From positions 3,369,501 to 3,433,500 of the forward strand of contig CP126202.1 of assembly GCA_030272155.1 (NCBI GenBank): DNA of 64,000 bases, written 5' to 3'. The DNA comes from Tetradesmus obliquus. Taxonomy: Eukaryota; Chlorophyta; Chlorophyceae; Sphaeropleales; Scenedesmaceae. Positions 1 to 64,000 of this stretch are shown here, piece by piece. The notes beneath the pieces are model-generated. The model saw only the letters and a list, made by a program, of their open reading frames with translations. It made no database searches and was not told where the DNA came from. How positions within the stretch are numbered: position 1 is the first letter of the stretch; the number at the start of each line of letters is the position of its first letter. A program made the translations under genes and the position numbers.

Positions 1-77
1 CCTGTAAATCCATCTGCAGCTGCTGCACCAATGCAAGCCTCAGATTGCTGCTGCAGGCAACCACTACTGAGGTGCCA

Positions 78-2457
78 TCAGGCAGCATCCATGATCAGCT
101 GCCTATATTCCGCCTGCAGCTGCTGCACCTGGCTGAGCATGAGCTCCTGCGGCTGCCGCTGCAGGAAGGCTGACGAGTGCTGCTCAGCATGCCCCACAGC
201 TGCTGCAAACCCCTGCGACAGCCTGCAGCAGCAGTGACAGCAGCAGCAGCAGCAGAGGGGCTGTTGGCGGCTGGGCAGGCTCAATGCAGCGCAGCAAGCG
301 TTGCAGCAGGGGAGACACCACACCGCCCGCAGTTGTAGGCTTGTAGGCGTGCAAACTAAACAGGCATGGCATGGTTATCGTGTGCATGCCTTGGTTCTGT
401 GCATACAAGCACTGCAAGAAGCTGCTGCTGCATGGCATAGCTGAGTGTGTGTGCTGGTGTCCCACCTGGCCAGCAGCTGGTGCTCAAAGTAGGTTGCTGC
501 CAGGTGCTGGTAGTCAGCAAGCAGCAGCGCCACCTGCGCGATCATGCGTGTGCATAGCCACATGCATACGGCAGCAGCCGCAACAGTATTGTCAGCTATG
601 TTTGGCTACAGAGCAGCACATAAAGGATTGCAGGAACAGCAAGGCAAGCAGCTGCCCTGCTTGCAGAGCTGAAACTAAATAATACTGTACTTTATGCTGC
701 CACATCCACCTAAACACAGCATTTCAGCAGCAGCTGGCCTCATGCCAAGCAGCTGGCGATTTCAAAGGCTGCCAAACATCGGCGCCCAGCCGCTCCTACC
801 TGTGCTACATGCAGCTGCGCCACTGCGCTTGACATCAAATGCTGCCGCGCAGCAGACACCAGCACGTCCGGCGGTATGCTGCTGCTGCTAGTGAAGCTGG
901 CAGCATCCGTACTGCCACCTGTTGTACTGCCATCGTCTCCCAGCAGCTGCTGCCCCAACCTTGCAAGCTCCTGCAGTACAACACCAGGTGCCATACACGG
1001 CGCAGCAACAGCAGCAGCAGCAGCACCAGCTGCTGATGGCCCTGCAACTGCAGCAGCGCTGGCAGTAGCTCCTGCTACTGCTACTGCAGCAGGCTGCTGG
1101 GGTACTGCTGGTAGGCCTAGCTGTGTGCGTAGAGCCACGAGGGCAGGGTTGTTGACCTGACTGCTGGCTGCAGAACTGCTGCTGCCTCGCTGTGCTGCTG
1201 CTGCTGCTGACGGCAGCAGGCTTGGAGCAACACGAGACAGGGCAGCTGGCAGTGCTCCAGCGAGTGCGCTGCAACAGAAGCGAAGCAAGGGGCAAAGCAG
1301 CAGCAGCGGGAGCAGCAGCAGCAGGGCAGGAGGCAGCTTCAATCAGCAGGTTCTTGGTGAGTGCGGACTGCGCTGCCAGCACAGCCCATAGAGCAGCATG
1401 CATCACAATCATAGCCTGCCGCTCCGCCCGTGCTGCCGCATGCACCCTCCAATTGCTGCGCTCTCGCACAAAGCACCCGGTACCACATCAATTATGCACG
1501 ATTGCCAAAGCAACATCCAGCATGCTCCCCTCCTGACGGTATATCCGGGCCTTGCCCATTGCCACACTGCGCCCCACTCACCCTGCCTGCCCCTCCCTGC
1601 CAGCTAGCAGCGAGTTGACTGTGGTGGCCATAGTGCTGCTCACTGAGCTGCTAAGCTTGTTGATGGCATCAGCAGAATATGCTGCGGGGTTGCGAATCAG
1701 CTTTGCAAGCTCCCCAGAGCCCAGTCCAGCATCCATAAGAGCTGCAAGGGGCTGGCTGCTGCTGCTGCTGCTGCCGCCACATGCCGGGCTGGGCGGCTGC
1801 TGCTGCAGCTGCTGCTGACCGTATGCAGGGGCAGCATAGGCAGCAGGGGCGCCTGGGTAGGGTGGTGGCAGCTGCACTTGTGGCGGCGGTGGTGGCGGAG
1901 GGCCTGCTGCTGCTGCTGTTTGGTCTGCTGCTACTACTGGGAGCGCCTGTTGCTGCTGCTGGTGTAGTGAGCTGCTACTTGCGTGTTGTGCTCCTGCAGC
2001 AGCTGCTGCTGGCTCAAACTGTGCGGGGTCTTGCTGCTGCTGCTGCTGCTGCTGCTTGTATGGGCTGCCTGGCAGGGACAGCAGGTCTGGCGTGCTGCTG
2101 GTGTTGCTCACCGCTGGCGGCATTGCTGCTGCTGCTGCTGCTGCTGGCTGCTGGCTCTGCGTATCTCTCGACCTGATAGGGCCCAGTAGCGACTGCAGCA
2201 GTGACTGCTGAGACCCTGGCCTGCACGTTGGCATAGCACACCATACCAGAAGCAGCAATGAGCCAAGCCTAGGCGAGTTGCTGGATGCTGCCGTGCAACC
2301 GCCACATATGCAGCAGTGCCTTGCACAATGTTGCAGCCAATGCGATCATGCGCTGTGCAGTACAACTGCTGCCCACCTGGCTTGTGTGGCGCTGCCGCTC
2401 AGGGACTGCTGCGAGCCTGAGGGGCTGGGGGGCACTGTCAGCTCCCCAGCCTGAGGA

Positions 2458-2495
<38 letters not shown>

Positions 2496-5400
2496 CACTC
2501 ACAAAGTGAAATTGTAGCAGAGGGTGCGCCTGGCGGGCTAGGGGCGCATGTTTGTCAAAACACACGCACGCGTCCTGCTGATCACAGCAAGAGAACAGCT
2601 GCAACATTCCGCACTTATGATGCCATGGCTACGTGTTACATCAACAGCAACAGGCACAGGCACTGCACTTGCAGAAATGTGATCAGGTTGCAGCTGATGC
2701 TGCCGGAGTGACATGTGCCTGCGCCAACACCCCAGCAAGCCCTGTCCAGCATAACAAGAGCATTCACTAGCTGCATGTGCACAGCTGGTGTGACACTGGC
2801 ACATCACATCTGGGTGTCATATACGCTGATGTGGCGCACTGTTACACCGTCTGCTGCGCACAAAAGTAACAAGTCCAGCCAGCCCTACATATACCCCCAT
2901 GATTCGCCCGCAGTCCTCATACTTTCCACAATTTATCAAGAGCAGGTGAAAGACCCTGCATTGGCCTGTCCATGGCCTCACATATCAAACCTAACATTTT
3001 TTAGCACTCCTTGTCTTGCAAGCAGCCTCACTGCAGACTCTTTTGCAGCGGATGCATCATGCGGTCCATGTATCATGCGTAACCACTGCAGCAGCAGCAG
3101 CACTCACCGTGTCCAGCCACCACATGACCTTGCATATGCCCTCTTTCTGCCTGCCTCAAATGCAAACCAATGATATGCACTCGTCGTGCTTTCAGGCATA
3201 CAATAGACTTGGCTTGTCCTGCAGGCAGCCGCAGTGCATGGCTGTCTGGCAGGACTTGCAGCACGTTCTAAGTCAGCCACATCAACTGCGCTCACCGCAT
3301 CCAGCCACCACAGGTCCTTGCATATGCCCTCCTTCTGCCTGCCTCCCAGCAGCAGCATGCGGCCGTCAGGCAGCGGCGTCATGCTGTGGCACATGCGCTC
3401 GCAGGGCCCTGACCCCGCCTCGTCAGCAGCAGGCAGCTGCACCCACCTGCAGCAGCAGCAGCAGCAGCAGCAGCAGCACGCACAACAACTGTGTTGCCCC
3501 ACAGTGCGTCCCGTATCAGACGGCTGCTTAGCAACGCACTGTTTGCCCCACTATCCTGCAGCTGCTCAGTACTCAGCGCCTTTGCCTCTACGCTCTGCCT
3601 GCCACACCCCCGACACCCACAGCCCAACGGAGGTGCATGGCAATGGAATAAGGGATGCTGGTGTTTAGCATCCTCCCTGCTACAGGGCGCACATGATGCT
3701 GCTCGTGTCCAGCAGCCACGCATCTCTGCTGTGCAGAGAGCATACGATACCAGTGAGCAAACATAAAAAAAACTTACATCAAGCTGCTCATGTCCAGCAG
3801 CCACGCCTCCTTGCTCTGCACGTAGTTGCGGTTCAGCGACAGGAACGAGCTCAGGTCCAGGCAGCCGCCAAACAGCACAACGCGCTGTTGCTGCTGCCCG
3901 TCTGCTGCTGCTGCTGCTACGCCGCCGCTGCTGCTTGCCCTTGGCGTGGCGGCCAGACTGCCTGATGTATCTTGGTGTGGCGCTGCTTCTGGGGTGCTGC
4001 CCGCAGCCACCGCTGCTGCTGCTGATGGTAGTGGTTCCTCAGCACCGACACCGGTGCTGCTGCTGCCTGCTTCGCTGGTTGCTGTGCCAGGCGCTGCTGC
4101 TGGTAACGACGCTGCAGGAAGTTGCAAAGTATTGTGGAGTGAGGTCAGCACGTTTCAGCATGTAAGCATGGTGCGCTGGTGCAAGTGTCTCTTGTCCCAG
4201 CATGAAAGATGACTAGTCAACAGCAGCACGCAGCAACTTGAAGCCTACACACAGGACAGCCATAGCCAGCACAAAGCGCAGACACCAGCAGCACCATAGA
4301 CATCCCACACCGCACACATACCTACTGCCAGGGTGTGTCCAAAGCGTGGCGCGGGGCTTGCTTTGACTTTGACCTGCGTCCAGCGTGCTGTAGCCCCCTG
4401 CTGCCACCCCCGCAGCACCCACAGGTCATCGAGGGGGCCGCTGTCCCGCTCCCCACCAAACAGCACCACCTGCGATCCAAGCTGCAGGCACAAACAAGAA
4501 ATCTGAAGGATCAGTTATCAATGATAAAAGGTGAAGCAAAAGCACAACACCCACAGGTCATCTAATGGGCCGCTGTCCCGCTCCCCACCAAACAGGACCA
4601 CCTGAGAGCCAAGCTGCAAAACCACAGCACACGCAAAGTGAAGGGCACGACAGATAAGTGAAAAGTTGCTTGTGGGTTGAAGAGTGTGGAGCGGGGCTCA
4701 GCATCTGCAGCTGCGTCACCAGACACGCGGGACGCATACAATCTGGCTGCCATGCAAAGTCGCGAGCTACAGTTGCCACCGTGAGGGCAGACGTGCACCA
4801 AGAGGGCCGGGGCGTCCTGCAAAGCTGCAGGGCGGGTATGATATATCAAGCTCCACCCACCTACCTTAACCATGCCATGCATCTTGCGGGGTGCTGGCAG
4901 TGGCCCCTCAGGCTTCAGCTGCTGCCAGCAGCACCTGCAGCAGCACAGCACAGCGGCAACCAAGCTCATGTTATGCACCTGGCGGGCAAGCATAGTGTAC
5001 TTGAACACTGCTGGTGTTTGCGCAAAGGAGCTGTGCTGATCTACATTCCATGACATGGTGTTGCTTGCTCTGATGCTTTGATGTGCTTCACCACCTATAC
5101 AGCAGTAGTATCACCGCCAAGCAGTGCGTGTCTGCATGTGTCCAACAGCCGGTCCTGCAGGCACGTGCCCTGCCTCAAACCACTCACAAGAAGCAGCATG
5201 TCTGCAGGTCGCTGCAAATTGCAGACATGCAGTCAGAATTTTGCACAGCTGTCCACATCAAACAGCCAGCAGTCCTGCAGCGACCTTCCCACCTCGAGGT
5301 GCACCCAAGCAGCACAGTGTCCACAGCCCTCTGCACATTGCTCACTGCTGCTTTTCAACAGGCCTTCTCACCTCTCAACGTCAAACAGCCAGCAGTCCTG

Positions 5401-6581
5401 CAGCGACTTCCCAGCTTCACTGCGGCCGCCAAACAGCAGCAGCGTTGACTCGTCCAGCAGCAGCAGTGAGGCCATGTCCCTACCCAGGGGGCTGGGCCCT
5501 ACAGGGTCAACAGGCAGCTTGGCCCACTGCCAGTCCTCCTGCAAGCAGCGCGACACAGAAGAAGCCTTGGCAACAAAGGATGTGGTGTTTTGTTTGCCAG
5601 CCGCTTTGGAGCAGTAACAAGGCCAGGCAGAGGCAGGCTGGTGCAATGTGCACATGCGCTGCAGAGGCTACAGCCATCAAAGCTGATACCCTGCATCATA
5701 CAGGCATGATGCCTGCGCTGTTGCCGCAACAGAGCAAGCGCTCCACTGCTGTACAGCGCCAGCGGCACAAGCAGCTCTGCAGCTGCAGCCACACACCAGT
5801 ATCCAGCATGCAAGCACAGACGGCACTGCCGCTGAGTTGTTCTGCTGTAGTTTGACCAAAACTTGTGTTGACCAAAGGTTGACCGACCACCTGTTTGACC
5901 AGCAAAGTCACGCACCGTGTCCAGCTGCCACACATCGTTGAAGAACGTGCGGCGTTTCCTGTTGTGCTCTGCATCAAACGTCAGGATGTGCCCTCCAAAC
6001 AGCAGCAGCCGCTGCCCAAGTGCAACAGCACAGTGGAAAGCACGTGCCCCTGGGTTGGGGCCGGGCAGGATGTCTGGTACTGACCAAGTGCCATTGTCAA
6101 CCTGGGTCAGAGACAGCGGGAAGTGTGGCACAGAACACAGTGCATGCTAGAAGGCATGGGGGCATGCGGCTGTGCTGTGAGACCTACAGCTTGACAAAAA
6201 ACAGGGCCGTGGAGGACGACTCTGCATCACATGATGACAGTTCTGCACATGACGCCACTCTGGGCACGCTGCTGCAACAGCTGGGCTGTGTGTATCATGC
6301 GAGCTGACACCTCCACTTCCTGTGAAGCTGCTGCTGCTATGCTCTTGCAGTCAGATAACACTGGTGAAGAATACTGCAACAGCAGCACCCACCTGCAGCA
6401 CCACAACGTCTCCTAGTGCAGTTTGTGCACTCTCTCCAGCAGCAGAGCCCACCCCACCATACACCACAACTAGATCCGAGCCCCAGTTCGCCTTGGCATT
6501 TACACAGACAGCTGAGTGGCCGAAACGAGGCAGAGACAGCCCGGGATCGGCCAGGGAGGTATAGCAGTGACTCCACTTCAT
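78..6581 (-). CDS. Kelch-repeat protein with C-terminal coiled tail (12 exons, about 883 aa)
   Basis: Exons (gene order): 6581-6393, 6101-5916, 5538-5372, 4934-4865, 4481-4322, 4111-3778, 3446-3296, 2450-2377, 2220-1582, 1268-800, 533-466, 222-78. Phase closes at every junction. Residues 1-420 hold Kelch blades: PRFGHSAV then VVVYGG, ARAFHCAVALG then LLLFGG, LLLFGGRSEAG, VVLFGGERDSG then PRFGHTLAV, VVLFGG, and MLLLGG, most followed by a DxWxLD-type strand. The start Met directly precedes the first blade, so no targeting peptide is expected. Residues 420-810 are Q/A/S/P-rich low complexity with short conserved helices (near LMDAGLGSGELAKLI). The last 70 residues look helical and may form a coiled coil. 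This suggests a cytosolic protein-interaction scaffold; the partner is unknown. Several introns carry copies of exon edges, listed separately. Confidence 0.8.
3105..5300 (-). repeat. Truncated exon-edge copies inside Kelch introns
   Basis: Five places show a partial copy of a neighbouring exon. 3108-3165 copies the end of the 3446-3296 exon (it still reads WWLD before a donor). About 3695-3725 copies the end of the 4111-3778 exon (AWLLDTSS). 4549-4615 copies the start of the 4481-4322 exon, preceded by its own TTTGCAG. About 4960-4990 weakly copies part of the 4934-4865 exon. 5262-5300 and a more decayed piece near 5130-5160 copy the end of the 5538-5372 exon (QDCWLFDV). Copies of exon ends lie downstream of the exon in gene order and most copies of exon starts lie upstream, as expected for tandem duplication across a splice site. 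Confidence 0.75.
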
Positions 6582-6969
6582 GGTGGACAGATATGCAGCA
6601 AGTAATCAGGGTTGGCCAGGCAGAGTCAGCTCATGAGCTCTCATATCGTTTCGAGGTGAAGAACAATGATGAAATACGATGTTGCGAAGCGCACTGTAGA
6701 GCCAGGGAACGGCAGTTTCATGAATCAGGCAACCTGGCAGTTCCTGCTGACAGTTTGTCATGGTACAACCGTGACACGTCTCACATGGACCGCCGGGGAC
6801 TGACAGGCAACATATTGACGAGCAATGGCACTGCCGCATACACCTCAGGATTCACCGGTTGGTTGTACCCATCTGCAGTGCTACAGCCAGACTCACACCA
6901 GCCTGTCCCGACTGTATCAGCCGTGATTAGTGAATCGCAAAAAGTCAGCACGGTTTAAGTTAACAGCTG
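6582..6969. promoter_or_regulatory. Divergent intergenic region, probable bidirectional promoter
   Basis: These 388 bases separate the start codon of the Kelch gene (minus strand, 6581) from that of chorismate mutase (plus strand, 6970). Both 5' UTRs and core promoters must fit here unless there are untranslated upstream exons. I see no clear TATA box. The stretch is less CAG-rich than its surroundings. Confidence 0.5.
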
Positions 6970-9536
6970 ATGTCTTTATCGCAGTTACAACTGCAGCAGC
7001 AGTGGCAGCAGCACTGTCGCAGCAGCAGCAGCCGGGTGCAGCAGCAGCAGAGTACTCGGCGATGGCAGGCTAACTGCGTACATAGAGCAACCAAGCGTCA
7101 GGTGAGACCTCTGACGCCGCTCAATGGCTTTGCTGACTGCAGCAGCATCGTAGTGACACCAGCAACAGCGCCAGCATCTGACACATCAGAGAACAGCACG
7201 CCCGTAAGACTTGCATCAGCCAGCCCTGAAAACTGCATAGGTCAGTACATAATCATACTACCGACTTCAAAGATATAGCTGTGTGTTCTTGCACAGGTGT
7301 CCTGCAAAGCAGTAGCAAACGTGCAGAGCCCAGCAGCAGCAACAGCCCCAACACCAGGCGCTCGCGACATGTCTGCGAGCCTCACCCTGCCCAACATCCG
7401 CTCCAGCCTCATCAGGCAGGAGGACAGCATCATCTTCACACTCATAGAGCGGGCACAGTTTGCACAGAACCCACTGGTGTACCAGCCAGGGGGAGTGGAG
7501 GTGCCAGGTAGGTGACCTGCCAACACAATTATCTATATTGTGTGGGTGTGTCAACGTGCAGCAATCGCCAGCACTGCTTTGAAGCACATGGTGGTGCCTC
7601 AGCAGAACACTGACCTCACACTTGCTGCCACCATGTGATTGGCATGTTTCGTCTGTGGTAGCCACCAGTATCCTTGCACGCCGCTGCATGCAAACATGGA
7701 ATGCCAGCTGTGTCGGCTGCAAATACATTCCTGCAAACTACCCGCGTTTTTGCAACTCGCAGCCTACAGCAAGGATGGCAAGCAGTACTCGCTGATGGAG
7801 TACATCCTGCGCGAGACGGAGCAGCTGCACGGCAAAGTGAGGCGCTACACCAGCCCCGACGAGCACGCCTTCTACCCAGGTGGGGGCATTCAACAGCAGC
7901 AGCAGCAGTAGCACCACCAGCAGCAGCAGCAGCAGCAGCAGCGGTAGCAGCATGCTTGCAGGATAAGGTTGTGCAGCTTTGTGGAGGTGGCTGCACAGGC
8001 CCAGCTGTGCAGCGCAGCAGCAGGCAGCACCAGCAGCAGCACTGCAGGCCGGCCGGCGACTGCAATGCGGGAGGTTTGCACACCACTGCAGTGCAATGCC
8101 TCCCTTGATTGCTGTACAACTAATACGTGCACACCTAGGAAGCCTGGCCAGCCACAACATGACATCTAACTAGTAACTACTCTGCTGTCATACATGGTAC
8201 TGCTGCTGCTGCTGCTGCAGAGGAGCTGCCTGCCATGGTGCTGCCCCCGCTGGAGTACCCGAGTATCCTTGCGCCTGCTGCTGACGCCATCAACATCAAC
8301 AGCCAGATTATGTCCATCTACCTCAACAGCCTGCTGCCAGGTGAGCTGCGGCAGCACTTGTTCTGCTGAGCTGGCAGATGCTTGCAAACACACATCATGC
8401 GTGTGTTGACTGCCAGATCAAGGCGAGATATACCTCAGATGTACTGCGGCAGCAGGTTGGCCAGCTGCAAGAGGTCACTGCGCTGGTGAGGGCTAGCCGG
8501 GGAGTTCATGTATATGTACACATTGCAACCCCACTGCAACAGGCTTCTGCCAGGTAGATGGCGGCAGCAGCAACCTGACGCCTTGACAGCCGAGGTTGAG
8601 CTGGGATGAATGCCAGCGCTTTCAGGTGCATGCCTTACGGCAGCGGAGTGAAGGCGGAGCCGGCTGCAGCGCTTCGCATAGCTGCTACACAATCATCACA
8701 TGTGCTTCACAGCCAGGCTGAAGCAACTCAGCCAGGCCGTCATCTGACGAAATTCCTCTGCTGCCCTGCTGCATTTACTTCATCGTGTGCTGCAGCCATC
8801 GCCGCCCCAGGTGATGATGGCAACTACGGCTCCGCCGCCACGCTGGACGTGCTGGCGCTGCAGGCGCTGTCCAAGCGCATCCACTACGGCAAGTTCGTGG
8901 CAGAAGCCAAGTTCAGGTGCGGCGCTGGGTGGCTGACGAAGCATAAGACCCGCTGAAATACTTGATCACGCATTTCTACTGCTGTCAGCCGCTTGTTTGA
9001 CGTATTAATCGACTTTGATTGATGTCTGGCGGCAGTGTGTGCTGGCGATTCCTGCCAGCTGCTGCAGGGTATTTATGTACTGCCGGCTGATGGCACTGGA
9101 ATTGCGGAAGCCTTGCAGTCCATCACTAGGCTGTTCGCAGTCACATGCTCATTGTGCAAATGCTCTCAATGTTCCTCTCCCCGGACCGTTGTTTCGCTAA
9201 TGTTGCTGCTGCTGCTGCTGCTGCAGGGCCAAGCCGGAGGAGTACACAGCACTCATCAAGAACCAGGACGCAGCCGCCCTCATGGACCTGCTGACAGACC
9301 GCAAAGTGGAGCTGGCAGTGGTGGAGCGAGTGCGGCTCAAGGCAGCAACCTTTGGGCAGGACGTCAACCCTGCAGCACAGCAGCAGCAGCAGCAGCAGCA
9401 GGATCAGCAGCAGCAGCATGAGCAGGTGTACAAGATTGAGCCAGATGTGCTGGCGAAGATGTATGACGATGCGGTGATGCCGCTGACAAAAGATGTGCAG
9501 GTGGCCTATCTGCTGCGGCGGCTGGACCATGAATGA
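6970..9536 (+). CDS. Chorismate mutase, plant AroQ type, plastid-targeted (6 exons, 292 aa)
   Basis: Exons 6970-7203, 7297-7507, 7763-7879, 8221-8340, 8796-8916, 9227-9536; phase closes to a stop at 9534-9536. Converts chorismate to prephenate, the branch point to Phe and Tyr, in the plastid stroma. Family signatures run in order: [98 protein letters not shown]. The basic pocket residues (Arg in the first helix, Lys in KRIHYGKF) and the Gly/Ser region of the plant allosteric site are present. The N-terminal 100 or so residues are Ser/Gln/Arg-rich and serve as a transit peptide. An extra Q-rich stretch interrupts the last domain between TFGQD and the terminal helices. The donor at 7204 (GTAAGA) was chosen over 7241 because only it keeps frame. 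TGTAA follows at 9741. Confidence 0.95.
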
Positions 9537-9740
9537 GTGCTGCTGTTGCTGGTCATGACAGTGTCGGGGTTGAGTTACAGCTGCGATGATTGGTGCTGTG
9601 TGTGGCAGCTGCGGCTGCTGGGGATGCGGAAAGTTGGAGGCAGTTGAGCAGATTATCAACAGCTCTGCTGCACCTGTTTTGGAGCATCCCAATCGGATTG
9701 TACATTGACGGATGGCTGCAGGTCGTGTTTGCTGCCATGG

Positions 9741-9745
9741 TGTAA
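9741..9745 (+). terminator. Putative TGTAA polyadenylation signal of chorismate mutase
   Basis: TGTAA, the usual chlorophyte polyadenylation signal, lies about 205 bases after the stop codon. A second TGTAA follows near 9857. Confidence 0.4.
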
Positions 9746-10458
9746 CACTGATGACGACAAATGGTTCATTCGACTCCATTTTTGTGCATGGTACAACCAC
9801 ATGAACGGGGCACTTTGCTGTGACCGTGGTATCGCAATGACAGCAGGCCTAGGCCCTGTAAGACTTGTACCAAAGGCTGCACAACTAAAATACAACGCAT
9901 TTATTACAGAGTTTTATTTAATCAGATGCTCAGGGTTTGTGGTAGAATGCAGATCATGCTGGCATTGCTGCAGACAGTGGGTCATGCTGGCATAACTGAA
10001 GACGATGTTTCATGCTGGCATTGACTGGCGCTGCTGGCGCAACCTGAGTCTCTGACCAATGCTAGCAGGTGTGTTAAAGTAGCAATGGATCAACTGCTCA
10101 CTGTTCAGCTGCTATGATGGCCAGAAACGCCTGCTGCCCTCGGGTGGAGGCGCCACGGATGGGCCACGGACATGTACAGTGCAAAACCCTAGCGGTCGCT
10201 GGTGGCTGGTTGGTTACCATGGTCGTCGCCTACGTTCCAAACTTTTTCATCTTGGTAGTAATAATATAATTTCTTTTGCAACGACTCTGCATTACAGGTC
10301 ACTTCACCTTCACCGCCGGCACGGATAACTCGCCTGAGCACGGATAGGACACCTGCGCGTCCTGCAGGACAGGATACCCCGGCAGGCAGTTGTTTGAATC
10401 AGCAGATTCGCCATCAATAAACTGCTGGAAAAACTAGACACAACTCACAGTTGCTGCC
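9746..10458. other. Intergenic stretch between two plus-strand genes
   Basis: About 700 bases with no convincing coding exon. It holds three imperfect copies of CATGCTGGCAT between 9955 and 10025. An AT-richer patch near 10230-10275 may belong to the promoter of the next gene. Confidence 0.5.
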
Positions 10459-13400
10459 ATGCAAGCTGTTGGATTGTACAGGAAGCACAGTTTGCTGCAA
10501 CACCCCAGCAGGCAGCTCAGTTCACCCTCCCTGGTGCAGTGCAGCGCCTCAAGGTCCCGTAAGCGCACTGCTGCACGTACACAGGCCTTGCCATGGAGCC
10601 AGCCCAGCCCCACACCTGCTTCACGGGCCAGCTTGTTGCGCGACACAGCAATGGAGCAGCTGCAGGGCAATCGCCGCCTGAATGACTGGCAGCCTGTGAT
10701 CCAGGTGCGCACAGCAGACGCCTGATACTAGCAGAAGCCAGCAGCCGCTTCTCCCAAATGCCTGAAGAAGCAGAGTCCAACAATATCCAGTTGACTGCAC
10801 AGCTGTAACTAGATACACCAAGCTTATTGTTGGACAGACTCGGACTTCGGAAACCTCCTGTTCTGCTGTACGCACCTGTGGTTAGCCTACACACTGCCTG
10901 CCTAAGCGCTCAAGGTTTGCTGCCTTGAGAGAGCTACCAGGTACAGATTATCAACTCTGGTCATGCCTGCGCAGTAATAGCTTTCTGCAGAAGACTACAC
11001 ATGCATTTCTGTCCTGGGCTGCTCATTCAGAAACTATTGGAATGGAGGCATGAGATCAAGTATTAACTTGCGGACCAAGCACAAGCAGTGCTGACCCATG
11101 CTCTGCTTGCAGGAACTCAAGCGCCTCAGGCAGCACAAGCCGGGCTCAGAAGAAAGTGCAGCAGCTGCTGCAGAGATGATGCTTCTGCAGCTGGCCATCA
11201 ACCCCAACTTCATGTCTTACCGGCAGTTTGAGGACTTCCAATTGGAAGTGACAACTGTCGTCAGGAGTGGGGAGCTACCAGGGCTGGCAACGAAGGCTGT
11301 GTAAGCATCTGCCGTTGTGGGGAATGTGTTGTGCAGCAGTGGACACTACAGTGCGCTGCGCAAACTGCTCATTATGTCAACCTGGAACACTCTGGCGACA
11401 GCTGCCTCCCAAGACCGTTGCTAAACTTGCAAGCAGTGCTGGTGAACAGGCATGTCTGTAACGGCGCGCAGTATCTTGTTTTGATGCATGGGGGCTCTTG
11501 CATGCTGGCATTGGAACATACGTACCAGACAGCCGTGTACCTTCCTCTGTTGCTGAGCATGTGCTGCTGCTTGTGACTGCAGGGTGCTAGAGGCTGTGCA
11601 CGCTATGTGCCTGGTTGATGAGTCGTTCACAGAGCTGCTGACGTCAGAAGGATTTAAAAAGAATGGGGTGGTCATGCTACGCAACTTCCTGAACATGCAG
11701 CTGTCTGGGATGCTGCAGGTATTTGCACTGGCCCTGATGGAAAGGCGGTGCAGAGACTGGCGGTTGTGTTGCTTCAATGGTTAATGTGACAGAACAGCCA
11801 GTCAACGGTTGCAGCAGTCGCAGGGTGTTTATCATGCTGTTGCTTGAATAACAGAGTTGTTCTCTGTGCGTGTCCTGCACAGCGGCCCAGTGTTATACTG
11901 TAGTCTATGCTACAAAGCTTCAGGGTGGATTCAACAAAACAACATCACCTCGCACTTGCCCTTCTACCTGCACTGCAATTGCTGCAGCTGATTGATGACA
12001 CCTTCAACTGCTGGTCCTTTGCCTTCTACTGGCTAGACATAGTGGCCCTGGCCCTGCAGGCGGCAGACGGCAAACCAGGCCCAGCAGCAGTGGCGGCAGC
12101 ACAGCAGCTCATGCAGGAGAAGCACAGCATCTTCGTGGCCAGGTGTGTTTGCGTGCATGAGGTTCCAGGTTCAACTGGATGTACACATGTGGCAGTGCAT
12201 GTTCCGGTGCACGCATATACAGAATGCGTCATTGTCTAAAGATGCAATATTATGCGCGGATACAGTGACTGTCAGCAATGCATGAGCTGCTGCCTGTGTA
12301 CCGGGCAGTCGACAGCTGCCAACTATACCATGACTAAGTTATCAGGAGTGCTCATAGTGTGGTTGTGAATTACGTACTGCTGGTCTTGGTGGTAAAGCAC
12401 CAAATGCGCATCCTGCTGCTGCTGATTTCAACCCAGACGGTGCCAAGCACCACATGTGACTTCTTGCGTTGGCCACTGTGGCTTCTTTTGGCTGCAGGCT
12501 GGTCCTGCGCTTTGCAGATACCCTGGCGTCATCCTACGTGTTGCGATCTGATTCACTTGGCCTCATTAGCAAGGCGTCGCTGCGTCTGTGTGAAGAATTT
12601 CGGCAGACGATTGTTTCACGTGTTGAAGTCAAGGCAGCAGCCCACTCAGCAGCGCAGCAGATGTCAGCCAACAGCAGCAGCGGCTTCCCTCCTTTTGTCA
12701 GTGCTGACACACGCAGTGCCTATGCAGATGATCGCAGCAACAGCAGCAGCAGCAGCAGCAGCCGCAGCAACAGCAACACCACCAGCAGCAGCAGCCGCAG
12801 CAGCAGCAGCAGCAGCACATTGGCCGTGATGCAGCAGCAATTTGATGACTTGCTTCATTCAGGCAGCACAGTTGAAACAGTACAGCAGCTGCAGCAGCTG
12901 CTTGCCAGTGCCGGCATACAGCCAGGCAGTGGGCAGCAGTTGCAGACTGTGGATCCAGCACTGGCAAATGCTCTGCGGCTGTGGATGTGCCAGATGCGAG
13001 AAACCAGGTCAGGTTTAAGCGCCGGGGTGCTGAAAACTGGTGGCACAACTCCGTGGCTGCCCGTGGCCCTCGCGCAGCTGCAAGTGCTGCAGTCTGCAAG
13101 CAGCCCTGAAGCAGCGCGGCTGTTGATGGGAGACAATGCTGTGCCGGAGCAGTACCTCAGGTGAGAGGCAGTTTTGCAGCTGAGGCTGCAGGCCAGACAC
13201 GTGTCCTGCTGTTGTGATCACGAACGCCAGACCCGTGCAGAGCTGTGTTTGCCAGGTATGGAACAGTAAGCACTTAAGTTTGGACGGAACTTGAATCCCT
13301 GTTGGTCAGCAGCGGCAACATAGCCCCCATGTGGAATCACAGGTATGACTGTGGTGCATGCGACCTACCATAGCAAACATTTACTAGCCACATACGTCAG

Positions 13401-16400
13401 CAGCAGGCAAGCCTGCTTGAGCCTGTGCTCTTCGGTGCCTGATGCAAGAAGGATTTGAACAAACCTGGTAAGAGTCAATCGTTAGACTTATTCCTACTCG
13501 CACTGTCTGTATGTAGGGCGGTTGGCGACTATGTTTCGTCCAGGTCAGCGCTGGGGGAGCTGTTTGCGCAGCGCATCTGCAGCTTGGGCTGGAGCATCAG
13601 CACCGCAGCAGCAGCAGCAGTCGACAGCAGTGAGGTTGCCCTGCTGATTCCTCCAAGCGTGGTGAAGCTGCGTGGCCTTTTGTGGATACTTGCAGCAGTC
13701 ACACCCCCAGCAACTCAGCAGGAGTGTAATGTAGCCTCAGTGCGTGATTCACTGTACGTCACATTCAAGCTGCTGGCAGCTCGGCAGAAGCACGATGATG
13801 ACGTACGGCAATTGGCGAATGTATATGCTGCATACAAGTGAGTTCAGTGCATGTGTAGCCGCACACCTGTGCATCTTCCCAATGTCTTTCCAATCACATC
13901 ATGTTCACTGCTGAGGTACAGGTTGTGTGGACTGAATGGCAAAGGCTGGAGTGTGCTTGAGCAAGCCTACACATCAAACACCGTGATGGCGTGAATCTGG
14001 TTGTTGGAACAAAGTCCTTGGAATAAAAACCCAATTGGGCTGCGAAACGCCTCCAGCTTTGAACCTGGTGGTGCTGTGTACATGTACGTTTATGTTGCCA
14101 GGCAGCTTGGGCCATCTATGACTGCCATTTAACAGTATGATAACACACCAACTTTTGAACTGGGCATTGCTGATCATGTGCACTGCAGTGTGCTCGGGCG
14201 CTACACATCAGAATCCGCAGTGTTCGCCTGCAGCATGCTGCGCTCGGTGCTGCAGCAGCAGCCCTTCCAGCAGCAGCCACCCGAGGCGCAGGCCCTGCTG
14301 CAGGCATGCATGAAGCAGCTCATGCGGCAAGCTAGCATATGGGTCCTGGTGCCTGAAGTGCTGGACATGTTTTGCCGAGTTCCCCTGCTGCATGCTGCTG
14401 ACTATGAGCATGCGCTGCAGCTGGCTCGTGCATCAGGTGCGGTGATGCTGAACATGCATCTTGAGTGGACGCACCCTGTCAGCAGCTTGCGGCTCGCATG
14501 CCTACACCATATCATTGATATGCAATCAGGGTGTGTGACTTAACCGGTGGGCATGACAGACTGAATTGCCGATATGGCGCAGGCAGCAGCAGCAGCAGCA
14601 GCATAGAACTGGTGTGTGCAATCTATACCTGACGCTACATGTGTGCATGAGCCAAGATACAGTTCTGCTCCCATCCTCAGCACCTTGTGCTGGTTGCTGC
14701 CGCTGCTTCAGGCTTACACAAGGCCATCTCCACTGTGTGGCAGGCAGCAGTGTCTGCTGCAACCGAACCTGGCCTGTGCAGCCTGCCTGCCTTTGGTGGG
14801 AGGAGGCCAGATGAGGCATGGCTGGCGCAGCAGCTGCAGCAGTTGATGACAGCAGCAGCAGGCACTTCAATTCTGGCACAGCACTGGAACATCCTTGAGC
14901 TGATACTCGAGCCTGCACTGCAAGCAGCAGAAACTGCGCTTGCAAGGCAGCTTGGACCAAGCTCTGCAGCAGAACATGCTGCAAGTTCAGCTGCAGCAGT
15001 GACGCCACCTGGTGTTCAACTGCTGCACAGTGGCTGTGCTGCTCTGCAAGCAGCCTACAGCATTGACAAACGGCCGGTGCAGCAGCTGCAGCCTATGGTG
15101 GCCCGAGTGCTGGCACTGCTGCTGCAGCACCCTGAGGTGTCCACACCTCCAGCACTGCAGGGGTTGCTCTGCGCTGCAATAGGCGCTGCTGCAGGAATGA
15201 GAGACGCCAGCTTGTTCCAGACAGTGACCCAGCATGCGCAGCAGCTGCAGCTGAGCCGAGCAGACGTTAAAGCTGTGACGTCAGCTGCAATGACGGCAGC
15301 AGCCGCAGAGGCAGCAATATACCCAAGCAGCAGCAGCATTGACGCTCTGCGGCAGCTTTGGCAGGTTGTGACAGCAGCAGCAAGTGACGAGGAAACACAG
15401 ACTCACCAGCCTCTGACGGCTGAAGCAGTCACAGCTGTCACAGCTGCCATGGCTGCAGATGCAGCTGTGTCGGACCGGCTGATGAGCTTTGCAGCAATCC
15501 CACTGCCACTGCTTCAGCAGCTGCTTCAAGCAGCAGTGGACGGCAAGCAGGCCCCAGCTGTGCAGCAGCTGCTGCAGCATGCAGAGCAGCACCAGCTGCT
15601 GCAGCAGCTGCCACCCAACCTGCTGATAGCAGCACTAGGGCAGGGCCTAGGCAGTGCAACAGCAGGTAGTTCTGGCAGCGGTGCTTTGGCGCAGCAGGCT
15701 GTTGCAGTGCTGCTGCAGCAGGGACAGGCACCAGATGCAGCTGCAGCAGCTGCACTGCTGCCTGGCACAGCAGCAGACGACCAGCAGTGGCAGCAGCTGC
15801 TGGCATGGCTGCAGCAGCAGTGCAGCACTGCACAGGCAGCTGCAGCACACAGCCTGTTGTGTAACTTGCTGCTTGCCAGTGCCTGCAGGCGGTCAGCTGA
15901 TCAGTCATGGCAGTTGTACCAGCTGCTGCAGAACTTGCAAGAAACTAGCAGCTGTGCAGCAGCACAGCAAGGACTGCCAGCAGCAGTGTGCAGCGCATTG
16001 ATTGAGCAGCAGGCAGCAGCGGGGACAGCAGCAGGCAGCAGCAGGGTGCTGCAGCTGTGGCAAGCACACGCAACACAGCAACAAGCTCCTGTTGGGAATG
16101 GTGAGAAGCTCAGCACAGCTGCGCTGACAGCGATTGTGTCAGCTCTCGTGGCAACAGAGGAACATGCTGCAGCGCTGCAGCTGGTGCAGCAGCAGGACCC
16201 AGCACTGCTGCCACACCTTGTCAGTTTGTGGCAGCAGCAGCCGCCTGAAGCAGATGTTTTAGCTCAGGCGCTGCAGCAGCTGTGTGCGTCCAGCAGCAGC
16301 TTGGGTGGTGCTGCAGCTGCTGGCGTTGCGGAGCAGCTACTGACTCTGCTGGAGCAGCAGCAGGTGCCACTGCAGCAAGCAGTGCAGGGGCAGGCTGCAG

Positions 16401-19400
16401 GTCAGCTGGTGCAGCTGCTGAGTGAGCATGGCAGGCTGGCAGCTGCTGTAAAGCTGACCCGCTGCATCCTGAGTGTTGTGAAAACTGGTGGCTTGGAGAT
16501 CGATGCTGCAGCTGCTGCAGTGGCAGCAGTGGTTGAGGCAGCGGCAGCAGACCAGAGCCCAGATGTGCTGGCAGCAGTTGTGCAGCTACTGTCAGAGCAG
16601 CCAGCAGGTGCAGAGCAGCAGCAGGCAGTGCTGCTGGCTGCACTGGACAGGCTGCTTCTCAGCAAACAGCCTGCAGCAGTGGCACTGCTGCTGCATGTGC
16701 TGCAGACAAGCGATGGAGAGCAGCAGCCGCTGCCAGCGCTGCTGAAAGCAGAGCAGCTTGAGCAGCTGGTTGGCCTCTACTGCAATGCAGCCAGCAGTGC
16801 GGCTCACAGTGCAGGCAGCAGTGCGATTGTGTCAGCTCTCGTGGCAACAGAGGAACATGCTGCAGCGCTGCAGCTGGTGCAGCAGCAGGACCCAGCACTA
16901 CTGCCACACCTTGTCAGTTTGTGGCAGCAGCAGCCGCCTGAAGCAGATGTTTTAGCTCAGGCGCTGCAGCAGCTGTGTGCGTCCAGCAGCAGCTTGGGTG
17001 GTGCTGCAGCTGCTGGCGTTGCGGAGCAGCTACTGACTCTGCTGGAGCAGCAGCAGGTGCCACTGCAGCAAGCAGTGCAGGGGCAGGCTGCAGGTCAGCT
17101 GGTGCAGCTGCTGAGTGAGCATGGCAGGCTGGCAGCTGCTGTAAAGCTGACCCGCTGCATCCTGAGTGTTGTGAAAACTGGTGGCTTGGAGATCGATGCT
17201 GCAGCTGCTGCAGTGGCAGCAGTGGTTGAGGCAGCGGCAGCAGACCAGAGCCCAGATGTGCTGGCAGCAGATGTGCAGCTACTGTCAGAGCAGCCAGCAG
17301 GTGCAGAGCAGCAGCAGGCAGTGCTGCTGGCTGCACTGGACAGGCTGCTTCTCAGCAAACAGCCTGCAGCAGTGGCACTGCTGCTGCATGTGCTGCAGAC
17401 AAGCGATGGAGAGCAGCAGCCGCTGCCAGCGCTGCTGAAAGCAGAGCAGCTTGAGCAGCTGGTTGGCCTCTACTGCAATGCAGCCAGCAGTGCGGCTCAC
17501 AGTGCAGGCGGCAGTGCGATTGTGTCAGCTCTCGTGGCAACAGAGGAACATGCTACAGCGCTGCAGCTGGTGCAGCAGCAGGACCCAGCACTGCTGCCAC
17601 ACCTTGTCAGTTTGTGGCAGCAGCAGCCGCCTGAAGCAGATGTTTTAGCTCAGGCGCTGCAGCAGCTGTGTGCGTCCAGCAGCAGCTTGGGTGGTGCTGC
17701 AGCTGCTGGCGTTGCGGAGCAGCTACTGACTCTGCTGGAGCAGCAGCAGGTGCCACTGCAGCAAGCAGTGCAGGGGCAGGCTGCAGGTCAGCTGGTGCAG
17801 CTGCTGAGTGAGCATGGCAGGCTGGCAGCTGCTGTAAAGCTGACCCGCTGCATCCTGAGTGTTGTGAAAACTGGTGGCTTGGAGATCGATGCTGCAGCTG
17901 CTGCAGTGGCAGCAGTGGTTGAGGCAGCGGCAGCAGACCAGAGCCCAGATGTGCTGGCAGCAGTTGTGCAGCTACTGTCAGAGCAGCCAGCAGGTGCAGA
18001 GCAGCAGCAGGCAGTGCTGCTGGCTGCACTGGACAGGCTGCTTCTCAGCAAACAGCCTGCAGCAGTGGCACTGCTGCTGCATGTGCTGCAGACAAGCGAT
18101 GGAGAGCAGCAGCCGCTGCCAGCGCTGCTGAAAGCAGAGCAGCTTGAGCAGCTGGTTGGCCTCTACTGCAATGCAGCCAGCAGTGCGGCTCACAGTGCAG
18201 GCGGCAGTGCGATGCTGGACCTGCCGAGTCCACTGCAGCTAGCTCATCAGTGTGTGGAATGCAACAGCAGCAGTGGACCCGGCGCTGTGACACCGCAAGC
18301 AGTTGCTGTGTCTCTGCTCAATGCCCTTGCAAAGCAGCATCCTGAGCTGCAGCCCTCAGCAGCAGCTGCAGCACTGGGCCTGGTGTCAGCTGATGACCTG
18401 GCAGCAGCAGGAGCTGACATCAGCAGCAGCAGCAGCGACAGCACAGCAGCAGTTTTAGACACACCGCAGACGAGCCGGGTCATTGCTGAGCTGTGCTACA
18501 TGCAGCTGCTGCAGCACGACAACCTGGACAGGCAGTCTCTGCAGGATGCTGTCAGCGTGTGGGTGGACAAGCTGTTACATGAGGCGGCAGCAGCAGCACT
18601 GTTCAGCACCTGGTTCTGGAGCCAACCTGCAGCAGCGCTGCCACCAGAGTTTGATCCAGTGGCTCAGCTTCCAGCTGCATCTGCGGTTGGTGTGCTGGGG
18701 CTGGCGCTGTACCAAGCTGCTCGTGTAGGCAAGCCCAGCCTAGGCAGCCTGCTGCTGGACCTGGCCCTGGTGGCAGCAGCTGCTGCAGGAGATTGGGACG
18801 AAGGTGGGCGTGGTGCTGCCTGCCATGTGACCCAACCGTTGGTGCCTTTTCATCGTCTGCTGTGTCGTGCTGTCCTGGGCTGCCACGGCTGCTGTGGTTG
18901 AGCTGGCATAGTCTGATCAAAGCCTGCTGGTTGCTGCACTGGGTGACCACCTGAGAATCATCACCAACAGTACATGCATGGGGGCAGCATCCCGATCTTT
19001 GCGAACGGGAAAAGCTGCTGGCATGTGGTGATGGCTTACCCAGGCCGATTGCCCTGCTGCATGTGTGCAGGTCTTGCTGTTGTCCACACAGCAGAGCGTG
19101 TTGTTGCAGCTGGTGGCAGCAGCAGCAGCAGCAGCAGCAGTAAGAAGCAGCCAGGCAAGTCCCAGCAGCGGCAGCAGCAGGCCTGGCTGCCCAACTTGCC
19201 AGCTGCACGTGCTGCACTGCCAGCTGCACGTGCTGCACTGCCGGCTGTGCTGGTGCACAGCAAGGGAGTTGAGAAGACAGCACAGCTGCTGCTGCGGGAG
19301 TTTGAAGAGTGGCAGGCACAGCAGCCGGCCGCAGCCACAGCAGCAGCAGCTGGGCGCAAGCAGCAGAAAGGACCTAGGCAAGCTTCAGCGGCAGCAGCAG

Positions 19401-20527
19401 CATCTGCAGGTGTGTCTGTTTCAATGTCAGCAGCAGACCTGCCTCCTCTGCTGACGCTGCCTGCCCTGAACAGCTTCTTTGCAGCAGCAGTAGATGTGGC
19501 AAGAGCAGCCAGGGATGATGATGAGGAAGCTGCAGCAGCTGCTGCAGCAGCTGCTGTCACACTTGCTGAGGCAGTGTATGCAAGGCAGCTGCTGCAAGTG
19601 AAGGCAGGAATCAACAGCAGCATGGGCAGCGAGCAGCCGCTTGCACCTGATGCACAGACATATGCGCTGCTCGCTCAGCTGTATGCTGCTGCTGGGCAGT
19701 ATAAGACAGTGTCCAGCATTGTCATGGCAGCAGTGCGGCACCAACTGCCACTGCCAGCACCACCCAGCAGCAGCAACAGCAGCAGCAGCAGGAGTGAGGC
19801 GCTGCAGGCAGTGCTGTCTGGTGCGGCTGCTGCCTGGCTGGCATCGGGGCATGCTGCTGTGGTGCCGCTGCTGCTTGATGGCCTGGCTGCTGCTGGTGGC
19901 AGGCAGCTGAGTCACCCGGGGCTGGCAGCAGCAGTGCTGCAGGCAGCAAACGATGACCTTGAGGTGCGGATACCACTGCGCTGCGTGTAGTAGAGCAGTG
20001 TTGTGACCGTGCGTTAACATACGTACACAGCACGACTTTCTGCACATCAGCACAGCTGTCAGCCTGGCATCCTGTTGGCAGCAAACACGGTGCACAATGT
20101 GTACACCCAGCAGTGTTTAGTGTAGTCACTGGGTGTGCTTGATGACGCGCGAGCTCACTGCCATGACACCAGTTGCGTCCCAGCAGCCATACCATGCTCC
20201 TGCAGTTTCCACGGCCCCTCAACACCGTGTGGCACTTTGACCTGATGTGATCTGCTGGTGCACATGCTGCTGTGCCTGCAGGGTATTGCCGCACGGCTGG
20301 CTGGTGGAGAGGATGCAGTGTTTGGAGATGAGCTGGATGCCCTTGCACAACAGGCAGACAGCAGCAGCAGCAGGGGCGGTGGCAGTGGTGCTGGCCCTAT
20401 AGTGCGTCTGGCTGCAAGGCCTGGGCTCGGCCCAGAGGAGGCACTGCAGCAGCTACAGCAGTGCATGCAGAAGGCAGCTGCAAGCTTGGATAGCGTGGGT
20501 TGTGCGGATGGCTGCTGCGCTGCATGA
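10459..20527 (+). CDS. Giant alpha-helical repeat protein, probably plastid-targeted (10 exons, about 2395 aa)
   Basis: Exons 10459-10704, 11113-11300, 11583-11718, 11988-12142, 12498-13160, 13517-13837, 14189-14436, 14712-18803, 19071-19963, 20282-20527; phase closes at every junction, to a stop at 20525-20527. The first 70 residues are Ser/Arg/Gln-rich and lack acidic residues, like a stromal transit peptide. The rest is almost entirely helical with short hydrophobic repeats, plus Ser/Gln/Ala tracts. One segment in the ninth exon (PDAQTYALLAQLYAAAGQYK) resembles a pentatricopeptide motif, so an RNA-binding organelle factor is possible, but I do not recognise the family. The 4.1-kb eighth exon contains three 231-residue tandem repeats. 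A further small exon between 13161 and 13516 cannot be excluded. TGTAA lies at 20620. Confidence 0.7.
16132..18210 (+). repeat. Three 693-bp in-frame tandem repeats within one exon
   Basis: Units start near 16132, 16825 and 17518, exactly 693 bases (231 codons) apart. They are almost identical, including at synonymous positions. Differences I can see include Val/Asp at one site in unit 2, Ala/Thr near the start of unit 3, Ser/Gly at a unit junction, and one silent change near 16901. Each unit is a helical Leu/Gln/Ala-rich segment beginning IVSALVATEEHA and ending in NAASSAAHSAG. The low divergence implies a recent expansion, gene conversion, or an assembly effect. Confidence 0.95.
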
Positions 20528-22187
20528 ATTGTAGTGTTGCATTGCCTGACTGCTGAGGCGGACCTTTCTTTGGCGCTCAGTCTGCTACCTGCCGCTGGCT
20601 GCCAGGTTGACTCAGCTTGTGTAACAACGCCAGCTGAATTGACGAGAAGTTGTTGTCATTGTGCATTGCTTGCAGTTGCTGCTGCAAAACCAAGTAGCGC
20701 TAGTGTGCTTGGCCTCGACCTGACCGCCATCATCAGCGCAGTCGAACTGCAATCATCTTAATCAAGTGGATAGCCGCTGGTACAAGCCATGGCATTGACG
20801 CATAGTGTGCGTCATCAGGGAAAGGAATGCAAGCAGCTCATAGTTACAGCTGCGCAGGCGACACAACAGCCAGTGCTGTGACCACGCCCAGGGGTGGTGT
20901 GAGACACCTGCTGCTGCTCTGCTGCTTGCCAAACTGCACAGAAGCTTCACTACCATAGAGTGGCACCGCACCGCTAGACAGAACATGTCACAACTGGCTC
21001 ACACTTTGGAACATATCAAGGCAAGGCGGTGCTTCAACAAGCATAGCAAGGCACCAGCGATGTCAGCGACTCGCCATTGAATGGCATGCAGATGGAACTG
21101 CGCTTGCTCTGCATGCAAGCTGTACAAAACCATCAAGTTCTATGGCATGCTGGTTGCAGCGTACACCTACCCAACACCACTCAACAGCACACCACCTCCT
21201 AGGCTCAGTAAGAAGGGCATGGCCTGTTCGATGGATGAGTTTGTTTCCACACCCAGCATGCCTAACAACCTCGGACGCTCACTGTTAGCTATTTCTTGCT
21301 GCAGGTCACCCTCACATGACCATCAGATGATAGACTTGCCATGTAGCTACACATGGGCATTTGAGCCATGACACAGTCAAAGTACTTCCGGCTCCGACGT
21401 CGTCTGCAAATTGCCATGCTGAAGAGTGCCAGACACTTGCAGGACCAGTAGCACGTGCTGCTGCTGAATGCAGCTTGTGATGAGGTGAGCAGCAAGCCCG
21501 GATCTACATGCATGCGGAACTCCCGTAGCTGCAAACCCCTGCTGCAATGCACACAAGCGGCCATATCCTGCAGCAGCAATGTCAAAGACCACTGGGTCAA
21601 AACCTAAAATGCAGCATCCTTTGCTTATCTTGTCTTGTTCACAATTGACAATCTGCTCCACGCTTATCTGGTCTCCTTGTAATTTGCGCTCACATTCTTT
21701 GCTGCAGCTCACACGAGCCCCAAGGCCGGCCTGCACTATGATACATGACTACCAAAACTGCTATGCCTGCATGACTAAACAGCCTGTGCTGCATATGCAG
21801 CGGCGCCAGCCTATCCGCACACATGCCAGTGCTGCTCAAGCAAGCACCACTACCATAAACTAACAGCTAACACCAGTGCATGCGCACCCATCCTACAATC
21901 CACTACCTTACACGTGCTTCCTACATCTACTGCACCATACCAGCTCACGCAGGCAGCATGCAGACCGGCTGGTGCGCGTTGCAGCGGTACTACTCCCTAC
22001 TCTGCTATGCCTGTTCGACGGAAAACCCTGCGCTAAGGTCTGCCATCACACCACCCTATCACAAACCCTGATGCCAGCGCTGTTGAAGCGCACTCCACTG
22101 TCACGAGCCACCAGTGCATGCGCACGTCTTCATCTTACAAACCACTACCTTGCACAGCCGTCCCACACTCCGATAGGCCCATGCAGC
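20528..22187. other. Convergent intergenic region with a copied 3' gene end
   Basis: No convincing gene. It lies between the 3' ends of the giant helical gene (+) and the RNase H gene (-). A block around 21872-21992 is repeated at 22110-22232. The second copy includes the last ~45 coding bases of the RNase H gene, so this is a roughly 238-bp tandem duplication that carried the end of the CDS into the 3' flank. Confidence 0.55.
22135..22139 (-). terminator. Putative TGTAA polyadenylation signal of the RNase H gene
   Basis: TTACA on the plus strand reads TGTAA on the coding strand, about 50 bases past the stop codon at 22188. Confidence 0.4.
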
Positions 22188-23105
22188 TCACACAGGCAGC
22201 GTGCAGACTGGCTGATGCGCGCTGCAGCGGTACGCCAGCCGGTGAGCAGCATCATTGCCCACCGCATGCGCATCTCGTGCCTTGCTGTGGCCCTTGACCT
22301 TCAAGATGCGCACCACAAAAGGCAGCGATGACTTCAGCCGCTTGATGGCCCGCACCAGCGCACCGTACTTCTCTTTCACCCGGTCCCGCACCACAATCAT
22401 GTCCAGGCAGGACTGGCAGTCAGTGAGTATGTGCACCTCTGCTGCAACTTGCTGCACTAGTCCTGTTGCCGCACTCTGCTGCTGCTGCTGACCCTGCCAC
22501 CCTGCCTGTGCGCCTGCTGCTGTGCGGGCCAGCTTGCTTGGCAGCAGTCCTGCAAGGCCTGCTGTGGCAAGGTGCTGGATGGCTGCATATATGGTGCCTA
22601 GCTCTGCCCTGCAGCTATCTGGCTTGCCTCCTTGCAGGATGCGAGACATGTTGAGGCGGCCGTTTGCAGCGTACACACCAGCTGCCATGGAGTAGGGGTT
22701 CTTTGCTGTTGCGCGTGGCCTGTAGGAGCCATCCACGTACATGTGGATAACTAAGCGAGGCGGCTGCTGCCCCAGCTGCTGCTTCTGCTGCTGCTTCTGC
22801 TGGCTGCGCTGCTTCTGCAGGCTCTGCTGCCGCAAGCTCTGCCTGCGCTGCTGGGGCTGCTGCTTGGCTGGTGTGATGCAGCACACTATCTGCACATCGT
22901 CTTCGTCGCTCTCCTCCTCTTCGCTGCTGTCTAGGATTTCAATGACCTCATGGTCATCTGAATCTAGCAGATCTATTACTTCTTCATCCTCAGACTCGTC
23001 CTCGGACTCATCAGAGAGCAAATCTATAGCTTCAACAACAGGCGCTGCTCGCAGTGCTGCTGCTCTCCTGCCTGCAGTAGAAGCCTTGGTTAGCGGGCGC
23101 CGCAT
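22188..23105 (-). CDS. RNase H-like protein with tandem SUMO-interaction-like motifs (single exon, 305 aa)
   Basis: One uninterrupted reading frame in an intron-rich neighbourhood. The C-terminal half is an RNase HI fold. The four acidic catalytic positions are visible as HMYVDGSYR (Asp), CRAELGTIYAAI (Glu), HILTDCQSCLD (Asp) and GNDAAHRLA (Asp), so it may cut the RNA strand of RNA:DNA hybrids. KVKGHSKARD matches the usual substrate-handling loop. Residues 20-85 are very acidic and hold four hydrophobic cores followed by acids: AIDLLSDE, VIDLLDSDD, VIEILDSSEEE and VQIVCC, resembling tandem SUMO-interaction motifs. A Gln-rich linker joins the halves, and a second Gln tract sits within the catalytic domain. 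The lack of introns could mean origin from a retroelement RNase H, but I see no reverse transcriptase or repeats around it. Confidence 0.85.
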   Translation of the reverse strand: MRRPLTKASTAGRRAAALRAAPVVEAIDLLSDESEDESEDEEVIDLLDSDDHEVIEILDSSEEEESDEDDVQIVCCITPAKQQPQQRRQSLRQQSLQKQRSQQKQQQKQQLGQQPPRLVIHMYVDGSYRPRATAKNPYSMAAGVYAANGRLNMSRILQGGKPDSCRAELGTIYAAIQHLATAGLAGLLPSKLARTAAGAQAGWQGQQQQQSAATGLVQQVAAEVHILTDCQSCLDMIVVRDRVKEKYGALVRAIKRLKSSLPFVVRILKVKGHSKARDAHAVGNDAAHRLAYRCSAHQPVCTLPV

Positions 23106-26100
23106 TGCTCCCAGCTGCCGGAAAGGCTAAACTGTAGCCACAGCAGAGTCTTGAGCACGCTGTAAGCACGCTGCAGCGCTGCCTAGCAGCAAGTGCGTCG
23201 TCAGTACTGCTTCGCACTAGCCGTTGAAGGTTCTCCGACACATAGAACCAGTCCCTTGGTAAATTGAATAGGATGAACTATGTTGTAGTTTTATGCGCGA
23301 TGCGTGGCTCAGGCAAACGGCTTTACAACAGAATTGGCATGCTGAGCGTGCCCTGCCTATCCGTGCCGTGTACACAGGCTTGCGGTGATGCTGCACCGGT
23401 GCTATGAGTAGTAGAAATACGCGGCTTACACGGTAGCGCTATATACAGGGTCAGGCACAATGGCTGTTGCGTGTGACACTTTGGTAGGGTTCCTGTGTTT
23501 GCTTGCCTTTACTCACGGAATCGCGTCTCCAAGGCTGCCTGACGATGCAAGCACAAAGCACATCTTGAAGTAACCCGTTGCTGCTGAGTGTGTCGCCATG
23601 TACATCTGCTGCTGCTGGCCTGATCACAAAGCATTGCGTCTGACGTTCAACAACTGTACCCCTGATTTTACACAAGCACAAGTGCCCTCCCAAACACCTG
23701 GACACTAGCCAACGTTTATCCAACACAGCAGATGCTCGGCCGCCAGTAGCGGCCAGCTCCCCTCAAACCCGAGTCAACACAGCAAGGCATCACCCAGCTT
23801 GGTGCATCAGACCTGTTGATGCACAGCTTGCACCCATCATCTCGGACAGTGGAGATGCCTGTGCCTTCCACGCACTGTGCACTTCGCCGCAACGCACACC
23901 GCTCCAAAACACGGCTGTTCTAGTGCTTGCTCTGCTCCTTGAGGATGCTTCCGCAGCACCCCACACGCCACTGCTGATACCAATCACCCACTGCCCAAGC
24001 AGGCGTTTGGCACCTCAGCACCGCACTTCAATTGCGCATGCCGTCACAGACACAACACAGCAGCTCAACCTGCCGCATGCGGCATCTAAAACACAAGCAC
24101 GCCAGTCGCAGCGAGCTGGTTTACTTTCTTGCAAAGAACAGCGTGCAGGAGCAAAATGTGGCCAAAATTTGGGCATGCACTGTTGTCGACACTGGTCATC
24201 CCTCATCCAACAAGCAAATACCTGCTTTCCTTGCATGCACTGTACATGCACACCCACGCAACCCACTGGTGAATCACACATAGCTGACCTGAACCAGGCC
24301 AACCGACTGTAACATAGCACACCGCACAGTAGCAGGCATCGCCCCTGTATCGCGGGAAAAGCCAGCTGTATGAATGGCGATCACACACCTTCATGAGAAC
24401 ACCATGGTAACACATACTAACACTGGGCAGCGCCGCACGGTGCCGCAGTCCACCTCACAACACAAAATTGGCTCGAAATTGGCTTGTTTTTGGCTCTGAG
24501 CCATGCGGTCAGGGCAGAGATGGTACTAGAACATGTTCGTAGCAGTAACACTTCAAACCGCTGACATGCACATCCTGCACATCGCATCTTCAAAGCGCAT
24601 CTTGCACCAAACACCAGCTAGCCTCCAACCCAAAACCCAAAAGACGGCCGCCGTTATGTGCTGCCCAAGCACACCACACACAGCCCTGTGCCAACAACAC
24701 TAGCTCGCCACCAACACTCTTGGCAGCATGTCATCACAGTAGGTACTGCTGCAAACAGCGCCAACTGCAAGCCCCAAGCACATGCTCTGCTGTTGACACG
24801 GCGCCGCCACTCAAACACCAGCAAGCCCCAACAGCATGCTGCGAAAAGATATCAATCAAGTGCTGCCGTGTGCAGCATGTACGGTCAGGCTGTACACACC
24901 TGCCTCATGCTTGCTCTGTCCCGCCCACACACTGCCCTACCTGCTGCAACAATATTCAGCAGGCACCACAAGCGCGTCTGCAGGCACAAGCAAGGCAGGG
25001 CCCCTGTCACGCTGCATGACCAACGCAAAGAGAGACTAGTAATACAAGTACATGCACGCACACCACCTGAATATAAAGTGAACAGAAAGCAGCTGCGCCC
25101 CACTTGATGCCAGTTGCCATGCATGCATAAGCTCTGGCACAATGTCTGAGCTGACAACTCCAATGCAGCACACACAGCCTGTACAGTATGCCATTACACG
25201 CTGCCATATACCCGCCACCGGCAGCACTCCTCCGAGCAGCTGCTGTGCTGGCAACCACAGCAATGCATCGCCAATGAAAGCATGTGCTCACAGCAATAAC
25301 GCCGCCACGCAGTACGTGTACACTGGCGGCAGTGCTGGCAGCAGCAATCCGCACGCTCAGCAGTTAGTCTACAAGGCAACGCAGGCAACACGCCGAAGCA
25401 ACATGCCCCAGCTGCAGCTGCGTCCACCTCCTTACATTGTTTTGTTATTTTTGTACTACCAGGGTAAGCCAATGCACCCCGGCGGCCTGGCCACACACTG
25501 TGTGTGCACAACAGCAGCCAGCCACCTCCACACAACCCTGAGCAACATGGGCAACATATGGCCTCAAGTGCGCAACTTCTGCAATGTCACGCTGCATGGC
25601 GTGATGCGCAGGGCAGCACACAAAGCCTGCTGCTGCCACTATGCGGGGTAATAATCAAGAGAATCAGAGCAAAACACCCAGCACACATACACACTCAGCA
25701 GGCAAAGGCCCCTCCTGCATGCAAATCGCCAGACACAGTAGCACCGCTCCTGCATGCTGCATTCATCCACACCCCACCTTGCCAAGTTACCAGCTGCTCA
25801 AGCCAGTCACATACACACCTGCATTGGGCAGCCAAAAGCAGCAGCCCATCCGAGCCCGATATGCTACCCCATCGTGCATCGCATGCAAAGCCAACAGCCA
25901 ATAGCAGTCCTATACTGCTTGCATGGCACACAAACTAAACAGCACATCCGCTGCACCCCCTAATATTCAGCTGCATCATTGCACAGCAGCAGCGCTATGG
26001 CCGCTGCATCACCTGCTCGTCGCATACCCATATCCCCTCCGTATGCTCCACCCAACACAACACGCTGCAGAGCAAGCTCTGCTTTGCTGCACCCGCCCAC

Positions 26101-26241
26101 CCAGGCCAACACAGCATCCTAACCTCATCACCGATTCAGCTGCGAGCTCGCCCAACCAGCTGCCACCAGCGTGTGCTTGCTGCTGCCGCAACACCTTAGA
26201 CAGCCTGCTTCACATGCCTGGGCTGTTCCTCAACATGCTTC
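23106..26241. other. Long stretch without a recognised gene
   Basis: About 3.1 kb between the RNase H start and the 3' end of the lipase gene. The plus strand is rich in C and A (many CACA and CCAGC words), so the minus strand is rich in TG. It could include a long lipase 3' UTR and the RNase H promoter. The open frames here are low-complexity and resemble no protein I know. Confidence 0.4.
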
Positions 26242-26246
26242 TTACA
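26242..26246 (-). terminator. Putative TGTAA polyadenylation signal of the lipase gene
   Basis: TTACA on the plus strand reads TGTAA on the coding strand, about 190 bases past the stop codon. Confidence 0.3.
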
Positions 26247-26284
26247 CAACACACACAGCAGCGAGCTCCTAATCAGTAGGGGTG

Positions 26285-26325
26285 TCCGCTTCAGCGGCTG
26301 GTGCTGTTCATGTACAGCATCACCG
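26285..26325 (-). repeat. Copy of the end of the lipase CDS in its 3' flank
   Basis: The last coding bases of the lipase gene (26440-26470, containing GCTGTTCATGTACAGCATCA) reappear about 150 bases further downstream. This matches the exon-edge duplications seen in introns. Confidence 0.6.
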
Positions 26326-26437
26326 CAACCAGCTTTCACAACCGCTTGCTGCTGCTGCAACATCCCCAGCGCCTGCCGCCCTCACCCCGCTGCTCCAACA
26401 CAGCAACTGCCGGAGGCAGCACACATATACAACCACT

Positions 26438-26809
26438 TCAGCGCCGGCTGCTGTTCATGTACAGCATCATCTTGCCCACAGGGTTGAGAATGTGCAGCCG
26501 CTGGTACCCAGCAACAGCAGCAGCGCCCTTGGGCCCCTCGCTGCTGCGCAGCCAGCCCTTCAGCACCTCAGGCACCAGGCTGCTGTGCTGCAGCGCTGCA
26601 ACATCCAGGTACTGCACTGCCTTGCTGCCGCTGGCCGCAACAGCCTGCAGGGGGCTCAGAAGCGGAGACACGGCCTGCACTGCGGCCTCTGCGGCCGCCT
26701 GCTGGTGGTACACGTTGCGCACGGCGTCCAGGGGCAGGCCCAGCTGCGAGAGGATGCCGCGGTGCAGCAGGTCCTCCAGCATGCCGTCCATGTCCTGCAA
26801 GAGCGAAAA

Positions 26810-26840
<31 letters not shown>

Positions 26841-29342
26841 AGATGAATCAGTTGTGCGTCAAATTCAGGGCAGCCAGCAATTTATTGGCCGCCCGGCTGC
26901 GAGAGGATGCCGCGGTGCAGCAGGTCCTCCAGCATGCCGTCCATGTCCTGCAAGCAGTAAGAGCAAACAGCAGCAGAGATAAATGTTTACTTTGGTTCGG
27001 AATTTGCATGTATGAGCAGCCAGCAGTTTGGTTCGGAATTTGCATGTATGAGCAGCCAGCAGTCTGGCTGCGAGAGGATGCAGCTACCAGTGCGCAAACA
27101 GTGTGGTTGCAAGCAGCAGCAGAGGTGCAGAGACAGACAGTGGGTGGAGGGCATGCAAGCAAACAGCAAGCCGACACTGGCATGGCTCCACACCACCCCT
27201 GAACCACTGGCCATGATGGAACCTGCAAGCCAACCCCCAACCGCCCAGTGCAGCGAGCCTGCAGGCTGCAGCCGTCCTTGCTGCACCACTGCTTGAAGTC
27301 TGCCCATGCACCCCCCGCCCATATCAACACAAGACACACCACGCCGCACACCCACCTGAAGGCTGCAGCCGTCCTTGCTGCACCACTGCTTGAAGCCCGC
27401 CTATGTGCCCCCCACCCATATCAACAAGTGACACACCACCCCGAAAACCCACCTGCAGGCTGCAGCCGTCCTTGCTGCACCACTGCTTGAAGTCCGGCAC
27501 CTCGCACAGCACCGCGGGCGCATTCAGCGTGTACACCGGCGCAAACAGCCCCGGCTGCATGCCGCGCGCCACAAACATCAGCAGCAGCAGCGCAGCCAGG
27601 CTGCCTCCGAGCCCCGAGCCACACAGCGCAATCTTCGCCCCTGGGCCAGACTCCTCAATGTGATCCAGCACCAGCGGCATGAAGCGGTTGTATAAGGCAT
27701 TCGCCTCGTTATACAGACGCTTGTTGATTTTGGCGCCCATGGTGTAGTTCTCAAACGTGGTGAGGTCGCTGCTCGCGCGCGTGCCTGCAACTGCTGCAGC
27801 AAGGCTCTCCGGGGCTTTGATCACAATGTGACGCAGCTTGCAGGAGCCGTCTGCAGAGTCTGCCACAAACCAGGTGGAAGCTGGCTCGCTGTATGTGGGG
27901 TAGCTAGGCTGCGCAGCACGCTTGAGCGCAGCCATGCTGCTAGCACTGCTGCTGCGCTGCGCAGCAGCATCGCCCACGCGGGGCAGAACTGGCATCGCAC
28001 CAGAGTCGCCGTACATGTCATCGTCTGACTGAGCATTGCTGAAGCTTGGCTTGGCTGCGGCTGCCTGCTTGCTGGCGGCTGCGCTGCCGCCCCTGCTGCT
28101 GCTGGCGCTGCTGGTGGCCTTGCCTGCTGCCGCTGCTGCACTGCGGATCTGGCTCTGCAGGGACTGCACGCGAGCCATCATGCGGCTAGCCTCGCCACGC
28201 AGGCCGCCAGCGCTGCTACCAGAGAGCCGCTCATAGTCGCTCTGTGCCTGCAGCTGCTCAAGTGTGTGAGCTCCCGGCTGTCCTGCAAAGTTCACGCTGG
28301 CACCGCCAAAGCTGCTGCTGCCGCTGGGGTTCCAGTCGGAAGCAAGGCTGGCGCTGCTGCTGCTGCCTCGGTTGGCGTTGCGGATCTCGGCCGCCATGAG
28401 CTCTGCTGCTGCGCGGATGTCTGCGAGGGGCAGTGCCATGCCGTCTCCAGACTCGCCGAAGTCTTCTGAGAACGAGTCGAGAGCCGAGCCAAACATGTCG
28501 TCGCAGGTGGCTGATGTGGTCACCAGCTGCAGCTCGTGCTCGGAGAGCTGCGTGGCCTGCAGGAGCATTAAAAACGTGTGGCAAGCAGGGTTGTTTCATC
28601 TAAGAAATGTGCTTGCAGGAAGATCTTCAGCACTGTGTGTGTGACACAGGTCAGGCTGGGAGTGTCATGCTGAAGGGCTCAGCCGGAAGAGGCAGCAGGA
28701 TGCAGCGCACTTAAACCTGTTGACAACTGTACTAAAGAGGAGTGTCACGCAGGGACTGAAGCAAGATGTCGCGTCACGGCAGATTGAACAGGTCAGCCCA
28801 TCTAGGAGGGCACTGCAGTTTCCAACGCTAGATGAACACGCCATAAGCCTGATTCTGCATATGCTTGTGTGGCGATTGTAAAAGCAACTGCTGGCTGTCG
28901 CGCAGTCAGGGTACTCAGGGTGACATAAAGCAAGCTTTCACTTACCAAAGCGCCAGAAGTGTGGCCTGCTGCACGTGTGAGCGCCATCAGCAGCTCCACG
29001 GATGGCCTATCAGCCAGAGGGACTGCCTGCACGGCCTTTCTGGGATGGATAGGGGCTTGTGCTGGTGTTGCAACCTCCACGGCCTGCGGATCGGGCAGCA
29101 CGTCAATGCATGAGGTGTGTGGACACCTAGCTAAGTGGTGTCAGTGCTAGGTCATCTGCACCGCATCTCCCACTCACCGCTGCGTTTGACCTGCCAGCGC
29201 TGGACTTGTTTAGCATCTTGCTTAGTGAAAACACGTTGTAGACCGAAACTGTGCGACCCCTGGACGCCCCGACTTTCCATGCCCTTCGCGCCTGCCCAGA
29301 ACCAGCGCAGGGTCTGAGGCTGGACTGCTGTGCATGTATCAT
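26438..29342 (-). CDS. PLIP-like plastid class 3 lipase, nucleophile serine missing (4 exons, 587 aa)
   Basis: Exons 29342-29178, 29083-28946, 28556-27453, 26794-26438; phase is zero at every junction. The first exon (55 residues, Arg/Ser-rich, almost no acids) is a good transit peptide. A Ser/Ala-rich linker follows. From about residue 300 the alpha/beta-hydrolase part resembles plant PLIP-type plastid galacto/phospholipases: TWFVADS, then FMPLVLDHIEESGPGAKI, then LCGSGLGGSLAALLLLMF, then ILNPVGKM near the end. The family nucleophile elbow is GHSLGGSL; here it reads GSGLGGSL, so the catalytic Ser (about residue 416) is Gly. The expected RDIVPR-type motif carrying the acid is not recognisable either. 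The protein is therefore probably a pseudolipase. The last intron is full of exon-edge copies. Confidence 0.85.
26896..27396 (-). repeat. Exon-edge copies inside the last lipase intron
   Basis: The true 3' end of exon 3 (27453) is copied at about 27356-27396 and again at 27259-27300, spaced 97-98 bases; each copy still reads FKQWCSKDGCSL. The true start of exon 4 (26794) is copied at 26896-26947, complete with an upstream TTGCAG acceptor and reading MDGMLEDLLHRGIL. A further pair of 35-base direct repeats (CAGCCAGCAGT-TTGG type) sits at 27010-27063. Confidence 0.85.
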
Positions 29343-30306
29343 GGTTCACAACCTTGAGCCTAAATGGTGGGCTACGATGCAGTAGTGGCGTGCACAGGAG
29401 CAGACACCGGGAGAAGTAGGCGCAAGCTGATGTATTCAGTGTCTTGTACACAAAGTTGTTAACGAACAGAGCCTCTGAAGGACTCCTTGACCTAAAGTTG
29501 TAGAAAGCCGGCGAGAACAGAAACAATATGGTTGACACGTCGGATAGAATATGACAAGGTGTCAATCCAACCTACCCTGCTTTTCATGCTGCTAAATATC
29601 TTTTGAAAGGTTTGCATTTTGTTGATTCCAGGGCAAGAACAGGGCAGCATTGATTGGAGGTCGGTCTACAACCCTACAGCCATCATCGGAAAGATCCAGA
29701 GCTGTGGAGCAGGACACAAAACGCGGCAGTAACTTCGTGATGTTGATAGATTTCAATCATTCGGCATTGCGTAGCTCATGTGTAGGTCGTTCATGTCAGC
29801 TGTGCACTCAGCAGATTTGCCCCCCCCCCCCCCCCCCCCCTCCCCCTGCCCTCAATGACCAGGCCAGTGTGGCTCTGGAATCTATCCTCGTGGTCAACGT
29901 ACTCACAACCACCAGGTGTTGCAAAATATACTTTTAGCTCGTTTATTTCTTCTCAGTTCCTCAATGATTGGGCTGCTGGTGTGTGAGCACCAACAGCTTT
30001 GTTGTACAGGAGTAGCACAAGAGACAAACAAGGTATCATCGGCACAATGAAGACAGGGCAAAGTCATAGGCAGCCCTTACAGTTCACAAAAGCGTGGGAG
30101 ACATACCGATTGCCTGATCACCACGGAGACTGCAAGGACAGCAGAGTTCTTGCACGTCTGACACTATGACAAGTTACAAACAGGAAGCGACTCTCAACAG
30201 CTTGACCTTCAATGTCGTTCAGATCCTTTGAAACAAGTTGTTTTGTAATCTGATCCCGCAGCAGCACCAACACGCTACGAGACGAGTGCCTTTCCCGCTT
30301 CATGCA
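29343..30306. other. Lipase upstream region with a pure C run
   Basis: No gene seen. 29819-29840 is an uninterrupted run of about 21-22 C, followed by T and more C (G-run on the lipase sense strand), able to form an i-motif or G-quadruplex. This stretch should contain the lipase promoter and ends at the hAT insertion site. Confidence 0.5.
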
Positions 30307-30314
30307 GCCAGAAC

Positions 30315-33300
30315 CAGGGGTGTTCCATTTCAGGTTTTTGGATCCTCGTGAAAGAAATTTCACGAAATCTGAAATGAAATGAAAAGTGAAACGCGGAACG
30401 TGTAATAGTGAAAGATGGCTGAGCAGCAGCAACAACCAGCGGGCGGGCAAGTTCAAACTGCAAGCTCTGCCCGAGTCGGACTCGCGCGTTCACGGCACGC
30501 ACTCGGCAACGATGATGAAACGTCTAACAAGAAGCAAAAGGGTGCAGCCCCCAGCTTTGCTCGCGACTGGATCAAGAAGGTTCAGGGCAAGCCCCACTGC
30601 ACCCACTGCAACGAGAGCGTGTCTACTAACATTACGCGCGCCAAACTCCACCTGCTGAAATGCCGTAAGTTCCTTGAGAGCGAAGCAGCACAGGCAGAGG
30701 CGGACAACGGCAACAAAGAGGTTCAGCGGGCTCTGCTGGAGCACAGCAGCAGGTGAGATGCAGCAGCGACTGCAACAGCAGCAGCAGCAGCGGCAGCAAT
30801 CATGATTGCGCTATGCAACATATCTGCTCACACTCCAAGTGTCCTTGCAGGCTTGGCCGGCAGGCGACACTCACTGGCCTGCTAAAAGGTGGCAGCAGCA
30901 GCGGTGCTGGTAGCAGTGCTGGCAGCGGCAGCGGCAGCGGCAGCGGCAGCGGCAGCGGCAGCGGGGACGGTGGTGGGGTGCCCTTCGTCAAAAAGTGGCC
31001 CAAGTTCACCAAGGAGGACTTTGAGGAGGCCAACACCCTCCTGGCCACAGCCATTTACTGCTGCAACCTGCCCATGACCATCGTTGAGCACCCGGACTTC
31101 CTGAAGTTCATCTACGGGGTGGCACCCTGGATGCAGGGCAAGCTGATTGGCCGCAAGGCCCTGGCAACCACGATGCTGGACAAGGTCTATGGCATGACTC
31201 GAAAGGAGGTGCAGCAGTTCCTGGACAAGCAGGTGATTGTCTGTAGGGATCCAAACATTGATATGCTGTTGCCAGCTCAGCAGTGTGCGATCACCGTCGG
31301 GGCTGACAGCGGCAGTCCATGCGCCCCTGTCCATATGCAGCAGCGCATTCCTGCACAGCAACATCTTGCACAAACAGTTTGTGGTTGCGTGCAGGATTTT
31401 GTGGCCACCAGCTCTGACGCCTGGTCCAGCGAGCACAATGCTGGCGCGCATGTGCTGAACGTGAACGCCATGGCCAATGGCACCAGCGTGTTCCTGGACA
31501 TGGTGTTCACTGGTGCTGACAGCCACACTGGCAACTACATTGCCACCCAGGTGGGTGTTCTGTGCAATGCAGTTGCCAGCAGTGCTAGATTGTGGCTGTG
31601 CTGAAGTTGTACGCTTGCTGACCCACAAAGTGCATCCAAGCTTCTGCAGGTTTTGACATTGCTGAGTTTCAGCTGCAATGATCTACCAGTGTTGGCAAAC
31701 ACAACTTTGCTGCTGCATCACCTGCAATGCCGCAGGTGGAGGGTGTGCTGGGTGATTGGCAGCTCAAGGAGAAGACGGTCAGCTTTGTCACTGATTGGGG
31801 CAGCAACATGATGAAGGCTGGCGACAGCCTGAAGGAGATGCTGGGCAACTACGTCGGCAGCGTCAACTGCCTGCAGCACCTGATCAGCAACGGCCTCAAG
31901 GACTTTGCCAAGAACGAGTCCCTGGCCAGCGTCATCTCCAAGGCAAAGGAGGTGGTTCAGTACGTGACAGGCCACTGCGCTCCCCGCGCCATCTATGACG
32001 AGAAGAAGAAGGAGCTGCACGGCACAGCGCTCATCAAGGCTGGCGCAACACGCTTTGGCAGCAACGTGCTAGCCATGGAATCAGTGGAGCGCAACGAGTG
32101 AGTTGGCAGCAGTGCTTTAAGTCTTATGAGTGCAGCTTGCTGGGTGTGCTGCTGTGCTGGCTGCATGTGTTTTACGGCAAGCGTGTGGGCTGCAGCAGTC
32201 AGATGACACAATGTGCTGCAAGGCCATGCCCTCAAGCTACATGCGCTGCCTGTGCTGCATTCTCACAGGAAGGTGCTGCGAGCCACTGTCGGCAGCGCTG
32301 AGTACGACGCATACATCCAAAAGCAGAGCAAGGCAGCAGACAAGGCAGCAGCGGTCAAGATCAAGGGGCTCATAAATGACACCAGCTCCACCCTGTTCAG
32401 TGATACGAAATGGGCTGTGGACACCCTGGCCCCCTTCCAGTCAGCCATCAAAGAGGTGAGGTGTGCGCTGAACGCAGCAACATAGCCGCACTGTGCTCTT
32501 GGGTGTAGCACTGGCGCAATTTTTCAGCATGCACAGTTGCACAGCACAGCATGCAATGACGTAGAAAACAATCCTTAACATTGCAAAGTATGCTGCTTAA
32601 CATTGCAAAGTATGCTGCTATGTCCAATGTGTGCTGCTACCCTGCAGGTTGAAGGGGACACTGCCAAGCTGTCTGACGCCTACTACACACTGCAGGTGCT
32701 CAACAAGCACGTGAAGAAGATCAAGGCTGTGCAAGGCAGCCTCGTGCACGTGCTGGAGGATGACGACACGCCTGTGCAGACTCAGCTGCTGGCGCTTGAC
32801 TTTGTCAACAGCGGCTTCGATGAGGCCTGGGAGCAGCGCACAAAGCAGGCGTGCACGGACATGGTGGTAGCAGCAGCGATCCTGGACCCCAGGTGTGTAT
32901 GGTGATCACATGCAGGCCAGAGTGAACATGTGGCTTCTGAAATGCAGCTTCAGCAACAGTAGTAGCAGCAGTTTGTTGTTGCACAGGTACATTCATGATT
33001 TGCACACATGTAGCAAGGCTAGTCACAAACAGTTTGTTGCAGCTGCACATAACCACATGATCAGCATCTAGGTGTGCTTGTCCTGCATGCAGGTACAAGC
33101 ACAAGATTGACAGCATGCCACCCGAAGACCTTACGCGCGGGGAGGCCTTCATTGAGAAGCTGGCAGGACGCATGTTTGGGCAGGAGGGTCAGATAAAGGC
33201 GACGGTAGGTGGCAACGCGCAGTACAACATGCCCAGCGTTGCACATTCAACTTCTATCTGTCAGAATGTGGGTGATGCAGCCTTCGTTGCATCATGCTGC

Positions 33301-34340
33301 AGTGTTTGTGGCAGGGAACGTGTCGTGGCTTGTTCACATTGAGCGATCTTCTTGCTGAACTTCGTGCATCGCTGCATTGCAGATGCGACAAGTCTCTGTC
33401 TCTGTGGTGTTGTTCAATGTCGCATGCAGGCGCAGCTGATGCTGTACAAAAATGATCCAGACAAGATAGGGGCGAAGGCAACAGCAGTGGCTGCCACGCT
33501 CACGGGCGGCGGCCTGACAGTGTCGCCTGTGATGTTCTGGAAGGACATCAGCCACAGCTGTGCTGAGCTGTCAAAAGTGGCGCGCATGCTGCTGTTCATC
33601 CCTCCTGCCAGCGCCACCAGCGAGCGCGTCTTCAGCGCTGTGGGCCGTGTGTGGGACTGCAGCCGCAGCCGCATGACGAGCACACGCGTGCGCAAGCTGC
33701 TGTTCATTTACTTCAACAGCAAGGCCCTCAGCCGCGATGGTGCAGTGCGCGATGCAGAGGACTTCGCAAAGTACCAGGAGTGGCTGGACAGCATCATAGA
33801 AGACGAGGAGCAGCAGCAGCAGCAGCAGCAGCAGGGAGAGGGGGAGGAGCAGCAGCAGGGGTAGCGCAGCATGCTAGCTGGATCATGACACAAGATGAGC
33901 AGCAGCAGAGTGGCACTGAGCTGGGAATGTGGCTTTGTTTTGCATATGTTCATGCTTGCTTGTACTAACCGGTGATGTGTACAGTTATTGTTGGCATAAG
34001 TTGATGATGATGATGATGATGATGAGTTGGTAGGAGCGCCCTCCTGCCCCCCACGTGGCAGCAAGCTGCAGGGAGCGCCTTGCAGTTCACTGCAGTAGGT
34101 TGCTTTGCATGGGTTCCAGGGGCCTCTGCTATGCTGTAACCCCTAAAAGATATATTGTAATGCTAATCGACTATTTCTGATATATCCTTGCGTGAGCCAA
34201 CGCGTTCCTCGCTCTCCAAAAGCCCATTTCGCTGTCATTTCACTTCGCGCAGTGGAGCCCAGATCGATTGAAATGTGAAATGAAATTTCAGTGAAATTAC
34301 TGAAACAATTAAAAGTGAAATCTGTAACGGCACACCCCTG
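30315..34340 (+). mobile_element. Complete hAT-superfamily DNA transposon (about 4.03 kb)
   Basis: The ends are terminal inverted repeats: the left end begins CAGGGGTGTTCC and the right end, read inward on the minus strand, begins CAGGGGTGTGCC; similarity continues for about 23 bases with a few mismatches. Both flanks carry the same 8-bp direct repeat GCCAGAAC (30307-30314 and 34341-34348), the target-site duplication length typical of hAT. Subterminal regions are rich in short GTGAAA/GAAATG words at both ends, probable transposase-binding repeats. The element encodes one apparently intact spliced transposase. The perfect duplication and intact reading frame suggest a young, possibly autonomous copy. 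Confidence 0.95.
30415..33864 (+). CDS. hAT transposase with BED zinc finger (8 exons, 738 aa)
   Basis: Exons 30415-30752, 30851-31232, 31395-31550, 31736-32097, 32269-32455, 32648-32892, 33093-33204, 33430-33864; phase closes at all junctions. N-terminal BED-type finger: HCTHC followed by KLHLLKC. A (Gly-Ser)n linker lies after it. The DDE-type core shows SSDAWSS (first Asp) and FVTDWGSNMMKAG (second Asp). The C-terminal hAT dimerisation domain reads LLFIPPASATSERVFSAVGR. The tail is a Glu/Gln run. It should cut and paste the surrounding element in the nucleus. The first intron begins with a run of CAG triplets. No frameshift or premature stop is seen. TGTAA lies at 34135. Confidence 0.93.
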
Positions 34341-34720
34341 GCCAGAACTGCCACTGAATTGAGCTACCACAACTTTTGACGACTAATCATCTGCTATATC
34401 GCATCTAGTTGACAGCACAAGGATTGCTCTGGTGACACTGTCTGCACAGCAACGATGAAACTGGCTCCCTCCCTGCAGGCCAGGGGCCATGTGCAGGCAA
34501 GAACGGTTTCCAGAAACAGGATCTTACTTTCAACAATGTTCGAATCTGCCAGCTGACGAAGTGGCACTCCTGCAGGGCCTTCAGCGTGCAGTTGTGTCGC
34601 ACCCAGGAGTGCCGAGGCACCGCCAGCAGCGCCTAGGTACGTTGTGAAGACACAATTTTGGATTGCGCTGCGTTTTGTGCCAATGAGATGCTGACCTGCC
34701 TCCTGTGGTGTGCAATGCAG

Positions 34721-36112
34721 TGCATGCGCTGAGTGACACGGCAAAGGCCACGATCGCTCCTGCAGCTGTGCCTGAGGCACTGACGGAGGCAGTGGCAGCA
34801 CCAGCAGCACCAGAAGTAACAACAGCGCCCGAGCTTCCTGCAATCAGCCTCCCTGCTGGTGAGCTGCAGCAGCAGGGCAGCTGACAGCAGCAACCAGCAG
34901 CGACAGCAGCAGCTGATGAGTTTGGCATGTGCTGCAGCATGGTCGCATGCTTAAAACAGTCTGACCATGCGATTTTTAGGCAGTGCTCCAGCCCAATTGT
35001 GCCTTGGCACAGCACATGCAGCCCTTATTGGCCTTCCAATTGCTTGCTGAGCTGCTTTTGCTTGAACTAAGCAATCGCCACTTGCCAGTTCCGTATGCAT
35101 CAGCTGCACTACACTTGCGTGTGCGTGGCACATCTGCATTTGCAATGTAATGGCCAATGATGTGGCTTTGTTCTGTGTGCTGCAGAGCTGCCACCGCTGC
35201 CAGATTTGAGTGCAGCCTCAGAGCAGGCGGCAAAGACTGTTTCAGACCTGACAGGAGGCGTCACATCTGCAGCAGCTGGTGGGTAGCCAATTCATGTGAA
35301 GCAGCAGCAGCAGCAGGTGCTGCACTGTATGGCTGGCAGCTAGCGCAGCAATCAGCGCATCAGCTGCTGGAGTACAGATGTGGATGCACACGCGCCATCT
35401 TGAGCAAGCAAGCTAAGCTGGCCTGATATCCAAACCAGCAAGAGCATTTGCTGCTGTGCTCCTTCACCATTGTTACTCCAGCACATGTAATCGGCTCTGA
35501 TTGGTGTGTCAGACCCTAAGAGTCTTCGCTTCAGTTCACACAGCTGGTCATTATCCTTTGTGCACACCATGCGCTGCTGTGGGTAGTCCTGCAGCTGCTG
35601 GTGCCTCTGCAACTCAGCGCAATGCATAGTCGACGCTGTATGCGACGTGCCCTGCTGCCCTGTGCAATCACCTGCAGGTGTCACTGACAAGGCAGCTGAG
35701 CTGGCATCTGCTGCCAATCAGGCCACAAGCCAGGTCACTGACGCAGCCGGCAAGGCAGCAGCAGACCTCACAGCAACTCTCAGTGGTGCCACCAGCGGTG
35801 TTACAAGCAAAGTAACAAATCTCACCAGCAACCTGGGCAAGGGTGCCTCTGATGTGGCAGGCAACGTCAGCAGCACGGTCAACAGCACGTTGACCACGGT
35901 CAAAGGCGGCCTTGACCAGGTCAAAGGCACCGTTGACCAGGCCACCGCTGGTTTGACAGGGGCTGTTGGCAGCGCGTTCGAGACAGTAAACAGCACAACA
36001 CAGCAGCTGACTGGCAAGGTCAATGCGACATTTGGCAGCACCACGGCTGCTGTGAACCAGACGCTGGATGCAGCCAATGCGCAGATCACCGCAGTGACAG
36101 GCCAGGTGAGCC

Positions 36113-36147
<35 letters not shown>

Positions 36148-39100
36148 TGTTGTCATTGCAATTCAAGCAGCAGCTGCAGCAGCTATGTGGGAGTGTCGCT
36201 GGCGGCAGTTATGCTGCCAACTGTTACCTGCAGATCAGGAGCACCTTGAGGTCTGAAGCTTGCAATGTTGGTATAGGCAGTGGGACAACAGCAGCAACTA
36301 GCTGGTGCCTGCGGTGCAAGCATACTCATATGCAGACATCCCAATACGAAACACACGCCCAGCAAGCAATGCATCGGCAAAAGGTGTGCCTCAAGAAGAC
36401 TGAATATATTTGTCCTCACTGTATGTGTATGCTGCCATCTGTGACTGAATATATGTGTCCTCACTGTATGTGTATGCTGCCATCTGTGACTGAATATATG
36501 TGTCCTCACTGTATGTGTATGCTGCCATCTGTGGTGCAGGTCAGCGCCAGCGTTGACGCTGCCACACAGTTATTCCTAGCAGCGCTGCCACCCCCTGTGA
36601 AGGACGCAGCAGTGGCAGTTGGCTCTGGCGTTGCTGCTGCAGCGCACACTGCTGTGGAGCACCCTCGTGCTGCTGCTGTGCTGACTGCTGCTGTGGCAGT
36701 GCCTGCAGCCATCAGTTACTACAAGGGGCGCTATGCGGGCTATGCAGGGGAGCTGTCACCTGGCCAGGTGGGCAGTGCTGTTAGGCCCTGATCCGTGCTG
36801 CATTGCATTGCTGTGTACTGTTGCGGACCACAAACGCATGTATGTGCAAGCCGCTTGCCTTGTATGTGTGCATGCCGATCATAGGTTATAATGCCCTCCG
36901 CTGCAGCTCCATCTGTGTACAGACCTGCACAGCAGTTGTGCAACTCGCTTGCATTTGAATGCAGACCTTGCATATCTGCAATGTATGCTCTGCCCTGCAA
37001 GTGTCGGTGCTGCTGGGGAAGAGAGCAGTGTGTTCCTGGTGGACATCCGGCTTGATGAGGCGCGCATGTGTTGTAACCTTATCGCTCAGTTATGTCATGT
37101 TATGTTTGCTCCCGCAGGTGTCTGTGCTGCTGGGCGAGGAGGCCAACGTGTTCCTGGTGGATGTCCGGCCTGATGAGGCGCGTGAGGAGGAGGGCCTGCC
37201 ACAGCTCAAGCTGCAGGCACGCTTCAGGGTGGCAGCCTTCCCGCTGCTGCAGGTGAGGCGGCTGATGGTGCACCAAAACACTGTTATCAAGTGTTACAGC
37301 TAGGTTCTCAACATGCTGTGGCGGCAGCATGAGCACACATATGCTGCGTCTGAAGTGCCTGTGCACGCTGCGTCGCGCAGCTGCGTATCAGTGGTGTGCT
37401 GGTTATCTGGAGGGTGATCTGTGCTCCCACGTAGCGGCTTGCAATTGGTGAACATTACTGCTGTCATGTTCCCAATCTTGGGGATCATTGTCAACTGCTG
37501 TCTGTATCATATGCCTGCGGGAAAAAATTGACTGTGCTGCCTCGGCGCATTGCGCCCGAGGCGGCCAACCCCTGGCGCTTTCTTGCACCCCCACAACAGC
37601 TGCTTTAGCATGGTCCGTGGGCTGACAATGAGTCATGTGCTTGCGCTGCCTTTGCAGAAGAATGATGTGCTGCCGCCGCGCATCGCGCGCGAGGCGGCCA
37701 AAGCAGATGAGCTGCGGCTGCTGCCTTGTGTACGCTTTGTATGCCCTTGCAACCTTGACGGTCCCGTCTTGCTGCTGTTTGCTGCTGCCCAGCTGCTGCC
37801 CCTTGCGGGGCCGCGTTGCATGCGAGGCAGCCGCCGCATTGTGTTGCTCCTAACCGCTGCTGCCATGCGCATCTACGATTTTGCTTGCAACGATTGTCAT
37901 GTGCCTGCCTGGCTGCCCTTTTACGCCTTTTACGCCTGCAGAAGAATGATGTGCTGCCGCCGCGCATTGCGCGCGAGGCGGCCAACGCAGAGGAGCTGCG
38001 GCTGCTCATCAACGCAGCTTACATCGCGGGCCTGCCGCCATGCCAGGTAAGGGGGCGCTGAATCAGCTTCTTATCAAGACATTGAGAACATTTGTTTGTA
38101 GCTCACAGGAGCTGCGGCTGCTGATCAACGCAGCTTACATTGCGGGCCTGCCACCATGCCAGGTAAGGGCAGCCTCACCAAGATTGTGGTGATGGACAGC
38201 ACCGGCAGCGACAAGGCACGTGACCTGGTGCGAACATGACTGTGGTGATGATTCAAGTGCCTTCGCACCCACATCTTTCATGCTGTGCAGTATTTTATGT
38301 TCGGTTTTGCAGGGAAGCCTCACCAAGATTGTGGTCATGGACAGCACCGGCAGCGACAAGGCGCGCGACCTGGCGCGCACATGATTGTGGTGATGATTCA
38401 AGTGCCTTTGCACTTGCATATTCCTTGCTGTGCACTGCTTTGCGTTGCTGTTTTGCAGGGGAGCCTGACCAAGATCATGGTGATGGACATCACCGGCAGC
38501 GACAAGGCGCAACCCAGCGCCCATCTTTACATTCCCCTTGCCTCGCCTGACCTTTATGTCCTCCGTTTTTCGCCTCACAGGGCAGCCTGACCAAAATCAT
38601 GGTGATGGACAGCACCGGCAGCGACAAGGCGCGTGACCCTTCCGTTTGCAGGGAAACCTGACCAAGATTGTGGTGATGAACAGCACCTGCAGCAACAAAG
38701 CGCGCGACTTGGCACTCGCACATGATTGTGGTGATGAATCATTTGCCTTCGCACGCACATCTCCCTTGCTGTGCACTGGTTTACTTTCCATTTGCAGGGA
38801 AGCCTCACCAAGATTGTGGTGATGGGCAGCACCGGCAGCGACAAGGCACATTGCACCATTCACTGATCATCATTTTTGTGCTTTGCTTGTAATTCTTTTC
38901 ACCCCTACAGGGCAGCCTGACCAAGATTGTGGTGATGGACAGCACGGGCAGCGACAAGGCGCGTGACCTGGCGCGCGAACATGATTGTGGTGATGAATCG
39001 CTGCCTTCGCACCCACATCTTCCTTGCTCTGCACTGTTTCATAATTCTCTTTGCAGGGAAGCCTGACCAAGATTGTGGTGATGGACAGCACCGGCAGCAA

Positions 39101-40404
39101 CAAGGCGCACCCCAGCACCCATCTTTACATTCCCCTTGCCCTGCTTGAGCTTTTTGTCCTCCATTTTTCTCCTCACAGGGCAGCCTGACCAAGATGTGGT
39201 GATGGACAGCACCGGCAGCGACAAGGCGCAACCCAGCACCCATCTTTACATTCCCCTTGCCTCGCCTGACCTTTATGTCCTCCGTTTTTCTCCTCACAGG
39301 GCAGCCTGACCAAGATCGTGGTCATGGACAGCACCGGCAGCGACAAGGCGCGTAACCTGGCGGGTGCCCTGGTGTCGTGACTCACCTGACCTTGTTGTCA
39401 TTTTGTTAATTCTGACCTGCCTTTGCAGGGCAGCCTGACCAAGATTGTGGTGATGGACAGCACTGGCAGCGACAAGGCGCGTGACCTGGCGCGTGCCCTG
39501 GTGTCACTGGGCTACCAGCTGAGCTATGTGATGGAAGGGGGCTTTGCAGGATGGGCTGCTGCACAGCTGCCTGTGGTGGAGGATGCTTCGGAGTATGATG
39601 CGAGCACCGGCGCTGTGATTGGTGATGAGCTGGAGGTGATTGCAGGCAAGGCCAACGAGGTGGTCACTACAGTGGCACAGCCGCAGGTGCGAGTTATGTT
39701 ATTTCCTTGTTATTTTTAAGATGATTATCAAGCAGGGATGTGATTGGTGATGAGCTAGAGGTGACTGCGGGCAAGGCAAATGAGGTGGTCACCACAGTGG
39801 CGCAGCCGCAGGTGTGTGTTGTGCTATCTTGTTACTTCATCGTTCAGGTGAATATGTTGGGCTGTAAGATGGCAACAGGGCATGGGATGTCACTCGGCTA
39901 CGAGCTGAGATATGTCATGGAGTGGGGCTTTGCGGGCTGGGCTGCTGCACAGCTGCTGGGGATGCCTGCCTGGTGTCGTGCTGCTGACCCATGCTGCGCT
40001 CGACTACCACACCACACTCAAGTTATCCAACCACTTCACCACCCTGCATGTGTTGCTGCTGCACTGGATTCTGCAGGTGGGCCTGCCTCTGCTGGGTGGT
40101 GGCGCGCTGCTGACCTATGCTGCGCTCAACTACCACACCACGCTCAAATTTGTGGGCGTGCTGGGTGTCATGCTGACCATCGGCAACAAGCTGCTCAGCT
40201 ACGATAGCCCCAAGGACGCCTTTGACGACATCACAGGTGCGGCTGGTCAAACCTGGCCAAACATGGTCAAACATGGTCAAACAAGCTGCACCTGCTGCAG
40301 CTGGCGAGCATCTGCTTCAACCCTAGCATATCGCAGCTTACTGCAGCCAAGACGCATCCATGGCTGCTCTGGAGCCGTAGTATGCTTGCAGCAAACAGCC
40401 AAAA

Positions 40405-40440
<36 letters not shown>

Positions 40441-40710
40441 TTTGTGGCTGTTTGGGCAGGCACGCTGGGTGGTGTGGCTAAGACGGTCAGCTCCTTCAAG
40501 CCCCCCAGCCTACCCAAGGCCCCCAAGCTGCCAAGCATGCCTAGCATGCCAAAGTTGCCAGGCGGCAGCAGCAGCAGCAGCAGCGGAGCAGCAGCAGCAA
40601 CAGCAGCAGCAGCGGGAGTGCCGTCTGGCTTTGCCGGGCTGCGTGCTGCTGCCAGCAGCGGGGAGGATGAGAAGGAGGCAGAGGAGCAGGCGGCTGCAAG
40701 TGACGTGTAA
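34721..40710 (+). CDS. TROL-like thylakoid rhodanese protein (5' exon unresolved, at least 598 aa)
   Basis: Exons 34721-34858, 35186-35278, 35678-36105, 36540-36767, 37118-37252, 37942-38046, 39429-39686, 40077-40236, 40460-40710; phase closes throughout. The first exon, with the transit peptide, should lie near 34455-34640 but I could not fix it. Order: Ala/Ser/Thr-rich amphipathic region with many VxxA and TxxV repeats; membrane helix AAVLTAAVAVPAAISYYKG; rhodanese domain starting YAGELSPGQVSVLLGEEAN, with FLVDVRPDEAREEEGLP and IVVMDSTGSDKARDLA; second membrane segment LLGGGALLTYAALNYHTTL; LLSYDSPKDAFDDI; then a Pro/Lys/Ser tail. This layout and LLSYDSPKDA match plant TROL, which tethers ferredoxin-NADP reductase to thylakoids. 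The rhodanese catalytic Cys position is Asp, as in TROL. Confidence 0.8.
36401..36535 (+). repeat. 45-bp tandem repeat, three units, ending at a splice acceptor
   Basis: Units begin TGAATATAT at 36401, 36446 and 36491. The last unit runs into the acceptor GTGGTGCAG at 36531-36539, just before the TROL exon at 36540. The unit includes the end of the intron, so the array may have grown by duplication of the acceptor-proximal region. Confidence 0.9.
37002..38161 (+). repeat. Exon-edge copies around two TROL exons
   Basis: 37009-37070 copies the first ~60 bases of the exon at 37118 (reads FLVDIRLDEAR) but the acceptor has decayed to GCAAG. The exon at 37942 has an upstream copy at 37659-37723 with its own TTTGCAG (reads NDVLPPRIAREAAKADELRL) and a shorter one at about 37535-37570. 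Its 3' half plus donor is copied downstream at 38107-38161, ending GCCAGGTAAG like the true exon. Confidence 0.85.
38168..39428 (+). repeat. Ten decoy copies of the rhodanese exon start
   Basis: Copies of the first ~50-70 bases of the true exon (39429) start at about 38168, 38313, 38459, 38581, 38652, 38798, 38911, 39057, 39179 and 39300. Most follow a functional-looking acceptor (TTTGCAG or CTCACAG) and read SLTKIVVMDSTGSDKA or close variants. Spacing alternates mainly between about 146 and about 122 bases, so there are two unit types arranged as a higher-order array. Only the last copy continues into the full exon. Confidence 0.93.
39738..40030 (+). repeat. Copies of TROL exon parts in the intron 39687-40076
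   Basis: 39738-39812 repeats the 3' end of exon 39429-39686, with the donor-side CCGCAGGTG. About 39885-39960 repeats the middle of that exon (GYELRYVMEWGFAGWAAAQL). 39963-40025 repeats the start region of exon 40077-40236. One intron thus holds copies of both flanking exons. Confidence 0.85.
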
Positions 40711-40740
40711 GCGGCTGGTGTTTTGGTGTTTTTAACAGCT

Positions 40741-40755
40741 TGTAACAGCTTGTAA
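40741..40755 (+). terminator. Two TGTAA polyadenylation signals after TROL
   Basis: TGTAA occurs at 40741 and again at 40751, 30-45 bases past the stop codon, within a short CAGCTTGTAA duplication. Confidence 0.45.
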
Positions 40756-41132
40756 CATGTCACTGACATGTGGTAGGTGGTGTCTAAGGTACATGGTGAG
40801 GGCAGCAGGGCCTGCCACATTGCAGGCCCGACTGAAAGGTGGATGGTATGTGGGGCGTGAGCTGTCAGTTATGTTTCCGCGTGCGTTCTGTTTGAGCACG
40901 CTGCGTACATATGCAAACTATCTGTCAACAGACTAAACATGTGTGCAGCTGGCTCTATGGCGGTTGGTGGGCTGATGAGCAGCTGGTACAGCCTGTTGAC
41001 AGCTGCAGCTGCAGAATACCAGAGTGTCTGCCCCATGTGTTGCTGGGCTTGATTGGGCTGCAAAAGTACCATCAGAAGCAGCATCACGTACTTGCCTTTG
41101 GTAGTGAGGTTTGTTGAGCAGCAATGCTGTGC

Positions 41133-41252
41133 CTGCTGATGTGGCAGCTGTTGTGCTGATGTGGCAGCTGCTTTGCTGATGTGGCAGCTGTCGTGCTGAT
41201 GTGGCAGCTGTGCCTGCTGATGTGGCAGCTGTCGTGCTGATGTGGCAGGCTG
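41133..41252. repeat. 20-bp minisatellite, six units
   Basis: Six head-to-tail copies of TGCTGATGTGGCAGCTGTYG, with small variations at the last bases. It lies outside any gene I can identify. Confidence 0.85.
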
Positions 41253-43310
41253 TTGTGCTTAAGAGTTGCAGTGGGTGAGCAGAGGTGCAGCAGTTGTGCG
41301 GTGTTCACATGGAGTTTGCAGAGTTTTTAAGCATGCAAAGCAAAAGTTGTGATCGGTACCACCAGGCAGGTGCATGGCCGATGGCGATTTCTTTATGACA
41401 TAGCAGACACGAGTGATGTGGAGCCGGCTGCAATGCAATTTGGCGTGCGCCGGTGCAGCTGTGACAAAACACGCTGAGCAGCAGCGGCGTAGCCATGAGT
41501 GCATGTGTAAGTCAGCGAGAGTGAATTTTTGAAGGAATTAAAAAGGGCGGCTGTGAGAGTTCCTTCGTTGTGCGGCCGAGGCCTGGTGTTGCCAATAACA
41601 TTGTTTGTCAACGGTGCAATCAGACTGTGGTGTGTACATGCTTGTTGGATGTGGCGAGTTTAGTCTGGCACGATATTCACAGCACTTGCAGAGTTGCGGA
41701 TCGGTGCTTTTCATGTTGTTGTGCGCTGCTGGCTCAGCAATGGATACAGCAAAAGATTGGCTCGTTGGACAGCCAAGGCAACTTGAAATCTATGTGCCTG
41801 CTGCAGCTGGCGTTGCTATGCATTGGAGTGTTTCAGGTGCTGCCAGTGGTGTGCACAGAGCAGCGTTAAACTAACAATCTGCAGCTTCTTAACTGGCAGC
41901 ATCGACCAGAGTGCGTCTACTGCAGGTGTGTAGCATGCCGCGTGTTAGGTCATATCTGTGATGTTGTGTTGGCTGAACAGTGGCCTGGCCCGATCTGATG
42001 TGCAGTTGTGGACATGATGCATGCAGCTCTGTTCGTTGATGGTTGTTGCTGCAGCACTTCTGAGAGTCTGACCTTGTCAAACGATGCTGCGCAGCAAGAC
42101 TCAAACATTGCTCAAGCATGATGGTGCTTAGATGTTGTGCTGCACCGCGGCTGCAGGCAATTGTGTAACAGAATCATTCCATGATGGCTGCTGCACAAGA
42201 CACTGTTCTGTTGATGCGTGTTACTTGCAATTCTTTATACTGTTGACAAACACATCAACACCAGCCGATCAGCAGTGCCCCATGGGCATGGCAGCACCGA
42301 ATCAGCTATGTTATTTGCTGAGTCACCCGTCCACACAGATATGTGCCTCTTCAAATCTCCATGTATTACAAGCCGCTCACTTGCCAAAAGGCATGTAGCG
42401 TATCTGCTGCATTTGATTGTGCTGTTTCGCAGAAGAGCTGGAGCCATACGGCAATAGAGTAAGTAAGTGGAAGTGTCACCTCCAGATATCAGTCGTATCC
42501 CGCTGCTTTATGTGTCGGAAGGGCCAGCGCTGCTCAATCTGGCCGCTTTGTGATGACTAGATATTGAATTATTCGTGTGTCAGGCTGTAAACAGGCCATC
42601 TCGAGCTATAGACGACACATCCATCTCGGAGCTGACGCACTCCGGATTCTCCATCCTCACAACTAATCAATAAAACTAATCTCGGCAGCTCTTCAAACCA
42701 CCTGAGGTGAGTGATCGACGCATGCTGCACGCACATTGAAACCGGGCTCGCCTGTAGCGGGTGCTGCTGTTGAGCACTGTAGATCCATTAACTGCCCCTG
42801 CTAGCCGCCATGCCAATCATTTAATCAATTGTTGGGTGTCTGGTGCGGGTGAGCGTGCAGCCTTAGCATGCTAGCAGACACCGTAGCGCACGTAACCCAC
42901 GAGCTCGTTTTCTGTCCTCGTCACCCTCGAGGCAATTGGACCACGCATGCCGCCAGTGGCGCATCGTATCTCTATGTAGATGACAAGTCCGATCATTTTA
43001 TTCGGTAAAATATCAGCATGGTGCGTATTCCACACCAGCGACGTGCCACGTGTACCGACACCAGCAGCTGACGACCGCATTGATGACGCTAGGGCCCTGG
43101 TATCTCATTGGTGTTCATTGAGCCGTGTGTGGTGGGAGACAATCTGACTAGTTGAAAGGATTACCTGCCAGGTGCTGCACCACGTTCACCGCTGTAATGC
43201 TGCCCTGCTACTTCTGCTGCAGCTTGCTCCTGACTGCTGCTGCTGCTCCTGCTGCTGCTGCTGCTTGCTCTTGACTCTGCTGCTGAGCAGCTAAAGCTAG
43301 GCGAATCAAG
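41253..43310. other. Stretch without a recognised gene
   Basis: About 2 kb between the TROL 3' end and the subtilase-like gene. Small open frames exist (for example 41605-41874, 89 codons) but show no family resemblance or convincing splice pattern. CTG/CAG triplets are scarce from 41300 to 43150, unlike the neighbouring genes, and return at 43200-43280 upstream of the next gene. Confidence 0.4.
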
Positions 43311-43510
43311 ATGCCATCCACCCCTTCCCTGATGTGCCTTTCGCTTATCCTGGCAGTATTCGCCTGTTACAATGTGAATGTGCATGCAAGAGGAGGAGTG
43401 GACCCCTCTGGTGCATCGGATGACAATCCTAACCTGCAGCTGCAGTCGCCTGTGAAGTCCCTCAGGCGTGCTGTGGCAGCAGGCAACGGCGCAGAGCTGT
43501 GCCCCTCAGG
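43311..43510 (+). repeat. Duplicated first exon with signal peptide
   Basis: Encodes TPSLMCLSLILAVFACYN and later RRAVAAGNGAELCPSG, closely matching TPSLACLLLALAAMACLN and RRAVAAGNGAEVCPSG in the exon at 43759. The offset is about 448 bases. It could be an alternative first exon or a relic. The two copies are separated by a CTG-rich stretch (43620-43720). Confidence 0.8.
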
Positions 43511-43619
43511 CCCCGCATCCAGCACTCTGAAGCTGTTGATTGAGGCAGTTGTCCTTAACACGCGGTACTCTGGCCCTGCAAGCGTTACATCTAGTAACTC
43601 TGCTCCTTGCTGTGGCGTT

Positions 43620-43633
43620 CTGCTGCTGCTGCG

Positions 43634-43716
<83 letters not shown>

Positions 43717-43720
43717 ATTC
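43620..43720 (+). repeat. CTCCTG then CTG microsatellite
   Basis: A run of CTCCTG hexamers passes into about 14 pure CTG triplets. On the minus strand this is a CAG run. It lies between the two copies of the subtilase first exon. Confidence 0.9.
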
Positions 43721-44271
43721 CCACCATCACGTCAACTATCACAGGAAGTCCAGCTGTCATGCAAGCAACACCTTCCCTGGCATGCCTGCTGTTGGCTCTG
43801 GCAGCAATGGCCTGCCTCAACACCGAAGTGCATGGACACCCATGGCAGTCGCATGATGGCAGCGACGCTGGTGATGCTGCAACCCCGCCTTCCTTTGAGC
43901 CAACCCTCACAAGGCGTGCTGTGGCAGCAGGCAACGGCGCAGAGGTGTGCCCCTCTGGCCTCTTTCCAGGCAACCCCGAGTATGCTGCCGGCAAGGGCAG
44001 GGACGGCCAGGGTGTGTCATAAGGCATCCCCATGATGCAGGCCGACAGGCTGGCGGCTGTGGCTGTCAAGGGCAACGTGCTGTTCTGCTTGGCACTCATG
44101 GGCATTGACGAGACGAACAAGGATATCCCAAAAGGTGAGCTGCATCAGGCTGCTGATGGCACTGCTGTGGTGCTGCTGCTGCTGCTGCTGCTGCTGCTAC
44201 TGCCATCTGCTGCTGTCACGTTTTGATGCATGAGGATCCCAAGACCACCCCTCAAACATGTTCAAGCTACA

Positions 44272-44307
<36 letters not shown>

Positions 44308-46031
44308 CCAGGCCCTCTCTGTCCATGTATGTGTCTGTCTGTGTGTTGACCGTGTCCAGCATATGTTCACATACAACGTAGCATGCAGTAGCCAGCTGCT
44401 GAAACAGCATGGCTATCACCGCACCAAAAGGTGCTGGCATGCCAGCGCCGGATGCAGCCGATCAGCCGGCAGATGCTGGTGCTGCAGCAGCAGGGTGATC
44501 AGGTGCAGATCATGCAGCACATGCTCACCTTGCTGCTGCTGCTGTCGCTGCTGCTCTGCTGCTGCTGCTGCTGCTGCCAGTCACGGGCTGTGTGCCAGGT
44601 ACACCGCGCATGCCTGGCGGCCCACCACACGACTGCTACCCATTGACAGGAGTGACAATCTGGCCAGGTGGCATGACACCTCTGTCAATCATTGGCGCCT
44701 TGGACAACTCCTTTGGCCTGAAAGGAGTGCTTCCTAACGCCAACGTCTACATGTGAGTGAGGCTTTGGTGTTGTGATGCTGCCGACAGCGCTTTCAATGT
44801 CTGCTGTGTGCAGTAGCCTGTGACCATGATTGTGCTGGCCCTGTTTGAGGGGCGTCTTACCTGGTGTCATTGCCTGTATGTCAGTGAGGCATCCAGCGTG
44901 CTTCGGCATCCTGGCTTTGTCTCGAATTCGTCATTTTGCATCCATGCTGTGCTGCTGCCAAATAGCAGCGTTGAAGGGGCATGCAGAGGCCTGGCCACTG
45001 TCGTTATGCAGACAAGCGTGCGAGCCGCCCCCCTGTGGGCTCACCTTTCTGTGGGCTCACCTTTGACGTCTTCAACTTGCTGTCGCTGATATGAGCGTCA
45101 AGTGTCATAACAGCTCTGCAGCAGCAGCAGCAATACATAGACTGACTATGCGGAGGCTCTCATTCCTTGATACCAATGCATGAATGAAACAAACCAAAGG
45201 CAGCAACTTTGCCAGAGACTGACAAGATGAGCCAGTTTCTTGCTGAGCACCCGGCGGGCTGCCACCTATCGCCTGCATCCTTCCCGCCGGGCTTTCTGGC
45301 TGCTTGCTTCTTGCTTCATCACATTGTTACATTGTTACATTGTTACATCCGGCAGGTGTGTATGTGTGTCGCTGTGTTCCCTGCTTCATGCTCTTGCTGC
45401 CTGCAGATACAGCGTATACAACACCAGCATACAACTGGGCAACTTGCCTGAGCCGACAGGGACCGCGCTGGTTGCTGCCTACAAAGATTGCGAGGCGGAG
45501 CTCGATGCCCGCAAAGCAAACAGGATCTCAGGCACACCACCCCTCAACATGGTGGTGTTTTCCGACAGCTGGCCAGAGGAGGAAATCGATGTCGTCGCCG
45601 CATATCTCAAGTCCGTCACAGCCCGCCGAAATGACGTCATGTTTGTCGGGGGCGCATACGGGCAGTACGATGACAATGACACGTGGGTGGATGTCCTGCC
45701 GATGGCATATCCGGAGTTCGTTGCCATCGCGAGCGTGGGCCCGGACTTCGAATCATCGACTGGATCTGACCCTCCCGTGAACTACACAGCCTTTTCAGCG
45801 CCTGGACAATTCATCTTGTGGACGAGCACACTGTCAGATTTCAACTTGGAGGCAACTAGCGCATATGGCCAGCGCATTAACACTGTCACAGCATCGCCGC
45901 CGCTGGCTGGTGTGCCAGCAGACTTTTGGGACTCCCCTCCACCTGGCACAATGGCAGGGTCAGCTGTTGGCAGCATTACTGCAGGGCTGGTGGATTGCGG
46001 CAGGGGCAACAGCACATGTGCCAATGCAACG

Positions 46032-46065
46032 GTGAGCAGCAGCAGCAGCAGTAGCACCAGCAGCT

Positions 46066-46119
<54 letters not shown>

Positions 46120-46122
46120 GTT
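46032..46122 (+). repeat. AGC/CAG run starting at a splice donor
   Basis: The donor GTGAGC of the 45407-46031 exon runs directly into about 25 AGC triplets with few interruptions. The same donor-then-CAG arrangement occurs in several other introns of this window. Confidence 0.9.
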
Positions 46123-46314
46123 GCGAGTGGCCTCTGCTGACAGCAACACCTTGGCATTAGTATCTTGCTAGCAGTGCAGTCGCGTGTGTGTCTCTGTGTG
46201 GTGTACAGCTAATGCTGCAAAACAGCTTGTTGCACATATTGCACATATTCAACAGCTCCCATGTTGCGTGCATCTTTTGAATGGTGAATGGCTGCAAATG
46301 TACGTTGCTTGCAG

Positions 46315-46614
46315 GGCAAGATCTGCCTGATGCAGCGCGGGGTCTTCCTGTATTCCAAGTAACGTGACAACATGTCACAACATGTTCTGTGTTGTGTGCT
46401 GCTCTGGCTTGCAGGTCAAGATATGCCTGATGCAGTGTGGGGTTCTTCCTGTAATTCAAGTACCGTTATAACATGTCACAACATGCTGGGTGCTGTCTGC
46501 TGCTCTGGCTTGCAGGTCAAGATCTGCCTGATGCAGCGTGGGGTTCCTCCTGTATTGCAAGTACCGTTGTAATGTCACAACATGTTATGTGCTGTCTGCT
46601 GCCCTGGCTTGCAG
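46315..46614 (+). repeat. Three decoy copies of the PA-domain exon start
   Basis: Copies start at 46315, 46415 and 46516, and the true exon at 46615, giving spacing of 100, 101 and 99 bases. Each copy has its acceptor GCTTGCAG and the first ~25 exon bases (K-I-C-L-M-Q-R/C-G), followed by a shared short tail ending CAAGTA. The unit joins the end of the intron to the start of the exon. Confidence 0.92.
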
Positions 46615-47558
46615 GGCAAGATCTGCCTGATGCAGCGCGGCGGCCCTTCCTATGCAGAAAAGATGGTCAACTGCATCAACGGCGGAGGCGTTGCTGCTGC
46701 CATCTACACACGGTGAGCTGCTGCCAGCAGCTGCGTCTGTTTAACAGATTGATTGAATGCAGTTGCCAGTGTGATCGTGTGGTGTGGGACTGCATGCTTG
46801 TCTCTGCTACTTTGTGTTGATAACAGTATATTACAGCATTGCAAACAGCATGCCGACCACATGCATCTGACAAGCATGTCACTGACATTGTTACATGACT
46901 GTTACATAACTGCTATGCCTGCAGTGATGACCAGCCTGTCTGTGCACGCTTGCTGGGTAATCTCGTGGATGTTGTGGTGAACGGCACACTCATTACAAGC
47001 CCACTCCCCAATGGTGCCTGGCCCATGGCAGTTGGCTTGAGCCGTCAGCAGGGCGAGGCACTGAAAGCAGCACTGCAGGCAGGCCAGCAGACCAACTTGA
47101 CTCTTACATCATCCGCCAAAACACCAACCATAGTGCCACTCCAATTCAGCGATTGGTATTCCAACGACTACAACAGCTTTTATGCTGCTTGTATGGCCAC
47201 TGGGGCGTTTGGTGCACTGTGGAGCGCGCACCCCGGCTGCTCACGGCAGCAGATCCTGGCTGCAGTCAGTGAGGCAGCCAAGCCCAAGCTCAATAGTGGC
47301 CTGCCTGACTGGGAGGTGAAGGCACGCTACGGCAAGGGCCTGCTGCAGGTGGGCGGATGCCAAACTTTTGACAACATGTCAAATTTGACATGCACTACTG
47401 TAAAGTAGTGTAGCCAAACTTTTGACAACATGTCAAAGTAGTGTACGTGGGGTGTTATGTTTCTGTGTGCCAACAGAAAGCATACAAGAGCTTGTTATGT
47501 AGTGCCTGGCATGGTTGCGAGAAGAGCCAGCAGTGCAGGTGACTGGTCAGCAAACCAG

Positions 47559-47559
<1 letters not shown>

Positions 47560-47619
<60 letters not shown>

Positions 47620-47632
47620 ATGGAAGCCTGCA
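47560..47632 (+). repeat. Pure CTG microsatellite in an intron
   Basis: About 22 uninterrupted CTG triplets (a few GCT phase steps) in the last intron of the subtilase-like gene, 90 bases before the acceptor. Confidence 0.92.
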
Positions 47633-48125
47633 TCAGGGTGTTACCTGCTGGCGCACGTGCTCCAGAGCATTGCACTTCTGGTGCCTGCTCTCACACCTCC
47701 TGCCTTTGCGCTTGCCTGTTCAGGTGTGGGATGCGCACACCTACCTGCTGGCCAACCCCTGCAAGCCCACGCCGGTCCTTATCATCACCACCACCCTAAG
47801 CAGCGAGCCATCCCCCAAGGCGCAAAACTTCACACAAGATGCAGCAGGCCAGCACTTCTGGGGCAGTGGCTACTTCAAAGTGACCGTGGTTGTGCAAGAC
47901 CCTACCACTCATACTCCTATCAGTGGTGTGCCAGTGGGCCTTACCTTACATCCTCCTGGGCTTGCCAGGTGTGCGGGAGGGCCTCGCCACGCTGCTTGGA
48001 AAACCGGAGCAGTTTGGAGTTGCTACCGCGCCAGGGGTGCGTCTGGAAAGCTGACCATCACCGCCACATCCGGAGCTACAAAGTCATACGCGCCAGCTAC
48101 AAGCTCGATTATGGTTGTGGTGTAG

Positions 48126-48899
48126 GTGTGAGTGTTGTGGAGCTGCACGCATGGCAGCGGTTGGGTCTGATGGCAGCTGATGCGCTGTCACAAGGTGTGA
48201 TCATGTTGAGCTTGTGCACAGGAGTTTTGCTGACAACGGCGCTGCTCTGTGTGGAGAAATGACTCTGGCGCGTACTGCTGTTTACATTCAAAGATCCAGG
48301 TACAGTTGCTGCTGCAGCGGCAGCAGACAAAACGCATGGCATGCTGTGTGGTACCGTGCACAGCTGAGTAAAATGATGTGATCTCTGGGTGCAACTTCCG
48401 GCCCAGCCAGAGCACAGTTTGGCTATAAGCACTGGGACATGATTCTCAGTCGCCGTGAGGGTTGTCTGGCGAGCCTGCATACAATGAGGCTGTCAAACGA
48501 CACATGAAGGCATGCGCATCCACACGACACATGAAGGCATGCGCATCCATGTTTGGAATTTGGGCGCTGCAAGGTAATGCATTGTCAGCTGCCGAGTCAG
48601 CTGCTGGGTTGCATTCAGATCATGGCTGGCATTGGACTGTGGGCCTGTTACTTTGGCAAGTTTTAGGTTTTGGTGCACTGCACGTGCTCTTTCGCCTCTG
48701 GTGTGCAAGGTTGTTGTTTCGGTCCCGCCTTACTCACTTGCTGACTTGCTGTGGCCGGGATATACATTGCGGGTGGTTTGGAGAGCACTTCCGCATGGCG
48801 CCCATGTCAACGGCCCGCTGTTGGGATTCAAGGGGGATTGATTGTTGCTTCGTGTCAACTGCGGTTTTGAGGTTTTCTTTTGAGTTCCAAGATATAAGA
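48126..48899. other. Intergenic stretch after the subtilase-like gene
   Basis: No gene recognised. It contains a 27-base direct repeat (ACGACACATGAAGGCATGCG) at about 48499 and 48526. Confidence 0.45.
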
Positions 48900-48904
48900 A
48901 GATT

Positions 48905-49130
48905 CGCATGCGCCACAGTTCACTTTGAGCAAGGGCCTGCAAGGCATGCTCCCATCGCCTCACCCACATGCACTCAAATGCACTTTTTGGATGCTGGGTT
49001 GTAGCTCTGTCTGGGGCTCAAAACCCAGAAACCTCCACATGCACCAAGGTTCACTTTGAGCAAGAGCATGCAGGCCACACTCCCACTGCCTCACTCATAT
49101 GCATTTGCCCGTTGGAGCATAGCTTGCTGG
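48905..49130. repeat. Two diverged copies of a block of about 150 bp
   Basis: GTTCACTTTGAGCAAG begins blocks at about 48919 and 49069. Similarity continues through a TGCCTCACYCAYATGCA-like stretch and a GGGCT..GAGCATAGC region. The copies are moderately diverged and adjacent to the 105-bp array. Confidence 0.7.
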
Positions 49131-49300
49131 GGCTTGAGACAAACGTGTTGATAAAGCGACTGGACAGAGATTTGTGTGTTCCTTTTCATCGCCTTGCACA
49201 CATGCATTTGGTCGGTGGAGCATGTCTTTTGGACATGCATATTTATGTGGTTAGGACACGCATGACTACTTCAGCGTCTCATGTTTAGGTTGCAGACATT

Positions 49301-49777
49301 GCTGTGGATCTGACAGATCCGGGCTGTTTTTGCATTTGGTCAGCGGAGATTGTTTAAAAGAGTTGCATGACGACAAAATCACCGCAGGTTTGGGGTACAG
49401 GCGCTGCTGTGGATCTGATGAATCCGGGCTGTTTTTGCATTTTGTCAGTGGAGATTGTCTAAAAGAGTTGCACGACGACAAAACCATTGCAGGTTTGGGG
49501 TACAGGCGTTGCTGTGGATCTGACAGATCCGGGCTGTTTTTGCATTTGGTCAGTGGAGATTGTTTAAAAGAGTTGCACGACGCCAAAACCATTGCAGGTT
49601 TGGGATACAGGCGTTGCTGTGGATCTGACAGATCCGGGCTGTTATTGCATTTGGTCAGTGGAGGATTACTAAAGAAATGCATGAGTTCAACACCATCGCA
49701 GGTTTGGGGTACTGTTACAGCTACTAACAGATACAAGTCAGGCATGGCTGTGGATCTGACAGATCCGGGCTGTTTTC
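49301..49777. repeat. 105-bp satellite-like array with a palindrome in each unit
   Basis: Units begin GCTGTGGATCTGA at 49301, 49406, 49511 and 49616 (exactly 105 apart), with a last partial unit at 49747 after an interrupted unit. Most units contain the near-perfect palindrome GGATCTGACAGATCC. The unit length is a multiple of three, so both strands stay open for 150 or more codons. I treat these frames as by-products because no start, splice or family support exists. Confidence 0.92.
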
Positions 49778-50210
49778 ATACACTGCAATCCATGCCTTGA
49801 GTTGTCTGTACTGAAAAGAGTTGGCCTTTGACCATATTTGGATGGATGGCACACTCAATGCTATTCCTGCAAGATAAGCTGCAGGATTAATAGGCTGCAC
49901 TGCTCACCAGGAGGAATGCTGTCAGTGATCCCATCTGCACAGCAGAGATGTGCCAGAACAGCGGTCATATGCATATATATGTGGAGTGTCGCATTGTCCA
50001 TGTGCGCAGCATGCGTGGCGCTTTACGCCCGGCCGATGTGCGGACACTGTGCGGTTTGCCTTTCGTGTGTGTTGCTATGTGGCTGCACCAGCAGCGACCA
50101 AAGTCCTGGCTGGACATACCATCAAACCAGGGAGGAGATGGCTGGCTGTGACACGTTATGCTCAGCACGTCAACAAGTTGGCAGGCCACGTATCCTCTTC
50201 AATCAGTGAG

Positions 50211-50440
50211 AGGGTGTGTGCAGCATGCAATTGAGCTGTAGCACGCCAAGGGGGTGTGGGGGTTCAACTCCTCTGCTTATTTTTTGGTCCGGGCGCTGGG
50301 CACCTCCTGTATAGGGGTGTTAGACGTTTCTTGCTGGTGGAGGCATTGCCTTTGTGTCCCCTGCAGTCGGGTTCGCCTGGCTGCTGCGTGTGACTAGCCA
50401 GTAGGATTTCGTCCCCCCTGGTAACAACAACAACAAAAAT
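50211..50440 (+). mobile_element. SINE-like retroposed element (230 bp)
   Basis: Flanked by an 8-bp direct repeat TCAGTGAG (50203-50210 and 50441-50448). The 3' end is an A-rich tail of AAC repeats ending in AAAAAT, as left by target-primed reverse transcription. GGTTCAACTCC at 50261 resembles a pol III B box; an A box upstream is not convincing. Base composition differs from the surroundings (no CAG/CTG runs). It could also be the 3' end of a LINE. Confidence 0.65.
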
Positions 50441-50448
50441 TCAGTGAG

Positions 50449-51331
50449 CCATCACAACGGCATGGCCAGCAGGCTGATGCTGGTCTAGCATCCCCAATCA
50501 ATGCGCTAGAGTCACTGGCCAGATGCAGTGGATGGCTGTTGTAGTGGTTGCCCAATGAGCCTGTCATTGGCTGGAAACGGGGTGTGTCCCCATCGTATGC
50601 GTTACACTATATCACTGTGTCCCCATCGTACACATGTAACACACACATCGTGAATGGTGTGAGGAACGGCTGCAGCAGCTTGCAGCTGCACTTCTGCTGC
50701 TTGTGAAGTTGCAGGTGATGTGTTTACGGCATGTTGGACACCACTGCAAGGCCAGGGTTATGACGTGTTGTAACAGACAGAGATGCATCCAGTGGCACTT
50801 GCATCTCTTGACGCAGTCGGCAGCTGTGCGCAATCTTTCAGCGCGGCAGCTTCCTTTGTTGACGCCCGATCAACAAACAAACGCACACTGTGAAAGCCTA
50901 GTGAGCAGGATACACCCAGTCCATCTGACAATGCAGGAAAGCTGTTCGTGGTTGACTGCGCAATGTTGCAGCGCAGCGCCAATCATCAACTTAGGCACAT
51001 GCAGTTTTGTTCATGAACATGGTAAGCACAAACCAATCACCTATCACAGGCGCTCATCAATCAATCACTTAACATTGTCGTTCCCGTTTGTACAGTGTTG
51101 TACGCACCAGCAGTAAGATAAACCACAAACGCGGGCCAGCTGGAACAGAGCACAGACAGGGATCACAACAGACTGATGCTGCTGCATCTGCCAGCAGCGG
51201 CTGGTGACGATATAGGTTTGGTGGCTCATTACTGCCAGTGACCTCTATCTCGAGGTGCAAGTCATCCAGCCACCAAAACAGCTCAAAGGCCACCATTGCA
51301 CAACCTTTTCAATGTCATTCAGAGAGCCCAT
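50449..51331. other. Intergenic stretch without a recognised gene
   Basis: About 880 bases with no convincing exon. It should contain the 3' UTR of the minus-strand secreted-protein gene, but I see no clear TGTAA on that strand close to the stop. Confidence 0.4.
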
Positions 51332-52794
51332 TTACTTGGGCACAACACCAATCTTCCTGTGTGCTGCTGCAGCAGCTTGCGGAGCCTGATGCTGCTCCAC
51401 TGCCTGACTCACTGCCATCTGCAAAGGTGTGACCTCCCTAAAGTTAGGCCCAGCAAGTGTGACCACATTCTGCTGCACCCGGACGCTCCGGCCGCCACTC
51501 CTGCTGTCACTCCTGCTGCTGCTGTCACTCCTGCTGCTGCTGCGCCGGCTGCTCCTGCTATCCCTGTCGCGTCCCCTGTCACTGCGAGGGATCGTCACTG
51601 TGTCCCGCCTGCTGCCCCTGCTGTCGTCCCTGCTGTCATTGTCATCGTCCCTGTCCCGCCTCTCAAGCCTGGAGGGCCTGTCTGTGCGGTCGCTGCTCCT
51701 GTCTGCTGATGGCCTGCCACTTTCCAGCCTGTCACTGCTCCTGCTGGGCCTAGGGGCGCTTGCAGGCTCCCTGCAAGCAGCAACATTAGTGCAGTAACAT
51801 GCGTGAGCTTGTGCTTATCCACACCTATTGAAGTAGCTGGAAAGCAGCAAGCAGCATGGGGCTGTGCAGGCTTACATCTCAAATGGGCGGAGGTGTTGTG
51901 TCTCTGTCAGCAGCACAGCATGCTGGCTTGTCATCGATACTGGTCACTGTCTTGACCTGATTGTGGTAAACCGCACTTGTTTGCTGGGTGCGTTTGCACA
52001 CACCAGGGTGCGGCAATAGCAGCTGCTTGCGAGTGCTGCGCTGCACAGTTAAAAACACTGCAACAACTTTCTGCAGCAGCTCTCAGCAACAGCAACCTGC
52101 AGCAGCACTCAGCAGCACCACGCTGCAGCAGTAGCACAAAACACCCCTCCCACCTGACTGGAGTGAGCTCAGTGGCTCCATCGCTGCCACCGCGTGCTGT
52201 GCGTGCTGCGCCGGCGGCTGGCCTCAGGTTTTGGAAGAACTGACCCACCCTGCTAAACATCTGTCCCATATTGCCCAGGCCATTGAAGCCTGCCATGAGG
52301 CCTGATGCTGCTGCGCCGAGGCCTGGGATGGTGTCAACCTCCTGCAGCTTGCGTGTTGTGCGCTTCATCAAGGGCTCTGCATGTTTAGATGTAAGAAAAT
52401 GTAAGAAGATCACTAGTTCAGGTGGATAAACCGGGGATGTAGATTAGGAGCATATGTGGCGCTGCCGGTGCTTGCGAGGGCAGTGCAATGCAGCAAGGAT
52501 GCAGGCTGCAGCATTGCGTGAGCATCTGACATTGTACAGCTGCTTTTGAAGCATGCGGCTCATCTTTCAGCGCGTTGAAAGGCATCGATTCAAAGCAAAG
52601 CAAACGGCGTCCATGTATGTCTGTTGTAGCAAGAGTGCTCGCTCTGCAGCAGATGTCGAGTGTGACGATGGTCGACGCCACTCACCGCACCCTGCGCCGG
52701 GCTCCCCTTGTGTTGAAGTTTCCGGGTTACATTGTGCCAAACATCCCACCAACAAGCAGCCGAACAGAACCACTGCTAGCACTGATCGCGCCAT
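51332..52794 (-). CDS. Secreted Arg/Ser/Asp-rich protein of unknown function (3 exons, 256 aa)
   Basis: Exons 52794-52686, 52376-52154, 51770-51332; phase closes to a TAA stop. The start gives a classical signal peptide (MARSVLAVVLFGCLLVGCLA, then QCNPETS). Exon 2 encodes a short Gly/Met/Phe-rich amphipathic region (GLMAGFNGLGNMGQMFSRVG). Exon 3 begins with some 90 residues made almost only of Arg, Asp and Ser with a few Pro and Gly (RRDRDDDNDSRDDSRG, then SRSDSSSRSDSRSGGR), and ends with a more ordinary segment NFREVTPLQMAVSQAVEQ. RS/RD-rich sequence is usually nuclear (splicing factors), so a secretory signal on it is odd; extracellular polyampholytes of this kind occur in cell-wall or mineral-binding proteins. 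I do not recognise a family. If the start is wrong, it could be a nuclear RS protein. Confidence 0.65.
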
Positions 52795-53973
52795 GTGAGC
52801 CAGGCCTCGGGGAAAAGCACTTCGGTATGTTCCGTTGTGGCAGTAAAATCGTATAAAGATTCTCCAATTGATGTTTGGTACCAAGCTGAGATGAACCCGC
52901 AGCTGGAGCACAAGTGAGCTTGCAGCCCAGGTGGCGTGTTGGCGGGAAGATGAATTTCGCGCTCCAAGCCGGGGGCAGATACCTCGCACCGTGATGAAGG
53001 CAATAACAACATTTATGAAACTTCCAAGTAAATACTAAAATAATTCTTTCAATTACTGGCCGCATGAAGCTGTCCACATTACATGCACTGCCTGTCATGT
53101 CACCAGCTATTTGACAGCAGCCACACTCATCATCTCCGATCAACTACCACTCAATACTATTCAGACCAAAGATTGGATCTGCACCCATAGCAGACGCCAC
53201 TACACAGCTTCGTGTTGCACTGCACGGGGTACCGTGAGGGGAACCTTTTCACACAGAGCTGCCACAGCCAGCGTAACAAATCCAAGATGGTGCCAGGACC
53301 CACATGTAAACTATCCTCTTTTGAAAAGTCGACTGAACCCTAGCTGGTGCCTGAGTGTAATTGGCAGTTCATGCCCACAACACCTTTCGGTACTGCTACG
53401 GCATCCGTTGCGCATGTAGAACGCAGCGCAGGGCCCACCAAAGCAAGCACTTGGTGCTGGAACTGCATTTTGGCCTTAACTGCTGCAGCAAAGTCCAGCT
53501 CCACCGGTTTATAAGGGACGTATCAAGCTCTCTGCCTGCAGATCTTCCATGCTGCCAGACAAACTGCCTTTGTTAGCAGTGGTAGTTAGCCAGAAGCAAA
53601 CACTACTCAGGCCAGCTTGTACAATGCTGCCCACAGCTGTCACGAGAATGGCATCACATACAGCTACACTGCAGCAGCACCACTGATGCTTTGACCAAAA
53701 GCTAACCTGACAAGGTGTGACCACAACACTGAAGCCTGGTACATGCATGTCATATGACTACTATGAATCACATCAGTGGTAACTTGCTCAGGTCTTGGCC
53801 ACGCCAACGTGTACAATCAAATAGGGCATTGTTGCTGTTGCTGTTCTTATCACGCAAGAGAAGGGCATTTGAAGCACTTGACACATGCGTCAGACGCGCC
53901 TGAACGTCACAACCTTTCCAAGCACTTTCAACAAGTCATGCATGTGCACATGGCACGTGCCACATCTCCTTGG
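52795..53973. other. Intergenic region between two minus-strand genes
   Basis: About 1.2 kb between the start of the secreted-protein gene and the stop of the kinase-like gene. No exon recognised; it should hold the promoter of the former and the 3' UTR of the latter. Low in CAG/CTG. Confidence 0.45.
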
Positions 53974-54437
53974 CTACAACATCAATCGCTGCAGCTGCTG
54001 CTGCTGCTGCTGCTGCACAAAACCAAAGCTAGCCGGCGTCTTGCTGGGACTTACACTGCTGCTCACAAACCCACTGCCAGCTGGAGTGGTTGAAAAGGGT
54101 GTTGTAGTAACAACACATGCAGTGACATACTCCTCATCCTCACTCTGCTTGTGAGTGGCAGCCCAGTCTGCATTCAGCGCCCCTACCACATCTGCTGTCA
54201 ACTTCAGAGGAGGAACTACAGATGGCCTGCTGCCAGCACCATTGCTGCCTGCGGCACCACCCAGGCCCTGCTGCTGCAGCTCTGAAGATAGCTGCAACGA
54301 CCTTCGTGGCGCACCGCCAGCTGCTGCTGCTGCTGCCGCCGAGCCATCGCCTCCAAAGCTGCTGAATGCACTATTGATCCCCGGCTTCCCCCCATGCGCT
54401 GCTGCCATAGGTGACGAAGGCCCACTGGCGTACCCAC

Positions 54438-54480
<43 letters not shown>

Positions 54481-57400
54481 GCGGTGCTGCTCCCAGCTCT
54501 CTAGCAGCGGCGTCACGCGGCTCCTGGCAGCAGTCCAACTCTGCACCCAGCTGCTAGCTGCTGCAACTGCCGCCCGGCTGTTATGCCGCAGCCAGCCCCA
54601 TGGTGTGGCCAGCTCAGCTGCTAGGCGTGCTGCTTCCAGCTCCACTGGGTCCCTCCACGGCTCACCAGCCTCACACCTACGCAGCACAAATGCAGGCAGC
54701 CACACAAACACACACTGTAAGGCTGCAGGATGGCGCGTGGAAAAGTGGGTGTTGTGCTTGCAAGAGCTACACGGGGCCTTCCCAATTGTCACAGCTCTAC
54801 AAGAGTGTGGCGCAGCCGCAAGAGGCAACGCCGCAAAGTCCTCGACAAATGCCCGCTGATCACACAATCCATGACAGCTGCAAGATGTCAGCTAACTCCT
54901 CAAACACCCAGCTGACTACCCAGCCACATAAGCGCAACATCTGCTCTGCCAATGTGTCTGACACACAAGCGGCAGCAGCATACAGCAGCCCCACCTGGCC
55001 AGCCACGGGTGCTCCTGCAGCTGCTCCGCTGAGGGCCGCTGCCGCGGGTCCTTGGCCAGCGCCTGCTGCAGGAAGTCGACGCAGTCGGGCGGCAGGCTGC
55101 CTGGCGGCTGCTCAATATCAGCCCACAGCGCCAGGCCAGCAGAGTCGATTTTGGACTCGACCTGCCACAACAAGGCCGCGCACATAGCAGCTGTTATATG
55201 AGCAGCTGTCAATTATGATGTGGTTGTTACATCAAGCGGCAGGAAGAGTACAGGAGTGATGTCATGAAACCCAACACACAGAGGGTGTGTGGCAGGCAGC
55301 AGTGCCATATGTGCAAGGGCGCTGACAACCAGCAGCTGCTGCTGGCTCATCATGCTAGCTGGCACACAGTTTGTTGCTGTGTTTTGCTGGTGTGGTGGTG
55401 GTGTCCTCTCACCTCGAAGGGCATGCTGCCACACAGCAGCTCATGCACCATGCAGCCCACTTGCCAGATGTCCACCTTCTCATCGTAGTAGTCCCTGCAA
55501 CGTCATGTGGCAGTAGTGACAAGGATCAGCCAGCCACGCATGACATGACAACAAGCAGCACAGGAGATGCTGATGCCTTGCTGGATCCGCTACCAAGTGC
55601 ATCCGCCTGTGCCTTGATTGCTGTGTTGAGAGGTGTGCTGCGCTGGCAAATGCAACTTGCTAAGCGCTAGTTTCTCAAACACAGCTGTGCAATGCTGTCA
55701 TCACACATCAGCGCTGCCCCGCACATGCCCCCACCTGTGCTCCCACTCTGCCCTGCCAGCAGCTGCAGCAGCGTTCAAGCTTCGGCTGCTGCGCATCAGC
55801 TTACTCATGCTCCTGCCAGCTGGCTGCAGCGCCGCCGCATCACAGCCCTCATCCTGCAGCATCGGTATGCTTCTGCTGCCCTGCCGGCTCGGCTGCTGCC
55901 CGCCGCTGCTGCTGTTGCCGCCGCCACCGCTGCTACTGCGCGGCCGCGCTGCTGCCTGCTTGCTGCCCCTGCCGCCATCCCCAGAAGCCGGCTGCAGTGA
56001 CGCACCCAACTGCTGCTGCTGCTGCTGCTGACTTGGCTCGTCTTCTTCATCGGCCCCGGATTCGCTGCTGCTGTCATCTAACAGGCCCAGCGCCAGCTCA
56101 TGCTCATTGTGAGGCTTCACTGACAGCATCTCAGGAGCCATGTAATCCAGCAGCGCGGTGCGGCTCTTGGGCCTGTCGCTGAGCTGGTCAACTGCTAAAG
56201 TCAGGTGGCCCAGGCGTGCCACGTCATCAATGCCCATGTAGAGGTTCTCAGGCAGCACGCTCCTGCAAGCAGCAGCACCCGCAACATGGCTTTTTGATGA
56301 TCATCCAAAGCATAGCAGTGATCAGCAGCACCCAGCTACACCTAGTAACAATAGCGGTGACGTGGAGTGCCCCGTTTGTGTGGAGCATCCAGTGCTTTGA
56401 TGTCCAGCCAGCAGGCAGTAGAAGGCGACGGCTGAGCAGCAACAACAAACCTCTATGTCTCCAGCATGTTTTTGGCAAACAAGTAGGCAGCTAGGGCAAA
56501 GCAGCCCAAGCCGCCGCGGTTGACATTCAATTATGTAGCTATGCATCTTCCGTGGTCCTTCACATTCTGCTGTGCTGCAGCCGCACCTGTGGATGATGTA
56601 GTTGGCGTGCAGGTAGGCCAGCGCCTTGAGCAGCAACATCATGCAACACCATGCCTGTCCTGCTGTGCTGCAGCCGCACCTGTGGATGATGTTGTTGGCG
56701 TGCAGGTAGGCCAGAGCCTTGAGCAGCGGCTTCACCAGCGACACAGCCACGTGGCGCTCCGTGTACTTCTCCGGGTGGCTGATGCAGTCGTTGAAGATGT
56801 CGCCCTTGCCCACATACTCCTCCACTGCAGGACACGCAAGCCACAGCAGTAGCGCGATGGTGTTGACAAGAGCCTTATCATAAGACATGATCAAAGCACA
56901 GGCTGTTGATGCAGTCGTTGAAGATGTCGCCCTTGCCCACATACTCCTCCACTGCAGGACATGCAAGCCACAGCAGCACCATGGTGATGTTGAGACGTAT
57001 GTTACCAAAGACCTGATGTACACAGATACAAGCACAGGCTGCTGATGCAGTTATTGAAGATGTCAGTCTTGCCCGCGTACTCCTCCACTGCAGGACATGC
57101 AAGCCACAGCAGCAGCACAAAGGTGTTGACAAGAGCCTTATCGAAAATCTAATCCAAGCACAGGCTGCTGATGCAGTCATTGAACATGTCACTCTTGCGC
57201 ACGTACTCCTCCACTGCAGGACATGCAGTGCAACATATAGCAGTGATTTATGTTGCCTTCATCCTAGTCTAGAGACTGGTGGACACCAGTAGTGACACAG
57301 GTAGCGCTGAAGCACGCAGCCTGCAACATCCGCCGGCAGTCCCAGCGCAACAATGCAGCTGCCAAGTGACCAACGGAACTCAGCCATTGTCCATCCTCCT

Positions 57401-59729
57401 CTGCTGCTGCTGCTGCTGCTGCTGCAATCAAACATACGGCAGTTCAGCTGTTGCAACTGCTGCCGCTGAGCGCAGCACTCACCCACGTAGATGATGTCCG
57501 CCTCCTCCCACTGGCCCATGCAGCGCACCAGGTTGGGGTGCCGCAGCAGCTCAGAGAAGGCGATGGAGCGCCGCACGCCACGCTCCTCAGCAGGCACCAT
57601 CTTGTCTGTGTAATTTAAGATTCAATGAAGATTCAGTGTGCAAAGCAGCATGGAACAGTCAGCGCAACAGCAGGACAGCAGCAGCGCGGAGGCTAGAATA
57701 CTTGGCAATGCTCCCAATGAGGACACGTGCCGACTTTCTTTTCAGTAACGCGGGTTTCAGAGCTGGCAGGTACAAGGCTGCTGAGGTAAAGGACTGGCAA
57801 TCCTGTCGCATGACTGCCAAACAACCACCTACTGCTGCACCACTTACGTTTGTCGTACTTCTTCAGCAGGAAGTGCTGGCCAGTTTTGTTGGCGCAAGCA
57901 AAGTAAGCCGTCGTGTAGCGGCCCCTGGCGGCGGCAGGCAGCAGCAGCAGGCAGGCAGCTGTCAATTCAGGCATAACAGCCATCAGAATGCAACTAGCTG
58001 TTGCCATTGCTTTTGACTACCTGCGGCGATGCTACGTGATGCTAGCCGCACCTACTGCCATCCAGCACTGGTGTCCCACAACACAATATATCCACCATCA
58101 CAACACCTAGCACACCCAGCACGTCTGCAAGCAACAACCACATGTACATGCACACCTGTGCAGCATGTGGCAGATGGGTTTGAAGTCATCCAGGCTGGTG
58201 AACCACAGCTCCTCTTCTTCCTCGTCCGCATCCGCCTTGCTGCTGCTGCTGGCGCGGCCCATCAGGCTGCCCAGCAGCCGAGAGCTGGCGCCACCCAGCA
58301 GGCCCCTCAAGCCGGAGGCAAAGGTGGCAGAGCCGACATGCTCGGCTCCCCTGCACAGCAATGACAACAGCAGTTGCTGGGTATCATATATAGCTAGATA
58401 GCCAGGTGATGTTTGAGGTGGTGAAAGGCTGCGAGGGGCCCAGACGATGATACAGACCAACTGCTTGGCTACCCTGAACCGCATTGCGGCAGATGGAGAT
58501 GTGCAGTGCCAGAATGCTGCCACTGCTGCTGGTTGTCAGCTCTTGTACAGAAGAGGCCAGTAACAACATGCACCAGCATGCCGTGCTTGCAGTTCAGATT
58601 GACGTGTAACCTGACTGACCCACACCACCTGGAGATCTGGGTGCAATGTTCATTACACTTGCTGGCAACTGGCACTTTGTCTCAGGTGGAGTACGTGGCT
58701 GCCGTTGCTGGCTATGCTGCTGCGTACGTGGCACGTGCCTTGAACAATGACAGTGCTAGCATACGTGCTCAGTTCAATGCGAATAACTGCTGATGGAGCT
58801 TGCTTGCTGCTGCAGGCAGAAGACCCTGCATGCATGCAATCGCCGCCATACAGCCCGGCATGATCAACGTGCACACTTCCTGCAAACTGCTCACTTTGCT
58901 GCTGCTCCTGGGCTGCCAGGGTCTGCCCAGTCTGCCTGGCTGTCAGCATGGCTGAGGTGGCTCCTGCTGGTGCTGCTGCCATCTGCTGCTGCTGCTGCTG
59001 CTGGTTGACTGCTGCGCGACAGCATGCCTTCGCCTAGCGACTTCTGCAGGCGAAACGCAGCAGCAGGCATGCAGGTAACACCGTCAAAACCAGAGCTGTG
59101 CCTATCATGGGTTGGCAAGAACACGTGCAATGGTTGAGCTGCGTTTGCCTTCCATGTAAAGCATGCTAGCATTGCAGGCGCATCCTGCAGCCAGCTAGGG
59201 ACAGAAGTAATTGCAGGCGCAAGCACCACCAGCATCTGCAGCCACGCTGCCGTGCTGCCTCCGCCATGTACGAAGTATGCTTGTAATTGCAAGGCTCGGC
59301 ATGCTGCAGCACCTGCTGTTATGCACCTGGGTTGCCTGTGCAGCTGGTGCTCAGAAACGCAAAACAACTTTGCTTCACTGAAAGCTGCTCACCTTCATTC
59401 TGCTGAAGAAGCCGCTGAACCTTGGGCTGCTGCTGCCATCAGCACCAGCTGCAGCATTTGCTTGTTGCTGGCGTGCAGCGTTGGCTGGTGATGTTTCGTC
59501 TGTATGCTGCTGCTGCTGGTGATGTTCGAGGCTTGCTGCTGCAGCAGGCTGAGCTGCGCGAAAGGTGCCGGCTGAAGCAGCCACAGCGTCATCATCACCG
59601 CCAGCAAACTTCACACGGCCATGCTCCCGAGTGCGCTGCTGCTGCTGCTGCTGCTGTGCTGTGGGTTGCGAGGTGGACGGGCTGCCTGGGGGCTCGTCCC
59701 TTTGCTGCTGACGCTGCTGCCTTTCAAAC
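53974..59729 (-). CDS. Aurora-like pseudokinase (10 exons found, 5' end unresolved, at least 834 aa)
   Basis: Exons (gene order): 59729-59393, 59043-58895, 58350-58156, 57924-57848, 57605-57483, 56824-56680, 56262-55735, 55494-55413, 55161-54995, 54676-53974; phases close. The first coding exon lies above 59729 and was not fixed. A low-complexity N-terminus leads to the kinase fold: GRYTTAYFA (glycine loop region), HFLLKKYDKHKM (Lys kept), LLRHPNLVRCMGQWEE, IIYVVEEYVGKGDIF (hinge). The catalytic loop is HRSVLPENL where active kinases have HRDxKPEN, so Asp is Ser and Lys is lost. The DFG site reads GHLTLA. LLDYMAPEML and YDEKVDIWQVGCMVHELL strongly resemble Aurora kinases. An acidic, Gln/Ser-rich insert of some 120 residues splits the lobe after MAPEM. 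A long Q/S/A-rich tail follows. It probably acts as a scaffold or regulator rather than an enzyme. Confidence 0.82.
56570..57215 (-). repeat. Exon-edge copies around the kinase hinge exon
   Basis: The true exon starts at 56824. Copies of its first ~43 bases with the acceptor CCTGCAG start at 56951, 57087 and 57213 (spacing 127, 136, 126). The nearest copy is identical over 43 bases (56909-56951 against 56782-56824); the outer two have several changes (for example DMFNDC). The exon's 3' end (true edge 56680) is copied once downstream with the donor side at about 56587, still reading LAYLHANYIIHR. Confidence 0.92.
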
Positions 59730-60766
59730 CTGCCAAGCACATTGTATGGAGGACAACATGTGAGCGTGCAGATGTGGTATGATGCACAGTGCGCGAGTAA
59801 ATCATGCAAGGACTGCCTTGGTGAGGTCCATGCTGCTCTCCTGCAAGCTGATACAACTGTCCATTGCTCTTTGTGATTCGCCTTGCATGCACGTGCAGGC
59901 ACTGCCGTCAGCCTGACAGCCATGTTCCAGGCATGTTTGCTGCTCACCAGTCTGCCTGCTCTGCAGATGCCTCCGGCTCCAGCTGTGCATGCTGTAGGCT
60001 GTCTGACAATTGCACTTTCTTCTTCTGTTCAGTACCATGGCTTCTTGGGCTGGAGGCTTCAAGAGCCGCTGCTGTTTTGACAGCGCCATCATCATGGTGC
60101 ATCGCTGCTTAGCTAAGCAAGGGTCTGCGGCTGCAGCTGGCTGCTGCTGGACGTAGCACCCTTTTATCATTCACTTTGAGCTAAAATTGGCCTGATGGCT
60201 GGACTGCTTTATAATGCAGGGAGGACCTGAGATGCAAATACAGCGTGCTGGTTTGCCCAGCTGCACATCTGTTGCAATAAAGTCATCGCTTAGTGTAATT
60301 TATTACCGCATGGTGTACATATTTCCATCTGCAGCAGATAATTGCTCGAAAAACAGTTCGAACTGTGGAAGAAGCTTGACTGGTCACTTGGAAGTGTGAA
60401 CAACGATGAACATCGAGGGTTGCCGTGGTGGAGCGTCAACATAGGCGTAGTCCATGCTATGCATCTCCAAGCCTACGGTCAGGCGACAAAGTAGGGTTTG
60501 TCACTGGCGAACGCAGCACTACAGGTACTGCACCGGTCAATCCAGGGCGGAGCAATCCTCGAACACTTGGAACCGCTCCAAAAAGGCTGCAATCTGCAGC
60601 TTCAAGCAATGCTGTCCCGCTTGTTGGGCCTCAACCACGCCAAGACTTTCACAGCAACCAACCAGCACCATGTCACAGTGACAAGCCACAAACCAGATGT
60701 CTACGTGACAAAGACGATCGAGGGGCTCAGTACACTATAGTGTAATTTCCACCGACATCATCCAGC
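59730..60766. other. Kinase 5' region and spacer to the U-box gene
   Basis: Should include the missing first exon(s) of the kinase-like gene (an open frame at 59802-60170 on the minus strand is a candidate but no phase-compatible donor was found). 60498-60740 holds an 80-codon plus-strand frame without family resemblance. Confidence 0.35.
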
Positions 60767-60771
60767 TTACA
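60767..60771 (-). terminator. Putative TGTAA polyadenylation signal of the U-box gene
   Basis: TTACA on the plus strand reads TGTAA on the coding strand, about 75 bases past the stop codon at 60843. Confidence 0.4.
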
Positions 60772-60842
60772 TGTCAGCTGAACAACAGGGGCTCATAGCA
60801 GCAGGCATCACCAGCACCTACTGCCTGGGGTTAAGACTGCTC

Positions 60843-61560
60843 TTACTGCCGACGCTCCTGCTGCTGCTGGTGCCACTCCATGATGCTCGATCTCAGGCTG
60901 TGGTTAGGCACCAGCAGCACGTCCATAGGCTTGTTGGTCATGGGCGAGCGCCGCATGCCCTGCTGCAGCTGCAGCCAGCGGCTGATGGCACTGCGCTCAT
61001 ACGTGAAGCCATCAGCAGCTACCACAGGGTCACTCATCACAGCAGCTGTGATGGGGCAGATGAAGTATGGTGGCGGCTTATTGCTGCTGCTGTCATGCCG
61101 GTATGGGCTGCGCAGCTGCTGCTGCTGTTCCCAGGCAGCGGCTTGGGCTGCCAGCTGCTGCAGTGCCTGTATCAGCTGCTGCCAGTCAAAGCAGGGAGCA
61201 CTAGCTGCAAGTGGATGCAAAGCAGCTGCGGTGGACGCTGCTGCTGCTGGCACTGCCTGTGCACCTCCCAAGCTGCTGCTTGCAGGAACGGCTGTCCTGC
61301 TGCTGTCACTGCTGCTGGTGCCTGCGGGAGACACTGCTGCCTGCTGCTGCTGCTGCAGACTGCCGCGCCTGGCCACCCAGCCGAACCAGCCTGACCTTGC
61401 TGCACCAGTGACTGAAGCACCAGCAGGACTCACAGCCTGCTGCTGCTGCAACTGCTGCTGGCTGCTGCATTGGCCATGACGCTCAGCCTCCTCTTCCTCA
61501 CCAGCTAGGGCCTCAGCAGCTGCAGCAGAGAATGTTGGCCTTGCAGGAAGCCGCCCAGCT

Positions 61561-61595
<35 letters not shown>

Positions 61596-62117
61596 ATTGA
61601 CCCTCTGCTGCCATGCAAGAACGTCAGCTACTTGCTTCAGCACCTGCTCTATGATTCGCAAGCCTGCTGTGTTCAGTGCTGCTTGTTCAGCAGCTGGGAG
61701 AAGCTGGATTGCTTCTCTGCTTTGGGCCAGCTGCTGCAGCTGCTGTACTGACCTGCCCTGCCCAGCAGCTGCGCTGCTGCTGCTGATTCTGATGCTGCTG
61801 CCGGTGGTGGTTGTGCCTCCGGACAGCAGCATCAGCAGCACATCGGCTACAGACGTCAACAGCCCACCAGTAGCAACCCCTGCTGCTGCACCTGTGCCAG
61901 GCACGGCTGCAGCATGCTGTAGCTGCTGCTGCTGCTGCTGCTGCTGGCCTAGCAGCAGAAGTGCATGCTGTAGCTGCTGCTGCTGCTGCTGCTGCTGGCC
62001 TAGCAGCAGAAGTGCAGGGTTGAGCTTTAGCTGCGCAGGCACAGCTGAGGCATCCAGCACTGCAGCAGCTGCTAGCTGCTCTGCTGTGAGGGTGCTGACC
62101 CAGCTGCGCTCCGCTCC

Positions 62118-62151
<34 letters not shown>

Positions 62152-63970
62152 GCTGCAGGCTGAGCTGCTGCAGGGCGCACCATCTGCTGTTCAAGGTGCT
62201 GTAGGCCTGCCACTAGCTGAGGTGCAAGCTGCAACCTGCTGCTCCAGCTGGCTAAGCTTGGTCGCTCCGGCACAGCAGCAGCAGCAGCAGCAGCAGCAGC
62301 ACTACTTGGCCTACTGCCGCTGCTGTTGCTGCTGCTGCTGCTGGCCTGTTTGGCTGCTGCTTGCAGCCCTGCTGCCAAGCTCATAGGCTGCTGCGGCAGC
62401 TGCAGCAACAGGCAGCCAACCACTACCAAGCCTGTGTCTGCTGCTGCTGCTTGGTGTTCTGCCAGTGACCGCTGCCTGCTAAAGGAAAAGCGCTGCTGCT
62501 GCATGTCCTGCACTGCTGCCGCTGTTGCTGCCTGTACAACCAAGCCAGCAGCACTGTCATCAGTGGCTGTGCCTTGCAGCAAGTTGCGAACAGGCACCGC
62601 ACCAACAGCAGCACCAGAGCACTGCAAGAGCTGCGGGTGCCGTAGCTCCAAGCAGGCAGCAACTGCTGCACAGAACCTTGCCACATCTTGCTCGTCCTGC
62701 AGCAGACACAGCTGCACTGCAACCCATGTTCCTGCAAAGCTGCCTTCATAAGCAAAAGGACCATAGCCAGCGTCTGCGCTCAGCCTCGATCTGGCCCTGA
62801 AGTAGTCAACATTCTCGCGAAACGCATCATCGAACTTGATGCAGCAGCTGTGGTTGGCAGCACAAGCCGCTGCTAGCTGCTGTTCTGCACTGCAAAGCAG
62901 CCGGGCTTGATCGCGGTACAGCGTACACACTGTCCCAGGAACTTCCTGCTGAACTCTACAGCACTGCAGCAAGCGTCCAGCGGCCAGCAGCAGCCGCTGC
63001 AGCAGCACTGTTGCTGCCTTCAGCAGCGGCAGCAGCAGGTACACCACAACAACGCTGATCAAGCTGCCTACTGCTGCTGCTAGCTGCCACGTCAGCATAG
63101 CTGCTGGCCGCAGCGTCTCGCTGTATGCCGCTGCTGCTGCGTCAGCAACCTCGCGTGTAAGGGCAGCAAAGCCGCCAAGCACAAGCATGACCAGCCCCAA
63201 AGACTCAACAGCTGTTGCACCTGCAGCAGCCGTGGCACCTACTGCTGTTGCTGCATTTGCAGCAGATGCCTGCTGCTGCTGTCTGGCTGGTTGCTGCAGG
63301 ACAGCCGCAGCAGCGGCAGTAGCAGCTGGGCCGGGGTGCAATGACTGAGGTGCAGCAGCAGCACTGGACTGGGGCAGACGCACTACTTCACGCCAAAGCC
63401 AGCTGCACTGCTGTTGCTGCTGCTGCTGAGGTTGCTGCTGCTGAAGTTGCTGCCTCTCCTGCAAGCGCTGCCTTGGCTTGGCCAGCATGGCTGTTGCTGC
63501 GCTCACTTGCCTGCTACCACTCCCTGCACTCTCTGTCCCTGGCACTGTGCCTGTCCCTGCTGCTGGTGCTGCAACTGTTGCGGCTTCTTTGCTGCTTAGC
63601 TGGGCATCATACCCAAGCATGCTGTCCAGCAAGCCAGCGCCTCTTCTTGCTAGCCAGCTGCCAGCAGCAGCTGCTGCTGCGGCACTGGCACTGACAGCAG
63701 CTGTAGCTGCTGACTGTGCAGTTTCTGCTGCTCCTGCTGCTGCTGCTGTCCCAGCTGCTGGGCCTGGCTGCCATGCACCTTGCAAGTTGCGGCGTGCAAC
63801 GCCATGCTGCTGCACCTTCCGCTGCTGTTGCTGCTGCTGCTGTGAGCGGCCTCTCCCTGAGAACCAACTGGCCTTGCTGGGTGCTGGGCTTCTTGCAGGA
63901 CGCGCCTGCAGCAGCTGCTGCTGTTGTGATGGCTCCTTGGGCTGCACGCCCGCAGCTTGGTGAGAGGGCC
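60843..63970 (-). CDS. U-box E3 ubiquitin ligase-like protein, partial at its N-terminus (last exon, 1042 codons)
   Basis: One long exon running from a probable acceptor (CTACTGCAG ending at 63971) to the stop. No ATG opens it, so the gene begins beyond the right edge. The C-terminal 75 residues are a U-box: FICPITAAVMSDPVVAADGF, TYERSAISRWL, PMTNKPMD and VPNHSLRSSI, with the expected Pro, Asp-Pro and Trp positions; it should recruit an E2. The N-terminal third is Gln/Ala-rich and holds hydrophobic helices near VLGGFAALTREV and SLISVVVVYLLLPLL, likely membrane-spanning. The middle has a stretch resembling a protein-kinase N-lobe (YEGSFAGTWVAVQ, LELRHPQLLQCSGAAV) where the usual Lys is Gln and no C-lobe motifs follow. 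Kinase-plus-U-box order is known from plant receptor-like cytoplasmic kinases; here the kinase part is relic-like. Confidence 0.85.
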
Positions 63971-64000
63971 CTGCAGTAGCAAGGCAGCAGGGACTTGATG

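What the first reader, a model, noticed from the sequence alone, without database searches (positions are those of the whole stretch)
3105..57215. Introns grown by tandem duplication across splice junctions, in five or more unrelated genes
Kelch, lipase, TROL, subtilase and kinase genes all have introns containing truncated exon copies. The rule is mostly constant: copies of an exon's 3' edge (with donor) lie downstream, copies of its 5' edge (with acceptor) lie upstream, and the genuine edge is the outermost one attached to the full exon. Tandem duplication of a segment spanning a splice site predicts exactly this. It produces arrays of decoy splice sites (up to ten) that the cell must ignore. 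I know of no described intron-growth mode defined by this signature; introners and simple tandem repeats differ because they do not carry exon edges.
Basis: partly seen in the sequence, partly recalled or inferred. Interest (0 to 1): 0.93.

Follow-up and report, generated by a model that had tools for sequence, protein, structure and literature searches.

The report
Algal introns grown by exon-edge copies
In this green alga about a quarter of the introns in four of five sampled regions have grown by gaining short tandem copies of the neighbouring exon's edge, splice site included, and the copies look like leftovers of other versions of the same gene.

Summary
I aligned each modelled exon with its two flanking introns (312 introns in five regions). 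Of 109 exon-derived hits, 50 touch the exon's 5' edge and lie upstream, 51 touch its 3' edge and lie downstream, 8 are internal, none is on the wrong side; two controls gave none. One region has no edge copies (0 of 108 introns). Elsewhere 55 of 204 introns carry them; these are longer (median 499 against 268 bp), and subtracting the added units gives 258. So the copies account for the growth.

The polarity rule follows from any tandem duplication whose exon must stay intact. Two results go further. Duplications are concentrated at junctions (61 families; 3 intron-only, about 19 expected). And copies differ from their exons mainly at silent sites (4-fold 22%, 0-fold 4.5%), which simulated dead copies do not, although they look like untranslatable half-exons. 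This holds in C1, C5 and C9 separately; the window alone is not decisive. I infer the copies came from other alleles, perhaps by failed repair between diverged homologues. No RNA evidence was available.

The parts
3296..3446 (-). Kelch exon with genuine 3' edge (donor at 3295); copy of that edge downstream at 3092-3157
   Evidence: 50-bp exon part 45/50 identical; intron flank z 4.0
3092..3157 (-). copy of the 3' edge of exon 3296-3446 with donor-like site
3691..3735 (-). copy of the 3' edge of Kelch exon 3778-4096
4545..4618 (-). copy of the 5' edge (acceptor) of Kelch exon 4322-4481; differing codons 6 synonymous, 0 nonsynonymous
5246..5294 (-). copy of the 3' edge of Kelch exon 5372-5538
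26286..26322 (-). tandem copy of the lipase stop-codon end (26433-26469): a duplication not at a splice site; stop read from the sequence
26891..26976 (-). copy of the 5' edge of lipase exon 26443-26794; exon part 56/57 identical
27258..27452 (-). two 97-bp tandem units carrying the 3' edge of lipase exon 27453-28556
36994..37064 (+). copy of the 5' edge of rhodanese/TROL-like exon 37118-37252; its AG is lost
37533..37722 (+). two copies of the 5' edge of exon 37942-38046 (AG lost in the outer one)
38104..38169 (+). copy of the 3' edge of exon 37942-38046 with donor
38166..39376 (+). array of ten copies of the 5' edge of exon 39429-39686, with acceptor-like AG; intron parts of two unit types (145 and 121 bp in TRF)
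39739..39837 (+). copy of the 3' edge of exon 39429-39686 with donor
39888..40024 (+). copy of an internal piece of exon 39429-39686 (39888-39956), then a copy of the 5' part of exon 40077-40236 starting 20 bp inside the exon (39971-40024)
46307..46614 (+). three about 101-bp units carrying the 5' edge of PA-domain exon 46615-46713
56567..56634 (-). copy of the 3' edge of kinase exon 56678-56826 with donor
56907..57227 (-). three copies of the 5' edge of kinase exon 56678-56826 with acceptor
16130..18213 (+). exon-internal, in-frame tandem repeat (693 bp = 231 codons, three copies), a comparison case without a junction

Best explanation
Short tandem duplications (unit median 132 bp) spanning an existing exon-intron junction have been added to many introns. 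Each left a half-exon, with one splice site and a truncated exon edge, on the intron side of the intact exon, and lengthened the intron by one unit (shown). The copies are not translated and decay as dead sequence (shown indirectly). Most of their difference from the exon is silent and must have arisen while the copied sequence was still working, so exon and copy come from different alleles (inferred by elimination). The likely engine is abortive repair between diverged homologues: a broken end copies the other homologue from the conserved exon into the diverged intron, annealing back fails for lack of homology, and the ends are joined, duplicating what was copied (inferred; failed synthesis-dependent strand annealing plus end joining). 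Splicing can tolerate the decoys because donor decoys precede acceptor decoys, so no acceptor-then-donor pseudo-exon forms (order shown, tolerance inferred).
For: Polarity 101 of 109, 0 wrong side, controls 0. Intron flank homologous in 48 of 66 at z>2. Copy-bearing introns 499 bp median against 268; 258 after subtraction. Junction families 61, intron-only 3; about 19 expected after correcting for detection. 0-fold 175/3923, 4-fold 232/1059, ratio 0.20 (0.16-0.26); dead-copy simulations with the same detector give 0.48-0.55. Copy against copy 0.052 and 0.214. 4-fold difference homogeneous over 67 exon sides (chi2/df 1.11), 0-fold over-dispersed (1.61), no correlation. Broken (24) and intact (83) copies: 4-fold 0.232 and 0.215, 0-fold 0.066 and 0.038. 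Amino-acid changes look random; no partner splice site at the distal end and no seamless alternative above control; 24 of 25 gaps not a multiple of 3. Failed SDSA giving tandem duplications of about 100 bp to 10 kb is reported in C. elegans helq-1 mutants (PMC8654963, passages).
Against: It needs allelic silent divergence of roughly 0.13-0.17 (my arithmetic: 4-fold minus twice the 0-fold), which I could not measure; only protein differences between strains were seen. In the hand-curated window the ratio is 0.21 (0.14-0.54), and without exon 39429 it is 0.39 (0.20-0.78), which does not exclude dead copies; C1, C5 and C9, which do exclude 0.5, rest on my HMM models. Copies within one array differ from each other as much as from the exon, so two parental haplotypes are not enough. 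Homogeneous silent divergence also fits a single age, and is looser on the acceptor side (chi2/df 1.36). Private changes in arrays show a ratio of 0.54 (60/2206, 28/554), below the 1.0 expected for dead copies. Residues of the copies were not shown to match other strains (5 of 15 occur in some homologue). No breakpoint microhomology was examined. Duplications in helq-1 worms have a median near 1 kb, larger than here.
Confidence: 0.45

Rival explanations
1. Ordinary tandem duplication (replication slippage or sister-chromatid exchange) placed at random; only junction-spanning and intron events survive selection, and copies then decay neutrally. Polarity is automatic.
For: Tandem units, in-frame exon-internal repeats, intergenic arrays and a stop-end copy exist; about 40% junction share is expected among junction plus intron events; the window without exon 39429 is compatible with it (0.39, 0.20-0.78).
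Against: Silent excess over all copies: ratio 0.20 against 0.48-0.55 simulated. Intron-only families 3 against about 19 expected. Copies without any silent difference are hardly commoner than one constant rate predicts (11 against 9.0).
Confidence: 0.22
2. Same duplications, identical at birth; later ordinary recombination in a very diverse population re-paired each copy with exons from other alleles.
For: Gives the same codon pattern without any special repair route; needs only sex and high diversity.
Against: Does not by itself explain the shortage of intron-only duplications; variable coalescence should make silent divergence over-dispersed, which was not seen, though simulated variable ages give only 1.5-1.7, so power is modest.
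Confidence: 0.3
3. Copies are used: alternative or cassette exon edges under coding selection.
For: 0-fold changes are 5 times rarer per site than silent ones; decoy sites are mostly intact; amino-acid changes are somewhat milder in intact than in broken copies (mean BLOSUM62 -0.24 and -0.58).
Against: No partner splice site at the distal end above background (p 0.79 and 0.36), seamless alternative 5 of 107 against 7% in control; gaps break frame; unit length has no multiple-of-3 preference (25, 19, 23 for remainders 0, 1, 2); relatives' proteins lack the repeat.
Confidence: 0.1
4. Assembly artefact or introner/transposon family.
For: None found.
Against: Copies are diverged, match the adjacent exon, none of 109 lies on the wrong side, and controls are 0; one TROL-array unit searched genome-wide matched only its own array.
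Confidence: 0.02

Closest known systems
Tandem genomic duplication model of intron gain (Rogers 1989; Hellsten 2011; seen through PMC4974935 passages, the originals recalled)
   Same: Short tandem duplication; splice signals reused; protein unchanged. [quoted passage not shown]
   Different: There a new intron forms through a cryptic donor or AG|GT; here the existing intron only grows (seamless alternative offered by 5 of 107) and copies stay as half-exons.
Internal gene duplication (Gao & Lynch 2009; recalled and as cited in PMC4974935 and PMC3488318; not held)
   Same: Duplications inside genes that touch introns are common in eukaryotes.
   Different: I recall no junction polarity, half-exon arrays or allelic silent pattern from it; it could not be read here.
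Proto-splice-site tandem duplication and intron sliding in Drosophila (PMC2891723, passages)
   Same: Duplication of exonic sequence near splice motifs.
   Different: Explains novel intron positions, not growth of an unchanged intron.
Tandem duplications from failed SDSA plus polymerase-theta end joining (PMC8654963, passages)
   Same: Predicts a tandem copy of the sequence synthesised during repair; about 100 bp to 10 kb.
   Different: Known from helq-1 mutant worms, dependent on POLQ-1, median about 1 kb, no splice-junction preference in the passages read; whether this alga lacks HELQ was not determined (POLQ_helical matches at two loci, one over the cut-off).
Introners and introner-like elements
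   Same: Repeated sequence in introns.
   Different: Introners are dispersed families (recalled); here each copy matches its own neighbouring exon.

Membership tests
Tandem genomic duplication intron gain | duplicated segment in direct tandem | tested here: met
   tandem units in TRF; intron flank homologous in 48 of 66 at z>2
Tandem genomic duplication intron gain | new intron through AG|GT in the duplicated exon part | tested here: not met
   5 of 107 copies offer it within 15 bp of the distal end, 7% in an unrelated control
Introner-like elements | related copies dispersed in unrelated genes | tested here: not met
   0 hits of exons in unrelated introns; one array unit searched genome-wide hit only its own array; direct pairs within 1.5 kb: 52/53 W, 71/76 C1, 30/45 C2, 27/27 C5, 30/32 C9. 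Other units were not searched genome-wide.
Cassette or mutually exclusive exons | splice site on both sides and preserved frame | tested here: not met
   distal splice scores at background; 24 of 25 gaps break frame
Failed-SDSA tandem duplication | junction microhomology or templated inserts | not tested
   copies look too diverged for exact breakpoints; not attempted
Failed-SDSA tandem duplication | dependence on POLQ / loss of HELQ | not testable with these tools
   needs mutants; POLQ_helical matches at two loci, one over the cut-off
Intron growth | copies account for extra intron length | tested here: met
   499 against 268 bp (p 3e-9), 258 after subtraction; by region the length difference is p<0.002 in W, C1 and C9 and p 0.09 in C5

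The most novel reading that the evidence does not exclude
Introns in this alga grow by a repair accident between diverged homologues: synthesis started in the conserved exon runs into the unalignable intron, fails to anneal back, and is joined, so splice junctions are hot spots of tandem duplication and every array is a fossil record of other alleles of that gene.
Probability: 0.32. Interest if true: 0.88.

Novelty: new variant of a known kind. Interest (0 to 1): 0.72.

Why it matters
How existing introns get longer without transposons is little documented. Here about a quarter of the introns in four of five sampled regions grew by a process that can be recognised base by base, and the 344 kb sampled alone hold about a hundred natural tests of how the spliceosome picks the outer site among near-identical decoys. 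That matters because the short introns of Volvox and Chlamydomonas have been assumed to be spliced by intron definition (PMC4378016, passages), which should favour the inner pair. If the copies are fossil alleles, each array also samples lost genetic diversity.

Tried and rejected
Considered and rejected. (1) Polarity as evidence of a special mechanism: it follows from tandem duplication plus an intact exon. (2) Copies as cassette or seamless alternative exons. (3) CpG or transition hypermutability at silent sites: 95 transitions and 137 transversions in the 4-fold matrix, and intron mismatch rates by base are 0.11-0.16. (4) Detection bias: simulated dead copies passed through the same detector keep a ratio of 0.48-0.55. 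(5) A test whether copy residues match other strains: 5 of 15 ARP6 differences occur in some homologue, others change residues invariant in 20 homologues; it did not show allelic residues and fits death-time mutation. (6) A two-haplotype hybrid as sole source: copy-copy divergence equals copy-exon divergence. (7) Rfam scan of the window: no match.

Weak points. Gene models outside the window come from my own HMM without RNA; short predicted exons resembling a larger neighbour were moved to intron before counting, which could hide real duplicated exons. In one search a family counts as 'junction' if its span contains an edge copy, so a nested intron-only repeat would be missed; the 17 'other exon-overlapping', 5 exon-internal and 9 intergenic or unmodelled families were left out of the junction against intron count. 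The 107 copies of the codon analysis are the 109 hits less 2 in C2 (101 edge-touching, 6 internal); copies in one array are not independent, so the bootstrap was by exon side. In one search the three C2 pairs showed no silent excess (12, 9, 12 mismatches by codon position). The paper searches were capped lists: 25 of 45, 4 of 4 (16), 12 of 23 (42), 12 of 38 (43), 15 of 90 (64). Some alignments overlapped themselves; I cite it only for two that did not and otherwise use. One search failed (wrong interpreter) and was rerun. On re-checking I added the per-region ratios and lowered two odds for it (best explanation 0.50 to 0.45, novel case 0.35 to 0.32).
Full report
WHAT WAS CHECKED. The window is G000:C12:3369501-3433500 of a 104.66-Mb genome in 17 contigs. 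The best match to the Kelch protein is Tetradesmus obliquus OEZ85_005266, and an ARP6 gene on C5 matches a T. obliquus protein at 99% over 97% of the 475 residues searched. The TROL-like protein's best hit bears no species name. The organism is therefore that species or a near relative. Besides the window I could read 100 kb each of C1 and C2 and 40 kb each of C5 and C9.

THE OBSERVATION. Self-BLAST of the window found 53 direct pairs; all but one lie within 1.5 kb of each other, and none of 4 inverted pairs is that close. The Kelch exons join into one open frame of 414 residues, and a predicted T. obliquus protein from another strain carries each edge once. TROL-like proteins of two relatives also carry each edge once.

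THE GENERAL COUNT. I trained a simple gene-finding HMM, curated seven window genes by hand, and aligned each exon to its own two flanking introns. Of 109 hits, 50 touch the 5' edge and lie upstream, 51 touch the 3' edge and lie downstream, 8 are internal, none is reversed. The reverse complement of the same introns gave 0 and unrelated introns gave 0. By region, exon sides with a copy were: window 14 (29 introns), C1 31 (97), C5 12 (38), C9 10 (40), C2 2 (108, both internal only). C2 has higher GC (60.5%) and GC3 (0.74 against 0.62-0.66).

GROWTH. Leaving C2 out, 55 of 204 introns carry edge copies. Their median length is 499 bp against 268 for the others (p 3e-9); subtracting the copied units leaves 258. 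By region the difference is clear in the window, C1 and C9 and weak in C5 (p 0.09). The units make up 14,765 of 95,124 intron bases. The unit, exon part plus gap, has median 132 bp (quartiles 113-154), with no preference for multiples of three (25, 19, 23 for remainders 0, 1, 2).

TANDEM ORIGIN. If a unit spans a junction, the intron part must be duplicated as well. It is: z>2 in 48 of 66 and z>3 in 34 of 66 comparisons, with 20% mismatches and many gaps in the latter. Similar duplications are not confined to splice sites: there are a copied lipase stop-codon end, in-frame exon-internal repeats and intergenic arrays.

IS THE JUNCTION SPECIAL? Uniform placement predicts about 40% junction-spanning among junction plus intron events. 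I found 61 junction families and 3 intron-only families. Only 14 of 67 junction duplications would have been found from their intron part alone, so about 19 intron-only families were expected (Poisson p 7e-6). The junction is therefore over-represented even after allowing for the faster decay of introns. The gene models and the way families were classed limit how far this can be pushed.

THE UNEXPECTED CODON PATTERN. Over 107 copies (67 exon sides), 0-fold sites differ from the exon at 175/3923 (4.5%) and 4-fold sites at 232/1059 (21.9%), ratio 0.20, bootstrap 0.16-0.26. A copy dead since birth, next to a fully constrained exon, should give about 0.5; simulated dead copies passed through the same detector gave 0.48-0.55. 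By region the ratio is 0.17 (0.12-0.24) in C1, 0.23 (0.11-0.37) in C5, 0.29 (0.17-0.48) in C9 and 0.21 (0.14-0.54) in the window; the window without exon 39429 gives 0.39 (0.20-0.78) and so decides nothing by itself. Copies compared with each other show the same pattern (159/3074 and 161/751). Across exon sides the 4-fold difference is homogeneous (chi2/df 1.11) while the 0-fold difference is over-dispersed (1.61), and the two do not correlate (rho -0.03). Copies with a frameshift, stop or lost splice site (24) have 4-fold 0.232 and 0-fold 0.066; the 83 others 0.215 and 0.038.

THE COPIES ARE DEAD NOW. 24 of 25 gaps break the frame and 5 of 1964 codons are stops. The amino-acid changes resemble random mutation (mean BLOSUM62 -0.36, random -0.51, p 0.11; intact copies -0.24, broken -0.58), and in ARP6 several hit residues invariant in 20 homologues. 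The end of the copy away from its splice site has no partner splice site above background, and a seamless alternative is offered by 5 of 107 copies against 7% in a control. So the copies are half-exons that could hardly be translated in place. The silent excess must then have been acquired while the sequence was working somewhere else, that is, in another allele. This is an inference by elimination. Against it, private changes in arrays still show 60/2206 against 28/554, and the ARP6 comparison did not show copy residues shared with another strain.

MECHANISM. The reading I prefer is abortive repair between diverged homologues. Exons would be alike between alleles and introns not (exon and copy introns, where alignable, are 13-20% mismatched with many gaps). 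Synthesis that begins in an exon and runs into the intron cannot anneal back and is end-joined, duplicating a junction-spanning segment, one copy from each allele. Duplications from failed strand annealing are documented in helq-1 worms (passages of PMC8654963), there with a median near 1 kb. The rival that the copies were born identical and later re-paired with other alleles by ordinary recombination fits the codon data equally but not the junction excess.

SPLICING. Most decoys keep their dinucleotide: 46 of 50 acceptors and 44 of 51 donors after correcting four rows whose junction was set a few bases off; 11 are lost. Intact donor decoys score about like the genuine ones (6.5 against 6.7; 27 of 43 at least as high), acceptor decoys lower (5.7 against 7.3; 12 of 43). 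In 10 of 11 introns with both kinds, donor-side copies precede acceptor-side copies; the exception is a C2 intron with internal hits. This order means no acceptor-donor pseudo-exon forms, which exon definition would tolerate. That is inference; no RNA was available.

LITERATURE. Searches (intron growth, tandem duplication, splice sites; this alga) listed no paper that, by title or start of abstract, describes polarised exon-edge arrays as a mode of intron growth; the lists were capped and only open-licence PubMed Central papers are held. The nearest, the potato case in PMC4974935 (passages), is a tandem duplication that made a new intron with signals inherited from the parental one. Gao & Lynch 2009 and Hellsten 2011 are not held, so I rely on recall and on citations for them.

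Noticed in passing
window 16130-18213 (+): 693-bp unit in three copies at 99.6% identity inside a long predicted exon (231 codons per unit): a recent-looking in-frame protein repeat.
   Followed up: no
L017-L026 (C2:1,000,001-1,100,000): Region with higher GC (60.5%, GC3 0.74) that lacks edge copies in all 108 modelled introns, unlike the other four regions.
   Followed up: partly
window 30851-33860 (+): Multi-exon gene with a weak DUF659 match (below the Pfam cut-off); the protein ending looks like a hAT-type transposase (recalled).
   Followed up: no
window 49280-49776: Intergenic array of about 105-bp units, four to five copies.
   Followed up: no
window 3296-6581 and 36540-40700: Kelch and TROL-like homologues P0008 (gene5010) and P0122 (gene5013) carry near-consecutive gene numbers, apparently in one relative, hinting at conserved gene order.
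   Followed up: no
L015:5504-5641, L015:6613-6739, L009:159-278: Some small exons have copies of both their edges, so a single exon is flanked by copies on each side.
   Followed up: partly
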